Assembly: GCF_015355625.1 (NCBI RefSeq)
Contig: NZ_JACLAF010000011.1
Coordinates: 1 to 64,000, forward strand
Origin: Tamlana sp. I1
GTDB taxonomy: Bacteria > Bacteroidota > Bacteroidia > Flavobacteriales > Flavobacteriaceae
DNA: 64,000 bases
Direction: 5' to 3'
Positions 1 through 64,000 of this stretch are shown in pieces; the first letter of the stretch is position 1; every line of letters starts with the position of its first letter. Under the pieces are notes generated by a model. That model was given only the letters and a program-made list of their open reading frames with translations. It had not been told where the DNA came from and did not search any database. The position numbers and the translations under genes were made by a program.

Positions 1-23
1 TCATAAACGTAAGAATAAGAAAA

Positions 24-60
24 CCCCGTTTTTGGCTCTGATCAGCCTTTTTCGGGGTTT
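24..60 (+). terminator. rho-independent terminator of an upstream gene
   Basis: AAAACCCCG and CGGGGTTTT form the outer stem, GGCT/AGCC the inner stem, and a T-run follows. It probably ends a transcript that begins before the window. Confidence 0.75.
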
Positions 61-74
61 TTATGTACTTAAAT

Positions 75-91
75 TTACGTAAAAATACTTG
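75..91 (+). promoter_or_regulatory. orphan copy of the nitrate-cluster 7-2-7 motif
   Basis: TTACGTA..ATACTTG-type arrangement similar to the operators upstream of nirB and narK (see 9535-9556). No gene on the plus strand follows, and the -7 box is not aligned as in the other copies. It may be chance. Confidence 0.2.
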
Positions 92-140
92 TATTTACAA
101 GGGATAACGCGTTTTCTGAATGTGCCTTTTATGTTTCAGT

Positions 141-182
141 TAGAAACATAAAGAGGTTGTCTAGAAACATAAAGAGGTTGTC
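141..182. repeat. exact 21-bp tandem duplication
   Basis: The 21 bases at 141-161, beginning TAGAAACATA, are repeated exactly at 162-182. The duplication contains the left arm of the terminator hairpin that follows, so one extra arm is present. Confidence 0.9.
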
Positions 183-237
183 TAAAAGTTCAATATGACA
201 AATCAAATTCAACTTACTTTTTAGACAGCCTCTTCGT
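171..237. terminator. hairpin terminator of the recurrent AGGCTGTCTAAAAAGT family
   Basis: AAGAGGTTGTCTAAAAGT pairs with ACTTTTTAGACAGCCTCTT, and TTTTTT follows on the plus strand. It lies just past the 3' end of the minus-strand OYE gene, so it may work in both directions. A close relative sits at 57301-57352 between another convergent gene pair. Confidence 0.7.
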
Positions 238-258
238 TTTTTAGAAAATCACTAAATT

Positions 259-1365
259 TTATAAAAAAGGATAATCGGTGTAGCCTCTTGCAGTTCCTCC
301 TCCAAAAAGGGTGTGGGTATCGCTTATATCATTCATTTCAGCATGTAGTTTTACACGTTTTGGATAATCAGGATTGGTTAAAAACTTTCTTCCAAAACCA
401 ACTAAATCTACTAAGTTTTCAGCTAACAAGGCATTGGCTTGCTCTGGTGTTTTGTTTCCTGTTGCAATAATCGTGTTCGAGAAATCTTTACGTAAAGACA
501 CTCTAAAATCATTTGGGATTTCAGGGGCATCATCCCAATCGGCTTCACATAAATGAATATAGGTTACACCAATTTTTTCTAAGGCTTTAGAAGCAACTTT
601 AATGGTATCCAATATTTCAGGATCATTCATGTCTTTAAAACTGATAAAAGGCGATAGGCGAACCCCTGTCTTTTCAGGGCCTACAGCATCGGCTACAGCC
701 TGTGTTATTTCGGTCAAAATACGTACACGGTTTTCTTTACTTCCGCCATATTCGTCGGTTCTTTCATTGGAATTACTCCTTAAAAACTGATCGATTAAAT
801 AACCATTTGCGCCGTGAATTTCTACACCATCAAAACCAGCTTCAATCGCATTTTTTGCGCCTGTTTTAAATGCTTCAATCACTTGATTTATGTCTTCTTT
901 GGTCATGGCTCTAGGTGCTTCAACCGGAACAAAAGTAGCATCGCCATTGGGTGCGCCATCAAAAATATACACATTGGTTTCTTTGGCTATTTTAGCTGAA
1001 GGCGCAATGGGTTGTAAACCATTAACTTTCGAACTAGAAACCCGACCCACATGCCATAATTGTAAAAATATTTTACTGCCTTTTTTATGGACTTCATCAG
1101 TCACTAATTTCCAACCTTCAATTTGAGCTTTGGTGTAAACTCCAGGAGTATTGGCGTAACCTTTTCCTTGTAAAGAAACTTGAGTGGCTTCCGTTATAAT
1201 AATGCCAGCTTCAGCCCTTTGTCCGTAATATTCAGCCATTAATGCGTTAGGAATATCGCCAGGTTGCGAAGCTCTAGAACGCGTCATGGGTGCCATTAAA
1301 AAGCGATTTTTTAAATCTAAATCTTTCGATTGGTATGCTGAAAATAAATTGATTGTATGAGACAT
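259..1365 (-). CDS. alkene reductase, Old Yellow Enzyme family
   Basis: The 368-residue protein has the length of NemA/OYE flavoproteins, which reduce activated C=C bonds and nitroesters with NADPH using FMN. The first strand (NRFLMAPMTRSRA) is the usual N-terminus. The motif HGANGYLIDQFL carries the His-x2-Asn pair that binds the substrate carbonyl. The segment FGRKFLTNPDYPKRV near the end matches the FMN phosphate region. No signal peptide is seen, so it is cytoplasmic. The small membrane protein gene lies 1 bp upstream, suggesting cotranscription. The substrate cannot be told from sequence. Confidence 0.93.
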   Translation of the reverse strand: MSHTINLFSAYQSKDLDLKNRFLMAPMTRSRASQPGDIPNALMAEYYGQRAEAGIIITEATQVSLQGKGYANTPGVYTKAQIEGWKLVTDEVHKKGSKIFLQLWHVGRVSSSKVNGLQPIAPSAKIAKETNVYIFDGAPNGDATFVPVEAPRAMTKEDINQVIEAFKTGAKNAIEAGFDGVEIHGANGYLIDQFLRSNSNERTDEYGGSKENRVRILTEITQAVADAVGPEKTGVRLSPFISFKDMNDPEILDTIKVASKALEKIGVTYIHLCEADWDDAPEIPNDFRVSLRKDFSNTIIATGNKTPEQANALLAENLVDLVGFGRKFLTNPDYPKRVKLHAEMNDISDTHTLFGGGTARGYTDYPFL

Positions 1366-1366
1366 G

Positions 1367-1558
1367 TTATTTTTTAAAAATTTTATAGAGTAGAAATAGG
1401 GTTACGAAAAAAAGTACGGGCCATAAAATGAATAAATCAACTCTAATAATAGCGCCAACTTCTTTTGGAGCCCAGACGAAATATAAATAGGCTTCATAAG
1501 CTAAATAAATTACCCAAATAATAGTTAAAGCGATTTTGTATCTTTTTTTATGATTCAT
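1367..1558 (-). CDS. small two-helix membrane protein
   Basis: This 63-residue protein has a basic start (MNHKKRYK) followed by two hydrophobic stretches, about residues 8-28 and 38-60, with a lysine-rich end. It is likely an inner-membrane protein. It ends 1 bp before the OYE gene. I recognise no family and propose no function. It is probably real because of its coding layout and tight spacing. Confidence 0.6.
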   Translation of the reverse strand: MNHKKRYKIALTIIWVIYLAYEAYLYFVWAPKEVGAIIRVDLFILWPVLFFVTLFLLYKIFKK

Positions 1559-1652
1559 GGTTTTAAGCGTTTTAATTTTCTAATTTAGAAATTGTTATTT
1601 ATGTTCTAAATTAATCATTTAGCTTATAAAATGAACGTTTGTAACTCTTTTA

Positions 1653-2630
1653 TTACTGATTAAAGTTTAATTCAGAATTATCAATAGGCGTATTTGGGTC
1701 GTCTTTTATCATGTTTGCAATCGCATCTTTTCGCATAAAAACAACACCAGGATGGGATTTTGCATATTTAATAAAAGCATCAACCACATGAACTACAGCT
1801 GGTGCACCTCCAATTCGGTCGTGTAAACTCACGCTCATCATGCGTCTTCTTGTACTGCCTTCTTCGTATAATTGGTCGAATTCAGCCTTTAGTTGTGCTA
1901 AAAATTGATCGGGACTCCATTGTTTGCCTTCAATATTTACAATGTCGTTATTTCTTAAGGTGTAGGGCATCACCACAAAGTTTTTACCACGTACTTTAGT
2001 GATGAATGGTTCGTCACGACTTAAATCATCAATGTGATATAGAAAGCCTAATTCTTGTAAAACTTTAAGGGTGTTTGGTCCTCTTCTTAGCCAATTGGCG
2101 TTGTATCCAATGCCGCGTTGTCCTGTAATGGCTTCAACGGTATCGATGCCTTTTTTTATAAATTCCAATTCGTCTTCATAGCTCATATCCCATTGGTCGC
2201 TCCACGAGATTCCGTGGGCTGCTATTTCATGACCACCATTGGTAATAGCTTTGGCAACTTCAGGATATTTTATAGCCGCTTCGCCAACCACATGTGAAGT
2301 CACTTTTATATCGTGTTTTTTCCAAAGATTTAACATGCGGTAAATGCCTTCTTTAGCACCGTACCTAAACCAGCTTTCGGCTGGCATGTCGGGGTTGCCT
2401 TTTGGTAAAGGGTTTCCAGAAAACGGACTTTCGGCACCCTCGGGTTGGCCGCCGGTTTCAAATTGCATGGAGAATGATATGACTAATTGGGCATCGTTTG
2501 GCCAATAGGTTTTGGTATTTGTTGTTGTATTTTTCATTGCTGTTTCTTTAGATGTGTTGTTATTGCAAGAAGTCAACCCAAATAGAAAAATAAGGGTCGT
2601 AGCTAATGTAATTTGTGTTAGTTTTTTCAT
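1653..2630 (-). CDS. polysaccharide deacetylase/PuuE-like lipoprotein
   Basis: A 325-residue NodB-fold (carbohydrate esterase 4-like) protein. It begins with a lipoprotein signal (LIFLFGLTSCNNN, lipobox Cys about residue 22). The segments SFSMQFETGG, YGAKEGIYRML, VTSHVVGEAA and GGHEIAAHG resemble the cofactor-independent allantoinase/peptidoglycan deacetylase branch more than chitin deacetylases. HDRIGG near the end is a further conserved His motif. It is likely anchored in the envelope. The downstream neighbour is a nitroreductase gene 6 bp away on the same strand. Substrate unknown. Confidence 0.85.
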   Translation of the reverse strand: MKKLTQITLATTLIFLFGLTSCNNNTSKETAMKNTTTNTKTYWPNDAQLVISFSMQFETGGQPEGAESPFSGNPLPKGNPDMPAESWFRYGAKEGIYRMLNLWKKHDIKVTSHVVGEAAIKYPEVAKAITNGGHEIAAHGISWSDQWDMSYEDELEFIKKGIDTVEAITGQRGIGYNANWLRRGPNTLKVLQELGFLYHIDDLSRDEPFITKVRGKNFVVMPYTLRNNDIVNIEGKQWSPDQFLAQLKAEFDQLYEEGSTRRRMMSVSLHDRIGGAPAVVHVVDAFIKYAKSHPGVVFMRKDAIANMIKDDPNTPIDNSELNFNQ

Positions 2631-2636
2631 GATTTA

Positions 2637-3296
2637 TTATTTAAAAGTGACTACCTTTTCTAGTGTTCTTCTGGTTTTAGGGCGCGGTTCATTTACACGG
2701 TAGCCAAATGCAACCATATATGATAATCCGTATAAATTAGTATCTATACCTAAATCGTCTTTCAGTATTTTTTCGCTTTTCGATTGATTAAAGCCTTCAA
2801 TTGGGCAGGAGTCTATACCAATCATAGCAGCGCTTGTCATCATATTCGCTAGTGGAATGTAGCATTGTTTTGAAGCCCAATCGAAAAGTTTTCGGTCGTC
2901 AGATAAATCAAAATCACTTTTTTGAAATGTTTCATACATACTGCCTTTTTGTTCAATAACATTCTCGGGTAACTCCTGGATGTCTCTCATAAAATCTTCA
3001 ATGTATTGGCTATCGTATTTCATTAAAGGCTCCCTCATGGTTAATCCTAAAACAAAGTGACTAGCGGTGTCTAGTTTGGCGGTGGCTCCCCAAGCGCTAT
3101 CTTTTAACTTGCTTCGCAGCTCTGGATTTTGAACCACAACAAAATGCCAAGGTTCGAATCCAAAAGAACTTGGTGATAATATGCCAGTTTCAAGTATAAA
3201 ATTCATGTCGCTATCGCTCACTTTTTTATTGGTATCGAATAGTTTACAAGCATGTCTGTATTTGTAAGCGTCTAATATTTCTGTTTTATTAATCAT
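2637..3296 (-). CDS. NAD(P)H-dependent nitroreductase family oxidoreductase
   Basis: An FMN-dependent nitroreductase of the NfsB/YdgI type, 219 residues from the start chosen here (MINKTEILDAYKYRHA). The N-terminal YKYRHACKLFD contacts FMN in this family, SPSSFGFEPWHFVVV is the second FMN segment, and GIDSCPIEGF with GLSYMVAFGYR completes the fold. A longer reading to 3323 is possible, but a -7 box (TACCTTTG, minus strand, 3321-3328) makes that start untranscribed. It is divergent from an AraC regulator that probably controls it. Confidence 0.9.
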   Translation of the reverse strand: MINKTEILDAYKYRHACKLFDTNKKVSDSDMNFILETGILSPSSFGFEPWHFVVVQNPELRSKLKDSAWGATAKLDTASHFVLGLTMREPLMKYDSQYIEDFMRDIQELPENVIEQKGSMYETFQKSDFDLSDDRKLFDWASKQCYIPLANMMTSAAMIGIDSCPIEGFNQSKSEKILKDDLGIDTNLYGLSYMVAFGYRVNEPRPKTRRTLEKVVTFK

Positions 3297-3320
3297 GGTT
3301 CTAAGTTTTAAATGATAAGA

Positions 3321-3328
3321 CAAAGGTA
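3321..3328 (-). promoter_or_regulatory. -7 box of the nitroreductase gene
   Basis: TACCTTTG on the minus strand fits the Bacteroidota TAnnTTTG consensus. It lies 25 bp before ATG 3296 and decides that start over the longer reading. Confidence 0.6.
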
Positions 3329-3350
3329 CAGATCCATGGAAGTGTTTTAG

Positions 3351-3382
3351 TTGTATAAATACATTGTATATTTGTATAAATA
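3351..3382 (+). promoter_or_regulatory. direct repeats TTGTATAAATA and araC promoter
   Basis: TTGTATAAATA occurs at 3351-3361 and 3372-3382, exactly 21 bp apart (two helical turns), between two divergent genes. TATATTTG at 3367-3374 is the -7 box for the AraC gene, and the second repeat overlaps it. Paired direct repeats are typical AraC-family operators, so autoregulation and control of the nitroreductase are likely. Confidence 0.55.
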
Positions 3383-3391
3383 AATGTTTTT

Positions 3392-4237
3392 ATGGCTCAA
3401 CGGTTTTATATTACAAAAGATTTAGATGTACTTGAATTTGAAGCGGTTAACGAATGGGGTTACCCTAGGCATAAGCATAATTTTTTCGAACTTACTTTTG
3501 TTTTATATGGTAAGGGGCAACATGTTTTAAACGAGAGTATTATAAATTATAAAACAGGCGATATCTTTTTTTTAACTCCTAAAGACGAGCATGAATTTAT
3601 AATCGCAGAGCCAACCCGTTTTGGGATTATAAAATTCACAGAACAATTATTTTTAGAGAAATCGACCTTCTCTGTCCAGGTTTACGGTCAGAAAAATATA
3701 GATGCAGTTATTTTTCATGCCAATATTATCGCAGAATCTATTGTACATTTTGAACATGACAAAGCCCAATTAACAGGCTTATATCATTTGATTAAAAATG
3801 AAATAAATAACAAGTTGGTTTTTAATAGGCATGTTTTAACAGAATTATTTGCAGCGCTTTTATTGGTGCTTTCAAGAAATTTAAAGGCAAGTATAAAAAA
3901 TAAAACAAGCGAAGGGATTTCAGATCAAGAAAAAATTGAAAATATCTTGGCTTACATCAGGCAGAACGTACTTGATAAAGAGCTAATAAAAATTAAAAGA
4001 ATTGCCGAGGAGTTTTATATGTCGCCCAATTATGTGAGTGTTTTTATAAAAAAGCATGCTGGAATTTCGATTCAGCAATATGTTATTCAAACCAAAATAA
4101 AAATGGCCGAAAGGCTTTTAAAACAATCCAATTTAGGAATTAATGAAATAGCCGATAAATTAGGTTTTGTAGATGCGAGCCACTTTAATAAAATTTTTAA
4201 AAAATACACGGGTAAAAACCCTAGTGCCTATGAATAA
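3392..4237 (+). CDS. AraC family transcriptional regulator
   Basis: This 281-residue regulator has an N-terminal cupin-like sensor domain (about 1-150; PRHKHNFFELTFVL is the typical opening strand) and a C-terminal double HTH (about 183-281). The HTH carries IKRIAEEFYMSPNYVSVFIKK and the signature INEIADKLGFVDASHFNKIF. It stands alone, divergent from a nitroreductase across a 95-bp gap with direct repeats. The inducer is unknown. It converges with the LacI gene, 3 bp away. Confidence 0.92.
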   Translation: MAQRFYITKDLDVLEFEAVNEWGYPRHKHNFFELTFVLYGKGQHVLNESIINYKTGDIFFLTPKDEHEFIIAEPTRFGIIKFTEQLFLEKSTFSVQVYGQKNIDAVIFHANIIAESIVHFEHDKAQLTGLYHLIKNEINNKLVFNRHVLTELFAALLLVLSRNLKASIKNKTSEGISDQEKIENILAYIRQNVLDKELIKIKRIAEEFYMSPNYVSVFIKKHAGISIQQYVIQTKIKMAERLLKQSNLGINEIADKLGFVDASHFNKIFKKYTGKNPSAYE

Positions 4238-4240
4238 GTG

Positions 4241-5266
4241 TTAATATAGTTTTTTTGTGCTTTCGCGTTCAATTAAACTGGTTTTAATTACTTTGGTTAC
4301 AAAGGGTTTGGCTTCGTTTTCATTTTCAATGCGTTCGATAAGCATTTTTGCAGCGGTTTCTCCAATATGCCTGCCGTGTTGGCTAATGGCCGAAATAGAA
4401 GGCGTAAGGTGTTGCAATAATTTACCATTTGTAAAACAGGCAATCGACATGTCTTCTGGGATGTTATATTGCATTTGTTTTACAAGACGCAGCGCATTTA
4501 CGGCGGCGCTTTCTTCCAGGCATAATAAGCCATCAATGCTTTTATCGGCTAAAATAATTTTCATAACCGTATCAAAATCTTCATGGTTTCCTATACGTAC
4601 AATAAGGCGTTCTTCAATTGGGATATTAAAATGATTCAAGGCCTTTTTATAGCCTTCAACGCGTAGTTTTCCAACGCTTAAATTATCAATTACCGAAATT
4701 AATGCAACTCGTTTACAGCCCGATTTTATAAGGTGACTAGTTGCATGAAAAGCACCTTCAAGATCACTTACTACTACTTTGTCGCATTCTAATTCTTCCG
4801 AAATGCGATCGAACATAACAATAGGAATCCCTTCGTTTAGTGTGTTTTTTAAATGTGTGAAATTCTGTTTTACTTGGGTTTCTTCAGCTAAAGAAATAAT
4901 AACCCCATCCAACGAACCATGTTTTAGTAAATCGATGGTTTTTACTTCTTTTTCATAAGATTCATTTGAAATACAAGACACCAAATGATAGCCTTTTTGA
5001 GACGCAATATGCTCAATCCCCATAAACACTTTAGCAAAAAAAGTATTCATGATATTCGGGATTACCACCCCAATAGTATTAGTTCGTTTGTTTAATAGAT
5101 TTAATGCCGTAACATTAGGTTTGTAATGGTGTAATTTGGCGTATTCTTGAATTTTTTCTTTGGTTTGAATACTAATTTCATGACTGTCTTTTAACGCTTT
5201 AGAAACCGTAGCGATAGACACATTAAAGTTGTTTGCAATGTCTTTTAAGGTGATTCGTTTTTTCAT
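4241..5266 (-). CDS. LacI family transcriptional regulator
   Basis: 341 residues. The N-terminal HTH ITLKDIANNFNVSIATVSKA and hinge (GVVIPNIMNTFFAKV) lead to a periplasmic-binding-protein-like sugar-sensing domain with DGVIISLAEE and the C-terminal motif IGETAAKMLIERI. In flavobacteria such regulators usually sit beside glycan utilisation loci, but none is visible here. The target is therefore elsewhere or lost. No nearby -7 box is clear. Confidence 0.93.
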   Translation of the reverse strand: MKKRITLKDIANNFNVSIATVSKALKDSHEISIQTKEKIQEYAKLHHYKPNVTALNLLNKRTNTIGVVIPNIMNTFFAKVFMGIEHIASQKGYHLVSCISNESYEKEVKTIDLLKHGSLDGVIISLAEETQVKQNFTHLKNTLNEGIPIVMFDRISEELECDKVVVSDLEGAFHATSHLIKSGCKRVALISVIDNLSVGKLRVEGYKKALNHFNIPIEERLIVRIGNHEDFDTVMKIILADKSIDGLLCLEESAAVNALRLVKQMQYNIPEDMSIACFTNGKLLQHLTPSISAISQHGRHIGETAAKMLIERIENENEAKPFVTKVIKTSLIERESTKKLY

Positions 5267-5368
5267 TTTCTTATGAAGGCAAAATAGGAGTACAATTTAT
5301 GCTTTTTATTGGTCTTAAAAATACTTAAAACGATGTTGTTTAGTGTATTTCGCTTTAGCTTCTAAAAA

Positions 5369-5500
5369 CCTTGCATTTTATTTGTGGCGTGATTTAGTTC
5401 CGAAATTTAGTAAATTGAAACCGAATAGAAAATCTGCAAGGATTTTGTAAGCAAGTGGGACCTAACTATTAATTATACACGCTGTTGTGCTTAGTGCTTT
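5369..5500. repeat. inverted repeat and cassette-like flank after the fic gene
   Basis: CCTTGCA (5369-5375) and TGCAAGG (5435-5441) are inverted. On the minus strand the fic gene is followed by GCACAACAGCGTGTATAAT, a kind of sequence I recall beside accessory genes in Bacteroidota. It may mark a mobile gene unit, and this rests on recollection only. Confidence 0.35.
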
Positions 5501-6564
5501 TTTAATATTTCAATCAATTTTGTATTCACATAAACACTTTCTCTTCCAATCTTTTGAGAGGTTAGTATTCCAATTTCTTCCATTTTTTTTAAATATCGTG
5601 AAGCCGCTTTTCTTTCTACGTTTAATTTTTCTACAACAAATTCTATTTTAGAATAAGGTTGTTCAAAGAGTAACTCAATTAATTCTTTTCTGTAAATTTT
5701 AGGCTCCTTTTCTTGTGCATATATTATAGTTTTATCTAATAATTCTTTAATTGAATTTATTTTATCAATAGTCCTATTTGATGTTACTTCAACAGCTTTT
5801 AGCATATAAATTATATATTCAGACCATTCGTCTTTATTGTTAACTGTGTTTAGTAAACGGTAATAATCTGCTTTATTTTCATTGATATATGAACTTAAAT
5901 ATAAAATAGGAATATCTAAAAGGTCGTTTATAATTAGGTATAAAATGTTAAGTATTCTTCCTGCTCTTCCATTTCCGTCATAAAATGGATGAATACTCTC
6001 AAACTGATAGTGTAAAATAGCCAAATTAATTAGCGGATTTAAATCGTTTTGTTTAACATTAAAATGTTCTAAGAAATTGCCAAGTAAATCTAAAATTTCG
6101 TCTTTTTCTTGTGGTGGTGTATAGATAATTTCTCCAGTTTTATCATTTTTTAGCACAGTTCCAGACATTGAGCGAATTCCAGCATTATTTTCGATAATGG
6201 TTTTTTGAATAGTTTCGATATCTTTTAGCTTTAAAAATCCTTGTTTCTGAATTAATTCAAAACCAGAAAAAATAGCACTTCTATAATTTATAACTTCTTT
6301 AACTTGAGTTGGTTGTTTTGTGTTTGTCGCTAAAGCTTTATATAGTTCATCTTGTGTTGTAATGATATTTTCTATTTCCGAACTATCTTTAGCTTCTTGT
6401 AAAACAACAGCATTTACCAACATTTCCTGATTAGGAATAGTTTTAGCAATTCCTTTTAATTCTCCTAATGAATTTGAGGATTTACTCAATTGACGAAGAA
6501 TTTCAATAGTTTCTACCTTTTCTCTTTTTGGTGGAAGTTTTGCAAGTTTATTGATTTGGGACAT
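5491..6564 (-). CDS. Fic family protein
   Basis: A 357-residue protein from the start MSQINKLAKL. It has an N-terminal Fic-associated domain (LPPKREKVETIEIL; VVLQEAKDSSEIENI), the Fic core with the complete catalytic loop HPFYDGNGRAGR near residue 190, and a C-terminal winged helix (VEKLNVERKAASRYLKKM). Fic enzymes transfer AMP or related groups to target proteins. The segment SSEIENI may be the inhibitory (S/T)xxxE(G/N) helix motif, as in self-inhibited class II Fic proteins. A -7 box at 6592-6599 excludes the longer starts. It lies next to an IS200 remnant, so it is probably accessory. Confidence 0.9.
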   Translation of the reverse strand: MSQINKLAKLPPKREKVETIEILRQLSKSSNSLGELKGIAKTIPNQEMLVNAVVLQEAKDSSEIENIITTQDELYKALATNTKQPTQVKEVINYRSAIFSGFELIQKQGFLKLKDIETIQKTIIENNAGIRSMSGTVLKNDKTGEIIYTPPQEKDEILDLLGNFLEHFNVKQNDLNPLINLAILHYQFESIHPFYDGNGRAGRILNILYLIINDLLDIPILYLSSYINENKADYYRLLNTVNNKDEWSEYIIYMLKAVEVTSNRTIDKINSIKELLDKTIIYAQEKEPKIYRKELIELLFEQPYSKIEFVVEKLNVERKAASRYLKKMEEIGILTSQKIGRESVYVNTKLIEILKKH

Positions 6565-6591
6565 TTTATCTCTTCTGATTTGCATATGTAC

Positions 6592-6599
6592 CAAAAATA
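6592..6599 (-). promoter_or_regulatory. -7 box of the fic gene
   Basis: TATTTTTG on the minus strand matches TAnnTTTG, 28 bp before the ATG at 6564. Confidence 0.5.
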
Positions 6600-6730
6600 C
6601 AAAAAATAGTGCATTTAAAAGCAATATGCGACTTTTTGTCTCGTATTAAGTACAACATGTTTTAAAAAGTGATGTTCAGATGTGTTGCCGTTCCATGATG
6701 ATCCAAACAAGTGATGTCTAAGATGTCCAA

Positions 6731-7006
6731 ATATTAAAAGGAATAATATCTAAAGACCAAGTTCACATACCTTTAGAATGTCGTCCATCACTACGAATAA
6801 GTGATTTGGTAAAGAAATTAAAAGGCCGAAGTTCAAGAAAATGACAACAGGAGTATCCAGAATTAAAACAGAAAAATTGGGGCAGACACTTTTTGGGAAT
6901 TGGATATGGATGCTGGAGTACAGAAAATATAACTGATGAGATAGTTAATGAGCATCATCGCAGAGCAGACGATGGAAATGGAACAAATTTTATTATTAAA
7001 AAATGA
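6731..7006 (+). pseudogene. remnant of an IS200/IS605-type (Y1) transposase
   Basis: Frame 6731 reads ILKGIISKDQVHIPLECRPS, then SDLVKKLKGRSSRK, a stop at 6842, then QEYPELKQKNWGRHFLGIG and a stop at 7004. This is the second half of the IS200 TnpA fold: the HUH motif degraded from H-x-H to QVHI, followed by the lvkklKGrsSr...pel...wg.hf block. The N-terminal part (6650-6730) is scrambled by stops. The Y1 tyrosine region is replaced by an unrelated tail. The copy is dead. No intact end hairpins are evident. Confidence 0.75.
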
Positions 7007-7122
7007 CCTTTGCGGTGACTTTAATCCATAATGGTTTCGTTATGATAGGAGCTCGCTGTTTTTTCAATTTGATTAGCATTTTAATTAAAATATACGATAT
7101 TTGATTTACCAAACTAACTACT

Positions 7123-9417
7123 ATGAGTTCTACTACCGAAGAAAAAGCCTTAACACCAGAAACTATAGAAAACCTAAAAATCTCAAAACCAGCTATAAAT
7201 AGTGTGGGGTTTGGTGGAATTGCCGCGGCTGTTAGTCAAGTTTCAAAATATATGAATGTGGCCGATGCTTTTAAATTAGGCGCTAAAATGAATCAAAAGG
7301 GCGGTTTTGATTGTCCGGGTTGTGCTTGGCCAGATCCTGATGATGAGCGTTCTTCTTTAGGTGAGTTTTGCGAAAATGGTATTAAGGCCATTGCTGAAGA
7401 AGCTCAAAATAAAACCATAGGCACCGAATTTTTCAATAAACATTCCGTTGATGAATTAGCCAGTTGGAGCGATTTCGAGATTGGAAAATCAGGACGTTTA
7501 GCCGAGCCTATGTTTCTTACTGAAGGAGCAACTCATTATCAACCCATTTCCTGGGAAGATGCTTTTAATAAGGTTGGTACGCATTTAAATGCTTTAGATT
7601 CTCCTGATGAAGCTGTGTTTTATACGTCGGGGCGAACCACAAATGAAGCCGCTTTTTTATACCAATTGTTCGTTCGAGAGTATGGAACTTCTAATCTGCC
7701 CGATTGCTCTAATATGTGTCATGAAGCGAGTGGAAGTGCATTGTCTGAAACTCTAGGAATTGGTAAAGGTTCGGTGACTTTAGACGATTTATATAAAGCC
7801 GAATTGGTGCTAGTCGTTGGGCAAAACCCAGGGACAAACCACCCTAGAATGTTAACCGCTTTAGAAAAATGTAAAAATAATGGTGGAAAAGTGGTGGCTA
7901 TCAATCCGCTACCAGAAGCCGGATTGGTTAGATTTACCAATCCGCAAAACCCTATAAAATTATTAACCGGCGGAACACAAATTGCCGATGTGTTTGTGCC
8001 AATTACCATTAATGGTGATGTGGCTTTTTTTAAAGCCATACTTTTAAAATTATTAGCTGAAGAAGAGCAAAAAGGCGGTGTTTTTGATAAAGCCTTTATT
8101 GAAGAATTCACCCAAGGTTACGATGCCTTTATAGCCGATTTAAAAACCTATAATTTCGATGAATGCTTAAAAGCTTCAGGAGTTTCTGAAACTGTATTTA
8201 ATCAAGTTTTCGATTTAATTCTGAATAATGAAAAAATCATTATTTGCTGGGCCATGGGCTTAACACAGCATGAAAATGCGGTTGATAATATTCGCGAAGT
8301 TGTTAATTTGCTGCTTTTAAAAGGTAGTATAGGAAAAGAAGGAGCAGGTACATGTCCTGTTCGTGGGCATTCTAACGTTCAAGGCGATAGAACGGTGGGG
8401 ATTTTTGAAGCAGCACCTCAAGCTTTTTTAGACAAAATTGAAGAAAAATACGGCTTTAAACCTAGTGCTAAACACGGATATTCGGTGATTGATGCGATTA
8501 AAGCCATGCATGAGAAAAAGGCAAAAGTATTTTTTGGTTTGGGAGGCAATTTTATTTCGGCGGTTCCAGATACTACGTATTCTGCACAAGCCTTAGGGAA
8601 TTGCAATTTAACCGTGCATGTTAGTACAAAATTAAACCGTTCGCATTTAGTAACTGGAAAGGAAGCATTAATTTTTCCATGCTTGGGAAGAACCGAAAAA
8701 GACTATCAAAAATCGGGGTTACAGTTGCAAAGTGTCGAAAATTCTATGGGGGTGGTGTCGTCCACAAAAGGTGTTTTAGAACCCTGCTCATCGGCATTAC
8801 TTAGTGAAGTTGCTGTGGTTTGTGGGGTAGCACATGCGACTTTAAAAGACCGCTCGAAAATTAATTGGTTGCAGTATAAAGATGATTACAATTTGGTGCG
8901 TGAAGATATCGCGGAAGTCGTTGATGGTTTTAAAGATTATAATACCAAATTAAAGCAACCTTCAGGGTTTTATTTACCAAATGGTGCGCGTATTAGAAAG
9001 TTTAAAACCACAACAGGAAAGGCTAATTTTTCAATAAATAAGTTGCCAAATTGGAAGTTAAAAGCAGATGAGTTAATTATGATGACCATACGAAGTCACG
9101 ACCAATTTAATACCACAATTTATGGTTTAGACGACCGCTATCGTGGGGTTTATAACGGAAGACGTGTTATTTTTATGAACCGAGAAGACATGCAGGAACG
9201 CGGTTTACAAGAGCAACAGCTTGTTAATTTGCAATCGGAATTTAATGGCGTGATTAGAAAAGCACCTAATTTTAAGGTTGTTGGTTACGATATTCCTAAA
9301 AATTGCTGTGCTACTTATTTTCCCGAAACCAATGTTTTAGTGCCTTTAGATAGTTTTGCGCATACGGCTAAAACGCCCGCATCTAAGAGCGTTAGTATAA
9401 CGGTAAAGGCGGTTTAA
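7123..9417 (+). CDS. FdhF/YdeP family molybdopterin oxidoreductase
   Basis: 764 residues, matching the YdeP-like branch of the formate dehydrogenase/nitrate reductase superfamily. Signatures are FDCPGCAWPDPDDERS near residue 64, the SNMCHEASGSAL segment around the molybdenum site, VVGQNPGTNHPRML, and the C-terminal molydopterin-dinucleotide-binding domain with YGLDDRYRGVYNGRRVIFMN. No Tat signal is present, so it is cytoplasmic. Its substrate is not known for the family, and some members are formate dehydrogenase-like. It opens the nitrate block, 246 bp before nirB, and needs the Moco made by the genes at 24782-33093. Confidence 0.88.
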   Translation: MSSTTEEKALTPETIENLKISKPAINSVGFGGIAAAVSQVSKYMNVADAFKLGAKMNQKGGFDCPGCAWPDPDDERSSLGEFCENGIKAIAEEAQNKTIGTEFFNKHSVDELASWSDFEIGKSGRLAEPMFLTEGATHYQPISWEDAFNKVGTHLNALDSPDEAVFYTSGRTTNEAAFLYQLFVREYGTSNLPDCSNMCHEASGSALSETLGIGKGSVTLDDLYKAELVLVVGQNPGTNHPRMLTALEKCKNNGGKVVAINPLPEAGLVRFTNPQNPIKLLTGGTQIADVFVPITINGDVAFFKAILLKLLAEEEQKGGVFDKAFIEEFTQGYDAFIADLKTYNFDECLKASGVSETVFNQVFDLILNNEKIIICWAMGLTQHENAVDNIREVVNLLLLKGSIGKEGAGTCPVRGHSNVQGDRTVGIFEAAPQAFLDKIEEKYGFKPSAKHGYSVIDAIKAMHEKKAKVFFGLGGNFISAVPDTTYSAQALGNCNLTVHVSTKLNRSHLVTGKEALIFPCLGRTEKDYQKSGLQLQSVENSMGVVSSTKGVLEPCSSALLSEVAVVCGVAHATLKDRSKINWLQYKDDYNLVREDIAEVVDGFKDYNTKLKQPSGFYLPNGARIRKFKTTTGKANFSINKLPNWKLKADELIMMTIRSHDQFNTTIYGLDDRYRGVYNGRRVIFMNREDMQERGLQEQQLVNLQSEFNGVIRKAPNFKVVGYDIPKNCCATYFPETNVLVPLDSFAHTAKTPASKSVSITVKAV

Positions 9418-9534
9418 GATTTCACTAAAACTCATCCTATAATTTTTCTAAAACGCAATAATTCTTAAATCTATTTGAGAAATCGACAATAATTGATATT
9501 CTTCAAAAATTTCTTCAAATAAGACACTTAGAAA

Positions 9535-9556
9535 TACGTATAAATACTTAGTTTTG
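9535..9556 (+). promoter_or_regulatory. nirB promoter with 7-2-7 inverted heptamer
   Basis: TACGTAT-AA-ATACTTA at 9535-9550; the last TA begins the -7 box TAGTTTTG (9549-9556). A further element, AAATACGTAATTAT (9562-9575), lies downstream of the -7 box. The inverted heptamer with a 2-bp gap is the arrangement used by NarL/NarP. Its partner protein is inferred. Confidence 0.65.
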
Positions 9557-9663
9557 TTTTCAAATACGTAATTATGAAAGGCGTATATGTTAAAATCTAA
9601 GTTTTAAAAGGATTTAACATTGCGAATTACATCTGACCGATTTAACAAATTAAAACTATACAG

Positions 9664-12183
9664 ATGAAACACGTTATTGTTGTTGGAAACGGAATGGTTG
9701 GTTATAAGTTTTGTGAAAAATTTGTAGAGCAATCTAAAAATAAAGAATTTAAAATCACTGTTTTTGGTGAAGAGCCAAGACCTGCTTATGACCGCGTTCA
9801 TTTAAGTGAGTTTTTTGAAAACCAAGACGCTAAGGCTTTAGAAATGGCGCCTAGAGAGTGGTATGAGGAACACGGAATTGAGCTAATTACTAGCGAGCGT
9901 ATTACCGATATACATCGTTCTTCAAAGAAGATTACAACAACAAAAGATTTACACTATAAATACGATTATCTGGTTTTAGCAACCGGTTCTGCGCCATTCG
10001 TACCAAACATTAGTGGTATAGAAAAGAAAGGTGTTTTTGTTTATAGAACGATTGAAGATCTGGAAGACATGCTAGGTTATGCTAAAGAAGTTATTGGCGA
10101 CCGAAAAGAAACTGTTAAAGCAGCGGTTCTTGGTGGTGGTTTATTAGGTCTTGAAGCTGCGAAAGCGGTTAAGGATATGGGTTTCGAACCACATGTTGTG
10201 GAGTTTGCGCCTAAATTAATGCCAAGACAATTAGATACGCGTGGAAGTAAAGTGCTTCAAGAAAAAATTGAATCGTTAGGGATAAATGTGCATTTATCTA
10301 AAGCTACTAATAAAATTTTAGGCGACGATGTAATTACAGGTATGGAGTTTGGCGAGTACGATAAGATTGATGTTGAAATGCTTGTGGTTTCGGCGGGAAT
10401 TAGACCTCGTGATGAGCTAGGAAAAACCTGTGATTTAAAAATGGGCGTACGTGGTGGTATTGTTGTAAATAACAGAATGCAAACCTCCGATCCAGAAATA
10501 TTTGCCATTGGTGAAGTAGCGCTTTATAACAATATGATTTACGGTTTAGTAGCGCCAGGTTACGATATGGCTGAGGTTGCAGTAAATCAAATTATAGGAA
10601 ATACGGATGTTTTAATGGCTGAAGAAATTGATATGTCTACCAAATTAAAATTAATTGGTGTTGATGTAGCAAGTTTTGGTGAGCCGTTTATGCCAGTTGA
10701 AAAAGGCTATTCGATTATTTTCGAGAATAAAACAAAAAACTTATACAAACGTGTTAATATTAGTCATGATGGTAATTTGTTACTAGGAGGAATCTTAATT
10801 GGCGATGCTTCAGACTACAACATGTTTCATCAAATATATTTAAACGGATTACCAATTCCTGAGGATGCTGAAGAGTTAATTATTGGTGCAAGAGGCGAAG
10901 GAGGTTCTTCTTTCGGAAGCGTTTTAGATATACCAGATGCAGCACAAGTTTGTTCTTGTGAGAGTGTTACCAAAGGTGATATTTGCTGCTCAATTACCGA
11001 AGGTGGTTGCGAGAATTTAGGTGATGTTATTGCAAAAACTAAAGCAACAACAGGTTGTGGTGGTTGTAAACCAATGGTTGTCGATTTAGTAAACGAAACT
11101 TTAAAATCGCAAGGTAAAGAGGTTAAAGAGGTATTGTGTGAGCACTTTAGTTTTAACCGTCAGGAGCTTTACGATCTTGTAAAAGTGAATAAAGTTGCCG
11201 ATTACGACGAAGCTTTAAACCTTTTTGGTGAAGGCCATGGTTGCGAAATTTGTAAGCCTGCATTGGCATCTATTTTTGCGACAATTACTATGGAAACGCC
11301 AAACCGTCAAGTAGCAATTCAAGATACAAACGATAAGTATTTAGCTAATATTCAGCGTAATGGTACCTACTCTGTAGTGCCACGAGTTGCTGGTGGAGAA
11401 ATTACACCAGACCAGTTAATTATAATTGGTGAAGTTGCTAAAAAATACGATTTATATACAAAAATAACTGGTGGCCAACGTATTGATTTATTCGGAGCAC
11501 AAATTCATGAATTACCATTAATTTGGAAAGAATTAGTTGATGCCGGATTTGAAAGTGGTCATGCTTACGGTAAATCGCTTAGAACAGTGAAAAGTTGTGT
11601 AGGTTCTACTTGGTGTCGTTACGGTATGCACGAAAGTGTTACTTTTGCTATCGATATTGAAAACCGATATAGAGGCTTGCGTTCACCACACAAATTAAAA
11701 GGAGGCGTTTCGGGATGTATTAGAGAATGTGCCGAAGCTAGAGGAAAAGATTTCGGATTGATTGCTGTTGAAGGTGGATGGAATTTATATGTATGTGGAA
11801 ATGGTGGAGCAACACCAAAACACGCCATATTATTTGCAGAGCAGTTAGATGATGAAACTGCAATTAAGTACTTAGATAGATTCTTAATGTTCTACATTAG
11901 AACGGCAGGACCTTTAGTAAGAACTGCGCCTTGGTTAGAAAAATTAGACGGTGGTATTGAATACTTAAAGAAAGTTATTATTGAAGATTCTTTAGGAATT
12001 GCTGAAGAATTAGAAACTGAAATGCAAGGTTTGGTTAACAAATACGAATGTGAGTGGAAACAAGCTATCGAAGATCCAGAAATGATGAAACGTTTCAAGC
12101 ATTTTGTGAATTCTGATGATACTGATGATAACTTAGCGTTTGTTCCAATGCGTGATCAAAAAATGCCTAAGGCTTGGAATTAA
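9664..12183 (+). CDS. nirB: nitrite reductase (NADH) large subunit
   Basis: 839 residues, the usual length of NirB, which reduces nitrite to ammonium in the cytoplasm. Domains: FAD/NAD(P) oxidoreductase (about 1-400; VVGNGMVGYKFCE, VLGGGLLGLEAAKA), BFD-like [2Fe-2S] domain (about 435-475; CSCESVTKGD ... CGGCKP), a second BFD-like segment (GCEICKPAL), and ferredoxin-like half domain plus the siroheme/4Fe-4S core. The core ligands are CVGSTWC (about residues 644-650) and CIREC (about 685-689). nirD lies 355 bp downstream, separated by a structured repeat. A 7-2-7 operator precedes it. Confidence 0.96.
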   Translation: MKHVIVVGNGMVGYKFCEKFVEQSKNKEFKITVFGEEPRPAYDRVHLSEFFENQDAKALEMAPREWYEEHGIELITSERITDIHRSSKKITTTKDLHYKYDYLVLATGSAPFVPNISGIEKKGVFVYRTIEDLEDMLGYAKEVIGDRKETVKAAVLGGGLLGLEAAKAVKDMGFEPHVVEFAPKLMPRQLDTRGSKVLQEKIESLGINVHLSKATNKILGDDVITGMEFGEYDKIDVEMLVVSAGIRPRDELGKTCDLKMGVRGGIVVNNRMQTSDPEIFAIGEVALYNNMIYGLVAPGYDMAEVAVNQIIGNTDVLMAEEIDMSTKLKLIGVDVASFGEPFMPVEKGYSIIFENKTKNLYKRVNISHDGNLLLGGILIGDASDYNMFHQIYLNGLPIPEDAEELIIGARGEGGSSFGSVLDIPDAAQVCSCESVTKGDICCSITEGGCENLGDVIAKTKATTGCGGCKPMVVDLVNETLKSQGKEVKEVLCEHFSFNRQELYDLVKVNKVADYDEALNLFGEGHGCEICKPALASIFATITMETPNRQVAIQDTNDKYLANIQRNGTYSVVPRVAGGEITPDQLIIIGEVAKKYDLYTKITGGQRIDLFGAQIHELPLIWKELVDAGFESGHAYGKSLRTVKSCVGSTWCRYGMHESVTFAIDIENRYRGLRSPHKLKGGVSGCIRECAEARGKDFGLIAVEGGWNLYVCGNGGATPKHAILFAEQLDDETAIKYLDRFLMFYIRTAGPLVRTAPWLEKLDGGIEYLKKVIIEDSLGIAEELETEMQGLVNKYECEWKQAIEDPEMMKRFKHFVNSDDTDDNLAFVPMRDQKMPKAWN

Positions 12184-12273
12184 GGAAAAGTTAAAAGTGG
12201 AAAGTTAAAAGTTAAAAGTTTGTTTGCGGATGAAATTTAACTAATGACAAACACTGAAAATGGCAGACAGTTC

Positions 12274-12353
12274 GCGTTAGGGATTGAAGCGGCATCCTTT
12301 TTTGAGGTACGATAAAAAAGATATAGCGGAAAGCCCGACCCTTGTGGTAACGC
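12274..12353. ncRNA. structured repeat element between nirB and nirD (possibly flavo-1-like)
   Basis: GCGTTA (12274-12279) pairs with TAACGC (12348-12353). Inside are the hairpin GGAT/ATCC around TGAAGCGGC and the stretch AGCGGAAAGCCCGACC. I recall this wording from many flavobacterial intergenic regions. It may be the flavo-1 RNA family, which I cannot confirm. Around it, 12184-12273 and 12354-12538 hold only low-complexity AAAGTTAAAAGT and TTAAACG-type repeats. Confidence 0.5.
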
Positions 12354-12538
12354 CAATAAAATAATACAGTTGATTCGTTAAATCGATTATTTGTGTAATC
12401 GTGACATCGGTTAAACGTATTAACGATTAAACGCATAAACAGAATAAAAAAGTAGATTTGTTTATTTGAAACGTCGGTTAAACAATTAAACAGTTAAACG
12501 AATCAACATAATAAAAGGAATTAACAAAAAATAGAGAT

Positions 12539-12922
12539 ATGCAAGAGCAAGATATACTTAATCAATACCAATCTGTTTCAGAAGATAATGTTAAGGAGTG
12601 GTTTAAAGTAGGGGTGGTTGAAGATTTTCCTGAAAATAGCGGGGCCTGCATCAAGTATAAAACCAAACAAATTGCGGTTTATAACTTTGTAAGAACTGGA
12701 AAATGGTATGCGACTCAGAATTTATGTCCGCATAAAATGGAAATGGTTTTGTCTTTAGGGATGATTGGCGACAAAGATGGCGTTCCAAAAGTGGCTTGCC
12801 CGATGCATAAAAAGAATTTTTCTTTGGAAGATGGTTCGAATTTAGGAGGCGAAGATTTAAAAATTGCGACCTATCCTGTTAAAATTAAAAAGGGAAATGT
12901 GTATATTGGCTTTTCAGATTAA
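12539..12922 (+). CDS. nirD: nitrite reductase small subunit, Rieske type
   Basis: 127 residues with a Rieske-like fold. The cluster ligands CPHK (Cys-x-His) and CPMHKKNF (Cys-x2-His) are present, so this copy could bind a [2Fe-2S] cluster, unlike many enterobacterial NirD proteins that lack them. It partners NirB. DUF4202 follows after 22 bp. The long gap from nirB suggests processing or reduced coupling of the two subunits. Confidence 0.92.
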   Translation: MQEQDILNQYQSVSEDNVKEWFKVGVVEDFPENSGACIKYKTKQIAVYNFVRTGKWYATQNLCPHKMEMVLSLGMIGDKDGVPKVACPMHKKNFSLEDGSNLGGEDLKIATYPVKIKKGNVYIGFSD

Positions 12923-12943
12923 CGAAAAGTAAATATACATAAG

Positions 12944-13528
12944 ATGAAGCCTACAAGATTTGAAACCGCAATAGCCTTAATTGATAAAAAAAACGCAGAA
13001 GACACAAATACTTACCAGGTTTCTGGTTTGGATTATCCTAAAGAATTGTTGTACTCGCAACGTATGTCTAGGAAGTTATTGCAGTTTAATCCAGATGCTT
13101 CAAAAGCCCTTCAAATTGCAGCACGCGCCCAACATATTTGTCGTTGGAAAATAGCTAGAGACGAATATCCTATGGATCGTGTTGGGTATTTAAAGTGGCG
13201 TGAGACTCTTAAAAAAATGCACGCCGAAATAACGGCCGAAATTTTAACTCAAGTTGGTTATGATGCGCAGTTTGTAGACCGCGTTTCTTTGTTGATTAAT
13301 AAGAAACTTATTAAGAAAAATGAGGAAACTCAAATTCTTGAAGATACCGTTTGTTTGGTGTTTTTAGATTATTACTTCGAGGAATTTGCGGCCAAACACG
13401 ATGATGAAAAAATCATTGATATTCTTAAAAAAACCTGGGTTAAAATGTCTGATAAAGGCCATGAAGCAGCCTTAAAATTACCTTATTCAGATAAGAGTTT
13501 AGCCTTGGTAAAACAAGCAATTTCATAA
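12944..13528 (+). CDS. DUF4202 domain protein
   Basis: 194 residues matching DUF4202 across its whole length: the start FETAIALIDKKNAEDTN, ARAQHICRWKIARDEYP and RVGYLKWRETLKKMHAE. The conserved H/R/W pattern suggests a ligand- or metal-binding helical fold, but the role is unknown. It is commonly found beside nitrate and nitrite assimilation genes, as here between nirD and the sensor kinase. The stop lies 10 bp before the kinase ATG, so it is cotranscribed. Confidence 0.85.
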   Translation: MKPTRFETAIALIDKKNAEDTNTYQVSGLDYPKELLYSQRMSRKLLQFNPDASKALQIAARAQHICRWKIARDEYPMDRVGYLKWRETLKKMHAEITAEILTQVGYDAQFVDRVSLLINKKLIKKNEETQILEDTVCLVFLDYYFEEFAAKHDDEKIIDILKKTWVKMSDKGHEAALKLPYSDKSLALVKQAIS

Positions 13529-13538
13529 AGTGCAACGT

Positions 13539-15359
13539 ATGGCAAAGCGAGGTAATTCATTAGACCAAAGAACGTTTGATAAATTACGTCGCCTTTATAT
13601 TATTGCATTAAGCACCATTGCCGTTTCGGTAATTGTTAGCCAGCTACTTATACGTAATCACCTTAACGATCAGGCCACCGATTCTTCGGTTATTAACGTG
13701 GCGGGAAGGCAGCGTATGCTTAGCCAGAAACTCACAAAAGATGTGGTTTCCTTATCTTCGGAAACTGCTTTAGATAAAAGAATTTGGCTTAAAAATAAAA
13801 TAAAAGAAACTCTAAATCTTTGGGAGCTTTCGCATTATGCACTTCAAAATGGAAATGATAGTTTAGGGCTTCCTGAAAAAAACACATCGGAAATCCATGC
13901 GCGTTTTGCCATATTAAATCCTGTATTCGACAGGATTAACTTCGCTTCAAAAGCCATTATTACTAAAATTGAAAACAATCCATCTTTAAGCTTTTCTAAT
14001 TTTGCTTCGGAAGTAGAAGTTGTCAAAAATAATGAAGGCGACTTTTTGTTGATGATGGACGATATTGTGAATCAATACGATCTTGAGGCCGACAGAAAAG
14101 TAACGCGACTTAGACAGTTAGAAATGTGGTTAACTGGATTAACCTTATTAATTCTATTGGCTGAGTTTTTATTTATTTTTTGGCCCGCAGCAAAATCGGT
14201 TAAAGGGGTACTTACAGAATTATTATATGCCGAAAAACACGCCAAAAAAATGGCTTTTGATGCCGATGAATTAAGTATCGCTAAAGAAAAATCGATAAAA
14301 GAATTACGAGCACTTAGCCGTGCCATGGACGACACGCTGCTGTTTGCTAGAATTTTACCAAACGGACAAATTGTGCACATGGGCAATAAGTTTTCGCGTT
14401 TGTATAATTACTCGAAATTAAACGATAAAGGCCTGTTTTGGACGACACTTTCGCCGGTAGAAAATGAACAGTTGGCCATTGAGGATCTTATTGCAAAGCA
14501 TAAAAAAACGGGTTGGCAAGGTGAAGTAAAATCTACAACCAAAAATCATGTTGATGTGTGGTTAGAAATGGCCATAATACCCTATAGTCCTACTGAAGAT
14601 AAATCGGAAATACTTATTATCGCTTCCGAAATTACCGAAAGGAAAGTGGCGCAATTAGAAATTGCCAGACTTACTGCGGCAAGTTTTGAGGAAAAGATGA
14701 ACCAGCAAAAAATTATTTCGAGTAAGATTATTGAAAACCAAGAAAAGGAACAAAATAGAATTGCTAAAGACGTACATGATGGCATTGGGCAAATGCTAAC
14801 TGGGTTGAAATATAATTTAGAAAGTATCGATACCCAAGACATTGAAAAAGCAACTTCGAAAATTGAACATTTAAAAACCCTTACTACCGAAATTATAAAA
14901 GGGATTAGAACGGCGACCTTTAATTTAACGCCACCAGAATTAACCGATCATGGTGTGGTTCCTGCCATTGCGAAGCTTATTCAAGAATTATCGAAACTTA
15001 CTGGGAAGCAAATCATGCTTTTTAATAAAACCGATTTTAATCAGCGTTTAGATTCACTTACCGAAATAAATATTTACAGAATTACTCAAGAAGCCATTAA
15101 TAACGCTATTAAATATGCCGAATCTTCGCATATTCTAGTGTCTTTATCGCATAGTAAAAACATTTTAAGTATTGTAATTGACGATAATGGCAAAGGTTTC
15201 GATCCTAAAAAGGTTAAGCATATTAAAACTGGCGATGGTGGTATGGGAATGACCTTTATGCGCGAACGAATTAAATACATTGATGGCCGATTTTTTATTA
15301 GTTCTGAAAAAGGAAAAGGCACCCGAATTACTTTGAATATTCCTTTAAAAGAAGTGTAG
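13539..15359 (+). CDS. NarX-like sensor histidine kinase
   Basis: Membrane kinase of about 606 residues from ATG 13539; GTG at 13530 is an alternative. TM1 is about residues 15-35. A periplasmic PilJ/NarX-type domain follows with VINVAGRQRMLSQKL, which corresponds to the P-box that contacts nitrate/nitrite in NarX. TM2 lies near 190-212, then a PAS-like domain, HisKA_3 (AKDVHDGIGQMLTGLKYNLE, phospho-His near 413) and HATPase_c (DDNGKGFDP, GMGMTFMRERI). The response regulator gene lies one gene downstream. Nitrate sensing is inferred from the P-box and context. Confidence 0.88.
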   Translation: MAKRGNSLDQRTFDKLRRLYIIALSTIAVSVIVSQLLIRNHLNDQATDSSVINVAGRQRMLSQKLTKDVVSLSSETALDKRIWLKNKIKETLNLWELSHYALQNGNDSLGLPEKNTSEIHARFAILNPVFDRINFASKAIITKIENNPSLSFSNFASEVEVVKNNEGDFLLMMDDIVNQYDLEADRKVTRLRQLEMWLTGLTLLILLAEFLFIFWPAAKSVKGVLTELLYAEKHAKKMAFDADELSIAKEKSIKELRALSRAMDDTLLFARILPNGQIVHMGNKFSRLYNYSKLNDKGLFWTTLSPVENEQLAIEDLIAKHKKTGWQGEVKSTTKNHVDVWLEMAIIPYSPTEDKSEILIIASEITERKVAQLEIARLTAASFEEKMNQQKIISSKIIENQEKEQNRIAKDVHDGIGQMLTGLKYNLESIDTQDIEKATSKIEHLKTLTTEIIKGIRTATFNLTPPELTDHGVVPAIAKLIQELSKLTGKQIMLFNKTDFNQRLDSLTEINIYRITQEAINNAIKYAESSHILVSLSHSKNILSIVIDDNGKGFDPKKVKHIKTGDGGMGMTFMRERIKYIDGRFFISSEKGKGTRITLNIPLKEV

Positions 15360-15396
15360 TAAGACATACCTTTTAATAATACGTATTTTTTAATTG

Positions 15397-15777
15397 ATGA
15401 AACGAAAATTAATAAGTTCTGGTTCATCCTTTGAAGCAGAAATTGGTTATTCCAGAGCTGTGGTTCAAGGCGATTGGATATTTGTATCGGGAACAACAGG
15501 TTACAATTATAAAACCATGCAGATAAGTGATGATATTGTTGAACAAACCGAACAATGTCTGCTCAATATAAAAGACACACTAGAACAAGCCCATGCTAGT
15601 TTAGCAGATGTAGTACGCGTAACCTATATTTTGCCAGATGCTAATTTGTTTGAAGCCTGTTGGCCAGTTTTAAAAAAGTATTTTGGAGCAGCGAAACCGG
15701 CTGCAACCATGTTTTCGGCGGGATTAGCCAATGATAAAATGAAAATAGAAATTCAAGTAACAGCACTTAAAATATAA
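15397..15777 (+). CDS. RidA family protein (enamine/imine deaminase-like)
   Basis: 126 residues from ATG 15397. The fold markers are GYSRAVVQGDWIFVSGTTGY near the start, the RidA-type NIKDTLEQAHASLADVVRVTYIL, and the end KIEIQVTALK. RidA proteins hydrolyse reactive enamines such as 2-aminoacrylate, but several subgroups lack that activity, and the catalytic Arg is not obvious at its usual place here. It is inserted between the kinase and the response regulator. Confidence 0.85.
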   Translation: MKRKLISSGSSFEAEIGYSRAVVQGDWIFVSGTTGYNYKTMQISDDIVEQTEQCLLNIKDTLEQAHASLADVVRVTYILPDANLFEACWPVLKKYFGAAKPAATMFSAGLANDKMKIEIQVTALKI

Positions 15778-15778
15778 A

Positions 15779-15810
15779 TACGTAGTTTTTACTTAATTTT
15801 ATTATTTTTG
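15779..15810 (+). promoter_or_regulatory. narL-like promoter with 7-3-7 motif
   Basis: TACGTAG-TTT-TTACTTA (15779-15795) with TAATTTTA (15794-15801) aligned as at nirB. A second -7 box, TATTTTTG, lies at 15803-15810. The gap is 3 bp, not 2, and the left half differs by one base. Autoregulation is possible. Confidence 0.4.
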
Positions 15811-15828
15811 TACTTATATTTAGAATCT

Positions 15829-16494
15829 ATGGACATAATTAATGTTGTGCTTGCAGACGACCATGTTTTGGTGAGAGATGGCATAAAAGCACTTTTAGAA
15901 GATCAATCTGGAATTAAAGTTATTGCTGAAGCTTCAAACGGAAAAGAAGCCTTAGAGATTATAGCTTCTACGAAACCACATGTGTTGATCGTGGATATTA
16001 GAATGCCAGAAATGAACGGTATAGAGGTGGTTAAAGCTATTAATGATACGTACACCGACGTGCGTACTTTGGTGTTGTCTATGCACGATTCAGAAGAATA
16101 TGTTGTAAAGGCTATTCAAGCTGGTGCCGATGGTTATTTATTAAAAGGAGCAAGTAAAGAAGAGTTTTTAAAAGCGTTGACCAATATTGCTTCTGGAGGT
16201 AAGTATTTTACAGGCGATGTTTCGGCAATCATCATGAATAATTTTGTAAACGGAAACACAAATACCGAAGTTGTTACAGAAAAGAAGGTGAAAATTGATC
16301 CGTTTAATTTAACCAAACGCGAAAAGCAAATACTTAATTTAGTACTGCAATTAAAAAACAACAAGGATATCGCTGAAGAACTTAATATTAGTAAGCGAAC
16401 TGCTGAAGTCCATCGTTTTAATTTGATGAAAAAACTAGAAGTTAAAAACTTAATGGAACTTAGTAATAAAGCCAAAGAGTTTGATTTGGGCTAG
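15829..16494 (+). CDS. NarL/LuxR family response regulator
   Basis: 221 residues from ATG 15829. The start at 15808 would lie inside the -7 box and is rejected. The receiver domain has the acidic pair DD10-11, phospho-Asp56 (VLIVDIRMPEMNG) and Lys (LLKGAS). The LuxR HTH is NLTKREKQILNLV...NISKRTAEVHRFNLMKKL. With the NarX-like kinase it forms a likely nitrate/nitrite two-component system. The DNA elements with 7-2-7 inverted heptamers at five nitrate promoters match the geometry bound by NarL and NarP, making it the first candidate to bind them. Confidence 0.9.
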   Translation: MDIINVVLADDHVLVRDGIKALLEDQSGIKVIAEASNGKEALEIIASTKPHVLIVDIRMPEMNGIEVVKAINDTYTDVRTLVLSMHDSEEYVVKAIQAGADGYLLKGASKEEFLKALTNIASGGKYFTGDVSAIIMNNFVNGNTNTEVVTEKKVKIDPFNLTKREKQILNLVLQLKNNKDIAEELNISKRTAEVHRFNLMKKLEVKNLMELSNKAKEFDLG

Positions 16495-16570
16495 TCCTTA
16501 CTTTTTAACTTTATCTGCCCGTTTTTGATCATAAATTTAAACGACCTGTTCCCTATTGTAATATTTTATC

Positions 16571-16740
16571 TTATACTTTGCGAACTCCTGTTTACTAGAA
16601 GTCACAGGGGGTAGAGCAAGACTTAGCTATATTGGTTATTATGGCTAAGTCTAATTGAGTTTGATGATTTTCAAAATGTACCATGCTTATTATAAACTGC
16701 AATAGTATGGATTCTCAAAAATGTTTTAAGCAGTTTTTTT
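16571..16740 (+). ncRNA. candidate structured RNA between narL and narK
   Basis: A degenerate -7 box (TTATACTTTG, 16571-16580) precedes the hairpin CTCCTGT/ACAGGGG (16585-16610), the hairpin AGACTTAGC/GCTAAGTCT (16619-16652), and a terminator-like stem AAACTGC (16694-16700)/GCAGTTT (16730-16736) with a T-run. The narK promoter lies beyond, at 16871-16892. So this would be a separate small RNA, or the 3' tail of the narL transcript. It shares CTGT...ACAGGGG and TGGTTATT with the leader at 18588. Confidence 0.4.
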
Positions 16741-16843
16741 CCATAGAATGTATTTTAATATTTCAAATTTTTTTAATAAAATCGAGTCCTTTTAATAATT
16801 ATTCAAAAAGTCCTTTCATAAATTATTAAACTCACATTTTTAT

Positions 16844-16892
16844 ATAATTACGTATTTTTTGGATGATAATTACGTATTTATACTTAGTTTTG
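16844..16892 (+). promoter_or_regulatory. narK promoter with 7-2-7 inverted heptamer
   Basis: TACGTAT-TT-ATACTTA at 16871-16886 runs into the -7 box TAGTTTTG (16885-16892), the same spacing as at nirB. An extra ATAATTACGTATTT lies at 16844-16857. It is the reverse complement, over most of its length, of the extra element at nirB. Confidence 0.65.
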
Positions 16893-16942
16893 TATTGAAG
16901 AATATATGGTTTCTGTACTATAAATTTAAAAATACTATAACT

Positions 16943-18427
16943 ATGAGCACAACACAAGGCGCAAATAAAATACTATTTATAAACACTTTAGCTTTTACAT
17001 TCTGTTTTGCAGCGTGGTTGCTAAATGGAATTTTAGTTACTTTTTTAGTAGACAATCAAGTGTTTGATTGGAGTGGAGTACAAATTGGGTGGTTAATAGG
17101 TATTCCTGTGTTAACGGGTGCTATTTTTAGGTTACCAGCTGGTATTTTAACCGATAAGTTGGGCGGGAAGCCTGTTTTTGTTGCCTTATTATTATTGTGT
17201 GCGGTTCCTATGTATTTGTTGTCTTATGCCAACGACTTTTGGGCTTTTGCCTTATGTAGTTTAGGATTTGGTCTAGCAGGTGCTAGTTTTGCAGTTGGAA
17301 TTGCTTTTACTTCGGTTTGGTTTCCAAAAGAAAAGCAGGGGCTTGCTCTGGGAATATTTGGGGCAGGTAATGCTGGTGCCGCAGTAACAACATTGGTAGG
17401 GCCTAAACTTTTAAATTTCCTAACCGATAATAAAACAAATTTAGAGGGGTGGAGAGACATGCCAAAAATGTATGCTGCAGGTTTAGTTATCATGGCAGTG
17501 GTGTTTTTTTTAACCACTAAAAATAAAAAACCGGCATCAAGCTCTAAAAATTTAAAAGCGATGATGACACCACTTAAAAGTATTAGAGTATGGCGATTTG
17601 GTTTGTATTACTTTTTAGTATTTGGTTGCTTCGTGGCTTTTGCAGGTTGGTTGGTGCCATATTATACTAATGTTTACAGTTTAGATTTGGTAACCGCAGG
17701 AATATTAGCTTCATGTTTTAGTTTGCCTTCAGGGATTATTAGAGCCTTTGGTGGCTGGTTGTCCGATAAAGTAGGAGCAAGAAAAGTAATGTATTGGGTG
17801 CTTGGGTCTACCTTGGTTTTTAGCGCCATTTTAATTGTACCAAAAATGGATATTTATTCTGCAGGTAAGGGGGTTATGGCGAAAGCTTCAGGAGTCGTTA
17901 CAGATGTTACCGATACCTATATTGAACTCGAAGGTGTTAAGTATCCTATAAATGCTAAAACCGATAAACTAGCTCAAGCCGATGAAGAGTTTCATATTTT
18001 TCCAATTAAAGAATCTTGGCAAGAAGTGCTTGTTAAAGAAGGTGATACTGTTCAAAAGAAACAATTAATAGCTAAAGGTAATACACATATATATTTTCAA
18101 GCCAACCTTTGGATATTTGCTATTGTAGCTATCATAATAGGATCGATATGGGGTATTGGTAAAGCAGCCGTTTATAAGCATATTCCAGATTATTTTCCTG
18201 AAGAAGTTGGTGTTGTTGGTGGTATGGTTGGTGTGCTTGGAGGTCTAGGTGGTTTCATTTGTCCGATTCTTTTTGGATATCTTTTAGAAGGCACCGGTCT
18301 TTGGTCTAGCTGTTGGATATTAATGTTATTCTTGTCTGCAATCTGTTTAATATGGATGCATAAAGTGGTTCAAAGAATGGCCGATAAAGCAACGCCAGGA
18401 TTAGTAAATAAATTTGAAAGAAAATAA
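16943..18427 (+). CDS. NarK-type nitrate/nitrite MFS transporter with inserted domain
   Basis: 494 residues from ATG 16943. The longer start at 16859 lies upstream of the promoter and is rejected. It has the MFS fold with the nitrate-porter features GRLPAGILTDKLGGK-like (RLPAGILTDKLGGKPVF), GIFGAGNAGAAVTTL and GGMVGVLGGLGGF. Residues about 300-387 interrupt the C-terminal half with a soluble segment: ASGVVTDVTDTYIELEG, then VKEGDTVQKKQLIAKG. This reads like a lipoyl/barrel-sandwich or HlyD-type fold. Nitrate uptake or nitrite export is inferred from family and neighbours. Confidence 0.88.
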   Translation: MSTTQGANKILFINTLAFTFCFAAWLLNGILVTFLVDNQVFDWSGVQIGWLIGIPVLTGAIFRLPAGILTDKLGGKPVFVALLLLCAVPMYLLSYANDFWAFALCSLGFGLAGASFAVGIAFTSVWFPKEKQGLALGIFGAGNAGAAVTTLVGPKLLNFLTDNKTNLEGWRDMPKMYAAGLVIMAVVFFLTTKNKKPASSSKNLKAMMTPLKSIRVWRFGLYYFLVFGCFVAFAGWLVPYYTNVYSLDLVTAGILASCFSLPSGIIRAFGGWLSDKVGARKVMYWVLGSTLVFSAILIVPKMDIYSAGKGVMAKASGVVTDVTDTYIELEGVKYPINAKTDKLAQADEEFHIFPIKESWQEVLVKEGDTVQKKQLIAKGNTHIYFQANLWIFAIVAIIIGSIWGIGKAAVYKHIPDYFPEEVGVVGGMVGVLGGLGGFICPILFGYLLEGTGLWSSCWILMLFLSAICLIWMHKVVQRMADKATPGLVNKFERK

Positions 18428-18559
18428 AACGATCTAATTTTAACTTCTAATGAACCTGTTCTATTTTGAAACTGATTCTTAGTAAATTATTAAAAGGGGT
18501 GTTCTTTAATTATCAAAAGTGTAATTATTTTGAGTTACTTAATTGCGGTGTTGTTAAAT

Positions 18560-18581
18560 TAAGTATTAATACTTAATTTCG
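18560..18581 (+). promoter_or_regulatory. nitrate reductase gene promoter with 7-2-7 inverted heptamer
   Basis: TAAGTAT-TA-ATACTTA at 18560-18575 is a perfect palindrome, and its last TA starts TAATTTCG (18574-18581), a weaker -7 box. Transcription would begin about 18588, leaving a leader of about 440 nt. Confidence 0.6.
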
Positions 18582-18587
18582 TGATAA

Positions 18588-18882
18588 AGATGTAGTATTC
18601 TGTTAGTGGTATAACATCTTATTAACTCTAAAATTAGAGTCTAAACAGGGGAATACAGCTAATAAAAAGTTCTTATAAAGTGATGTTTAATCACGAATTA
18701 ATAAAAGTGAAAGAATGAAGTTGCAAGACATGTAACTTTTGCTACCGTAGTGTCTTATGGTTATTTCATAATTGGAATCATAGTGGTTGTGACTACGGTA
18801 GTTTTTTTTAAATCGACGTTTCAGCGAAAGCTGAAAATCAAGTAGAATTAGGTTGTAGCATTGCTCGAGATATCTAATTCTA
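18588..18882 (+). ncRNA. structured leader with internal terminator before the nitrate reductase gene
   Basis: Elements in order: GTATT/AATAC and CTGTTAG/CTAAACAG (18595-18656) enclosing ACTCTA/TAGAGT (18625-18640); GTGAT/ATCAC (18680-18694); AAGTTGC/GTAACTT (18718-18738); CTACCGTAGT/ACTACGGTAG (18742-18801) followed by eight T; TTTCAGC-GAAA-GCTGAAA (18819-18836); TAGAATTAG/CTAATTCTA (18843-18882). The fourth is an intrinsic terminator 220 nt after the predicted start. This could be an attenuator, a riboswitch, or a small RNA gene. I recognise no known class. Confidence 0.55.
18742..18809 (+). terminator. intrinsic terminator inside the leader
   Basis: A perfect 10-bp stem CTACCGTAGT/ACTACGGTAG with an inner TTATG/CATAA hairpin and a run of eight T at 18802-18809. 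No coding gene ends near it. Confidence 0.75.
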
Positions 18883-19026
18883 ATGAGGTGGAAAAACTCA
18901 AAATAGATTGCTGAATTTTATCATAATAAAATTTAAAAGCACCTTTTTTGATGTATTCAGAATAATGAAGTTGCTATTTGTTTTCTGATGTTAAAATGTA
19001 TTATTTAGTATAAAATGCTTGTCTGA

Positions 19027-22000
19027 ATGATTAAAAATGAAGTAAAAACTACGTGTTCGTATTGTGGTGTAGGCTGCGGTATTATTGTAAAGAAAGACAG
19101 TAATAATAAGGTTTTTGTTGAAGGTGATAAAGATCATCCTGTAAACAAGGGCATGCTTTGCTCTAAAGGGATGAACCTGCATTATGTTGCCAACGATATT
19201 TCCGATAGAATTTTATATCCAGAAATGCGATGGAGTCGTTCGCATCCGCGCGAACGTGTAAGTTGGGATACGGCTATGGATCGCGCTGCAAGTGTTTTTA
19301 AATCCATAATAAAAAAGCATGGCCCAGATAGCGTTGCTTTTTATGTGTCTGGACAAAGTTTAACCGAAGAATATTACATTGCTAACAAGCTTACTAAAGG
19401 CTTTTTAGGAACTAATAATATAGATACCAACTCCCGACTTTGTATGAGTTCGGCTGTGGTGGGATATAAGAAAACATTTGGTGAGGATTCTGTACCAATT
19501 TCCTATGCCGATATTGAGTTGGCAGATAGCTTTTTAATTTCGGGAGCAAACCCAGCTTGGTGTCATCCTATTCTTTTTAGACGGATTGAAAAACGCAAAG
19601 AAGAAAATCCAGATGTAAAAGTTATTGTTGTAGATCCTAGAAAAACAGATTCAGCAAATTTCGCCGATTTACACTTACAATTACTTCCGGGAACCGATGT
19701 TATTTTATACAATGCCATTGCAAGATGCTTGTATAAAATTGGGTTGATTGATGAAAAATTTATCGAAAAATATACTGAAGGTTTTGAAGCTTATAAAGAA
19801 TTAATCTTTTCAACATCGTTAAAACAAGCATCAAAATTATGTGGTGTTCCTGAAGACGATATTAAAAAAGCAGCCAAAATTATTGGACTTTCAAAAGGAT
19901 TTATCAGCATGTGGGCCATGGGGCTTAATCAAAGTGTTGTTGGAACCGATAAAAATGTATCGCTTTTAAATTTATCGCTTATCACAGGACAGGTTGGAAA
20001 ACCAGGTTCTGGTCCTTTTTCGCTTACCGGGCAGCCTAACGCTATGGGCGGACGCGAAGTAGGAGGGATGGCAAATTTATTAGCCGTTCATAAAGATTTA
20101 ATGAATGAAGAACACCGCCGTGAAGTAGCTCAGTTTTGGGGTGTCGATAAAATTAATCCGAAGCCAGGGTTAACAGCAACCGAAATGTTCGACGCGCTTG
20201 AAAGCGGAAAACTTAAAGCTGTTTGGATAGCTTGTACCAATCCGTTGGTGAGTTTACCAAATTCGCACCGTATTGAAAGTGCCATGAAAAACGCCAAGTT
20301 TGTGGTCGTTCAAGATATTTCACATAAATCGGATACGGTAGATTTTGCAGATTTAGTACTGCCTGCTGCTGGATGGTTGGAGAAAGAAGGTACGATGACG
20401 AATTCTGAAAGACGTATTTCTTATCTTCCTAAAGAATTAGATCCGCCAGGAGAAGCCAGACCAGATGTCGAAATTTTCTGCGATTTCGCACAGCGTATGG
20501 GCTTTAGAGGGTTCAATTTTAGCAATGCGAGCGAAGTGTATGATGAATATGCTTCCATGACTAAAGGCACCAATATCGATGTGTCTTTCCTAAATTACGA
20601 CCGTTTAAAAAACGAAGGCACTTTTCAGTGGCCAGTTCCAGAATACAGACATCCAGGGACACCTCGATTGTTTGAAGATAAAAAGTTTTATACGCCATCG
20701 CAAAAGGCACAATTTAATATACCAAGTACCATTGAAAACACCTCGGTACAGCCTAATGAAGATTATCCGTTAATCTTAACCACAGGCCGTATTCGCGACC
20801 AGTGGCACACCATGACTAAAACAGGTAAAGTGTCTCGATTAAAAACGCACTACCCAACGCCTGTTTTAGAAATTAATCCCGTTGATGCTTTTTTAAATAA
20901 AATTAAAGACGGTGCCATTACTGAAGTTAAAGGAGAAAACGGTGTGGTAAGAGTGCGTGCAAAAGTTACCGATACCATTAAAAAAGGCGTGGTGTTTTTA
21001 CCAATGCACTGGGGAAAACAGTTGCAAAGCGATTTAAACCGAGCGAATAATTTAACCAATACACACGTAGACCCTACATCAAAAGAACCCGATTTTAAGT
21101 TTACTCGAGTAGCGGTTTCAAAATATAAAAAACCCGTTGAAAAAATTGTTATTGTTGGAGCAGGAGCTGCAGCATTCCGTTTTGTTCAAAATTATAGAGA
21201 ATATAACGAGGTTGACGAAATTCACGTATTTTCAAAAGAACCTCATTTGTTTTACAACAGGGTTTTATTGCCAGAATATGTGACCGAAGAATTATCATGG
21301 GAACAACTTCTTAAAATCAAAGAAAAGGAATTAAGTAAGTTGAATATAAAATTACATCCTGAAAAGGAAATTTCACTCATTGATAAAGAAAACAAAATAA
21401 TAACCGATAGTGATAATGAAACGCACAGTTTCGATAAATTAATATTGGCAACAGGGAGTCGTGCATTTATTCCTAAAGATGTTCAAATTGATTTACCTGG
21501 GCGTTTTACCATGCGTAATAAAGGCGATGCCGATGCATTTAAAGCCTATTTAGATGCCACAAATTTACCGCCAGAAGAGCAGCATGTGGTTATTGTTGGT
21601 GGTGGTTTACTAGGTTTAGAGTTGGCTGCAGCCATGAAACATAAAAATGCTAAAATTACCATTGTACAACGTGCATCGCGTTTAATGGAGCGTCAATTAG
21701 ATAAAGTTTCTAGTAAACTATTGGCTTTAGATGTTCAAGAGCGTGGTATTCAAATTTATTTTGATAATGAAGTAAGTACAGTGTTTGATGATGAAGATAC
21801 TGGCGAATTAAACATCACACTAAAAAGTGGTAAACTTATTAATGCTAACGCTATTGTTTACGCCATTGGTACCATTCCTAACATTGATATCGCTAGAGAA
21901 AACGGTATTGCTTGTAGTAGAGGTGTGAAAGTGAATCAGCATTTAGAGTCTTCGCATAAAGATATTTTTGCCATTGGTGAAATTGCAGAATATAACAATC

Positions 22001-22548
22001 AGTTATTCGGAATTACTTCTGCAGCAGAAGAACAAGCTACTATTTTAGCAAACTTTATTGCTGGCGATATTAGCTGTGCTTATAATGGCTCGGTACTTAT
22101 GAATATATTGAAATTCAATGATTTAAATCTGTGTAGTATTGGCGATATTATTGTTCCTGAAAACGATGATAGTTATGAAGAAATTATTTTCACCGACCTA
22201 AAGAAGCGTTATTACAAAAAATGTATTGTAAAAGACGACTTGCTAGTAGGGGCTGTATTAATGGGTGATAAAAATGAATTCGCCGAATTTAAAACCATGA
22301 TTGAAAGTAAAATTGAAATGGCCGACAAGCGAAACACCTTGCTTCGTGGCGCTTCAAACGATACACCTGTTTTAGGGAAATTAGTATGTTCTTGTAGTCA
22401 AGTTGGCGCAGGAAATATTGAAGACGCTATCGCAAAAGGCTGTACCGATTTTACAGAATTATGTAATAAAACAGGAGCAGGATTAGGCTGCGGAAGCTGT
22501 AAAACCGAAGTTCGAGAAATTCTTCACAATTCAAAAGTATTAGCATAA
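19027..22548 (+). CDS. assimilatory nitrate reductase catalytic subunit fused to FAD/NAD(P) reductase and BFD domain
   Basis: 1173 residues joining two enzymes. Residues 1-690 are a NasA/NapA-type molybdenum enzyme: [4Fe-4S] ligands C10, C13, C17, C45, Mo-ligand Cys139 in NSRLCMSSA, and the C-terminal MGD-binding domain (TTGRIRDQWHTMTKTGKV). Residues about 703-1010 are a NirB-like FAD/NAD(P)H oxidoreductase (IVIVGAGAAAFRFV, VIVGGGLLGLELAAA). Residues about 1120-1160 are a BFD [2Fe-2S] domain (C1121, C1123, C1155, C1158). It lacks a signal peptide, so it is cytoplasmic and probably takes electrons directly from NAD(P)H. The stop overlaps the next ATG by one base (TAATG). Confidence 0.93.
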   Translation: MIKNEVKTTCSYCGVGCGIIVKKDSNNKVFVEGDKDHPVNKGMLCSKGMNLHYVANDISDRILYPEMRWSRSHPRERVSWDTAMDRAASVFKSIIKKHGPDSVAFYVSGQSLTEEYYIANKLTKGFLGTNNIDTNSRLCMSSAVVGYKKTFGEDSVPISYADIELADSFLISGANPAWCHPILFRRIEKRKEENPDVKVIVVDPRKTDSANFADLHLQLLPGTDVILYNAIARCLYKIGLIDEKFIEKYTEGFEAYKELIFSTSLKQASKLCGVPEDDIKKAAKIIGLSKGFISMWAMGLNQSVVGTDKNVSLLNLSLITGQVGKPGSGPFSLTGQPNAMGGREVGGMANLLAVHKDLMNEEHRREVAQFWGVDKINPKPGLTATEMFDALESGKLKAVWIACTNPLVSLPNSHRIESAMKNAKFVVVQDISHKSDTVDFADLVLPAAGWLEKEGTMTNSERRISYLPKELDPPGEARPDVEIFCDFAQRMGFRGFNFSNASEVYDEYASMTKGTNIDVSFLNYDRLKNEGTFQWPVPEYRHPGTPRLFEDKKFYTPSQKAQFNIPSTIENTSVQPNEDYPLILTTGRIRDQWHTMTKTGKVSRLKTHYPTPVLEINPVDAFLNKIKDGAITEVKGENGVVRVRAKVTDTIKKGVVFLPMHWGKQLQSDLNRANNLTNTHVDPTSKEPDFKFTRVAVSKYKKPVEKIVIVGAGAAAFRFVQNYREYNEVDEIHVFSKEPHLFYNRVLLPEYVTEELSWEQLLKIKEKELSKLNIKLHPEKEISLIDKENKIITDSDNETHSFDKLILATGSRAFIPKDVQIDLPGRFTMRNKGDADAFKAYLDATNLPPEEQHVVIVGGGLLGLELAAAMKHKNAKITIVQRASRLMERQLDKVSSKLLALDVQERGIQIYFDNEVSTVFDDEDTGELNITLKSGKLINANAIVYAIGTIPNIDIARENGIACSRGVKVNQHLESSHKDIFAIGEIAEYNNQLFGITSAAEEQATILANFIAGDISCAYNGSVLMNILKFNDLNLCSIGDIIVPENDDSYEEIIFTDLKKRYYKKCIVKDDLLVGAVLMGDKNEFAEFKTMIESKIEMADKRNTLLRGASNDTPVLGKLVCSCSQVGAGNIEDAIAKGCTDFTELCNKTGAGLGCGSCKTEVREILHNSKVLA

Positions 22549-23981
22549 TGGAAGAGCCATATAGACTGAAAATAAACGGTGGTGTATTATCGCCAGGTGA
22601 GTTAAAAGATATTTGTGAAGCAGCAGAAGCTTTGGGTTTAGATGCCATTTCATTTGGGTCGCGTCAAGATATTATTTTACCCGAAGAAATAGATGAAAGC
22701 AAGTTAACTAACTTTGATAAAATTCAATTTATAAAACCAAAACGCGATGGTATTGAAAACATCGTATCTTCATACGTTTCGGCAGAAATTTTACCAAGTA
22801 CAGCATGGCTTACCAGCGACCGTTATTTATATATTTTAGAGCAGTTTAAGCATAAACTTAAATTACGAGTTAACATTACAGATCCCAAACAACGTTTGGT
22901 GCCTTTATTTACAGGTAATGTGAATTTTATTGCTTCAGAGCATGAAGATTATTGGTACTTATATGTACGTCTACCAGGTTGGAAAAAAACCTTAATGTAT
23001 CCAGCACTTATTTATAGTTGGGATATGGATAAGATTGAATTTGCTATTGAAGGCATTTTACAAGAGGAACCAGAAACTATTGAAACCGTTTTCGAATTGG
23101 TTAGCGATGCTATTGATACAAATAATAGAACCGTTGATCATCCTTTGGAAGTACCATTTTATCCTTTTCCTTATTATGAAGGGATGAATCGTATTGGAAC
23201 CGATCGCTATTGGTTAGGATTATATTGGAGAAATAACCGCTACGATGTGGCTTTCTTAAAAGCGATGTGCGACTTATGTTCGGATAACAAAATTGGTAAA
23301 ATTTCTATAACGCCTTGGAAATCTTTTATTGTAAAAGGAATTCCTTTAAAGTCTAAGTTGCAGTGGGAGAAGTTTTTAGGTAAGTTTGGTATTAATGTGC
23401 GTCATTCGATGTTAGAGATGAACTGGCACTTACCGGTTAACGACAGAGAAGCTTTAAATCTTAAAAAATATTTGGTAACTAATTTCGATCAAAATGATAT
23501 TAGTACCTACGGATTAACCTTTGGGATTACCAGTTACGAGAGCGATACTTATAACTTTACATCCATTGTTATTGAAAAAAATAAACAGCCAGAAGCTATA
23601 GGCGATTTTAAAATTAGAGATACTTATAACCTTCTATACGCTAAAAATTTCGACCCGAACACGCAGAAATACATCATGCATGTTCAAGATGTAGATAAGG
23701 TTGAATTGCCTGGTTTGTTAATGGAATTAAGTCAGTTGTATTTTGAACAATTAGGTACCGAGCGTGAAGCTGAAGAAGAAGTTCAAGCCACTAAAGCGGA
23801 AACAACCGAAGAAGAGGTTTACCAATGTTCGGATTGTGGAACCGTTTATAACGAAGTTTATGGTGATATTACTCAAAATATCGCGCCAAACACCCCTTTT
23901 GAAAGTTTAGATGCAACTTATGAATGTTCACTTTGTGAAGCTCCTAAAAGTAGTTTTCAAAAGAAAGTTTTAGTGAAATAA
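22548..23981 (+). CDS. rubredoxin-tailed protein with nitrite/sulfite reductase-like ferredoxin half domains
   Basis: 477 residues, translationally coupled to the nitrate reductase by TAATG. Residues 1-70 (LKINGGVLSPGELKDICEAA) and about 255-320 (GKISITPWKSFIVKGI) resemble the two ferredoxin-like half domains of nitrite/sulfite reductases. The CxxxxxC and CxxxC ligands of a siroheme/4Fe-4S centre are absent. Residues about 424-477 are a rubredoxin (CSDCG and CSLCE). It is most likely an electron-transfer or assembly subunit of the reductase, not a nitrite reductase. This role is inferred. Confidence 0.8.
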   Translation: MEEPYRLKINGGVLSPGELKDICEAAEALGLDAISFGSRQDIILPEEIDESKLTNFDKIQFIKPKRDGIENIVSSYVSAEILPSTAWLTSDRYLYILEQFKHKLKLRVNITDPKQRLVPLFTGNVNFIASEHEDYWYLYVRLPGWKKTLMYPALIYSWDMDKIEFAIEGILQEEPETIETVFELVSDAIDTNNRTVDHPLEVPFYPFPYYEGMNRIGTDRYWLGLYWRNNRYDVAFLKAMCDLCSDNKIGKISITPWKSFIVKGIPLKSKLQWEKFLGKFGINVRHSMLEMNWHLPVNDREALNLKKYLVTNFDQNDISTYGLTFGITSYESDTYNFTSIVIEKNKQPEAIGDFKIRDTYNLLYAKNFDPNTQKYIMHVQDVDKVELPGLLMELSQLYFEQLGTEREAEEEVQATKAETTEEEVYQCSDCGTVYNEVYGDITQNIAPNTPFESLDATYECSLCEAPKSSFQKKVLVK

Positions 23982-24014
23982 TCTTCATAAAATATAAAAA
24001 ACACACTTTACTCG

Positions 24015-24100
24015 AGTGCGATGTCTCCCATGCGTTCGATATTTAAAATGCGCTTGGATTTGTATTTTAAAGCATATCGACGCCGGAGATGTCACTTTTT
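24015..24100. terminator. large imperfect inverted repeat, bidirectional terminator
   Basis: AGTGCGATGTCTCC faces GGAGATGTCACT, then GCGTTCGATAT faces ATATCGACGC, then TTTAAAATGC faces GTATTTTAAA. The 86-bp structure lies between convergent genes and has a T-run at 24097-24100. Its size suggests a palindromic repeat element acting as terminator. Confidence 0.65.
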
Positions 24101-24113
24101 AAACAGTTTTGTT

Positions 24114-24698
24114 TTAGTGTTCAGTTTTTCTATTGTTTTCAAAAAGTTCAATAGCTTTAAGGTAGTTACTTGCTCCTTTAGGAGTTAAATCAGTTGAAAA
24201 TCCAGAAAGGTTACTATAATTTTCATCTATCCAAGTTGTAAGCGTATCGCGTCTAGACTGCCATTTTTTGAAATCTAGAAAGATATAATCAGTAGTATGA
24301 ATTTTTTGAATACGTTTATCTTTTAAAACAAATGTAGCCTTGTAAACCATAGCGGAATCTTGAAGAAACTTGATTCGTTTGCATGTTTTGGAGATTGTAA
24401 CACCAATCGAATCCTTATAATTTTTAATTTCAACAATCTTATATTTAGGGGTAAATACAGAGTCCCATCTAAATTGGGTGTAAAGTTCTTTTTTGGTTCT
24501 TGTCAATAAAAAATCCTTTTCTGTAGTTTGAATACTGTCCGTTATATACTTAGAAATCAATTTAAAATCACCATGATTTAAAGCTGAATAGTAATTTTTA
24601 ACGATGTCTTCAGAAGAAATATCTCGATTATTATTACATGAAATTGTTAAAATAATCAACCCAAAAGTTGAAAATAGGATTTTAAAAAACCGCTTCAT
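24114..24698 (-). CDS. lipoprotein of unknown function
   Basis: 194 residues starting with a lipoprotein signal ([13 protein letters not shown]). After the Cys, [26 protein letters not shown] resembles the first helices of NTF2/SnoaL-like folds. The rest ([14 protein letters not shown]) is not recognised. It is envelope-located. A heptamer repeat separates it from moaA upstream. There is no evidence that it serves Moco synthesis. Confidence 0.7.
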
Positions 24699-24710
24699 TT
24701 TAATAAATAA

Positions 24711-24755
24711 ATTTTACAATTAACAATTAACAATTAACAATTAACAATTAACAAT
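24711..24755. repeat. heptamer tandem repeat AATTAAC
   Basis: About five uninterrupted copies of AATTAAC lie between moaA and the lipoprotein gene. Such simple heptamers recur in other gaps of this window and may vary by slippage. Confidence 0.85.
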
Positions 24756-24781
24756 GTTCAATTTGTAATGAATACATTTTT

Positions 24782-25789
24782 TTACCCCCCAATAGCCGTC
24801 ATACTCCTATTATTAGTATGCAATTCCGGTTCTTGAAGTTTTTTTAAGGTATCCATACCACCGCGGACTTTCAATTTCGCCCACACCGCTTTTTGAATCA
24901 CAGATTCAATAGATTTTCCAGCACGAAGCGTAGTTAATAAATCGGATTCGGTTGAAGAAAATAAACAGTTTTTAAGCTGGCCGTTTGCAGTTAAACGCAG
25001 TCTGTTACAAGAATCGCAAAACGGATTGGTTACCGAGCTTATAATCGCAAAAGAACCTTGATAGCCCTTGATTCTATAGTTTTTAGAAGTATCATTAGGC
25101 GCATCTTGTAAGCGTTCTACTTCGTCTTCCGCGAAAGCGTCGTGAACATAACGCATCACTTCAGCATAAGAAACCATTTTGCTCATATCCCATTTGTTAC
25201 CATCAAAAGGCATGAATTCTATAAAGCGCACCGAAATAGGTAAATCTTTGGTGAAGTTGATAAAATCGATGATTTCATTTTCATTAAAACCTTTCATTAA
25301 AACGGCATTAACCTTTACGGTAAAACCTTCTTTAACTAAAAGTAAAATGTTGTTGTACACCTTTTTAAACTCATGTCGTCGTGTAATGTGTTTAAATTTA
25401 CTTTCATCTAAAGAATCTAAACTCACATTGATTTTATTAACACCGTACTTTTTTAATACATCAATGTATTTATCAATAATCACCGCATTGGAAGTGATAG
25501 AAAGTTCTACCGGTAAAGTGGCGAGTTTTTCCAAAATAATAGGAATGTCTTTTCTAATTAAAGGTTCGCCACCTGTTAATCTAATTTTGGTAACGCCATT
25601 ATCTACAAAAGTTTTGGCGATTTCGTATATCTCCTCGTAGGTCATTAAATCACTTTTAGGAGAGAGGGTAACACCTTCTTCTGGCATGCAATAGGTACAC
25701 CTTAAATTACAGCGTTCGATAAGTGATATACGCAAGTAAGCGTGATCTCTACCGTGTGAATCTTGTAATATGTTTTTATTCTCGCTCAT
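24782..25789 (-). CDS. moaA: GTP 3',8-cyclase, first step of Moco synthesis
   Basis: 335 residues, a radical SAM enzyme converting GTP to 3',8-cyclo-GTP. The N-terminal cluster ligands are C27, C31 and C34 (CNLRCTYCMPEEG). TGGEPLIRKD binds SAM. The C-terminal cluster is in NPFCDSCNRLRLTANGQLKN followed by C. The protein ends SMTAIGG, and the terminal GG is needed by MoaA enzymes. It is the last Moco gene of the minus-strand block, 87 bp after moaCB, with TTTAATCGGTTAATCG-type repeats between. Confidence 0.96.
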   Translation of the reverse strand: MSENKNILQDSHGRDHAYLRISLIERCNLRCTYCMPEEGVTLSPKSDLMTYEEIYEIAKTFVDNGVTKIRLTGGEPLIRKDIPIILEKLATLPVELSITSNAVIIDKYIDVLKKYGVNKINVSLDSLDESKFKHITRRHEFKKVYNNILLLVKEGFTVKVNAVLMKGFNENEIIDFINFTKDLPISVRFIEFMPFDGNKWDMSKMVSYAEVMRYVHDAFAEDEVERLQDAPNDTSKNYRIKGYQGSFAIISSVTNPFCDSCNRLRLTANGQLKNCLFSSTESDLLTTLRAGKSIESVIQKAVWAKLKVRGGMDTLKKLQEPELHTNNRSMTAIGG

Positions 25790-25876
25790 TACTTTGATTT
25801 GTTTATTTGTTTAGCTGTGTATTTGTTTAATCGGTTAATCGACTCAACGATTAAACAATTCAACGCATCAACATTT

Positions 25877-26788
25877 TTAATCATGCCTAGCCCCCTTCAA
25901 TATTCTAAAACTATGCAAAACCCCAGGGAAAATAGCGTCCATAGATTCTTTAGCACCATTAGTCGATCCTGGTAACGCCAAAACTAGCGTGTCTGAAATC
26001 GTGCCAGCAACACTTCTTGACAGCATGGAAAACGGCGTACGTTCTTGTCCGTAACCACGAATGGCCTCTTCAATTCCTGGAATACGTCTGTCTAAAATTG
26101 GAAGTAAAGCTTCAGGCGTGACATCTCTACCCGAAAGACCTGTGCCTCCGGTGTAAATCACCATATCGATACCTTGTTCTTGATAGTTTTTAGCTTTTTG
26201 CTGAATGATGTCTTTTTCATCTGGAATAATCACGTATTCTGATATTTTAACCCCAGATTCCTCGAGCTTTTTAATAATAGCTTTCCCTGCTTTATCCTCT
26301 TTATGTCCCGCCGAAATAGTATCACTACAAACCACAACAGCTGCGGTTAAATCTTTACGGAAGCGGTCTTTAAAGTCAGATTTCCCACCTTTTTTATTAA
26401 GGAGTTTGATGGCGTGAATTTCAATGCCTTTATCAATAGGTTTCAGCATGTCGTACATGTTAAGCGCTACAACACTCGCACCATGCATAGCTTCTACTTC
26501 AACGCCTGTTTTATAGATGGTTTTCACGGTAAAAATCACCGAAATTTCTAAACCATTGATTTCATATTCAACGCCTGTAAATTCGATAGGTAAGGGGTGG
26601 CAATCAGGCAAAATATCTGGCGTACGTTTTACGCCCAAAAGCCCTGCTGCCTTACTCATAGCAAATACATGCCCCTTAGGAACTGTATCATTTTTAATAG
26701 CTTCTATAGTTTCTGGTTTACTAACTTTTACCACAGCTTGTGCTACCGCTGTACGTAATGTTGTGTTTTTATGTGTGATGTCGACCAT
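25877..26788 (-). CDS. moaCB: bifunctional MoaC-MoaB protein
   Basis: 303 residues in two parts. Residues 1-148 are MoaC (cyclic pyranopterin monophosphate synthase): TLRTAVAQAVVKV, KGHVFAMSKAAG, LPDCHPLPIEF, KTIYKTGVEVEAMHG. Residues about 150-303 are MoaB/MogA (molybdopterin adenylyltransferase type): VCSDTISAGHKEDKAG, IYTGGTGLSGRDVTPEAL, ALPGSTNGAKESMDAI. The join is direct, a fusion known in Bacteroidota. The lysine KGGKSDFKDR lies at the junction. Confidence 0.94.
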   Translation of the reverse strand: MVDITHKNTTLRTAVAQAVVKVSKPETIEAIKNDTVPKGHVFAMSKAAGLLGVKRTPDILPDCHPLPIEFTGVEYEINGLEISVIFTVKTIYKTGVEVEAMHGASVVALNMYDMLKPIDKGIEIHAIKLLNKKGGKSDFKDRFRKDLTAAVVVCSDTISAGHKEDKAGKAIIKKLEESGVKISEYVIIPDEKDIIQQKAKNYQEQGIDMVIYTGGTGLSGRDVTPEALLPILDRRIPGIEEAIRGYGQERTPFSMLSRSVAGTISDTLVLALPGSTNGAKESMDAIFPGVLHSFRILKGARHD

Positions 26789-26813
26789 TTCGGGATTGAT
26801 TAATTATTATTTT

Positions 26814-26945
26814 TTATTGATTATTTGTGTTTGCTGGTATTCTAGAGACCTTAAAGTTTGTTTTTAATTTTCGTGATTTTATCAAGATTTGTTCTCTGTT
26901 TTATTTTGAATTAAGTTTTGATTTAAAGCGAATTCTATTTAAAGA
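26814..26945 (-). pseudogene. decayed 3' copy of the S23-like gene (copy 1)
   Basis: On the minus strand this reads EFALNQNLIQ and, after a frameshift, ILIKSRKLKTNF and a stop. The intact gene at 27145-27498 has EFALDENLIQ and ILKESRELTAIF at the same places. It is a broken partial duplicate without a start. Confidence 0.7.
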
Positions 26946-26977
26946 GTCAACGAGATGATATTTTTTTAATTTATTTT

Positions 26978-27110
26978 TTATTGATTATTTGTGTTTGCCG
27001 TTTTTCTAGAGACCTAAAAGTTTGTTTTTAATTTTTGAGATTTTATCAAGTTTAGTTCACTGTTTTATTTTTGAATTAACTATTGACTTAAAGCGAATTC
27101 TATTTAAAAA
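26978..27110 (-). pseudogene. decayed 3' copy of the S23-like gene (copy 2)
   Basis: A second truncated copy, closer to copy 1 than to the intact gene (shared AGCGAATTCTATTTAAA and TTTGTGTTTGC). It is arranged head to tail with copy 1 and the intact gene, with a period of about 165 bp. Confidence 0.65.
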
Positions 27111-27144
27111 TTATACATGTTGACCCTTTTTAGATTTATTTTTT

Positions 27145-27498
27145 TTATTGCCTATTTATGCTTGCTGTTTTCCTAGAAGCCATAAAAATTGCTGTTAATT
27201 CTCGTGATTCTTTCAAGATGCATTCTACGCTTTCTTTCTGAATTAAATTTTCATCTAAAGCAAATTCGATCCAAAAATTCGATTCATCAACTTCTTCAAT
27301 TACGATACTTATTTTGGATATAAAACTAGCTTTTGATTGTGCAATACAAGTCGCTCTATAATTTGCTGCAACAGAAGTAGAACATCTAATTAATTGCCCT
27401 TTTATATGATTTGCTAAATAATTGTTAGGGAATTGCCCTGTGATTTTAATGCAATTATGTGCAAAAATTTTAGTTCTATTTTTTAAGGCTTCCTTCAT
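27145..27498 (-). CDS. four-helix-bundle protein, S23 family
   Basis: 117 residues of the family first seen in 23S rRNA intervening sequences and related to the Avd protein of diversity-generating retroelements. Markers: HIKGQLIRCSTSVAANYRAT (basic helix) and EVDESNFWIEFA. The role is unknown, and nucleic-acid binding through basic faces is the usual idea. It breaks the Moco operon between moaCB and moaE and is followed by two decayed partial copies. Confidence 0.85.
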   Translation of the reverse strand: MKEALKNRTKIFAHNCIKITGQFPNNYLANHIKGQLIRCSTSVAANYRATCIAQSKASFISKISIVIEEVDESNFWIEFALDENLIQKESVECILKESRELTAIFMASRKTASINRQ

Positions 27499-27504
27499 AA
27501 ATAA

Positions 27505-27604
27505 TCATTTTTTTCAGGGTTTCAGTGGAATAATCAATATTCAATAATAAATAATCAATTCCTTCAGGGTTTCATAGGAATAATCATTAGTCATTAAAAA
27601 ATAA
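27505..27604. repeat. two copies of a TTCAGGGTTTCA repeat
   Basis: TTCAGGGTTTCA followed by a G/T-rich GGAATAATCA occurs near 27513 and 27553 in the gap between moaE and the S23-like gene. Confidence 0.6.
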
Positions 27605-28048
27605 TCAATTATTAACCTTCCATTGATGCGAGTCATCTTCGAAAATCTCTTTTCCAAAAACCGGAACATCGGCTTTAATGGCTTCAACGATGTATTCTAG
27701 AGCTTCGAATACTACTTTTCGTCTTGGTGAGGACACGAATACAAATAAGCAAATTTCGCCTGCTTTTACAGTACCTAAACTGTGATAAATATGCATGCAG
27801 GTTAAGTCGAATTTCTCGAAAGCAGACTCACGAATGTCGTAGAATTTCTGATTAGCCATATCCTCGTAAGCCGTGTATTCTATGGCAGAAACGGTTTTTC
27901 CGTCAATCTCATCGGCTCTAACTTGTCCGAGGAAAATGTTATGCGCGCCAATGCTTGTTTTTGTTTGGTGTTTGTAAATTGAATTCCCAATAAAATCGGA
28001 AGTTATTGCGCCTTCTTGAAATACGTTTTTAGTTTTTTTTGTTTCCAT
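27605..28048 (-). CDS. moaE: molybdopterin synthase catalytic subunit
   Basis: 147 residues. MoaE adds the dithiolene sulfurs to cyclic pyranopterin monophosphate with MoaD. Markers: GAHNIFLGQVRADEIDGK, SAIEYTAYEDMANQ, IYHSLGTVKAGEICLFVFVSS and RRKVVFEALEYIVEAIK with the Lys needed for catalysis. The gene follows moeB on the minus strand, with a 33-bp hairpin between. Confidence 0.94.
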   Translation of the reverse strand: METKKTKNVFQEGAITSDFIGNSIYKHQTKTSIGAHNIFLGQVRADEIDGKTVSAIEYTAYEDMANQKFYDIRESAFEKFDLTCMHIYHSLGTVKAGEICLFVFVSSPRRKVVFEALEYIVEAIKADVPVFGKEIFEDDSHQWKVNN

Positions 28049-28062
28049 TGTATATGTTTTTC

Positions 28063-28095
28063 AGAGCCTTCAGGTTTCAAAAACCTAAAGGCTCT
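28063..28095. repeat. hairpin between moeB and moaE
   Basis: AGAGCCTT/AAGGCTCT with inner AGGTTT/AAACCT. The same idea recurs as a perfect hairpin at 29269-29301, with a related CAGGTTT core. Confidence 0.7.
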
Positions 28096-28109
28096 TGTTA
28101 TTATAAATT

Positions 28110-29204
28110 TTATGATTTTACTGATTTAGTTTCCAATTGCTCATTTAAATAATCATTAATTTCCGCAGCGCCTTCAATCAGACTAAAACAATTAGTAATG
28201 CCCAATTCTTGAAGTCGTTCTACAGCATGTTCACTACGTATTCCTGCTTGACAAAAAACATAAGCCTTTTTGGAAGTGTCTATGTTGATGTATCCTTCTT
28301 CTAATTCAGATAGCGGTACATATGTGATAGGAATAGCTTCAACTTTTGGTTGTTCGTGGTCTTCTCGTACATCGATAAATTGCATGTTATCTTCTAATGA
28401 AACATCGTAAATTGAAATGTTCTCTGTTGGAACTTCACAGCCTATATTAATGTGTTGCTTTTGAAAATTATCCTTGTCTTTTAAAACCAATTCAATAGCG
28501 CTTTCAGAACGGTTGATTTTTAAAATCGTGTTTTGAAGCGTTAATGCATTGTAGCATAAAAGTTGTCCTGAAAGCACGTTGCCAATCCCTAAAATAATTT
28601 TTAAGACTTCGTTAGCCTGCATGGTGCCTATAATGCCAGGGAGGACACCTAAAACACCAATTTCAGAGCAGTTAGGAACAGCACCTTTTTCTGGTGGATT
28701 CGGGAAAAGACAGCGGTATGAAGGGCCGTTTTGATAATTAAATACCGAAACCTGACCTTCAAACTTAAATATAGAACCAAAAACGAGTGGTTTGTTGGTG
28801 ATTACGCAGGCATCGTTTACCAAATAGCGCGTTTCAAAATTATCGGAACCATCTATAATAATATCATACTGTTCGAAAAGCTCTAATGCATTTTGATGTG
28901 TTAAGCGTTCGGGGTAGGTGTTTATGGTAATATCTGCGTTTAAATCGGATAAACGTTCTTTAGCCGCAAGTGCCTTATTTTTGCCTATTGAAGCGCTACC
29001 AAATAAAATTTGACGTTGTAAGTTTGATAAGTCAACCGTATCAAAATCGATGATGCCAATGGTGCCAACACCAGCTGCTGCGAGGTATTGCAAGATTGGG
29101 CAACCTAAACCACCAGCGCCAATAGCTAATACTTTGGCTTTTGAAATTTTATCTTGCCCTTCCTGACCAATTTCTGATAGTATGATGTGTCTGTTGTATC
29201 TCAT
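28110..29204 (-). CDS. moeB: MoeB/ThiF-type adenylyltransferase with rhodanese domain
   Basis: 364 residues. The ThiF domain (1-250) has the nucleotide loop GAGGLGCPILQYLAAAGVG, the adenylation Arg/Asp region DLSNLQRQILF and the NCSEIGVLGVLPGIIGT segment. A rhodanese domain follows (about 260-355) with the active Cys in VFCQAGIRSEHAVE. It activates the GG end of MoaD and may also supply sulfur. The Zn-binding CxxC pairs of the classic enzyme are not obvious. It sits between moaD and moaE. Confidence 0.9.
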   Translation of the reverse strand: MRYNRHIILSEIGQEGQDKISKAKVLAIGAGGLGCPILQYLAAAGVGTIGIIDFDTVDLSNLQRQILFGSASIGKNKALAAKERLSDLNADITINTYPERLTHQNALELFEQYDIIIDGSDNFETRYLVNDACVITNKPLVFGSIFKFEGQVSVFNYQNGPSYRCLFPNPPEKGAVPNCSEIGVLGVLPGIIGTMQANEVLKIILGIGNVLSGQLLCYNALTLQNTILKINRSESAIELVLKDKDNFQKQHINIGCEVPTENISIYDVSLEDNMQFIDVREDHEQPKVEAIPITYVPLSELEEGYINIDTSKKAYVFCQAGIRSEHAVERLQELGITNCFSLIEGAAEINDYLNEQLETKSVKS

Positions 29205-29208
29205 TTTA

Positions 29209-29228
29209 ATTCCTGCGAAGGCAGGAAT
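29209..29228. repeat. hairpin ATTCCTGC-GAAG-GCAGGAAT
   Basis: Perfect 8-bp stem with a 4-base loop just upstream of the moeB start on the minus strand. Confidence 0.75.
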
Positions 29229-29268
29229 CTCTTCCTACCTAATTTGTGATTTATATTTTTACTTTTCC

Positions 29269-29301
29269 AGACCTTTCAGGTTTTAGAAACCTGAAAGGTC
29301 T
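29269..29301. repeat. perfect 15-bp-stem hairpin between moaD and moeB
   Basis: AGACCTTTCAGGTTT pairs without mismatch with AAACCTGAAAGGTCT, with the loop TAG. On either strand there is no long T-run, so it is more likely an RNA-processing or repeat element than a strong terminator. Confidence 0.8.
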
Positions 29302-29318
29302 TAAATAACCGTTATAAA

Positions 29319-29552
29319 TTACCCGCCAGCAAACGGAGGTAACAATGCAATTTCTTGTCCGTTTACTATAGCATCTGTAGCAACCAATTCTTGATTCTGG
29401 GCCACTTGAAAATCTTTGGTTTTCAAAGCTTCATATTTAGTATACAAAAGTGTTAAAAGCTCAGAAATATGTTTGCCTGAAAACTCTAAAGTTTCCTCGC
29501 TTTTCTGCGTGACTTCAGCAATAAGTCCGAAATATTTAATGGTTAAAAGCAT
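29319..29552 (-). CDS. moaD: molybdopterin synthase sulfur carrier subunit
   Basis: 77 residues, ubiquitin-like. It ends LLPPFAGG, the Gly-Gly tail that MoeB adenylates and that carries the thiocarboxylate. TIKYFGLIAEVT is the first strand. Its start overlaps the end of mobA by 17 bp, indicating coupling. Confidence 0.93.
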   Translation of the reverse strand: MLLTIKYFGLIAEVTQKSEETLEFSGKHISELLTLLYTKYEALKTKDFQVAQNQELVATDAIVNGQEIALLPPFAGG

Positions 29553-30123
29553 CTTTCAATTGTTTTAGTTCTTCTTGTGTGTTTACATTCATAGTACTTA
29601 GCTGTTCTTCTTCCGTATTTAAAACCACATTTTTAACCTTACAGGTGTTCACAGCAACCCGTAAGCGTCTTTCATCATTTATAACCAAATTTTTAAAAAT
29701 AGGCGCACAGCGTTTGTGGTACAAAGCAATGAGTGGCATGGATTTATTGTTGCTTTCAATTTGAATGATATCGAAATCGGTATCCATATTCTGTATAAGC
29801 TTTTCTAAAATTGATGTTTTAATCAATGGAATATCGCAACTTAAAACCAAGTTGTAAACGGTTTTTGAAGCTTCTAATCCAGCGGCAATGCCTGCTACGG
29901 GTCCCGCATTTTTAATATTATCACTAACCCTTTTATAATTTAAAGCATCATGAGCTGTGTGGTCTGAAACGATGATAATTTCAGAAACCAAAGGCTTTAA
30001 AGCATCAATACTGTATTGCATGAAGGGTTTTCCGTTAAGGCTTAAAAAACCTTTATCGGTACCCATCCGGCTACTTTTTCCGCCAGATAAAATAAGGCCT
30101 GTTATGTGTTTTTTGTCAATCAT
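29536..30123 (-). CDS. mobA: molybdenum cofactor guanylyltransferase
   Basis: 195 residues from ATG 30123 (MIDKKHITGLILSGGKSSRMG). The longer start at 30147 overlaps the transporter gene and is less likely. GLILSGGKSSRMGTDKGFL is the nucleotidyltransferase signature, and VLSCDIPLI carries the metal-binding Asp. It attaches GMP to Moco to form the MGD that DMSO-reductase-family enzymes need, fitting the three MGD enzymes in the window. Confidence 0.94.
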   Translation of the reverse strand: MIDKKHITGLILSGGKSSRMGTDKGFLSLNGKPFMQYSIDALKPLVSEIIIVSDHTAHDALNYKRVSDNIKNAGPVAGIAAGLEASKTVYNLVLSCDIPLIKTSILEKLIQNMDTDFDIIQIESNNKSMPLIALYHKRCAPIFKNLVINDERRLRVAVNTCKVKNVVLNTEEEQLSTMNVNTQEELKQLKDAFNH

Positions 30124-30124
30124 T

Positions 30125-30865
30125 TTATGTGAAAAATAATTTAGCACAAGCTATAATGAGTACAAAGGCTAAAATGTATCGTAATTTGGTGTTGTTAATT
30201 TTTTTACTGCCGTAATAACCGCCTAAAACACCTCCAATTAAGGCGATGGCGACTAATAAAAACGATTCTTTTTCAATAGTTACGCCGCTACTTATTTGTC
30301 CGATTAGTCCCGCTGCAGAATTCACCCAAATAAAAAGGGCAGAAACGGCTGCGGCTTCCTTCATTTTACCCCAATGCAAGAGTAAAATAACAGGCGTTAA
30401 TATAATGCCACCACCTATACCTATCAGTCCTGAAAAGAATCCGATAATACCACCAACAACTAAACCTTGCCAAAGCTTAACATCTTTAATTTTGTCGTTT
30501 TCTTTTCCGAATACATTCAGCATTTTTAGAATGGCAAAGACTAACAAAACGGCTAGAATTTTTTTATAAATAGATGCATCAACTTCAATAGTGCCTCCTA
30601 AAAAAGCCAAAGGAATGGAAGCGATGGCGAAGCTTATAAATAGTTTTTTATTAAAGAACCCAGCTTTAAAATAATAATAGAATGAAATCCCTGCAACAAA
30701 TAAATTAAGCAATAAAGCGGTAGGCTTCATGGTTTCTGGTGCAAATGAAAACAAAGCCATAAGCGCCAAATAGCCACTTGCGCCACCGTGCCCCACACTT
30801 GAGTACAGGAAAGACACAATGGGTAAGATTGCTAGGAATATGTATATGTTTTCGGTTTGGAGCAT
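30125..30865 (-). CDS. TSUP (TauE/SafE) family membrane transporter
   Basis: 246 residues with about eight hydrophobic segments. SSVGHGGASGYLALMALF and the second repeat SGLIGIGGGIILTPVILLL form the two family signatures. TSUP proteins export sulfite, sulfoacetate and similar anions. Here it is embedded between Moco genes with a 1-bp gap to mobA. A role in molybdate or sulfur handling is possible, but only inferred from context. Confidence 0.88.
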   Translation of the reverse strand: MLQTENIYIFLAILPIVSFLYSSVGHGGASGYLALMALFSFAPETMKPTALLLNLFVAGISFYYYFKAGFFNKKLFISFAIASIPLAFLGGTIEVDASIYKKILAVLLVFAILKMLNVFGKENDKIKDVKLWQGLVVGGIIGFFSGLIGIGGGIILTPVILLLHWGKMKEAAAVSALFIWVNSAAGLIGQISSGVTIEKESFLLVAIALIGGVLGGYYGSKKINNTKLRYILAFVLIIACAKLFFT

Positions 30866-30884
30866 GTTTTTTGAGTTAAAAGTG

Positions 30885-30957
30885 CCTAGAGTGCCTAAAG
30901 TATTTAAAGTTAAAAGTTAAAAGTGTCTGAAGTATTTAAAGTTACTATTGTTTGAAG
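30885..30957. repeat. AAAGTTAAAAGT-type simple repeats
   Basis: Copies of GTTAAAAGTG, GCCTAAAGTATTTAAAGTT and GTCTGAAGTATTTAAAGTT lie between the S23-like gene and the TSUP gene. The same vocabulary appears at 12186-12222. Confidence 0.75.
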
Positions 30958-30958
30958 T

Positions 30959-31312
30959 TTAAAGTTTGTTTGCTATTGCAGTAAACAGAGCTAGGAGTTC
31001 TTTTGTTTCTTTTATTACGGGGTTTAACTTTTCATTTTCTATCCAATTCAAATCTTTTATTATTTCTAACCAGTATTCGGTTTCGCTGGCTTCACTTTCT
31101 GAAATTTTAATTTTGTTTTTAAAGTCTCGCTGACTCCGAGATCGATTTGCTTCACGATAATTAGCACCAATACTAGTACCTGATTTTGTTATCTGATTTT
31201 TAATGACTTTTGCTTCTACAGTTTGTGGTAATAAAGAGGATATTTTAATTATGGATATTCCAAATTGTCGTGTTCTAAACTCTAGTTTTTTAGCAAATTC
31301 TTTATTATCCAT
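30959..31312 (-). CDS. second four-helix-bundle protein, S23 family
   Basis: 117 residues, like the gene at 27145 in length and layout (IKNQITKSGTSIGANYREANRSRS; EASETEYWLEIIKDLN) but clearly diverged. It lies on the same strand, also between Moco genes, and also next to tandem repeats. Function unknown. Confidence 0.85.
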   Translation of the reverse strand: MDNKEFAKKLEFRTRQFGISIIKISSLLPQTVEAKVIKNQITKSGTSIGANYREANRSRSQRDFKNKIKISESEASETEYWLEIIKDLNWIENEKLNPVIKETKELLALFTAIANKL

Positions 31313-31378
31313 TATTTTTAATTTATCACTTTTATATCTCTGTTCCTGTAATTTTAGTAAACTTCAATCTCTTTTTTA

Positions 31379-31552
31379 ACACGTCCCACTAACTTTAAAT
31401 ACTTCCAACTTTAGCACACTTTAGGCACTTTTTAAACACGTACCCCTAACTTTAAGTACTTCCAACTTTAGAGCACTTTAAACACTTTTTTAACACGTGC
31501 CCTTAACTTTAAATACTTTCAACTTTAGCACACTTTAGGCACTAATTATAAC
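31379..31552. repeat. 57-bp tandem repeat, three copies
   Basis: ACACGTCCC, ACACGTACC and ACACGTGCC begin copies at 31379, 31436 and 31493. Each contains AACTTTAAATACTT(C)CAACTTTAG and CACTTTAGGCAC or close variants. The repeat ends just before the ModE-like gene. Confidence 0.85.
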
Positions 31553-31560
31553 AGGCACTT

Positions 31561-31899
31561 CTACAATAACTCCAATTTCCCCAACTGCTCATCCAAAAAA
31601 TCCCAGCAATTCTGATTGATTTCATCGAAGGTTTCAATTAATGATTGTCCGTATTGGGTGAGTTCTACACCGCCACCGCCTTTGCCGCCAACGCTATTAA
31701 TGGTGACTGGTTTTTTAGCCGATTTATTTACCGAGTCTAAAAGTTGCCAGGCTTTTTTATAGGATATGTTTAAAGAACGTGCGCCTTTGGAAAGCGAACC
31801 CGTTTCATGAATCGCTTTTAATAAATGCACGCGGCCTTCACCCAGAAGCACATTGTTATCCGATTCGATCCAAATTCTACTTTTAATTTTATAACCCAT
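31561..31899 (-). CDS. ModE-type winged helix protein without molybdate-binding domain
   Basis: 112 residues corresponding to the N-terminal LysR-like DNA-binding domain of ModE: GRVHLLKAIHETGSLSKGAR, LNISYKKAWQLLDSVNK and GGKGGGGVELTQYG. The MOP/TOBE domains that bind molybdate in E. coli ModE are missing, so it either does not sense Mo or uses another partner. It is 15 bp after moeA on the minus strand and is probably cotranscribed. Confidence 0.88.
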   Translation of the reverse strand: MGYKIKSRIWIESDNNVLLGEGRVHLLKAIHETGSLSKGARSLNISYKKAWQLLDSVNKSAKKPVTINSVGGKGGGGVELTQYGQSLIETFDEINQNCWDFLDEQLGKLELL

Positions 31900-31914
31900 A
31901 ATAATTAAGTTTGT

Positions 31915-33093
31915 TTAAAGAGGTAAAAGAATAACTTCTACGGTATCGTTTTCAGAAATCGTCATCACATCGCCTGGCACATAAATCAAAGCGTTTGAAA
32001 GCGCAAAAGTTTGTAACATTGATGAGTTTTGACCTTCTAAAATTTCAACAGTACCATCAGTATATATGGCTTTTAAAAATTGCGGACGATCGCCACGTTT
32101 TTCAAAATTAGATTTCGATTTAGCCTGTATGCGAGGTAATTCAACTTCATCACGATTCATCATTTGTTGTAAAGCGATATACACATACACATAAAAACAG
32201 GTTAATGCTGCAGCAGGATTTCCTGGCAATGCAAAAATTTGAGTGGCTTCTTTTTTTCCGTAGAATAAAGGTTTTCCAGGTTTTTGGGCCACTTTATAAA
32301 ATAGCTCCTTCACGTTTAAATCTTCTAGAGCCTTGCCAACAAAATCGTAATCGCCCACTGAAATTCCACCTGTAATAAGCACCAAGTCGTTAGTGTTTAT
32401 AGCGGTTTTTAGTGTGGATTTAGTTTGTTCGAAATCGTCTTCAACTTTATATAAATTGACATCGTAAAATTTTAAATTGTAGAGCGCACTTAAAAGCATT
32501 TTGGAATTGCTTTCGTAAATTTTTCCGTGAGAAAGAGGTTGTCCAGCTTCAATTAGTTCGTTTCCAGTGGTTACGATAGCAATACTTGGTTTTTTATAAA
32601 CTGGAACTTCTGTAATTCCTAAAGAAATAAGATAACCAATAGCCGCAGGCGTAAGCTTTGTTCCTTTTTTTAAAGCGATATCTCCGGTTTTAACTTGCTC
32701 ACCTAACGGACGAATATTAAGTTCTAAATCAATTTGATGCGCTATTTCAATGGTTTTTCCGTGGTTTTCAACTTTTTCTTGCATCATTACTGCGTTTGCA
32801 GAATCTGGAACTGCAGCACCTGTAAAAATTCGTACTGCTTCGCCAGGCTGTAAAACGGGTTGAAAAGCATCGCCAGCTTTTATTTCTCCAACTAAGTTAT
32901 AGACTAGTTTGTCGTGCCTGTTTAAGGCATAACCATCCATTGCCGATTGCCTAAAAGGGGGCATGTTTATAGGGGAATTTATATCTTCAAACAATAGGTA
33001 TCCTCCTGCTTTTTCAATAGGCTTGACGCATTTTTTTATAAGGGGTGTTCCGTTGTTTTTAACTGTTGTTATTGCTTCTGCAATTGAAACCAT
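31915..33093 (-). CDS. moeA: molybdopterin molybdenumtransferase
   Basis: 392 residues. MoeA inserts Mo into adenylylated molybdopterin. Markers: PPFRQSAMDGYALN, IFTGAAVPDSANAVMMQE, TTGNELIEAGQPL, VLITGGISVGDYDF and FALPGNPAAALTCF. It is the first gene of the Moco block. The -7 box TATATTTG (minus strand, 33120-33127) lies 27 bp upstream. Confidence 0.95.
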   Translation of the reverse strand: MVSIAEAITTVKNNGTPLIKKCVKPIEKAGGYLLFEDINSPINMPPFRQSAMDGYALNRHDKLVYNLVGEIKAGDAFQPVLQPGEAVRIFTGAAVPDSANAVMMQEKVENHGKTIEIAHQIDLELNIRPLGEQVKTGDIALKKGTKLTPAAIGYLISLGITEVPVYKKPSIAIVTTGNELIEAGQPLSHGKIYESNSKMLLSALYNLKFYDVNLYKVEDDFEQTKSTLKTAINTNDLVLITGGISVGDYDFVGKALEDLNVKELFYKVAQKPGKPLFYGKKEATQIFALPGNPAAALTCFYVYVYIALQQMMNRDEVELPRIQAKSKSNFEKRGDRPQFLKAIYTDGTVEILEGQNSSMLQTFALSNALIYVPGDVMTISENDTVEVILLPL

Positions 33094-33119
33094 AAAAGTT
33101 GCTTTTCGTTGTGTCCATG

Positions 33120-33127
33120 CAAATATA
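33120..33127 (-). promoter_or_regulatory. -7 box of the Moco operon
   Basis: TATATTTG on the minus strand matches TAnnTTTG in front of moeA. No 7-2-7 heptamer is present here. Confidence 0.55.
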
Positions 33128-33230
33128 GCGAAATCATTTTTTTTCTAAACATGATATAAGTCAGTTTTAGACATTTTTATTTAACATAATTTTACCTTAA
33201 ATTTAGAAAACCAATACAGAAATTGATAAT

Positions 33231-33470
33231 ATGCCAATTAAGAGCTATTTAGCGCACCCCTACGATGGTAAAAAAGATGATCTTGTAATCGCTTTATCAC
33301 AAATTTCAAAATGTGATGTTATTCCTGCAGAAAACAACGATGTACTTATTATAGTTACAGAAACCGATACTTTAAAAGAAGATGAACAATTAAAAGAAAC
33401 CATTGAAGCCATAGATAGTTTAAAACTGTTGGCTATGGTTTCTGGATTTGATACACCTAAAAACAATTAA
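33231..33470 (+). CDS. napD: NapD-like chaperone
   Basis: 79 residues with the ferredoxin-like alternation of NapD: LAHPYDGKKDDLVIALSQIS, a central strand CDVIPAENNDVLIIV, then EQLKETIEAIDSL and LAMVSGF. NapD binds the Tat signal of NapA and guides its maturation. The sequence is divergent, but the position one base before napA supports the call. The preceding gap (33128-33230) holds TAATTTTA as a weak -7 box and no 7-2-7 site. Confidence 0.75.
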   Translation: MPIKSYLAHPYDGKKDDLVIALSQISKCDVIPAENNDVLIIVTETDTLKEDEQLKETIEAIDSLKLLAMVSGFDTPKNN

Positions 33471-33471
33471 T

Positions 33472-35814
33472 ATGCAAAACACTCTATCTAACAGTGTGCT
33501 TTCTAGTAGACGAGATTTTTTAAAAAAGATGGCAGCTGCTGCTGCAATGACTGCTGCTGCAACTATGTTTCCAGGCATAATCTTTGCCGCAGAGCAAGAG
33601 AAAAACATACCTAATGCGGCTAATTTAGATTGGAAAAAAGGGCCTTGTCGTTTTTGTGGTGTAGGTTGTGGTATTTTAGTTGGTGTAGAAAATGGTAAAG
33701 CCGTTGCAGTAAAAGGCGACCCTAATAGTTCTGTTAATAAAGGATTGCTTTGTGTTAAAGGATATCATCAAACCATGTGTATTCAGGCGAAAGACCGATT
33801 AACGCATGCATTGGTTAAGAAAAACGGTACATACGTAAAGACACCTATTAATGAAGCTTTAGATCTTGTTGCAAGCAAGATGAAGGAAACCATTGAAAGT
33901 CATGGTAAAGATGCTGTGGCTATGTATACTTCGGGGCAGTCTACAATCCCTGAAGGTTATATCGCTTCAAAATTAATGAAAGGAGCTATTGGAACGAATA
34001 ATTTAGATTGTAATGCACGTTTATGTATGGCGAGTGCGGTAACAGGATTTTTAACCACTTTTGGTGCCGATGAGCCTATGGGATGTTATGAAGATATCGA
34101 TCATGCCGATTATTTTATCACTTGGGGAAATAATATGGCAGAAATGCATCCTGTATTATTTTCAAGAATGTTGGAGCAAAAAAGTAGGAGAGGTGCTAAA
34201 ATAATTGATTTCGCTACAAGAACAACGCGTTCTAGTACGGCTTCCGATCGTTCTATTTTATTTGAGCCTCAAACCGATTTGGCTGTGGCAAATGCTATTT
34301 GTTATGAAATAGTGAATAATGGTTGGGTAGATAAATATTTTGTTGAAAACCATTGTAATTTCAGTAAAGGATTAACCAATATAGGTTATGGTTTAGAAGA
34401 TAATTTTAGTTTCACCGACAAACCAGAAAAAATAGATTTTGCGGCGTATAAAGAATTTTTAGAAGATTATACTCCAGAAAAAGTAGCAAAATATTCTAGA
34501 GTTTCGGTAAAAGATATTAAGTATTTGGCAGCTATTTACGGCGATCCAAACAAAAAAGTAGTGTCTTATTGGTGTATGGGAATGAATCAGCATACACGCG
34601 GAACTTGGATTAATAATTTAGTGTACAACATTCATTTACTTACAGGGAAAATCTCGAAACCAGGAAATGGACCATTTTCTTTAACGGGACAACCTTCTGC
34701 TTGTGGTACAGCACGTGAGGTTGGTACTTTTACCCATAAACTACCTAAAGGTGTTGTTACAAATGAAGAAAATAGAAAGTTAGCAGCAAAGATTTGGAAA
34801 GTTCCTGTAGAACGTATTCCGTCGAAGCCTACCTATCACGCTACCGAAATGTTTAGAGCTGTAGATCGTGGCGACATTAAATTTATATGGACCCAAGCAA
34901 CCAATCCATTAGTATCCTTGCCAAAAACAAGTCGTTATCGTCCGGCGATGCAAAAAGACTCTTGTTTTGTTGTGGTTTCTGATGTGTTTCCTACGCCAAC
35001 TTCCGATGTGGCTGATGTTATTTTACCAGCATCATGGCATATTGAAAAAAGTGGTTTATATGGAAATTCAGAACGTAGAACCCAATACTGGGATAAAATG
35101 GTTGAAGGTCCAGGAGAAACCACTCCCGATGCTTGGATGTTTATTGAGGTGGCAAGACGTATGGGTTATGGTGATTTATTCCCTTATAGTAAAGAAAATC
35201 ACGTTGAAGAAATATTTAATGAATACCGCCAGTTTCATGAAGGAGCAAAACATGGTATGGCACCTTTAGAGGTTCTGAAAAAAGAATCTGGCGCCATTTG
35301 GCCTTATGTTGATGGTAAATCAACACAGTGGCGTTTTAACGAGGAGTTTGATCCTGCTTGTAAAAAAGGTTCTGGCTTCGATTTTTACGGAAAACCAGAT
35401 GGCAGAGCTGTTATTTGGCAGCGTCCTTATGAACCAGCTCCAGAAGTTCCAGATAAAGAATATCCATTTTGGTTAGATACAGGAAGAGTGATAGAGCATT
35501 GGCATACGGGGTCTATGACACGTAGAATTCCTGTGTTAAATCAAGCCATGCCACATGCTTATGTCGAGTTTCATCCAGACGATGCTAAAGCTTTAGAGAT
35601 TAGAAACGGCGAACTTATAAAAGTAACCTCACGACGTGGTTCATGTGTGTTGCCGGCTTCAATAAATGAAAGAGGATTACCAACTAAAGGTCAGGTTTTC
35701 GTTCCGTTTTTTGATGAAAACATGATGATTAACGATGTAACTTTAGATGCTTTTTGTCCGATTTCTAAAGAGCCAGATTTTAAAAAATGCGCTGTTAAAG
35801 TAGAAAAAGCATAG
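33472..35814 (+). CDS. napA: periplasmic nitrate reductase catalytic subunit
   Basis: 780 residues from ATG 33472. Tat signal SSRRDFLKKMAAAAAMTAA (R13, R14); the longer start at 33448 lies inside napD and is rejected. The [4Fe-4S] ligands begin at C59 in CRFCGVGCG, with the fourth in LLCVKGYH. Mo-ligand Cys185 is in NARLCMASA. The C-terminal domain has DTGRVIEHWHTGSMTRR, typical of NapA. It reduces nitrate in the periplasm. The operon order is napD-napA-napB-tetraheme-ferredoxin-NrfD-like. Confidence 0.95.
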   Translation: MQNTLSNSVLSSRRDFLKKMAAAAAMTAAATMFPGIIFAAEQEKNIPNAANLDWKKGPCRFCGVGCGILVGVENGKAVAVKGDPNSSVNKGLLCVKGYHQTMCIQAKDRLTHALVKKNGTYVKTPINEALDLVASKMKETIESHGKDAVAMYTSGQSTIPEGYIASKLMKGAIGTNNLDCNARLCMASAVTGFLTTFGADEPMGCYEDIDHADYFITWGNNMAEMHPVLFSRMLEQKSRRGAKIIDFATRTTRSSTASDRSILFEPQTDLAVANAICYEIVNNGWVDKYFVENHCNFSKGLTNIGYGLEDNFSFTDKPEKIDFAAYKEFLEDYTPEKVAKYSRVSVKDIKYLAAIYGDPNKKVVSYWCMGMNQHTRGTWINNLVYNIHLLTGKISKPGNGPFSLTGQPSACGTAREVGTFTHKLPKGVVTNEENRKLAAKIWKVPVERIPSKPTYHATEMFRAVDRGDIKFIWTQATNPLVSLPKTSRYRPAMQKDSCFVVVSDVFPTPTSDVADVILPASWHIEKSGLYGNSERRTQYWDKMVEGPGETTPDAWMFIEVARRMGYGDLFPYSKENHVEEIFNEYRQFHEGAKHGMAPLEVLKKESGAIWPYVDGKSTQWRFNEEFDPACKKGSGFDFYGKPDGRAVIWQRPYEPAPEVPDKEYPFWLDTGRVIEHWHTGSMTRRIPVLNQAMPHAYVEFHPDDAKALEIRNGELIKVTSRRGSCVLPASINERGLPTKGQVFVPFFDENMMINDVTLDAFCPISKEPDFKKCAVKVEKA

Positions 35815-35816
35815 GC

Positions 35817-36509
35817 ATGAAAAAGAGACTAGGTATCATATCATTATTTGTAATTCTATTTATAGCTTTTATTGCTGTTTGGAGTTATAGTTATCAAATC
35901 GGACTTGAAGAAGCGTATATTCCCCTTGAAGATGATAATAGCGGAATTAAAGTAATTCCATCAGAATCTGGGGTTTTTGAACGTTCTCAATTTGCATTAG
36001 ATTATGCTGAAATGCCAATTGATGAAGCGCATCAACGCAGTTTGAAAACCTATTATAATAATAGAGCCTACCACGGTGCGCCACCAAGTATACCACATCC
36101 TGTAGCAAACGAGCGTAGTTTGGGCGGGAATACCTGTTTACAATGCCATCAAAATGGTGGTTTTGTAGAAAAATTCGATGCATACGCGCCTGTAACACCA
36201 CATCCCGAAATGGTTAATTGCCGCCAATGTCATGTCGCTCAAAAAAGCAATACGCTTTTTAAACCAGCTAATTTGGTTAAAGTAAATGCGCCAGAAGTTG
36301 GCGATAATAATGCTTTAATGGGAAGTCCGCCAATGATTCCGCACCAAATTCAAATGCGAGAAAACTGTTTGTCTTGTCACGCAGGACCTGCCGCTCCTAA
36401 GGAAATTAGAGTAACACACCCAGAGCGTGTGAATTGCAGACAATGTCATGTGCCTACAGATAAACCGGTTTCAGAAATAAAGGCTTTTACACGAACTAAT
36501 AGTAATTAA
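35817..36509 (+). CDS. napB: NapB-like cytochrome c with four CxxCH motifs
   Basis: 230 residues with an N-terminal membrane anchor or signal (ISLFVILFIAFIAVWSYSY). The NapB features SLKTYYNNRAYHGAPPSIPH, CLQCHQ, CLSCHAGPAAPKEIRVTHP and the His partners are present. CLQCH, CRQCH, CLSCH and CRQCH give four heme sites where classic NapB has two. It delivers electrons to NapA. The 2-bp spacing from napA shows coupling. Confidence 0.85.
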   Translation: MKKRLGIISLFVILFIAFIAVWSYSYQIGLEEAYIPLEDDNSGIKVIPSESGVFERSQFALDYAEMPIDEAHQRSLKTYYNNRAYHGAPPSIPHPVANERSLGGNTCLQCHQNGGFVEKFDAYAPVTPHPEMVNCRQCHVAQKSNTLFKPANLVKVNAPEVGDNNALMGSPPMIPHQIQMRENCLSCHAGPAAPKEIRVTHPERVNCRQCHVPTDKPVSEIKAFTRTNSN

Positions 36510-36510
36510 A

Positions 36511-37131
36511 ATGATTAGAAAGAACTACATATATATTCTGGCTTGTACATGTGTTTTAGTGCTTTTTTCATGTAAACATGGCGAAGGCGAATACCATGGT
36601 GTGATAGAAAAAATTAACGCCGAAGGTAAAAACTATCATGGTACTTCTATTTCATCAGAACAATATATAGAAGGTATTAAAACTATTGAAATTACAGAAG
36701 ACGGACACACCTTTTTAATACCGGAAAGAAAAGGGCAAATACGATCGTATGCTTGTACCGAATGTCATTCGAAACCTTTGGAAGACATGCAAAGTAAAGG
36801 CATAAAGGAAGCGCATTGGGATATTAAAATTGTACATGCCAATGAAAACGCTATGAATTGCGTAACCTGCCACAACCCCAATAACATGGATCAATTAAAA
36901 AGTTTGACAGGAAAAGATATCGATTTTAATAAGAGTTATAATTTGTGTAATCAGTGTCACTCTAAACAATTTGAAGATTGGAAAGGTGGTGCACATGGTA
37001 AACGAATTGGCGGTTGGGCGCCACCAAGAGCATCCATGACCTGTGTGAATTGTCATAACCCACATAAACCACACTTTGAGTCTAGGTGGCCTTCACGTTT
37101 TAATACGCAAACAGAGTTAGAAAGAAAATAA
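36511..37131 (+). CDS. tetraheme cytochrome c lipoprotein
   Basis: 206 residues with a lipoprotein signal (CVLVLFSCKHGEG). Heme motifs CTECH, CVTCH, CNQCH and CVNCH bind four c-type hemes. There is no NapC/NirT-type transmembrane anchor. It probably shuttles electrons between the quinol-oxidising NrfC/NrfD-like pair and NapB. The partner assignment is inferred from the operon. Confidence 0.85.
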   Translation: MIRKNYIYILACTCVLVLFSCKHGEGEYHGVIEKINAEGKNYHGTSISSEQYIEGIKTIEITEDGHTFLIPERKGQIRSYACTECHSKPLEDMQSKGIKEAHWDIKIVHANENAMNCVTCHNPNNMDQLKSLTGKDIDFNKSYNLCNQCHSKQFEDWKGGAHGKRIGGWAPPRASMTCVNCHNPHKPHFESRWPSRFNTQTELERK

Positions 37132-37167
37132 TTAAAAACTGTATAAAAGTTTTATAATATTTAAGAT

Positions 37168-38316
37168 ATGAGCAGCAATAACAAAAAATGGTTTTCTTTA
37201 AATTTAGGAGGTAGGAACAAAGAATCTTCTGGTTCTTGTGGCTGCGGAAAAACTTCAGGAGGCTGTGGTTCTGGTTCTAAACCGAATACCATAGATTCCG
37301 ATGGTTATCAAATGACAGATGATGAATTTGCTGAAGCCGCCATCAATGCATCAATAGGCGAGGAACGTAAAAAAGACGGTTTCGAACAAGTTTTTGATGT
37401 TAAAATGGACCGACGAACCGCTTTTAAAAAACTAACAGCAAGTTTGTTAATTGGGGCAGGAGCGGTAAGCACGTCTTGTAGTGTAATTGGTAGTGATGAA
37501 GGTAAAGAAAAAGCACAAATAGACTGGGAAGAGCAATTTAAGGGCAACTATAAAATGATGTCTGATGAAGAAAAGAAAGCTACCGTTGAAAGGCTAACAC
37601 GTTCATACGAATTAAGAACGGGGAAAAATATAACGATGTCTTCAAAAAATGCTGAAGAAGATGTGTTGTTTGGCTACGCTTTTAATATTTCGAAATGTCA
37701 AGGTTATATGGATTGCGTAAATGCCTGTGTTGAAGAGAATAACCAGGATCGTGATTCGGAAATGCAATACATAAGAATTCATGAAATGAAAGATGGTCAA
37801 GGCTTTAATTTTAATGAAGCCGACGATAATTATTATCATGAAGTTCCTGCCGAAGGACATTTTTATATGGGAACACAGTGTTTTCATTGCGATAATCCGC
37901 CATGTGTTGAGGTTTGTCCTGTACAAGCGACATGGAGAGAAGATGATGGTTTGGTGGTTGTAGATTACGATTGGTGTGTAGGTTGCCGTTACTGTATGGC
38001 TGCTTGTCCTTACGATGGTAGACGCTTCAACTGGAGCAAACCTGAAGTTCCAGAAAAGGAAGTAAACCACAATCAGCATTATTTAGGAAACCGCATGCGT
38101 AAAAAGGGTGTTATGGAAAAATGTACCTTCTGCGTGCAACGTTCTAGATCGGGTAAAAACCCAGCTTGTGTTGAAGCCTGTCCTACAGGAGCACGTATTT
38201 TCGGAAACTTATTAGATCCTAAAAGCACCATTAGATGGGTGCTAGAGAATAAAAAAGTATTTAGATTAAAAGAAGATTTAGGAACAGAACCTAAGTTCTG
38301 GTATTTCATGGATTAG
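37168..38316 (+). CDS. NrfC-like ferredoxin with four [4Fe-4S] clusters and internal Tat motif
   Basis: 382 residues. Residues 20-35 are rich in Cys and Gly (SCGCGKTSGGCGSGS). DRRTAFKKLTASLLIGAGAV, a Tat-like segment, begins near residue 72, unusually far in, as seen in Bacteroidota Tat-variant complexes. Four cluster motifs follow: CQGYMDCVNAC, CFHCDNPPCVEVCP, CVGCRYCMAACP and CTFCVQ...CVEACP. It probably docks on the NrfD-like protein to pass quinol electrons outward. The role is inferred from NrfCD/PsrBC. Confidence 0.85.
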   Translation: MSSNNKKWFSLNLGGRNKESSGSCGCGKTSGGCGSGSKPNTIDSDGYQMTDDEFAEAAINASIGEERKKDGFEQVFDVKMDRRTAFKKLTASLLIGAGAVSTSCSVIGSDEGKEKAQIDWEEQFKGNYKMMSDEEKKATVERLTRSYELRTGKNITMSSKNAEEDVLFGYAFNISKCQGYMDCVNACVEENNQDRDSEMQYIRIHEMKDGQGFNFNEADDNYYHEVPAEGHFYMGTQCFHCDNPPCVEVCPVQATWREDDGLVVVDYDWCVGCRYCMAACPYDGRRFNWSKPEVPEKEVNHNQHYLGNRMRKKGVMEKCTFCVQRSRSGKNPACVEACPTGARIFGNLLDPKSTIRWVLENKKVFRLKEDLGTEPKFWYFMD

Positions 38317-38329
38317 AGTGTTGTGGAAT

Positions 38330-38860
38330 CGTTTAATCGTGTCATTGATATCACGTTTACACGCATCAACAAATTAGCACAGAAAGGACGGGAGACAGTT
38401 GACGGGAGACAGGAGTTAGCTAGTTTTAAAAAAAATAGGTTGAATTGTTTAACTGTTTAATCGTGTCATTGATATCACGATTACACGCATCAACAAATTA
38501 GCACAGAAAGGACGGGAGACAGTTGACGGGAGACAGGAGTGAGTTAGTTTTAAAAAAATAGGTTGAATTGTTTAACTGTTTAATCGTGTCATTGATATCA
38601 TGTTTACACGCATCAACAAATTAGCACAGAAAGGACGGGAGACAGTTGACGGGAGATAGGAGTGAGTTAGTTTTAAAAAAATAGGTTGAATTGTTTAACT
38701 GTTTAATCGTGTCATTGAAAACACGTTTACATGCATCAACAAATCAACGCATAAACAGAGTAAAAGTAACGCTAAGTAAAAAATGTTGAATTGTTTAACT
38801 GTGTCATTGAAAACACGGTTACACGCATCAACAAATCAACAATTACACATAATTAGAATA
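38330..38860. repeat. 123-bp tandem repeat array before the NrfD-like gene
   Basis: CGTGTCATTGATATCACG-type starts recur at 38338, 38462, 38585 and 38708, with a partial copy near 38801. The period is 123-124 bp. Each copy holds GTTTAATCGTGTCATTG, an ACACGCATCAACAAATTAG block, GGACGGGAGACAGTTGACGG and AAAAAATAGGTTGAATTG. The copies differ by a few bases. The array fills the 553-bp gap, so the NrfD-like gene may have its own transcript. Confidence 0.92.
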
Positions 38861-38869
38861 ATTAAAAAC

Positions 38870-40093
38870 ATGAGTGTATTTAAGGTTTTTAGAAGTTTAG
38901 TTAAGGATAGTTTAGATACCATAACCCATGGGTCGTTAAAATACCACATTTGGATGGGGGTATTAACTTTTATCATGTTGGTTGGTATGTATTGCTATTC
39001 CATCCAATTGGAGGAGGGTTTAAGTGTAACAGGTATGACCGATCGTGTAAGCTGGGGACTGTATATTTCGAATTTTACGTTTTTAGTTGGGGTTGCTGCT
39101 GCAGCCGTCATGCTGGTTATGCCTACCTATGTCTTGCATGATGTCGATTTTAAGCAAGCTGTTTTAATAGGTGAAGGACTCGCTGTTGCGGCTTTAATTA
39201 TGTGTTTGGCTTTTGTAATTGCGGATATGGGAGGTCCGTCGGTTTTATGGCATATGATTCCGGGGATAGGTGTGTTTAATTTTCCGAATTCCATGTTAAC
39301 CTGGGATGTTATCGTACTTAATGGCTACTTGTTTTTAAATATTACCATTCCATTATATATTTTATTTAGACACTATCAAGGTAAAGAAGCAAAGTCAAAA
39401 ATCTATGTACCAGGAGCTATTCTATCAGTGTTTTGGGCTGTTGGTATTCACTTAGTTACGGCATTTTTATATCAAGGACTACAGGCGCGTCCGTTTTGGA
39501 ATAATGCGCTATTAGGGCCTCGTTTTTTAGCCTCGGCTTTTGCCGCAGGACCTGCACTAATTATCTTGGTTTTAGCAATTATTAGAAATTTTACCGAATT
39601 TAAAATACAAGATAAAACTCTTAGAAAAATAGCTATGGTTGTTACCGTAGCCGCTCAAATAAACTTAATTATGTTGGTTTCGGAGTTGTTTAAAGAGTTT
39701 TATGCTCCTACGCACCATAGTGAAAGTGCTTATTATTTGTTTTTCGGGCTGCATGGAAAAGATGCTTTATTACCATGGATTTGGACTGCTATCCCTTTAA
39801 ACGTCTTGGCAACTGTGTTATTAACCTTTCATAAGTTTCGTAATAATTTCAAAATCCTATTCTTTTGTTGTTTTATCTTATTCATAGCCATTTGGATTGA
39901 AAAAGGATTTGGCTTAATCGTTCCTGGGTTTATTCCAGGACCTTACGGTAAAATTGTAGAATACACACCAACTGGAATAGAAATAGGAGTGACGCTTGGT
40001 ATTTGGGCCATGGGCGCATTCATATTCACCATTCTAGCAAAAACAGCGATTGGTATTGAATTAGGGAATTTAAGATATAAAGAAAAGCAGTAA
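38870..40093 (+). CDS. NrfD/PsrC-like membrane quinol dehydrogenase subunit
   Basis: 407 residues from ATG 38870; the longer start at 38783 reads through repeat DNA and is rejected. It has about ten hydrophobic helices. The pattern YHIWMGVLTFIMLVG, LSVTGMTDRVSWGLYISNF and PNSMLTWDVIVLNGYLFLN matches NrfD/PsrC quinol-binding subunits. With the NrfC-like ferredoxin it likely replaces NapC or NapGH as the quinol oxidase of Nap. Confidence 0.88.
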   Translation: MSVFKVFRSLVKDSLDTITHGSLKYHIWMGVLTFIMLVGMYCYSIQLEEGLSVTGMTDRVSWGLYISNFTFLVGVAAAAVMLVMPTYVLHDVDFKQAVLIGEGLAVAALIMCLAFVIADMGGPSVLWHMIPGIGVFNFPNSMLTWDVIVLNGYLFLNITIPLYILFRHYQGKEAKSKIYVPGAILSVFWAVGIHLVTAFLYQGLQARPFWNNALLGPRFLASAFAAGPALIILVLAIIRNFTEFKIQDKTLRKIAMVVTVAAQINLIMLVSELFKEFYAPTHHSESAYYLFFGLHGKDALLPWIWTAIPLNVLATVLLTFHKFRNNFKILFFCCFILFIAIWIEKGFGLIVPGFIPGPYGKIVEYTPTGIEIGVTLGIWAMGAFIFTILAKTAIGIELGNLRYKEKQ

Positions 40094-40123
40094 TCGCATT
40101 ATAATTTCATATTTAAAGGCTTT

Positions 40124-40160
40124 AAAAACATCAATTGAATAATTTCGGTTGGTGTTTTTT
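40124..40160 (+). terminator. terminator after the nap operon
   Basis: AAAAACATCAA pairs with TTGGTGTTTTT (one G-T pair), and the T-run continues to 40160. Confidence 0.7.
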
Positions 40161-40196
40161 GTTAGACTCTCAAAAATTATCGATTATCATAAAAAC

Positions 40197-40218
40197 TAAG
40201 TATTATTACGTATTTTCG
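40197..40218 (+). promoter_or_regulatory. FNR-like gene promoter with 7-2-7 inverted heptamer
   Basis: TAAGTAT-TA-TTACGTA at 40197-40212. The final TA begins TATTTTCG (40211-40218), aligned as at nirB and narK. The start codon is at 40237. Confidence 0.5.
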
Positions 40219-40236
40219 TTTTAAATACTTCTTTTT

Positions 40237-40986
40237 ATGTCACTAAATACTTCACATTCTAAATTAAGAAAAAAGGCACTTACCGATGTGTCTTGTGAAG
40301 CTTGTACCAATGAAAATTGTTTAATAAATAGAAGTTTACAATCCATCTCTAATACTGAATTCGCCAAAAACAAAAGCACCTTAAAATGTAAAAAAGGACA
40401 GCAATTTATAATGGAAGGCGCTCCAGTAAATGGCTTGTTTTTTATTTTAAAAGGTACGGTAAAAGTTTTTAGAACAGGCATAAACGGCCGCGAACAAATT
40501 GTGCGTTTTGCCAAAGAGGGAGAAATTATTGGTCATCGTGGTTTTGGTACCGAAGAGTATTATTCTATTGGAGCAATTGCACTGCAGGAGTCTGTTTTGT
40601 GTTATTTTTCTAAAGATGATCTTCAGGATGCTTTACTTGAAAATCCTAAGTTTGCTTACGATTTAATGTTGTTTTACGCAAACGAATTAAACCGTAGTGA
40701 AAACAAAGTCAAATCCATTTCGCAAATGACGGTTCGCGAACGCGTTATCGATACTTTATTATATCTACATCGTAAATTTGGTGATATAAACGGATTTTTA
40801 AGTTTGCCATTAAGTAGAAAAGAATATGCCGATTACGCCGGAACTACCGAAGAGCAGGTTATTCGAATTTTTTCAGCATTGAAAAAAGAAAAGCTTATTT
40901 CGGCTAAAGGAAAAAAAATTGCAGTATCTAATATTCAACTTTTAAAGAGTGAAATTAGTGAGCATAATTATTTCTTAGATGCCTAA
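40237..40986 (+). CDS. Crp/Fnr family regulator with FNR-type cysteines
   Basis: 249 residues: cyclic-nucleotide-type sensor barrel (about 45-150), dimer helix (about 155-180) and a winged HTH with SRKEYADYAGTTEEQVIRIF. Cysteines at 20, 23 and 28 (CEACTNENC) plus C122 nearly copy the FNR set C20, C23, C29, C122 that holds the oxygen-labile [4Fe-4S] cluster. C51 is extra. It is thus a candidate oxygen or NO sensor controlling nitrate genes. Autoregulation through the 7-2-7 site is possible. Confidence 0.88.
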   Translation: MSLNTSHSKLRKKALTDVSCEACTNENCLINRSLQSISNTEFAKNKSTLKCKKGQQFIMEGAPVNGLFFILKGTVKVFRTGINGREQIVRFAKEGEIIGHRGFGTEEYYSIGAIALQESVLCYFSKDDLQDALLENPKFAYDLMLFYANELNRSENKVKSISQMTVRERVIDTLLYLHRKFGDINGFLSLPLSRKEYADYAGTTEEQVIRIFSALKKEKLISAKGKKIAVSNIQLLKSEISEHNYFLDA

Positions 40987-41076
40987 TTGGAATTAAGCAA
41001 TTCCTTATTAATACGCTTCTAATTTATTAACCTTACTTTTGAAGCATCATAATATATTATCATCAACCTTTAGTTT

Positions 41077-41469
41077 ATGTCATATCAAGATGAATTTGTT
41101 CTTTTCTGGGAACAGGTAAAAGAAAGTTTCGAAGCCGGGCGTTTTGCTAAATTAACTATGGCAAAGACTATTGGTAAGCCAAACTTAAAAAACATATTTG
41201 TTAGACCCTTGTCTTCTAAAGATGATTTACAAGTTCTAGTGAAATTACGCTACCAATCTAAAGAGACCGAAGATGAAGAAAAAGAACTTACTTTAGACGA
41301 AGCTTTTGTGTTTTTAAAACCATACCTGAAAACTTCTTTTTTATCTGTGATTTTATTTACCACTACAAAAGATGTGACTTTCAAAATCAATAAAAAAGGG
41401 GCTGGGCGTATTTCTGAGACAGCACCAACTTTCCGTGATGTTATACCGCCAAAGCGAGATTTGGAGTAG
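41077..41469 (+). CDS. stand-alone N-terminal domain of a methyltransferase-like family
   Basis: 130 residues. FWEQVKESFEAGRFAKLTMAKT, PLSSKDDLQVLVKLRYQSKE and LKTSFLSVILFTTTKDVTFK resemble the N-terminal domain of a class of SAM-dependent methyltransferases, as I recall it. The protein stops at PPKRDLE, where the methyltransferase part would begin, and no such part follows in the 620-bp gap. It may be a real single-domain form or a truncation. Low certainty. Confidence 0.45.
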   Translation: MSYQDEFVLFWEQVKESFEAGRFAKLTMAKTIGKPNLKNIFVRPLSSKDDLQVLVKLRYQSKETEDEEKELTLDEAFVFLKPYLKTSFLSVILFTTTKDVTFKINKKGAGRISETAPTFRDVIPPKRDLE

Positions 41470-41878
41470 GTTAAGGGGGAACACAGGACAAGAACGTCTG
41501 TTTTGTTTTAGCGAAATTCAGCTTTTTTCTGCCTAACACAAAAGCGAGTTAGTATGTTGTTTTCATGAATCCAATTCAAATAAACTTCTCGTCTGCTCTC
41601 GAAGACCCTTTCAAAAGGAATGAATGCCTTGTTATCATGAATCCACAATTAGTGTCTACGTCAAGAAATATTGAATCCTTATTTTATTAAACACAACTTT
41701 AGATAATGATTTGTAAACACTGTCTCTTAAATTCAATTTAAAATTTTAGTGCTAGTGAGAATCAATAAATATTCTAACAAAACCAATCGAAGTTTATCGT
41801 ACGATAATAAAGTAAGTTTCTCATTTATCTCCTAAATCATCTAAAACTAAGTAAAATTATTACAGTTAAAATGTTTTT

Positions 41879-41938
41879 CACGTAAAATTACGTAGATGAT
41901 TACTAGTTGTTTTTAATGGTGTTAAGTATTGATATTTA
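41879..41938 (+). promoter_or_regulatory. two upstream 7-2-7 motifs before nrtA
   Basis: CACGTAA-AA-TTACGTA at 41879-41894 and TAAGTAT-TG-ATATTTA at 41923-41938 resemble the operator at 42053. They lie 174 and 130 bp upstream of it and have no aligned -7 box. Confidence 0.4.
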
Positions 41939-41952
41939 GCTGTTTGTGAATT

Positions 41953-41978
41953 AAACCTGTTTTATAGCAGGTTTTTTT
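41953..41978 (+). terminator. terminator without a gene before nrtA
   Basis: AAACCTG/CAGGTTT with a T-run to 41978. No coding gene ends here, so it ends a short RNA or shields nrtA from upstream transcription. Confidence 0.65.
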
Positions 41979-42037
41979 GTGTTCTAAAAAGAGGTTTGTA
42001 CATGGTGTTCATCATGAAATAGAACTAAGACTACTTA

Positions 42038-42074
42038 TATATTTGTCACAGATAAGTATTAATACTTAGTTTTA
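42038..42074 (+). promoter_or_regulatory. nrtA promoter region with 7-2-7 inverted heptamer
   Basis: TAAGTAT-TA-ATACTTA (42053-42068) runs into TAGTTTTA (42067-42074), the aligned -7 box. TATATTTG at 42038-42045 is a second, better -7 box. If it is used, the heptamers would lie at its start site. nrtA begins at 42093. Confidence 0.6.
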
Positions 42075-42092
42075 ATTTAAAAATCAAACAAA

Positions 42093-43487
42093 ATGAATGC
42101 ACTAATCAAAAAATCAACTTGGATCCTACCAGTAGCCCTTTTAATGTTTTCTTGTGGGAATAAAGAAAAAAAGCAAACGCTTGCTGAAAATGTAGTTGCA
42201 GAAACTTCAAAAACAAAAACATTAGATATAGAAAAGCCACAATTAACTTTTGGTTTTATTAAACTAACCGATATGGCGCCTTTAGCTATTGCAAAAGAAA
42301 AAGGATTCTTTGAAGATGAAGGTCTATTTGTTTCTGTTGAAGCTCAATCTAACTGGAAAAACATATTAGATCGTGTCATTGATGGTCAATTAGATGGATC
42401 TCACATGTTGGCAGGTCAACCTATTGCAGCAGGTGCTGGTTTTGGAAGACAAGCCGAACTTGTTACTGCTTATTCAATGGATTTAAACGGAAATGCCATC
42501 ACAGTCTCAAACGATGTTTGGTCTAAAATGAAGCCAAATGTTCCTATGGATTCGGATGGTAAGCCAATTCACCCAATAAAAGCAGATGCTTTAAAACCTG
42601 TAATTTCAGAGTATAAAAACTCTGGAAAACCTTTTAAAATGGGTATGGTATTCCCTGTATCGACACACAACTACGAAATTAGATATTGGTTAGCTGCTGC
42701 AGGAATTAACCCTGGTATGTACACGGCCGATAATGTACAAGGGCAAATTGATGCCGAAGTATTACTGTCTGTTACCCCTCCGCCACAAATGCCAGCAACA
42801 CTTGAAGCTGGAACTATTCACGGTTACTGTGTAGGTGAGCCATGGAACCAACAGGCTGTTTTTAAGGGTATTGGAGTGCCTGTGGTAACTAATTACGACA
42901 TCTGGAAAAACAACCCAGAAAAAGTATTTGTTATGACTAAAAAGTTTGTTGAAGAAAACCCAAATACTGCTATAGCTGTTACAAAAGCATTAATTAGAGC
43001 AGGAAAATGGTTGGATGAGCCAGGAAATAGAGCAGAAGCTGTTAAAATTTTATCGATGTCTCAATACGTAGGTGCAGATGAAGCTGTGATAGCAAATTCG
43101 ATGACAGGAACATTTGAATTTGAAAAAGGCGATAAACGTGATATGCCAGATTTTAATGTCTTTTATAAGTACAACGCAACGTATCCTTTTTACTCTGATG
43201 GTGTTTGGTTTTTAACGCAAATGCGTAGATGGGGACAAATTCCAGAAGCGAAATCAGCCAATTGGTATGCCGAAACTATTAAAGAGATTTACAGACCAGA
43301 TATCTGGAAGAAAGCGGCCCAACTTTTAGTTGAAGAAGGAAATATTCCTTCAACCGATATTCCTTCAACCGATGGTTATAAACCAGCAACAACCGATTTT
43401 ATTGATGGAATTACTTATGATGGTAAAGATCCTATTTCATACATCAATAGTTTTTCAATAGGAAACAAAGATAAAGCTGTACAGTAA
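42093..43487 (+). CDS. nrtA: nitrate ABC transporter substrate-binding lipoprotein
   Basis: 464 residues, a NrtA/CmpA-type binding protein. Lipoprotein signal [14 protein letters not shown] (Cys about 21). Markers: [33 protein letters not shown] and [13 protein letters not shown]. It delivers nitrate (possibly nitrite or bicarbonate in relatives) to the permease. Nitrate is favoured by the surrounding genes. Repeat [10 protein letters not shown] lies near the end. Confidence 0.9.
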
Positions 43488-43515
43488 ATTAAGTTCAGTT
43501 TAAGAATGATGAGCT

Positions 43516-43604
43516 GTCAGTTCGAGTGATTTTTATTTTCAAAAATCGTATCGATAACCAATAACCAGGAGCAGAATCTCGATGTAAATATCACTCGAAT
43601 TGAC
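43516..43604. repeat. inverted repeat element between nrtA and nrtB
   Basis: GTCAGTTCGAGTGAT (43516-43530) faces ATCACTCGAATTGAC (43590-43604), with AAAAATCGTATCGA inside. I recall this wording from other flavobacterial genomes. In the operon it may stabilise the nrtA message against decay. Confidence 0.75.
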
Positions 43605-43645
43605 CATTTATTTCAAAATATAGAACCACAAAAAAATAAGAGAAA

Positions 43646-44752
43646 ATGAAGCAAAGTATCACATTAGAAAAAGTAACCAAATTTATGGGTTTCGGTTTTT
43701 TAACCACCTTAAAAGACCTATTCACGGGGAAGTTAGAAAAAGAAGATTTTAAAAACTTTTTACGCAAAGTTATCGTACCTCTTGCTTCCATTTTATTATT
43801 TATTGGTTTGTGGCAATTGGGCTCACAATCTTTATACAATAGAGAGGCCAATTTTAAAATTCAAACCGCATTAACCGATCAAGGACCAGAAGCTGCCGAA
43901 GCCATGCGTAAATGTATTGCCTCTGGCGATGTAAGTTGCCAGCCAAATACGCTGCCTTCTCCAGGTCAGGTGTGGGATTCATACAAGTCTTTATTAAGAG
44001 ATCATAATATTATTAGAGCCGATAAAGCAGCGTTTATAGAAAAAACAGCAGCTTTAAATGCCAAACGTATTGCCGCAGGAAAAGCAGCGATAACCTATAC
44101 AGGAAGACCTTCATTTATAGATCAAATAATCATGAGTTTAAAAACTGTGTTTGCTGGTTTCCTTTTAGCCCTTGTTATTGCTATTCCAATTGGTATTTTA
44201 ATCGGATTAAGTCCGACGTTAAAAAGTGCTTTCAACTGGTTCATTCAAATTTTTAAACCTGTTTCGCCAGTGGTTTGGTACTTGTTAGTGTTTATGATTG
44301 TAAAAACGATTTTAATCGATTCGACTGATGATAGTTCCTTCATCATATCCTTTATAAGTGTTGGGCTTTGTTCCATGTGGGCCACTTTAGTTAACACAGC
44401 AATGGGAGTGGCGTCGGTAGATAAAGATTATATAAATGTTGCCAAAGTATTAAAATTAGGCCCAATACAAAAAGTGTTTAAAGTGATTTTACCTTCGTCG
44501 TTGCCACTAATCTTCACAGGGTTGAAAATTACCTTATCAGTAGCTTGGATGGTTTTAATTGCCATTGAATTATTAGCACAAAGTCCAGGTTTAGGATTGT
44601 TTGTTTGGGAAGAATTTCAAAATGGAGCAAACGATTCAAATTCAAAAATTATCGTAGCCATGTTTGTTATTGGAATCATTGGGTTTTTATTAGATCGATT
44701 GATGCTGACCATACAGAACTGGGTAAGTTTCGATAAGAGTAATGGGATATAA
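43646..44752 (+). CDS. nrtB: nitrate ABC transporter permease with enlarged periplasmic segment
   Basis: 368 residues. The BPD_transp core has GLLALVIAIPIGILIGL-like (LLALVIAIPIGILIGL) and the EAA loop region LKLGPIQKVFKVILPSSLPL. NrtB proteins are usually about 280 residues. Here residues about 58-160 form a long periplasmic stretch with C90 and C98, which could form a disulfide. The first helix is near residues 45-58. Confidence 0.9.
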   Translation: MKQSITLEKVTKFMGFGFLTTLKDLFTGKLEKEDFKNFLRKVIVPLASILLFIGLWQLGSQSLYNREANFKIQTALTDQGPEAAEAMRKCIASGDVSCQPNTLPSPGQVWDSYKSLLRDHNIIRADKAAFIEKTAALNAKRIAAGKAAITYTGRPSFIDQIIMSLKTVFAGFLLALVIAIPIGILIGLSPTLKSAFNWFIQIFKPVSPVVWYLLVFMIVKTILIDSTDDSSFIISFISVGLCSMWATLVNTAMGVASVDKDYINVAKVLKLGPIQKVFKVILPSSLPLIFTGLKITLSVAWMVLIAIELLAQSPGLGLFVWEEFQNGANDSNSKIIVAMFVIGIIGFLLDRLMLTIQNWVSFDKSNGI

Positions 44753-44968
44753 AAGGACAGGAGACGGATGACGGGAGACAGAAGTTTAGCTGGATTGTTT
44801 TAATAAAATGATGAGGAATCGTTGAATTGTTTAATCGTGTAATCGCATCCACAAATCAACACAAAACGAATCAACTATAAAGTTTAATCTTGGCTCTTGG
44901 CTCTTGATTCTTAGCTCTTGACTCTAAAATCTGAAAATCAACAAATCACAAATAAACGCATAAAGAAA
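44753..44968. repeat. simple repeats between nrtB and nrtC
   Basis: GGAGACGGATGACGGGAGAC, TTGAATTGTTTAATCGTGTAA and several TTGGCTC/TTGACTC heptamers. These share words with the array at 38330-38860. Confidence 0.75.
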
Positions 44969-45817
44969 ATGGCATACTTAGAATTAAATAATATATATAA
45001 ATCTTACGGACAAGGCGACCATGCTACCGAAGTGCTTTCAAACATAAATTTAACGATTGAAGAAGGTGAATTTGTTGCGATCGTAGGGTTTACAGGAAGC
45101 GGAAAAACAACTTTGGTAAATTTAATAAATGGCTTAATCGAACCAACAAGCGGCGAGGTTTTATTTAAAGGACAACCTGTTGTAGGCACCAGTCATGAGC
45201 GCGGTGTTATTTTTCAAAACTATTCGCTTTTACCTTGGTTAACCGTTGGACAGAATATTTTTATGGCTGTAAAAGAAGCTTTTCCGAAGAAAAGTAAAGT
45301 AGAGCTTAACGAAATAGTTAAAGACTATGTGGAAATGGTGAGCTTATCACATGCTATAAATAAGCGTCCTAATGAATTATCAGGAGGTATGCGCCAACGT
45401 GTTGCTGTGGCAAGAGCTTTAGCCATGAAACCCGAAATGATTATTATGGACGAGCCTTTGGGAGCTTTAGATGCTTTGACCCGTGGAAATCTTCAAGATG
45501 AAATTTTAAATATCTGGGGAAAAGACAAGCGTACTGCACTGTTAATTACAAACGATGTAGATGAAGGTATTTATATGGCAGATCGTATTATTCCTTTAAA
45601 ACCAGGGCCAAAAGCCACTTTAGGACCTGAATTTAAAATTGATATCGAGCGTCCGCGTGATAAAACAGAAATGAATGACAACCAAAATTTTAAAGATACA
45701 AGAAACGCCATTATCGAATACTTAATGGAGATTGGAAACTCTAGAAAATCGGAATCGCAAGGCGTTTACGAATTGCCAGAATTAGAGCCTAAAAGTTTTG
45801 TTGGACGTTTTAAATAA
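44969..45817 (+). CDS. nrtC: nitrate ABC transporter ATPase 1
   Basis: 282 residues from ATG 44969; the longer start lies in repeat DNA. Walker [14 protein letters not shown], signature [15 protein letters not shown], Walker [13 protein letters not shown]. It lacks the C-terminal binding-protein-like domain of cyanobacterial NrtC, so the nitrate-dependent control of transport through that domain is absent. Note ND in TNDVDEG where the H-loop His is expected. Confidence 0.88.
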
Positions 45818-45826
45818 ATTGAAATT

Positions 45827-46660
45827 ATGACTACACATACCATAGAAAATACAAGTAATACCGCTATAAATAAAAATCTAACTTTTCCATCTTCTGAAGT
45901 GATGCTGGATTTAAAAAACCTTAAAAAAGTATATCCTACACCAAAAGGGGATTATGTGGTATTGGAAGATTTAAACCTTCAAATAAAGAAAGAAGAATTT
46001 GTTACCATTATTGGGCATTCAGGTTGCGGAAAAACAACCATGTTATCTATGATTGCTGGACTTAACGAGATTTCAGGAGGACATATTTCGGTTTTAGGAA
46101 AACACATTCAAGGTCCTGGACCAGATCGTGGCGTTATCTTCCAATCACCAAGTTTAATGCCATGGATGACTTCACTTCAAAACGTATTATTAGGTGTCGA
46201 TCAAGTTTTTCCTGATGCTACCAAAGCACAGCGTCATGATATTGCTAAATACTATTTGCAAAAAGTAGGTTTAGAAGATGCATTTCATAAAAAAGCTTCC
46301 GATTTATCACAAGGGATGCAACAACGTGTTGGAATTGCTCGAGCTTTCGCCATTAAACCTAAAGTATTATTGTTAGATGAACCTTTTGGAATGCTTGATT
46401 CATTAACCAGAGGAGAACTTCAAGACATTCTAATTGAAATTTGGAACAAAGAAAAAATTACAGCGGTTATGATTACCCACGATGTGGATGAAGCCATATT
46501 TCTAGCCGATCGTGTAGTTATGATGACAAGCGGACCAAAAGCTAAAATTGGCGATGTGTTAAATATTGATTTCGAGAGACCAAGAACTCGAAAATCTGTT
46601 TTAGAACATGATGATTATTATTCATACAGAAAGCATTTAATAGATTTTTTAGAACATTAA
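45827..46660 (+). CDS. nrtD: nitrate ABC transporter ATPase 2
   Basis: 277 residues, 9 bp after nrtC. Walker A GHSGCGKTTMLSM, signature LSQGMQQRVGIARAF, Walker B VLLLDEPFGMLD, and H-loop MITHDVDEA intact. The paired ATPase has N-D where this one has H-D, so the two sites are probably unequal. Confidence 0.9.
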   Translation: MTTHTIENTSNTAINKNLTFPSSEVMLDLKNLKKVYPTPKGDYVVLEDLNLQIKKEEFVTIIGHSGCGKTTMLSMIAGLNEISGGHISVLGKHIQGPGPDRGVIFQSPSLMPWMTSLQNVLLGVDQVFPDATKAQRHDIAKYYLQKVGLEDAFHKKASDLSQGMQQRVGIARAFAIKPKVLLLDEPFGMLDSLTRGELQDILIEIWNKEKITAVMITHDVDEAIFLADRVVMMTSGPKAKIGDVLNIDFERPRTRKSVLEHDDYYSYRKHLIDFLEH

Positions 46661-46803
46661 TAAATATATTCTTTGAAACACAGCGTAATATAAATTTTAT
46701 AAAACATGAGTATTGTCATGATTTATGTGTTTTCGTACTTTTATATTCGTTGAGTTTATTTAATAACCTATAAATAAAAAAATAACATACTAAAAACAAC
46801 AAC

Positions 46804-48081
46804 ATGAAAAAACAACATTTAATTTTTGGACTATTACTACTGGCTTGTATTCCATTTGCACAGGCGCAATTTACATTAGATGGTCAAATACGACCAAGAA
46901 CGGAATATCGTCATGGTTATGGTACTTTAATTCCTTCAGGTGTAGAGCCTGGGTATGGTATTTCAACAAGAGCGCGTCTAAATGCTGGATTTGAAACAGG
47001 TTCCTATAAAGCTTACATCAGTTTACAAGATGTTCTGGTTTGGGGAGAAAACAGACAAATTAAACCTGAAGATGCCAATAATACTTTTAATGTTTTTGAA
47101 GCTTGGGCTGAAATTAAATTGGGTGAAGGCTGGACCACGAAATTAGGACGTCAAGTTTTGTCTTATGATGACCAACGAATTCTAGGTGGTTTAGATTGGG
47201 CACAACAAGGACGTAACCACGATGCAGGATTGATTAAGTACAAGAAAAATAATTTTGCTTTAGATGTAGCTTTGGCCTTTAATCAAGATTATTCAGATCC
47301 ATCAGGTTTCGTTTCTCAAGGAAATGAATATAATACTACAGGATTCTTTACATATAAGACCATGTATATGGCTCACTTGCATCAAGATTGGGGGGATTTT
47401 TCAGGAAGTTTATTAATTATGAATAACGGATTTCAAAATGATGCTGCTGGCTTAAATGATATTGCTAATTTACAAACCGTAGGTGTGCATTTAAACTATG
47501 GAAAAGGGGCATTCTCTTTAGCAGGTAATTTATACTTACAAAATGGAGAAGCCATTTACGGAACGAATTATAAAAACGTAAAAGCGGCTTTTTTATCTAG
47601 TTTAGATTTTGGATTTAAAGTTTCTAAAGCCGTAGGTTTAGGCTTAGGTGCTGAAATAATTAGCGGTAATGATGAGGCTAGTTTAGATGATACCGGCGCA
47701 TTTTTTCCATTATATGGAACAAATCATAAATTTAATGGTTTCATGGATTATTTCTACGTAGGAAATCATGCAAATTCAGTAGGTTTAGTAGATGTTCATG
47801 TAAGTGCTAATTTTAATTTTAGCAAAACCTCTAGCTTATTGGTTAAAGCATTAAACTTTAGTGGTGAGCAAGAATTACCAAGCGGAGAAAAGTCTTTAGG
47901 AACAGAAATCGATTTAGTATATACTAAAAAATTCGATGGTTTTGCTTTAAATGTTGGGTATTCTCAAATGTTTGCTAGCGATGGAATGTATGAATTAAAA
48001 GGCGTGTCAGAAGACGTTGCTTCTGGTGTACAAAACTGGGCTTGGGCCATGTTGGTTTTCAAACCTAAATTTATAAATTAA
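46804..48081 (+). CDS. alginate export-type outer membrane porin
   Basis: 425 residues with a signal peptide (LLLLACIPFAQAQ). RPRTEYRHGYG and alternating aromatic strands such as KLGRQVLSYDDQRILGGLDW mark the Alginate_exp beta-barrel family. Position after nrtABCD suggests a nitrate or nitrite outer-membrane channel, not alginate export. That role is inferred. The gap upstream holds CATGA/TCATG hairpin sequence. Confidence 0.85.
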   Translation: MKKQHLIFGLLLLACIPFAQAQFTLDGQIRPRTEYRHGYGTLIPSGVEPGYGISTRARLNAGFETGSYKAYISLQDVLVWGENRQIKPEDANNTFNVFEAWAEIKLGEGWTTKLGRQVLSYDDQRILGGLDWAQQGRNHDAGLIKYKKNNFALDVALAFNQDYSDPSGFVSQGNEYNTTGFFTYKTMYMAHLHQDWGDFSGSLLIMNNGFQNDAAGLNDIANLQTVGVHLNYGKGAFSLAGNLYLQNGEAIYGTNYKNVKAAFLSSLDFGFKVSKAVGLGLGAEIISGNDEASLDDTGAFFPLYGTNHKFNGFMDYFYVGNHANSVGLVDVHVSANFNFSKTSSLLVKALNFSGEQELPSGEKSLGTEIDLVYTKKFDGFALNVGYSQMFASDGMYELKGVSEDVASGVQNWAWAMLVFKPKFIN

Positions 48082-48104
48082 AATAATTTACCAATTAATA
48101 CATC

Positions 48105-48130
48105 AAAATCCCGCTCTTGCGGGATTTTTT
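48105..48130 (+). terminator. terminator of the nrt-porin operon
   Basis: ATCCCGC-TCTT-GCGGGAT followed by six T at 48125-48130. Confidence 0.9.
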
Positions 48131-48315
48131 GCTTTTAAAAATAGATAGTTCTCTAGTTGGTATAGACTTAATCTTGTAAACATCGTTTAAAAAAATTCTA
48201 TTTATCCTCTAAAACTAAAAACACTAATATAACTGGATTAAGAATATTTATTGTATTAGGGTATTTAGTGGTAATTATTTAATGAATGTTGATTTTATTT
48301 CATTATTTATTTATA

Positions 48316-48360
48316 AAAGGAGGTGAATCTCACGTTTTTTTATTTGGTGTGAGATTTTTT
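48316..48360 (+). promoter_or_regulatory. perfect Shine-Dalgarno-like sequence plus terminator-like hairpin before the adhesin gene
   Basis: AAAGGAGGTGA (48316-48326) matches the whole anti-Shine-Dalgarno, yet no start codon follows closely. It runs into AATCTCAC/GTGAGATT (48326-48356) with a T-run to 48360. The adhesin starts at 48402. The rest of 48131-48315 shows nothing. Confidence 0.5.
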
Positions 48361-48401
48361 ATATCTTCCCGCCTTTTTAAACCCAAATCCATACAATAAA
48401 A

Positions 48402-51400
48402 ATGAATGCTTGCCTACGCAATATATTCCGCACACTATTAATTGGTGTTGCTTTTTTTAATGGTTCTTTAGGATTTTCCCAATGTGCAGGTACAGGGGCA
48501 GAAGTCACGATTTGTAATAAAGAAACAGACTCTAGTTTACAAAACTTTAATCTTTTTGATGTTTTAGTAGGGGAGACCGCAGGAGGTACTTGGACAGCAG
48601 AAAGTAACTTTAACTCTAATGCTTTAGATAAAACGACGGGAGAGGTAAATCTTTGGAAGATTAATAGGTTTGGGGCTCATGCCTTTACTTATAGAAACTT
48701 AGCCTGCGATACAAGTTCAGCTACAGTAATTATAAACTTAGGTGGTTATCCTGGAGAGAGCAACCAAAACCCAGGAACTAATAACGTATGTCAAATCCTA
48801 AAGGACGATGATGATGATGCCATCAATATCATAGATTTATTTATATTTATTGATACGGTTAACGATCTTGTTGGACCAGATACAGGTGGTGTTTGGACCG
48901 AAGATTCATCAAACTTAGCCTTAGGCGTATTAAACAATGAGTTTTTTGATTTTGAAAATGTGCCTATTGGTACCTATACCTTCACTTATACCGTGCCTTC
49001 CGTTAGTAATTGTCCGGAACGTACTGCAATTATAGATGTTGAGGTTCGTCGTTCTCCAAATCCAGGAACGCCTTTAAATTTGAATTTATGTGAAACAGAT
49101 GATATGTCTGGACTAACAAACTTAAACCTCTTTTCAAGGTTAATTGATGCCGATACTAACGGTGAATGGACAGATTCTACTATAGTTTCTACAGGTGAAA
49201 TTACTAATGGTACCGATTACGAAATAAATGTACAAAACATCTATAATAATTTCGGAGCAGGAAGGTATTCCTTTACTTATACGGTATTACCAGAGCATCC
49301 AATTTGCGATGAAAGAGCTGCCACTGTTGTTATTTGTATCGAGAAACAACTTAATTTAGAAGCGACTGTAACGGTAGATTGTAATGGGATAGTGGTTTTA
49401 AATTATAACAGCGTGCTTCTAAGTAACGGCGCTTATGATTTGTCATATACGATTTCAGGAAATAGTTTAGGGACTCAGTCCAGAACCATAACAGACCTTG
49501 CTTTTCAAAATGGAACGGCACAGTTTGATTTGTTACCAGGACTTCATTTGGCTACTAGCGAAACTTTAAGCATTCAAATTGATGATATCGTAGCCGAACC
49601 AACATGTGGTCCAACGGTTTTATGCACATCGATAGTGTCTGTGCCTTCGGAAGATTTTGATTTGTATATTGAACCTTCAATTACAGTAGCTTCAACTTCA
49701 GGCTGCGAGCTTGATGATATTTTAATCACTTATGCCAATGCTACTGATGCTGCTTTTGTTCCATTAAATGGCGAAATTTCAGTTGAATACTCTATAAATA
49801 CGGTGCGTTTTACAGATGAAGTAAACTTCTTAGATGGCAACGCAACGGCTTCTGTATCTGTAAATCGGTTTGTTCAAGGTACTAATTCATTGATCTTTTT
49901 TGAAACCAATAATTTTATACACTGTGGCGATATTACTAAAATAGCCAATCTTAATTTTATTCCAGCACCACCAAATCCTATTTTTAATATTGCAGCAGAT
50001 AGTAGGTGTGATGCTTCTAGTTTACAGTTTGGTTTCGATAGCCCTTCCGGGGAATTCATCTCGTACAGTACGGTGACTTTCGATATTTATCAATTTGGTA
50101 GCGAACCACAGCAATTTGCGCCTAGAGATGCTAGTGTATCACTAACCAATAACACGCAAGGTGATGGGATTGATATCAATATTGTAAATAGTAATGATGT
50201 TAGCGCGCTTCCCAATGGCGACTATGTTTTTGTAATTAGAAGTGTGCAAAATGATGATGCTGCTTGCAGAGGATTAAGTCAGCTAGATATTGATAATTAT
50301 ACAGCTCAAGGCATGGAGGTTGGATTAACTAAAGAAGGCACAAATCATATATTTGATGCACGTTTAACCTTTAGAATTGGCGATCCAGAACCTGCAGCAT
50401 TAGTTAAAAATACGTTCGAAGTTTGCTTAGTGAACGGCGCCGTAACTTTAAGCGATTTAAACATATCAGCAGGAGTAGATGTTGATATAACGGTAACCGA
50501 TTTAAACGGAATGTCATTACCAAACACCTACGAAATCACTCAAGATGAAGCCTTTGTTGCGGTTCTTAAAAGCGCCATCACAGGTTGTGATATTGGTACA
50601 GAACCTATAACGGTAACCGTAGTTTCAGAAGCTTCTATTCCAGTCTTAAATTCTAATGTTTTCTGTAGTGCATCCACGTATACCGTTTCTGATTTAGATG
50701 TTTCTAGTCAAAATATTATTTGGTATGACGCCGAAACCAACGGAACGGCTTATAGTTCAACAGATGACCTAGATATGAGTAAAGCCTATTGGGCTGAAAT
50801 CACCATTTCTGGAGGTTGTGTAAGCCCTAATAGAACACAAGCCAACATTACTTTTGTAGATAAGGCTGAAAAACCAACACCAATAGACAATATGTTTTGT
50901 ACGGCTGCAAATGCCACCATAAGTGATTTAAAGGTGGATAGCGATGCTTCAGCAACATTAAAATGGTACACCTCTGAAACAGGTCCTGCATATACAAGCA
51001 TATCTTTAGCTTTAGATACTGCTAATGAATATTGGGTATCGCAAACTATTGCTCAAGGCTGTGAGAGTGACCGCGTTCAGGTGGTTTATTCCATTACCGA
51101 TGTGGTTGCAAATCCAGAACCTTTAGATAATAATTTTTGTACCGCAAATGGCGCCGTTTTTACTTTAGCAGATTTAGCTTTTAATGATGCTACCCTGTCA
51201 CGACAAGGTGTTATTTCTTATTTTTCAGACCCAGCAGGAACGCTTGCTTTGGCTTCAACCGATTTATTAGAAAACACCACATCGCCTGTTTATGTGCAAC
51301 AAGTTATTGCTGGATCATGTACAAGTGATCTTGTAGAGGTGGCTTTTAAATTAGAAGATATCGCTTCAAAACCGGTATTGCAAACAGCTGTTTTTTGTTT

Positions 51401-52424
51401 GGAAAGTAATCCAACAGTACAGGATTTATTAGATGTACTTCAAAGTGAAACTTCAAACGAAATTAAACTTTACGAAGATGAAACCACTAGCACACCTTTA
51501 AATGTCAATATAGAACTGGCATCATGGTCGGCTAATATTTATGCCTCACAAACAGTTTTAGCGGGCTGTGAAAGTATAGAGCGATCTTTAGTGAATTTTA
51601 CATTAGAAAATCCAACCATAACGCCTAATGATTTTGTAACACTACATTGTGGAGCAGGCAACCCTGCTTTAAATGATGTGTATTTAGGAACTGAAAACAT
51701 CCTATGGTTTGATGAAAATAACAATCCGTTATCAAGTTCAGAAATACTACAAAACGGTGTGTCTTATTTTGCCCAATTACAAGTGGGGAGCTGTTTAAGT
51801 GCGCCTTTAGAAGTCCCTATTACTTTAGTTGAAGTTTCAGATCCTGTAGCGAGCTCTGCAACGGCGGAATTTTGTGGTATAAATGAAAAAATAATAGCAG
51901 ATATCCTGGAAGATGAAGATGGAAATATGCGCTTTGACATCCCGTTAAACCACACTTTAGTTTGGTATGATTCTGATGATATGGCTACTAGAAATTTGCT
52001 TGATGATTCGACGGTTTTAGAACAAGGTACTTATTACGCCGTTTACGAAGTTGATACAAGCGTTTCAGGAGAGCGTGTTATTTGCGAAAGTAATAGTTTG
52101 GCTATTTCCGTAGATCTTACGGCTTGTTCTCCTAACGAACTCGTTATTCCCGATGGTTTTTCACCTAACGGCGATGGTATTAATGACACCTTCGAATTAC
52201 AAAACATTCAGTTTGTTTATCCAGATTACAACATTGATATTTATAATAGATACGGTAGACTTGTTTTTAAAGGAAACACCACCATTGGTTTTTGGGATGG
52301 AAAAAGCAATCAATCAGGATTGTTTAGTAATGATGTCTTACCAACAGGCGTATACTTTTATGTAATTAATTTTAACCGATTTGATACAAAACCATATCAA
52401 GGACAAGTTCATTTAAGAAGATAA
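48402..52424 (+). CDS. type IX-secreted adhesin with gliding motility-associated C-terminus
   Basis: 1340 residues with a signal peptide (GVAFFNGSLGFSQC). Five Ig-like repeats lie at about residues 755-1170, each beginning FCxxx(A/S) and running through WY or WF with C(E/V)S near the end. The C-terminal type B sorting domain starts PDGFSPNGDGINDTFELQ and ends GQVHLRR. It is secreted by the type IX system and displayed on the surface. It is the sprB/sprF-like partner of the next gene, overlapping by TAATG. Role in adhesion or gliding inferred. Confidence 0.9.
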   Translation: MNACLRNIFRTLLIGVAFFNGSLGFSQCAGTGAEVTICNKETDSSLQNFNLFDVLVGETAGGTWTAESNFNSNALDKTTGEVNLWKINRFGAHAFTYRNLACDTSSATVIINLGGYPGESNQNPGTNNVCQILKDDDDDAINIIDLFIFIDTVNDLVGPDTGGVWTEDSSNLALGVLNNEFFDFENVPIGTYTFTYTVPSVSNCPERTAIIDVEVRRSPNPGTPLNLNLCETDDMSGLTNLNLFSRLIDADTNGEWTDSTIVSTGEITNGTDYEINVQNIYNNFGAGRYSFTYTVLPEHPICDERAATVVICIEKQLNLEATVTVDCNGIVVLNYNSVLLSNGAYDLSYTISGNSLGTQSRTITDLAFQNGTAQFDLLPGLHLATSETLSIQIDDIVAEPTCGPTVLCTSIVSVPSEDFDLYIEPSITVASTSGCELDDILITYANATDAAFVPLNGEISVEYSINTVRFTDEVNFLDGNATASVSVNRFVQGTNSLIFFETNNFIHCGDITKIANLNFIPAPPNPIFNIAADSRCDASSLQFGFDSPSGEFISYSTVTFDIYQFGSEPQQFAPRDASVSLTNNTQGDGIDINIVNSNDVSALPNGDYVFVIRSVQNDDAACRGLSQLDIDNYTAQGMEVGLTKEGTNHIFDARLTFRIGDPEPAALVKNTFEVCLVNGAVTLSDLNISAGVDVDITVTDLNGMSLPNTYEITQDEAFVAVLKSAITGCDIGTEPITVTVVSEASIPVLNSNVFCSASTYTVSDLDVSSQNIIWYDAETNGTAYSSTDDLDMSKAYWAEITISGGCVSPNRTQANITFVDKAEKPTPIDNMFCTAANATISDLKVDSDASATLKWYTSETGPAYTSISLALDTANEYWVSQTIAQGCESDRVQVVYSITDVVANPEPLDNNFCTANGAVFTLADLAFNDATLSRQGVISYFSDPAGTLALASTDLLENTTSPVYVQQVIAGSCTSDLVEVAFKLEDIASKPVLQTAVFCLESNPTVQDLLDVLQSETSNEIKLYEDETTSTPLNVNIELASWSANIYASQTVLAGCESIERSLVNFTLENPTITPNDFVTLHCGAGNPALNDVYLGTENILWFDENNNPLSSSEILQNGVSYFAQLQVGSCLSAPLEVPITLVEVSDPVASSATAEFCGINEKIIADILEDEDGNMRFDIPLNHTLVWYDSDDMATRNLLDDSTVLEQGTYYAVYEVDTSVSGERVICESNSLAISVDLTACSPNELVIPDGFSPNGDGINDTFELQNIQFVYPDYNIDIYNRYGRLVFKGNTTIGFWDGKSNQSGLFSNDVLPTGVYFYVINFNRFDTKPYQGQVHLRR

Positions 52425-53398
52425 TGACCAGCAATACCAAACCAAATCAACCACAAAAAATGCCTAAGTTTTTCATAGTCATTTTATTTTTAGTTGTGTT
52501 ATACCACAAAGTATCGGCGCAGCAAGATCCGCAATTCACCCAGTACACTTATAATATGAGTGTTGTTAACCCTGCTTATGCAACAAGCGATTTGGGTATT
52601 CTAAATCTTGGGGGGACTTACCGTAGACAATGGACTAACACTTTAGGAAGTCCAAGAACATTATCGTTTTTTGCCCATACGCCATTTAATGATAAAATTG
52701 AAATGGGCATGACTTTTACAACTGATAGAATAGGTGAAGAAGTTATTGACATCAACGAAAAAAATATTAATGCCGATTTCGCTTATCTTTTAAATATAAA
52801 CGATAATGCTAAATTATCATTCGGAATAAAAGCAGGTTTTACCATATACGATTCTACATTTACAGGAAATCTTATCAATCCAAACGACCCTACATTTACC
52901 GAAAATGTGAACGAAGTCTATCCAACCATTGGAGCAGGTGCTTATTATTTCACAGATAACTATTACATCGGATTATCGGCGCCCAATTTTATTCGCGCCA
53001 ATCACTTGGATGATGCGGTGGTGTTAAACACCATGGGTAAAGAAGAAATTCATTTTTATATGATTGGTGGTTATGTGTTTTCTGTAAATGATAATTTCAA
53101 ATTAAAACCGTCCTTCATGGCAAGAGCTGTAAAAGGCGCACCTTTTAATGTTGATATATCTTTAAATTCATTAATATACGATCGTTTAGAAGCAGGTATT
53201 TCTTATCGATATGATGATGCCATTAGCGGCATTGTTGGGTTTCGAGTTACGCCAGCGCTTAAAGTGGCTTATGCTTATGATGCTACGGTTTCAGACTTTT
53301 CAAATCATAACACAGGCTCCCACGAAATTGTTTTATTATTCGATATTTCTTTATTCGGATTAAAAGAGGGTTATAAAAAATCTCCAAGATTTTTCTAA
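52424..53398 (+). CDS. PorP/SprF family type IX secretion membrane protein
   Basis: 324 residues. After the signal (FFIVILFLVVLYHKVSAQQ) comes DPQFTQYTYNMSVVNPAYA, the PorP/SprF hallmark, and a beta-barrel. The ATG overlaps the adhesin stop, but ATG 52460 gives a shorter, more usual signal peptide. SprF-like proteins are needed to secrete or retain the matching type B adhesin, here the gene before. Confidence 0.93.
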   Translation: MTSNTKPNQPQKMPKFFIVILFLVVLYHKVSAQQDPQFTQYTYNMSVVNPAYATSDLGILNLGGTYRRQWTNTLGSPRTLSFFAHTPFNDKIEMGMTFTTDRIGEEVIDINEKNINADFAYLLNINDNAKLSFGIKAGFTIYDSTFTGNLINPNDPTFTENVNEVYPTIGAGAYYFTDNYYIGLSAPNFIRANHLDDAVVLNTMGKEEIHFYMIGGYVFSVNDNFKLKPSFMARAVKGAPFNVDISLNSLIYDRLEAGISYRYDDAISGIVGFRVTPALKVAYAYDATVSDFSNHNTGSHEIVLLFDISLFGLKEGYKKSPRFF

Positions 53399-53408
53399 AA
53401 AAATAGCG

Positions 53409-55544
53409 ATGAAAAAATTACTACCTATACTAGCTTTTATGATGCTGTTTTCGGCTTTTTCGCAAGAGAAAGATAAATCAGATCCTAAAATTTTCAATAA
53501 CGATTTAAGGAAAGCAAACACGTATTTTGAGCGTGCTTTTTATGCGAAAGCAATTCCGCTTTATGAAAAGGTTATACGAAAGCACAGAACCAATGCCGTG
53601 GTTGAAAATTTAGCCACCTGTTACTATAGTATTGGGGATTTGGAAGCTTCAGCGCGCCTTTATGGTTATCTGGTTAACCGCACAAAAAGTAATAAAACAG
53701 AAAGTAATATTTTTAGATATGTTCAAGCTTTAAAGGCTTCTGGTAACTATGATGATGCCAACAGTGTGATGCGTGAATTCCTTGTTGAAAAGCAAGACTC
53801 GTTAGCTTTAATAGCTTTTGATGACGCTGTTAAAACTCAAGAAAATATCATCGCTATTGGAAACCGTTATCATTTAGAAAATTTGGCCATTAATAGTGCG
53901 TATTCTGAATTTGGAATGCTGCCTTACAACGATTTATTAGTATATGCTTCCGCTGAAAAAGAAAGTGGTAAAAACAATATTTTAAAAGGTTATTACGGTT
54001 GGAATGAACAACCTTTTTTAGATATCTATACCATCTATAAGGATAGTTTAGCACTTGGTGGTGCAGCTTCAAAATCAATCTCAGAAAAGGTTAATACCAA
54101 ACTTCACGAAGGGACGGTTGCATTTAGTAATGACCATAAAACCCTGTATTTTACTAGGAATAATTATTACAAAGGGAAAGAAGTAAATGATGATAAGTTA
54201 ATCACGCATTTAAAAATTTATAAGGCAGAATTGATTGATGGTGTTTGGAAAAACATAGAGTCACTTCCCTTTAATGGCGATGATTTTTCGGTGGAACACC
54301 CCGCTTTGAGCCCCGATGGCAAACGTTTGTATTTCGCATCGGATATGCCTGGAACTTTAGGAAACTTCGATTTGTTTTACGTCGATATAAACTCCGATGG
54401 TACGTATGGTGCTCCGGTAAATTTGGGTTCTAAAATTAATACCAAACACCGAGAGCAGTTTCCTTTTATCGGTGCCAATGGTGATTTGTATTTTTCTTCA
54501 AACGGGCATTTTGGTTTTGGTGGGTTAGATGTGTTTTGGGCTAAGTTTGATGGAAGTCATTTTCAAAATCCAGATAATTTAGGTTTACCGCTTAATTCAG
54601 GTTTCGATGATTTTGCTTTCTTTTTAGATGATTCTCAAAAATCGGGTTACGTATCATCCAATAGAATGAATGGTAAAGGAAGCGACGATGTTTATAGTTT
54701 CAAGGAATTAAAACCTTTAATTATCGAAGATTGTAAGCAGTTTATAGCAGGTATTATTACCGATAAAGCCACCAATGAAGCACTTGAAAATTCAAAAGTA
54801 ACCATTCGTGTTGTTTCAGAAGAAGATCCTGTGCTTTTGGGAACTTTTGCTACCAAAGAAGATGGTGCGTTTAACACGGTTTCAGGTTGCGAAATCACCT
54901 TGATGGTTAAAGCTACAGCTGAAGGTTATCAGGATGCCGAACGTAAAATCGTAATAGGTGCTAAACGAAATATAACAAATGATGCGTCATTAGCCTTGGT
55001 GTCTTTGGCTTCTATCAAGCAAAAGGAACTTGAGCAAAAACAAATCGAATTAAAAAATCAGCAAATCGCTGCCCAAGTAGCTCTAGAAAAGGAACGTGAA
55101 AAACTTGAAACTGAAGCAGAAAACAAAAAAATAGAAATTAATCATATAATAGCAGCAGAGCCTTCTATTAAAAAGTTAAAGGATAAAATTGTTATAGAAA
55201 CAGACGATATTAATTTTGATTATAAGTTGTGGTACATACGTAGAGATGTAAAAAAAGTGTTGCAGCCTGTTGTCGATTTGATGAAAAAATATCCTGAAAT
55301 GCAAATAGAAATCGGCTCCCATACCGACATTAGAGGTAACAAGGCTTATAATCGAGATTTGTCTCAAAAACGAGCCACATCTACCAAAGAGTTCTTAGTC
55401 TCTAAAGGTATTGATGCTTATCGTATTACGGCAATTGGTTATGGAGAATCTCAACCCATTCAACCCTGTAAAACTGAAGATGATTGCAGTGAAGAAGAGC
55501 ATGAAACAAATAGACGATCAGAATTTGTAATAACACAATTATAG
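53409..55544 (+). CDS. OmpA family protein with TPR, WD40-like and carboxypeptidase-like domains
   Basis: 711 residues with a signal peptide. TPR-like repeats at about 25-130, a PD40 beta-propeller with SPDGKRLYFASD and NGDLYFSSNGH, a CarboxypepD_reg fold near 445-530, a charged Lys/Glu-rich helix near 540-585, and a C-terminal OmpA domain (IEIGSHTDIRGNKAYNRDLS) binding peptidoglycan. It is the standard third gene after adhesin and sprF in flavobacteria and anchors the complex in the periplasm. Confidence 0.92.
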   Translation: MKKLLPILAFMMLFSAFSQEKDKSDPKIFNNDLRKANTYFERAFYAKAIPLYEKVIRKHRTNAVVENLATCYYSIGDLEASARLYGYLVNRTKSNKTESNIFRYVQALKASGNYDDANSVMREFLVEKQDSLALIAFDDAVKTQENIIAIGNRYHLENLAINSAYSEFGMLPYNDLLVYASAEKESGKNNILKGYYGWNEQPFLDIYTIYKDSLALGGAASKSISEKVNTKLHEGTVAFSNDHKTLYFTRNNYYKGKEVNDDKLITHLKIYKAELIDGVWKNIESLPFNGDDFSVEHPALSPDGKRLYFASDMPGTLGNFDLFYVDINSDGTYGAPVNLGSKINTKHREQFPFIGANGDLYFSSNGHFGFGGLDVFWAKFDGSHFQNPDNLGLPLNSGFDDFAFFLDDSQKSGYVSSNRMNGKGSDDVYSFKELKPLIIEDCKQFIAGIITDKATNEALENSKVTIRVVSEEDPVLLGTFATKEDGAFNTVSGCEITLMVKATAEGYQDAERKIVIGAKRNITNDASLALVSLASIKQKELEQKQIELKNQQIAAQVALEKEREKLETEAENKKIEINHIIAAEPSIKKLKDKIVIETDDINFDYKLWYIRRDVKKVLQPVVDLMKKYPEMQIEIGSHTDIRGNKAYNRDLSQKRATSTKEFLVSKGIDAYRITAIGYGESQPIQPCKTEDDCSEEEHETNRRSEFVITQL

Positions 55545-55565
55545 ATTAAGTTTTTCTATTCTCCC

Positions 55566-55600
55566 GTCTCCCGTCTCCCGTCTCCTGTCTCCCGTATACG
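55566..55600. repeat. CTCCCGT heptamer repeat
   Basis: CTCCCGT repeated about five times. The complementary wording GGGAGACGGGAGAC occurs in the arrays at 38330 and 44760. Confidence 0.85.
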
Positions 55601-55731
55601 TCCTCAACACCACCCATCAAGCATGCTAAATGCTTCTTAGGTCAAAAAAGCAGACATTTTCAGTAGGAAAAATATTTATTATATTATGATTGCAAAATAC
55701 TTTTCTTACATTTAAAGCATAAAAATTCACT

Positions 55732-57267
55732 ATGCTGAAAAAAGTTTTTGCCAGCGCCGTATTTGGTGTAGAAGCTTCAACCATTACGGTTGAGGTTAAT
55801 GTCGATTCGGGGGTTGGTTATCATTTGGTAGGATTGCCCGATAATGCCATTAAAGAAAGTAATTATAGAATTGCAGCAGCACTTCAAAATAACGGTTATA
55901 AAATCCCAGGAAAGAAAATAACCATTAATATGGCGCCTGCCGATTTACGTAAGGAAGGCTCTGCTTACGATTTAACCCTAGCCATTGGTATTCTAGCCGC
56001 ATCCAAACAAATTCAAGCCAACGATTTAGATAAATATTTAATAATGGGCGAATTGTCTTTAGACGGCAGTTTACAACCCATAAGAGGCGCTTTACCTATT
56101 GCAGTTAAGGCAAGACAAGAAGGATTTAAAGGTTTTATTCTTCCGTTGCAAAATGCTAAAGAAGCCGCGATTGTAGATAATCTTGAGGTTTATGGTGTAG
56201 ATAATATAAAACAGGTTATTCAGTTTTTTGATAAAGGAGAACCCTTAGAGCAAACCATTATTGATACTCGGGAAGAATTTAATAAAAGCTTAGATTTTCC
56301 GGAGTTTGATTTTAGCGATGTAAAAGGTCAAGAAAGTATAAAACGCTGTATGGAAATTGCAGCAGCTGGCGGTCATAATATTATTTTAATTGGTCCTCCT
56401 GGCGCTGGAAAAACCATGTTAGCAAAACGATTGCCTAGTATTTTACCACCTATGACACTTCATGAAGCTTTGGAAACCACAAAAATTCATTCTGTAGTGG
56501 GGCGTGTAAAAGATTCCGGATTAATGGCGCAACGCCCGTTTAGGAGTCCGCATCACACGATATCGAATGTTGCCTTAGTTGGTGGCGGAAGCTATCCGCA
56601 ACCCGGAGAAATTTCATTATCGCATAATGGGGTTTTATTTTTAGATGAATTGCCAGAATTTAAACGCGAGGTTTTAGAAGTGATGCGTCAACCTTTGGAA
56701 GATCGCGAGGTTACCATTTCTAGAGCGAAATTTACGGTTACGTATCCTTCGTCGTTTATGCTAGTTGCTAGTATGAACCCGAGTCCAGGGGGTTATTTTA
56801 ACGACCCTAATGCGCCTGTAACTTCCAGTCCTGCTGAAATGCAGCGCTATTTAAGTAAAATTTCGGGGCCTTTGTTGGATCGTATTGATATTCATATTGA
56901 AGTAACGCCGGTGCCTTTTGATAAACTTTCAGAAGAAAGAAAAAGTGAAACCTCTGTCGAAATTAGAAAACGTGTAACCATAGCAAGAAAAGTACAAACC
57001 GATCGTTTTTCCGATTCTGAAACGGTGCACTATAATGCTCAAATGAACACAAAGCAAATTCGTAAGTATTGTGTTTTAGATGAGTCTTCAAAAACATTAC
57101 TAAAAACAGCGATGGAACGTTTAAATCTTTCCGCAAGAGCGTACGATCGCATTTTAAAAGTATCTAGGACCATTGCCGATTTAGAAGATTCAGAAAGTAT
57201 TAATGGCAACCATATTAGTGAAGCCATTCAATATAGAAGTCTGGACCGTGAAGGTTGGTTAGGGTAA
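55732..57267 (+). CDS. comM: YifB/ComM family Mg chelatase-like AAA+ ATPase
   Basis: 511 residues. An N-terminal ChlI-type domain, Walker [15 protein letters not shown], Walker [18 protein letters not shown] and arginine-finger region [12 protein letters not shown]. ComM is a branch-migration helicase in natural transformation and recombination. A -7-like TACATTTA stands before it. The gene is isolated. Confidence 0.93.
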
Positions 57268-57300
57268 ATCGTGTTTCATTGAAATTTCAAAATAAAAAAG

Positions 57301-57352
57301 AGGCTTTCTAAAAAGTAAATTAAATTTGATTTACTTTTTAGAAAGCCTTTTG
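57301..57352. terminator. hairpin terminator of the AGGCTTTCTAAAAAGT family
   Basis: AGGCTTTCTAAAAAGTAAAT pairs with ATTTACTTTTTAGAAAGCCT between convergent genes. It resembles the hairpin at 171-237. Confidence 0.85.
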
Positions 57353-57378
57353 TTGTTAAGTCAACTGTGCAATTATTT

Positions 57379-57897
57379 TTATTTCTTTTCGAAAGTTGTG
57401 GTAAGGGTAGAGGGGATTTCTTTACCTTTTATATCAATTAATATTACCGACCTTTCATAAGAAAACTCGGTTCCTTCATTGTTAATTACAATGGCTAATG
57501 ATACTCTTGAACAATAAGACACGGTTGTTAAGGTGTTTCCGTTACTAAGTTGCCAAGTGCCATCGGATTCTATGGTGTTATCGCAATCGCTAAGGGTGCT
57601 TCCTTGTAAAAAAGTGTAATCTCTATCGCTTTTAAAATTGTAAATATTGTCTTTAAGGCAAGCTGGGTATTGCGCATAAATATTTGTACTAGGATTTGTT
57701 ACATCGTCATTTGTAAGATCGATAGGTTCATCAGAAACAACACTTTTTAAAACCCATTCCCCTGAAAATTCGGTTTCCTTATCTGATAATTCACCCGTAA
57801 TCGGATCATCACACACTAAGTTATCGTCGTTCGAGTTGCAACTAAAAACTAAAAGGTTTATGGCAATTAGGGTTGCTAAAAAAAATGGCTTTTTCAT
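57379..57897 (-). CDS. lipocalin-like surface lipoprotein A
   Basis: 172 residues with a lipoprotein signal (IAINLLVFSCNSNDDN). Asp/Asn after the Cys suggests export to the outer leaflet. Body: GELSDKETEFSGEWVLKSVV, CLKDNIYNFKSDRDYTFLQG and SDGTWQLSNGN, a lipocalin-like pattern. It is a paralogue of the gene at 58085. Function unknown. Confidence 0.75.
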   Translation of the reverse strand: MKKPFFLATLIAINLLVFSCNSNDDNLVCDDPITGELSDKETEFSGEWVLKSVVSDEPIDLTNDDVTNPSTNIYAQYPACLKDNIYNFKSDRDYTFLQGSTLSDCDNTIESDGTWQLSNGNTLTTVSYCSRVSLAIVINNEGTEFSYERSVILIDIKGKEIPSTLTTTFEKK

Positions 57898-58020
57898 GAT
57901 TTTTATTTTTAATAAGATGTTGAATTAAATATTGAGGGTATTAAAATTTAATGGGGATGATTTTTTGTGTAAAATGTTGTTTATGAGCTTAGTGTGTTTT
58001 TAATTTCTCTACAAAAATAC

Positions 58021-58059
58021 AACAAACAAAAAAGAACGAAGCATGACACTTCGTTCTTT
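58021..58059 (-). terminator. terminator of lipoprotein gene B
   Basis: AAAGAACGAAG-CATGACA-CTTCGTTCTTT; read on the minus strand a T-rich run follows (58021-58030). Confidence 0.85.
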
Positions 58060-58084
58060 AGGCTATAATTAACTAGGGAGATAA

Positions 58085-58657
58085 TTATGCTTCAGTGTCA
58101 TCTTCTTCCTCTTCTTCGGCTTCAACAACTTTTTTATAAGTAGTTGTAGTTTCGGTAGTGATTTTTTCGTCATTTACATCTGTAAAAGTAACTGTACCTA
58201 CAACAGAGAATTCTGTGTTGTCTTCATTGAATTCAAGATTCGTTTCGGTAGCGAAACAATTAGCTACATTTATTAAAATGTTTTCTTCAGTTAATTTCCA
58301 AGTACCATTTGCTTCATGTTCTTCTTCGCAATCTTCTGCATTTTTTCCTTGGGTAAAAGTGTAATCTCTATCTGCTTTAAAAGTATAAACAGCATCTTGT
58401 TGGCATTCGTCATATTGCGAATAAATATCAGTACTTGGGTTGTCTGTATCGTCATCGGTTAAGTCGATTTCGTCTTCAGTAACAATGCCTGCTAGAGTCC
58501 AAGTTCCTGCAAATTCAGTTTCATGCTCGGTTAATTCTCCTGTTAATTCTTCTTCGCATACAATATCGTTGTCGTCGTTACTATTACAGTTAACAAGAAA
58601 TACACTTAATACTAATAATGCTAATAAATTTTTTACTACTAAAATTGATTTGTTCAT
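58085..58657 (-). CDS. lipocalin-like surface lipoprotein B with acidic tail
   Basis: 190 residues, signal LLALLVLSVFLVNCNSNDDN. The body parallels the gene at 57379 block by block (GELTEHETEFAGTW, NPSTDIYSQYDECQ, YTFKADRDYTFTQG, NGTWKLTEEN). It ends with a Glu/Asp-rich tail (EAEEEEEDDTEA) that the paralogue lacks. A local gene duplication is the simplest origin. Confidence 0.75.
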   Translation of the reverse strand: MNKSILVVKNLLALLVLSVFLVNCNSNDDNDIVCEEELTGELTEHETEFAGTWTLAGIVTEDEIDLTDDDTDNPSTDIYSQYDECQQDAVYTFKADRDYTFTQGKNAEDCEEEHEANGTWKLTEENILINVANCFATETNLEFNEDNTEFSVVGTVTFTDVNDEKITTETTTTYKKVVEAEEEEEDDTEA

Positions 58658-58899
58658 GATATTGGGATTTTTAATTTGTTTTAAAGAAGATGTATAAATT
58701 GTCGAAGCGTTGCGTTGGAAACATGAAAATATTTTATTTAATTTTTAAACCTTTGTGAACGAGATTTATAGGCAAATATTTTTTTTAAAAAAAGTTGTAT
58801 TCATCATATTGAATTATTGAATTAAAAATAAAACAACGATTTCTTTAGCGTTAAAATCGCTTTTTATACATTAGACAAATAATTATTCAATTTTAGCTT

Positions 58900-60030
58900 A
58901 TGAAAAAAGTTCTCGTCCTATGCTTTGCCGTTTTAATTCTTGCTTGTAATTCATCTAAAAAAGAGAAGGTTGCCAATGCCGATGAAACTAAAATGGTATC
59001 AGAAAAAGTTAAGCTTTACGAAGTCCCAAAGTTGGATTTAGGTCAAGCCAATAAGTTAGCCGATTTGCCGCTACATTGTATTAATATTGAATATCCAAAT
59101 CGTTTGTCGCAAACTTTAGGTAGTGATGAAGATTTAAAATCGCCAGCGGTTTTACATCCTGCATTTTATGGGTGTTTCGATTGGCATTCGTCGGTTCACG
59201 GCCATTGGAGTTTGGTGAGTTTACTGAAGACTTTTCCAGATTTAGAAAACGCCGATACCATTAAACAACGTCTTCTTAAAAATATTTCTAAAGAAAACAT
59301 TGAAGCCGAAGTCGCTTATTTTCATGGAAAACTTAATAAAACTCATGAACGTACCTATGGTTGGGCATGGTTACTGAAGCTTGCAGAAGAAATACACACT
59401 TGGGACGATGAAACAGCCAGAACCTTAGAAGCGAATTTGCAGCCATTAACCAATTTAATTGTTGAAAAATACATTGAATTTTTACCAAAATTGAATTACC
59501 CACTTCGCGTAGGAACCCATACAAATACAGCTTTCGGTTTATCCTTTGCTTACGATTATGCTGAAACAGTTGGACATGAAGCTTTAAAAGCATCTATTTC
59601 CAAACGTGCTAAAGATTTTTATTTAAGTGATGAAAATTGTCCGATGAGTTGGGAGCCTAGCGGAAGTGATTTTTTATCGCCATGCCTAGAGGAGGCAGCA
59701 CTGATGAAACGCTTACTTTCAAAAGATGAATTTATAACTTGGATAGACGTTTTTTTACCTCAATTAAAGGATGAAAATTACAATTTAGAGCCCGGAGAAG
59801 TTTCTGATAGAACCGATGGACATTTGGTGCATTTAGATGGTGTGAATTTTTCTAGAGCTTGGAACTTAAATAAGATTGCTGAAGGTTTACCGCAATTTAA
59901 TCACTTAAAAAATATCGCAAATAGAGGTATTCAATATTCGTTGCCAAGCATTTTTGAAGATAGCTATGAAGGCGGGCATTGGTTAGGAAGCTTTGCGATT
60001 TATTCGTTAAACTCTGTTTCTAAAAATTAA
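58900..60030 (+). CDS. DUF2891 lipoprotein
   Basis: 376 residues, lipoprotein signal (CFAVLILACNSSKK). DUF2891 features: HCINIEYPNRLSQTLG, HPAFYGCFDWHSSVHGHWSL, RTYGWAWLLKLAEE and ENCPMSWEPSGSDFLSPCLEEA. It looks like an alpha/alpha toroid, possibly a carbohydrate- or peptide-processing enzyme, but the activity is unknown. It heads the Nramp/pxp operon, 33 bp before the transporter. Confidence 0.85.
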   Translation: MKKVLVLCFAVLILACNSSKKEKVANADETKMVSEKVKLYEVPKLDLGQANKLADLPLHCINIEYPNRLSQTLGSDEDLKSPAVLHPAFYGCFDWHSSVHGHWSLVSLLKTFPDLENADTIKQRLLKNISKENIEAEVAYFHGKLNKTHERTYGWAWLLKLAEEIHTWDDETARTLEANLQPLTNLIVEKYIEFLPKLNYPLRVGTHTNTAFGLSFAYDYAETVGHEALKASISKRAKDFYLSDENCPMSWEPSGSDFLSPCLEEAALMKRLLSKDEFITWIDVFLPQLKDENYNLEPGEVSDRTDGHLVHLDGVNFSRAWNLNKIAEGLPQFNHLKNIANRGIQYSLPSIFEDSYEGGHWLGSFAIYSLNSVSKN

Positions 60031-60063
60031 TTAAATAAAATAGGGTAACACCGAAACATCCGT

Positions 60064-61293
60064 TTGAAAAACTGGTTTAAAAATATTGGCCCAGGCCCTT
60101 TGGTAGCAGCTGCTTTTATTGGTCCAGGCACGGTTACGGTTTGTACTTTAGCGGGGGTGGGTTTTGGATTTTCCTTGTTGTGGGCTATGGTTTTGTCTAT
60201 TTTGGCAACCATTGTTTTACAGGAAATGTCGGCTAGATTAGGCATCATTTCTCAAAAAGGTTTATCGGAAATCATTCGAGAAGAAATAAAACATCCGGTA
60301 ATTAAAGTATTGGCTTTACTTTTAATACTCTCGGCAATTGTTATTGGCAACGCAGCCTACGAAGCAGGAAATATAAGTGGTGGTGTTTTAGGTTTGGAAG
60401 CCATTATAGGAAAACAAAGTATTGCTATTGGCAGTTTCTCTTTAAATGGTTTAAGTGTTCTAATTGGTGTTATTGCCTTTTCGTTATTGTACATTGGTAA
60501 TTACAAAGTCTTAGAACGGGTTTTGGTTGCTTTGGTAACTTTAATGAGTTTGGCTTTTCTGCTTACAGCTATTATAACAAAACCAGATTTAGCTCAAGTT
60601 TTTAAAGGGGCTTTCATTCCAAATATTTCAAAAGAAAATTTACTTACCGTTATTGCTTTAATAGGCACTACGGTGGTGCCTTATAATTTGTTTTTACATG
60701 CTTCATTAGTTAAAGAAAAATGGCAAAAACTTAGCGATTTAAAATACGCTAGAAAGGATACTATTGTGGCCGTAATTTTAGGCGGTATGGTGTCGATGTG
60801 CATTATGATATCGGCAGCTTCAATACAAACTTTACAAGTGCATAACGCGGTAGATTTAGCCAAAGGTTTAGAGCCTTTATTTGGTAGTTTTGCTAAATAT
60901 TTTCTTGCTGTTGGTTTATTTGCTGCAGGCATAACAAGTGCGATTACGGCGCCTTTAGCTGCCGCATTTGTAATGAGTGGCTGTTTGGGCTGGAAAAGCG
61001 ATATGCGCGCTGTAAAGTTTAAAAGTGTTTGGGGGAGTATTATAATTTTAGGGGTTTTATTTTCTTCATTAGGGATTAAATCCATTGAAATTATAAAATT
61101 TGCTCAGGTAACCAACGGCGTTTTATTACCAATAATAGCAGGTTTTTTGCTTTGGATTATGAATAAATCTTCAGTTTTAGGGGCTTTTAAAAATGGCTTA
61201 AAACAGAACGTTTTAGGAAGTATTATTTTAATTATTAGTATCTTGTTGTCTATAGCTACCTTAAATAAGGTTTTTCAATTAAATATTTTTTAA
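60064..61293 (+). CDS. Nramp family divalent metal transporter
   Basis: 409 residues from TTG 60064 (MKNWFKNIGPGPLVAAAFIG); no ATG fits the family start. The opening GPGPLVAAAFIGPGTV corresponds to the DPGN-type metal motif but has GPGT in its place, so the metal-binding Asp-Pro-Gly-Asn is altered. TTVVPYNLFLHASLV and the helix-6 region AAGITSAITAPLAAAF are present (MPH-type motif altered). A non-canonical substrate is likely. pxpABC lies 2 bp downstream. Confidence 0.8.
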   Translation: MKNWFKNIGPGPLVAAAFIGPGTVTVCTLAGVGFGFSLLWAMVLSILATIVLQEMSARLGIISQKGLSEIIREEIKHPVIKVLALLLILSAIVIGNAAYEAGNISGGVLGLEAIIGKQSIAIGSFSLNGLSVLIGVIAFSLLYIGNYKVLERVLVALVTLMSLAFLLTAIITKPDLAQVFKGAFIPNISKENLLTVIALIGTTVVPYNLFLHASLVKEKWQKLSDLKYARKDTIVAVILGGMVSMCIMISAASIQTLQVHNAVDLAKGLEPLFGSFAKYFLAVGLFAAGITSAITAPLAAAFVMSGCLGWKSDMRAVKFKSVWGSIIILGVLFSSLGIKSIEIIKFAQVTNGVLLPIIAGFLLWIMNKSSVLGAFKNGLKQNVLGSIILIISILLSIATLNKVFQLNIF

Positions 61294-61295
61294 AC

Positions 61296-62033
61296 ATGCA
61301 AACACGCATAGATGTTAATGCCGATGTAGGCGAAGGAATGGGAAATGAGGCTGAACTCATGCCATACATTACGTCTTGTAATATTGCTTGTGGCGGTCAT
61401 GCAGGCGATTTGCAAACCATGAAAACTGTGGCGCAATTAGCAAAACAACATCATGTTAAAATAGGGGCGCACCCTTCGTTTCCAGATAAGGAGAATTTTG
61501 GGCGACAAGCCATGGCTATGCCTTGTGTGGCGCTATACACCGCGATTAAAAATCAAATAAAAGACTTAATTGCTGTTTTAGATGAAGAACATTTACACCT
61601 GCATCATGTAAAACCGCATGGCGCATTATACAACTTAGCAGCCGTAGATGAAAAAATAGCAAATGTGATTATTGAGGTGATGAAGGGGTTAATGCTACGC
61701 GTAAAACTTTATGTGCCTTATCATTCGGTAATTGCTAGATTGGCGATTGAAAATAATATTCCCATTATGTATGAAGCTTTTGCCGATAGAAATTATAACG
61801 ACAATTTAACTTTGGTTTCTCGATCTGAAAATAATGCTATGATTCATGATGCCGATACCATGTTTAATCATGTTTTTAATATGGTTACTACAGAAAAAGT
61901 AAAAACCATATCGGGTGTGTTAGCAACCATAAAAGCTGAAACCATTTGTGTTCATGGAGACAATCCTGAAGCCTGTACATTAATTTCAGAATTAGCAAGC
62001 CGTTTAGAATCTAAAGGCATTCAGGTTATTTAA
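61296..62033 (+). CDS. pxpA: 5-oxoprolinase subunit A (LamB/YcsF family)
   Basis: 245 residues. RIDVNADVGEGMGNEAELMP, SCNIACGGHAGD and HVKPHGALYNLA are the family signatures. PxpABC hydrolyses 5-oxoproline (pyroglutamate) to glutamate with ATP. The next gene starts inside its stop codon region (1-bp overlap). Confidence 0.93.
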   Translation: MQTRIDVNADVGEGMGNEAELMPYITSCNIACGGHAGDLQTMKTVAQLAKQHHVKIGAHPSFPDKENFGRQAMAMPCVALYTAIKNQIKDLIAVLDEEHLHLHHVKPHGALYNLAAVDEKIANVIIEVMKGLMLRVKLYVPYHSVIARLAIENNIPIMYEAFADRNYNDNLTLVSRSENNAMIHDADTMFNHVFNMVTTEKVKTISGVLATIKAETICVHGDNPEACTLISELASRLESKGIQVI

Positions 62034-62764
62034 TGTTGGGTTTTAAACTTTCATATAAAGCTTATGGTGATCGTGCGATTTTGGTAGAATGGCCGAAACT
62101 TATTGCTGAAGATATTCTAAAAGATGTATTAAATTTTAAAGAAAAGATAAAAGCTTCAGATCTTGAAAACATCGCCGAAATACGTTCGGCATACCAATCT
62201 CTTTTAATTATTTTTGATGCTGCTTTTTCGTTTGAAACGGAAGTGAAATCGCTTCAAAATCTGTATAAAACTGAAACAAAATCTCTTGAATTACAATCTA
62301 CTCTGTGGCGAATTCCAGTGTGTTATGATGCTTCTTTTGGTTTGGATTTGGATGCTATTTCTGATGCTAAAAACATATCAAAAACAGACCTTATTAAACG
62401 GCATACTCAGGCTATTTACAGTATTTATTTCATTGGATTTTTACCTGGATTTTTATATTTAGGGGGCTTGGATGAGGTGCTATGGACACCTAGAAAAGCC
62501 ACGCCACGCATGAAAATTGCAAAAGGAGCCGTTGCCATAGGAGGGAATCAAACAGGTATTTATCCTACCGAAAGTCCTGGAGGTTGGAATATTATAGGGA
62601 ATTCACCCATCGATTTTTTTAATTTGAATAATGAAAGGCCTTGTTTTTCAAAAGCAGGCGATCGTATTCAATTTTATGCCGTGTCTTTAAAAGAATATCA
62701 CGACATTAAAGTTTTGGTTGAGGCGAATGTTTATCAAATAGAAAAGGAGGTAGGTGATGATTAA
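62033..62764 (+). CDS. pxpB: 5-oxoprolinase subunit B (KipI family)
   Basis: 243 residues. KAYGDRAILVEWP at the start and the IYFIGFLPGFLYLGGLD block, then GAVAIGGNQTGIYPTESPGGWNIIG, are typical of PxpB/KipI. It overlaps pxpA by one base and pxpC by 8 bases. Confidence 0.93.
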   Translation: MLGFKLSYKAYGDRAILVEWPKLIAEDILKDVLNFKEKIKASDLENIAEIRSAYQSLLIIFDAAFSFETEVKSLQNLYKTETKSLELQSTLWRIPVCYDASFGLDLDAISDAKNISKTDLIKRHTQAIYSIYFIGFLPGFLYLGGLDEVLWTPRKATPRMKIAKGAVAIGGNQTGIYPTESPGGWNIIGNSPIDFFNLNNERPCFSKAGDRIQFYAVSLKEYHDIKVLVEANVYQIEKEVGDD

Positions 62765-63623
62765 AGTTTTAAAACCAGGATTATTTACTACCATTCAAGA
62801 TTTAGGACGTTTCGGATTTCAGGAATTTGGCGTGCCTTATTCTGGAGCAATGGATGTTTATGCCGCTAAAATGGCCAATGCGTTGCTTGGAAACTCTCAA
62901 AACGATGCGGTTTTAGAAATGACCATGTTGGGGCCTACTTTACAATTTAATTGCGCTACTTTAATTTGTGTTTCTGGCGCAGATATGCAAGCTAAACTAA
63001 ATAATAAACCGATTGAAGCTTATAAATTGGTACAGGTAAAAGCGGACGATGTATTAAGTTTTTCTTCAGTAAAAAAAGGATTTAGAGCTTATTTAGCAGT
63101 GAAAGGTGGTTTTCAAACTGAAACTGTAATGCAAAGCCGAAGCATGTATCAAAGTATTACTGAAAATCATTATTTAAGTGAAGGGGATACATTACCTATT
63201 GAATCGTATAACAATCAGCAGTACAATCCTAATGCGGCTTTAAAAGTGCAACATGATTATATGGGGCAATCTGAAATAGGTGTATTTAAAGGTCCTGAAT
63301 TTGATTTGTTAACCAAAGCGCAACAAGAAAGATTACTAAGCTTTAATTTTAAAATTTCTAAGGAAAACAACCGCATGGCATATCAGTTAAACGAGCCATT
63401 GGAAAACACATTGGAAGCCATTATTACCTCGCCAGTTTTACCCGGAACCGTGCAGTTAACGCCGTCTGGAAAGCTTATTGTTTTAATGCGAGATTGTCAA
63501 ACAACGGGAGGATATCCTAGGGTTTTACAATTAAGTGAGGCAAGTATATCTGCGCTTTCACAAAAATATACAGGACAATCTGTACGATTTAAGTTGCTGG
63601 TTTACGGTGTTCGAGCGGAGTAG
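62757..63623 (+). CDS. pxpC: 5-oxoprolinase subunit C (KipA, biotin-dependent carboxyltransferase-like)
   Basis: 288 residues from ATG 62757; GTG 62754 is an alternative. KPGLFTTIQDLGRFGFQEFG and GVPYSGAMDVYAAKMAN open the fold, and SPVLPGTVQLTPSGKLIVLM and TTGGYPRVLQL close it. Last gene of the operon, 30 bp before the convergent uvrB end. Confidence 0.93.
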   Translation: MIKVLKPGLFTTIQDLGRFGFQEFGVPYSGAMDVYAAKMANALLGNSQNDAVLEMTMLGPTLQFNCATLICVSGADMQAKLNNKPIEAYKLVQVKADDVLSFSSVKKGFRAYLAVKGGFQTETVMQSRSMYQSITENHYLSEGDTLPIESYNNQQYNPNAALKVQHDYMGQSEIGVFKGPEFDLLTKAQQERLLSFNFKISKENNRMAYQLNEPLENTLEAIITSPVLPGTVQLTPSGKLIVLMRDCQTTGGYPRVLQLSEASISALSQKYTGQSVRFKLLVYGVRAE

Positions 63624-63653
63624 AAGAAGGTGTTATTCTTAATCAAATAGGAA

Positions 63654-64000
63654 TTACACTTTCAATTTTTCCAATTTATCCTGATAGCCTTTAATTTCGT
63701 CGCGTAATTTTGCGGCAATTAAAAAATCTAAAGCTTTGGCCGCTTCTTCCATAAGCTTTCTTTTTTCACGAATTTTCTTTTCTAATTCAGGTTTGCTTAG
63801 GTATTCGCTTTCTGGTTCGGCAGCGCGAGCAGCTTCCAATTCGTAACTATAAGTACTCACCGAGTTTTTAGACAAGGCGTTGTTTAAACTTTTGTTTAAA
63901 GCTTTTGGTTTAAGTTTATGTGCGGTGTTGTAAGCAATCTGTTTTTCTCTTCGGTAATTGGTTTCATCAATGGTTTTTTGCATGCTTTTGGTAATCTTAT
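63654..64000 (-). CDS. uvrB: excinuclease ABC subunit B, C-terminal part (runs off the window)
   Basis: The last 115 or so residues of UvrB. KITKSMQKTIDETNYRREKQ is the well-conserved end of the helicase domain, and the UVR domain (ELEKKIREKRKLMEEAAKAL, DFLIAAKLRDEIK) binds UvrC. The frame stays open to the window edge, so the start lies outside. Confidence 0.95.
   Translation of the reverse strand, partial: KITKSMQKTIDETNYRREKQIAYNTAHKLKPKALNKSLNNALSKNSVSTYSYELEAARAAEPESEYLSKPELEKKIREKRKLMEEAAKALDFLIAAKLRDEIKGYQDKLEKLKV

Follow-up and report, generated by a model that had tools for sequence, protein, structure and literature searches.

The heptamer recognized by NarL and NarP in enterobacteria has the consensus TACYYMT. 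In E. coli, the operators of these regulators are described as 7-2-7 heptamer pairs in passages of PMC4549865 and PMC7419079. The nitrate sensors of Bacteroidota have already been catalogued, and passages of the same work describe a Bacteroidetes class without HAMP and GAF-like domains (PMC8199190). For HcpR2 of Bacteroides, the sequence GTAAC-N4-GTTAC is given in the part of Rodionov 2005 (PMC1274295) that was available. No operator for Bacteroidota nitrate-sensing two-component systems was named in the open-licence papers searched.

In the window, i.e., the whole stretch of 64,000 nucleotides of Tamlana sp. I1 DNA analysed here, the nitrate-use genes share the palindrome TA[AC]GTAT-NN-ATAC[GT]TA, two inverted 7-base halves with 2-bp spacing (7-2-7). 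Five 16-mers were found at the coordinates and with the letters given in an earlier note on this DNA. Compared with TAMGTATNNATACKTA, those of nirB, narK, nas and nrtA are exact and that of the FNR-like gene has one mismatch. A weaker sixth site was absent from that list.

9535..9550, + strand, nirB promoter palindrome TACGTATAAATACTTA, predicted position about -26 to -11
16871..16886, + strand, narK promoter palindrome TACGTATTTATACTTA
18560..18575, + strand, nas-upstream palindrome TAAGTATTAATACTTA
40197..40212, + strand, FNR-like gene palindrome TAAGTATTATTACGTA, one mismatch
41923..41938, + strand, weaker sixth site TAAGTATTGATATTTA upstream of nrtA, one mismatch
42053..42068, + strand, nrtA-upstream palindrome TAAGTATTAATACTTA, about +4 to +19 when counted from the upstream box

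With up to one mismatch, the window contains 6 matches, while its shuffled versions gave a mean of 0.07 and at most 1. None of the six precedes Moco or nap genes, whose promoters had been said to lack the motif. The 4.04 Mb genome has 4 exact copies, every one in the nitrate cluster, with 0 for the reversed-pattern control. Genome-wide specificity rests on these exact matches, since allowing one mismatch gave 8 matches (6 of them inside the window) versus 5 for the reversed pattern. The palindrome in the nitrate cluster is a genuine feature. Upstream of napA, which does not track the FNR-like gene (25 of 63 genomes), the best match in 25 genomes had 2–5 mismatches (4 genomes with 2), and the reversed control also 2–5 (1 with 2).

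Sequence comparison suggests that a nitrate-sensing relative of E. coli NarL, encoded nearby, most likely docks at this mirror-image site, which is unusually placed inside the promoter. Very probably, the NarL-like response regulator whose gene follows nirB uses the palindrome as its operator. The genes concerned are the following.

9664..12183, + strand, nirB, target gene, heading the run nirB-nirD-DUF4202-narX-(ridA)-narL
13530..15359, + strand, NarX-like sensor kinase (Pfam scan: PilJ, PAS, HisKA_3, HATPase_c)
15808..16494, + strand, NarL-like response regulator, proposed binder (Pfam and PDB match)
40237..40986, + strand, FNR-like (Crp/Fnr) regulator, alternative candidate binder, itself probably in the regulon

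Domain and PDB matches agree with the NarX/NarL-like pair reported in the cluster. The regulator combines a receiver (PF00072) with a LuxR/GerE DNA-binding domain (PF00196), and its best PDB match is NarL (1a04, E 9.3e-34). Residues D17, D18, D63 and K113, which we take to be the phosphorylation-site residues of the receiver, are invariant across 20 aligned NarL-like proteins. In the kinase, a PilJ domain (PF13675) spans residues 47–137 with E 1.1e-13, nitrate binding itself being predicted, and no Pfam match to HAMP or GAF-like domains was obtained at E 0.001.

The earlier note had also related the half-site to the enterobacterial heptamer, from which it was said to differ at one position. 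This likeness did not hold: TACYYMT-N2-AKRRGTA fits 0 of the 5 sites at up to two mismatches and occurs in the window at chance level (10 matches, shuffle mean 7.7). A plain enterobacterial NarL site was therefore rejected, and because the enterobacterial pattern is unmatched at all five sites, the letters have changed within a conserved 7-2-7 frame. The recognition helix and the half-site letters vary together across NarL-like proteins in a comparison not corrected for kinship; a point against the operator reading is that the V/T change at helix position 201 arose as a single event in the NarL tree. Where nirB has NarXL-like neighbours with other helices (three cases), the palindrome is absent.

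Bacteroidota promoters are unusual in having -7/-33 elements. The Bacteroidota sigma-A -7 box TAnnTTTG was found at the palindrome promoters, and the predicted boxes and additional half-sites are:

9549..9556, + strand, nirB -7 box TAGTTTTG, its TA common to the palindrome end, predicted
16885..16892, + strand, narK -7 box TAGTTTTG, predicted
18574..18581, + strand, nas leader promoter -7 box TAATTTCG, predicted
40211..40218, + strand, FNR-like gene -7 box TATTTTCG, predicted
42038..42045, + strand, conserved nrtA -7 box TATATTTG, predicted
9565..9570, + strand, half-site TACGTA downstream of the nirB palindrome
16849..16854, + strand, half-site TACGTA upstream of the narK palindrome
42032..42037, + strand, half-site TACTTA immediately next to the nrtA -7 box

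The palindrome had been proposed to share its last TA with the -7 box, and so to hold a fixed position, at all five promoters. This stands at nirB, narK, nas and fnr, where the palindrome centre is at about -18.5, whereas sharing is doubtful at nrtA and the fixed position fails both there and, within one clade, at many nas promoters. A shared box at nrtA would read TAGTTTTA, but a perfect TATATTTG stands upstream, and in 15 of 28 nrtA sites of relatives such a box precedes the last TA of the palindrome by 29–30 bases. Since the nrtA palindrome is near +11 when this conserved upstream box is taken, the position is not universal. Among sites with full 86-base flanks, TAnnTTnG falls on the last TA in 46/64 nirB, 13/27 narK and 12/32 nas sites. 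The FNR-like promoters carry the palindrome with up to one mismatch in 25 of the 30 read, 19 of these 25 having a strict TAnnTTTG at the shared TA.

Half-site hexamers also recur around the nirB site: of the 61 nirB promoters aligned, 27 have one at an offset of +30 or +31, and phased hexamers number 260 versus 20 for the reversed sequence (kinship not corrected). The nas palindrome and nas are about 450 bp apart. Several relatives have a second narK behind the equivalent promoter, and a narK remnant is present in the nas leader here; the leader hairpin was rejected as a regulatory RNA because it matches the end of the lost narK.

From these elements we infer how binding, the nitrate signal and the control of the genes may be connected. 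The NarX-like kinase would sense nitrate and set the phosphorylation of the NarL-like regulator, whose dimer would bind two 7-base half-sites 2 bp apart in NarL fashion, with its base preference changed to TA[A/C]GTAT in place of TACYYMT. At nirB, narK, nas and fnr the palindrome sits within the core promoter itself (-26 to -11), with helix-phased half-sites around it, and the regulator would switch these four genes (fnr being the FNR-like gene) as well as nrt.

Regarding the sign of control, activation by a dimer standing in for the absent -33 contact is somewhat favoured, because the -33 element is missing from promoters that have the palindrome on the -7 box: a TTG at spacing 20 was found in 0/68 of them versus 14/83 background promoters (kinship not corrected). 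The full arrangement, in which a dimer at -26 to -11, base-exact relative to the -7 box, activates by replacing the sigma -33 contact while phased half-sites extend the array, is proposed tentatively; no such core-promoter activating geometry for a NarL-family regulator is described in the literature passages covered. A somewhat doubtful but serious alternative is that the NarL-like protein acts as a repressor. Its dimer would then stand in the way of RNA polymerase and come off the DNA in the presence of nitrate, either because the kinase has the opposite polarity or because the unphosphorylated protein is the form that binds. The sites extend across the core promoter between about -26 and about +19, the nrtA palindrome near +11 leans towards repression, and E. 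coli NarL represses frdA from -4/+6 according to passages of PMC4549865. Against repression, no -33 TTG is kept at these promoters, and blocking has no need of base-exact registration in four promoter families. That the sign differs by promoter is unlikely.

The scan of related genomes suggested in the earlier note supports the NarL-type operator reading, since the palindrome tracks the NarL-like regulator and not the FNR-like protein. Among 249 genomes of the family (kinship not corrected), exact copies were found in 46/46 with both proteins, 16/17 with NarL and no FNR-like orthologue, and 33/186 without NarL, with 150, 35 and 51 matches, respectively, versus 1, 5 and 25 for the reversed control. 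The nirB promoter palindrome is present with up to two mismatches in 63/63 NarL-containing genomes. Across 80 named loci, it was found with up to one mismatch in 15/15 having a NarL of at least 49% identity and in 1/65 others; some of these loci are probably not independent of the numbered genomes, their contigs being equal in length (L183 with G137, L192 with G180), and L171 and L172, which overlap others, were left out of the locus scans.

Some other regulator, invariably present together with nirB and NarL, could read the site, as the two genes occur in the same 63 genomes and are inseparable inside the family. The evidence that separates NarL from nirB thus comes from 17 genomes outside it. 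In these, the palindrome is present in 3/3 nirB genomes with a NarL orthologue (1, 2 and 3 mismatches) but absent from 13/14 without one; a one-mismatch match lies 229 bp before nirB in G390, which lacks the orthologue. In the same scan, G342 has an exact palindrome. Since the half-site letters also track the NarL helix, this explanation is very unlikely. The other rival, binding by the FNR-like protein, has in its favour the inner AAGTA-N4-TACTT, which has the half-site spacing of an FNR site, a conserved recognition helix and a gene in the cluster with the palindrome in its own promoter, but it is the least probable and was rejected, because the nirB site persists, with up to one mismatch, in all 17 NarL-containing genomes that lack the orthologue. 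In 5 of these the protein has no match even at E 1e-30, and in the other 12 just a relative whose identity is about 38% or lower.

The counts in genomes without NarL also led to the rejection of a family-wide repeat unconnected with NarL, although the exact matches in such genomes, about twice the control, weigh against the operator reading. For these matches, 10 loci and one region showed no nitrate genes recognizable by eye, and some matches lie inside genes. A PilJ domain was observed in 3 of 13 such genomes with at least two matches, and the region examined in one of them (G030) has an exopolysaccharide-like setting. A common target in acnB was rejected, with up to one mismatch in 3 of 17 acnB genomes (30 searched) and not in the window's genome.

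The palindrome gives a candidate operator and regulon for Bacteroidota nitrate-sensing two-component systems that is open to test, links the specificity of the regulator to a small number of residues in the recognition helix, and provides a case in which to study how a spacer-sitting regulator controls Bacteroidota RNA polymerase at -7/-33 promoters.

Compared with NarX-NarL/NarQ-NarP of E. coli, the same parts are found here: a receiver plus GerE regulator, a PilJ-type sensor, nitrate/nitrite targets and a 16-bp inverted repeat of two heptamers 2 bp apart. By contrast, the half-site letters differ, leaving the enterobacterial pattern unmatched, the helix is E-V-H-R-F instead of K-V-H-V-K, the site lies in the core promoter, unlike that of ogt at -44.5 and upstream, and its presence is independent of FNR. 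The FNR/HcpR palindromes are likewise short and precede nitrogen-oxide genes, where Crp/Fnr proteins read them according to passages of PMC1274295, but the letters here differ and the presence of the site does not track the FNR-like gene. The Bacteroidetes narHK/narRR systems presented in passages of PMC8199190 have the same sensor and regulator class beside nitrate genes, and here the sensor has PAS and no HAMP in the Pfam scan; those passages cover sensors and gene order and name no operator.

The five 16-base palindromes (7-2-7 inverted repeats) that the earlier note had located before nirB, narK, nas, nrtA and the FNR-like gene are all in place. With TAMGTATNNATACKTA as the reference, four are exact copies, the one at the FNR-like gene deviates by a single mismatch, and a further site was found:
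41923: sixth palindrome site, one mismatch to TAMGTATNNATACKTA
Allowing one mismatch, the window holds six matches against a shuffle mean of 0.07. In the whole 4.04 Mb genome, the exact palindrome occurs four times, every copy within the nitrate cluster, and the reversed pattern does not occur; with up to one mismatch, there are eight matches versus five for the reversed pattern. One such site (L008 1501-1516, home genome, C31:150446) lies about 100 bp upstream of an sdhC-looking gene with half-sites nearby, and may be a chance match. The likeness to enterobacterial heptamers did not hold for the letters, as the enterobacterial pattern is found at none of the five sites and occurs in the window at about the rate expected by chance.

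Of the 249 genomes in the family set, 63 have the NarL-like protein (E up to 1e-60), and exactly these 63 also have nirB (E up to 1e-200). An orthologue of the FNR-like protein, the rival candidate binder, was found in 46 of them at E up to 1e-80, with at most 38% identity in the next group of proteins. The exact palindrome is present in 46/46 genomes with both proteins (150 matches, reversed control 1), in 16/17 with the NarL-like protein only (35 versus 5) and in 33/186 without the NarL-like protein (51 versus 25). Occurrence in the last two groups differs with a Fisher p of 2e-10, uncorrected for kinship. Across related genomes, the palindrome thus tracks the NarL-like protein, the binder proposed in the earlier note.

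Promoter counts were made on nirB and narL regions, taken from 62 relatives. The palindrome precedes nirB in all 63 genomes with the NarL-like protein, as an exact copy in 33, at one mismatch in 28 and at two mismatches in 2; in all 17 that lack the FNR-like orthologue, it has at most one mismatch. These regions contain 190 matches with up to one mismatch, of which 171 are no more than 500 bp upstream of a named cluster gene, none is inside such a gene and 19 are elsewhere; this is not a genome-wide share because the regions were picked around the cluster. An exact palindrome (L051 1501-1516, genome G150) stands upstream of a globin-like gene near nas, and one with at most one mismatch precedes acnB (aconitase) in 3 of 17 genomes (loci L323, L332 and L334), both genes being named by eye.

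The recognition helix S-[KR]-R-T-x-E-[VT]-H-R-[FY]-N is common to the 63 family proteins. Its E-V-H-R-F aligns to K-V-H-V-K of E. coli NarL, residues that touch DNA. At helix position 201, 42 family genomes have V and 21 have T. Genomes with V show A 154 times and C 42 times as the third half-site base, whereas those with T show C 100 times, A 36 times and G twice, a difference seen with and without the FNR-like orthologue alike; since V/T is one change on the NarL tree, the letter shift counts as one contrast.

In the class-level set, nirB was found in 23 of 396 genomes, 17 of them from other families. A NarL orthologue is encoded in three of these 17, at 61, 57 and 50% identity, and the palindrome stands in the nirB promoter of each, with one, two and three mismatches; the three-mismatch genome has six TACGTA hexamers in 220 bp, out of 8 half-site hexamers in its 5.5 kb locus. 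Helices in palindrome-bearing genomes of other families are SRRTAEVHRFN, SVRTVEAHRFS and SRRTVETHRFN. The other 14 have a best NarL-like match of at most 44% (one has none at E 1e-30), and in 13 of them the palindrome is absent before nirB, the best sites having 3-5 mismatches, equal to the reversed control. The exception, G390, has a one-mismatch palindrome 229 bp away from nirB. Among 80 named loci, the palindrome with up to one mismatch is found in 15/15 with NarL at 49-79% identity, and 1/65 with NarL at 46% or less has a single one-mismatch match. Among the carriers with a name are Snuella, Tamlana, Robertkochia, Flavobacterium denitrificans, Maribacter, Aquimarina, Polaribacter and an Ichthyobacteriaceae MAG, which suggests a Flavobacteriaceae origin for the window. 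A sensor-regulator pair adjoins nirB in 3 of the 14 genomes, with recognition helices SVRTVDNHRAN or SPNTVANQRAS, and two of these three have a different 7-2-7 inverted repeat, TAGTTA...TAACTA, near nirB:
L309, about 33 bp before nirB: TAGTTAAGATTAACTA
L307, about 33 bp before nirB: TAGTTACAATTAACTA
Both loci come from genomes of another family that have a NarXL-like pair next to nirB, and the repeats perhaps keep the frame of the palindrome with other letters.

The flavobacterial sigma-A box is described as TAnnTTTG at -12 to -5 (PMC9723704). TAnnTTnG shares the last TA of the palindrome in 46/64 nirB, 13/27 narK and 12/32 nas sites. Promoters of the FNR-like gene have the palindrome with up to one mismatch in 25 of 30 orthologues, 19 of those 25 with strict TAnnTTTG at the shared TA. 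Where the TA is shared in this way, the palindrome spans -26 to -11. At nrtA, a box lies 29-30 bases 5' of the last TA in 15/28 sites, and with that box in use the palindrome would fall at about +4 to +19. The fixed position on the -7 box, claimed for five promoters, therefore stands for nirB, narK, nas and the FNR-like gene and is doubtful for nrtA. In the T clade, 7/16 nas sites have a TAnnTTGY box, a type named SM5 (PMC9723704), 8-9 bases further 3'. Extra half-sites occur at nirB at offsets -33 (26/61) and +30/31 (27/61), and at other promoters roughly between -21 and -24 and between +20 and +22; in each of the four gene groups tested, they are phased at 10.5 bp more strongly than random offsets would be.

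TTG at spacing 20 is found in 14/83 background TAnnTTTG promoters versus 0/68 palindrome promoters, and at spacings 17-23 in 24/83 versus 4/68 (shuffled expectation 0.139 and 0.081), counts of modest weight because the rows are related. Palindrome promoters keep no -33 element. This lack, the base-exact registration seen across four promoter families and the expected induction of nitrate genes by nitrate lean towards activation by the palindrome binder. The downstream palindrome at nrtA and the behaviour of E. coli NarL speak against activation: that protein activates ogt from -44.5, -67.5 and -77.5 (PMC7419079) and represses frdA from -4/+6 (PMC4549865). Neither the missing -33 TTG nor the exact registration, which blocking would not need, favors repression.

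Further features were found at the nirB and nas loci:
9574-9663: nirB leader extension, 90 bases longer in the window than in most relatives
12271-12344: Flavo-1 RNA (RF01705), between nirB and nirD, 53.5 bits
12944-13528: DUF4202 gene, between nirD and narX
18741-18811: nas-leader element of 68 bases, with 82-93% identity to the 3' end of a second narK of relatives
An in-frame 8-codon ORF in the nirB leader begins at the nirB start of relatives, and the DUF4202 gene adjoins nirD in those relatives whose gene order was inspected. The nas-leader element is better conserved than its flanks and forms a hairpin followed by eight T; it is what remains of a lost narK, which accounts for the distance of 450 bp between the 18560 promoter and nas. 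In the FNR-like protein (40237-40986), N-terminal C-x2-C-x4-C is kept in 30/30 orthologues, which suggests an iron-sulphur sensor.

Sensor-regulator pairs of this kind belong to a class already described as Bacteroidetes narHK/narRR (PMC8199190). Searches among open-licence papers, judged mostly at the level of title and abstract, turned up none naming this operator. Compared with the E. coli NarL system, frame, partner and targets are alike, whereas the half-site letters differ and the palindrome is placed inside the core promoter.
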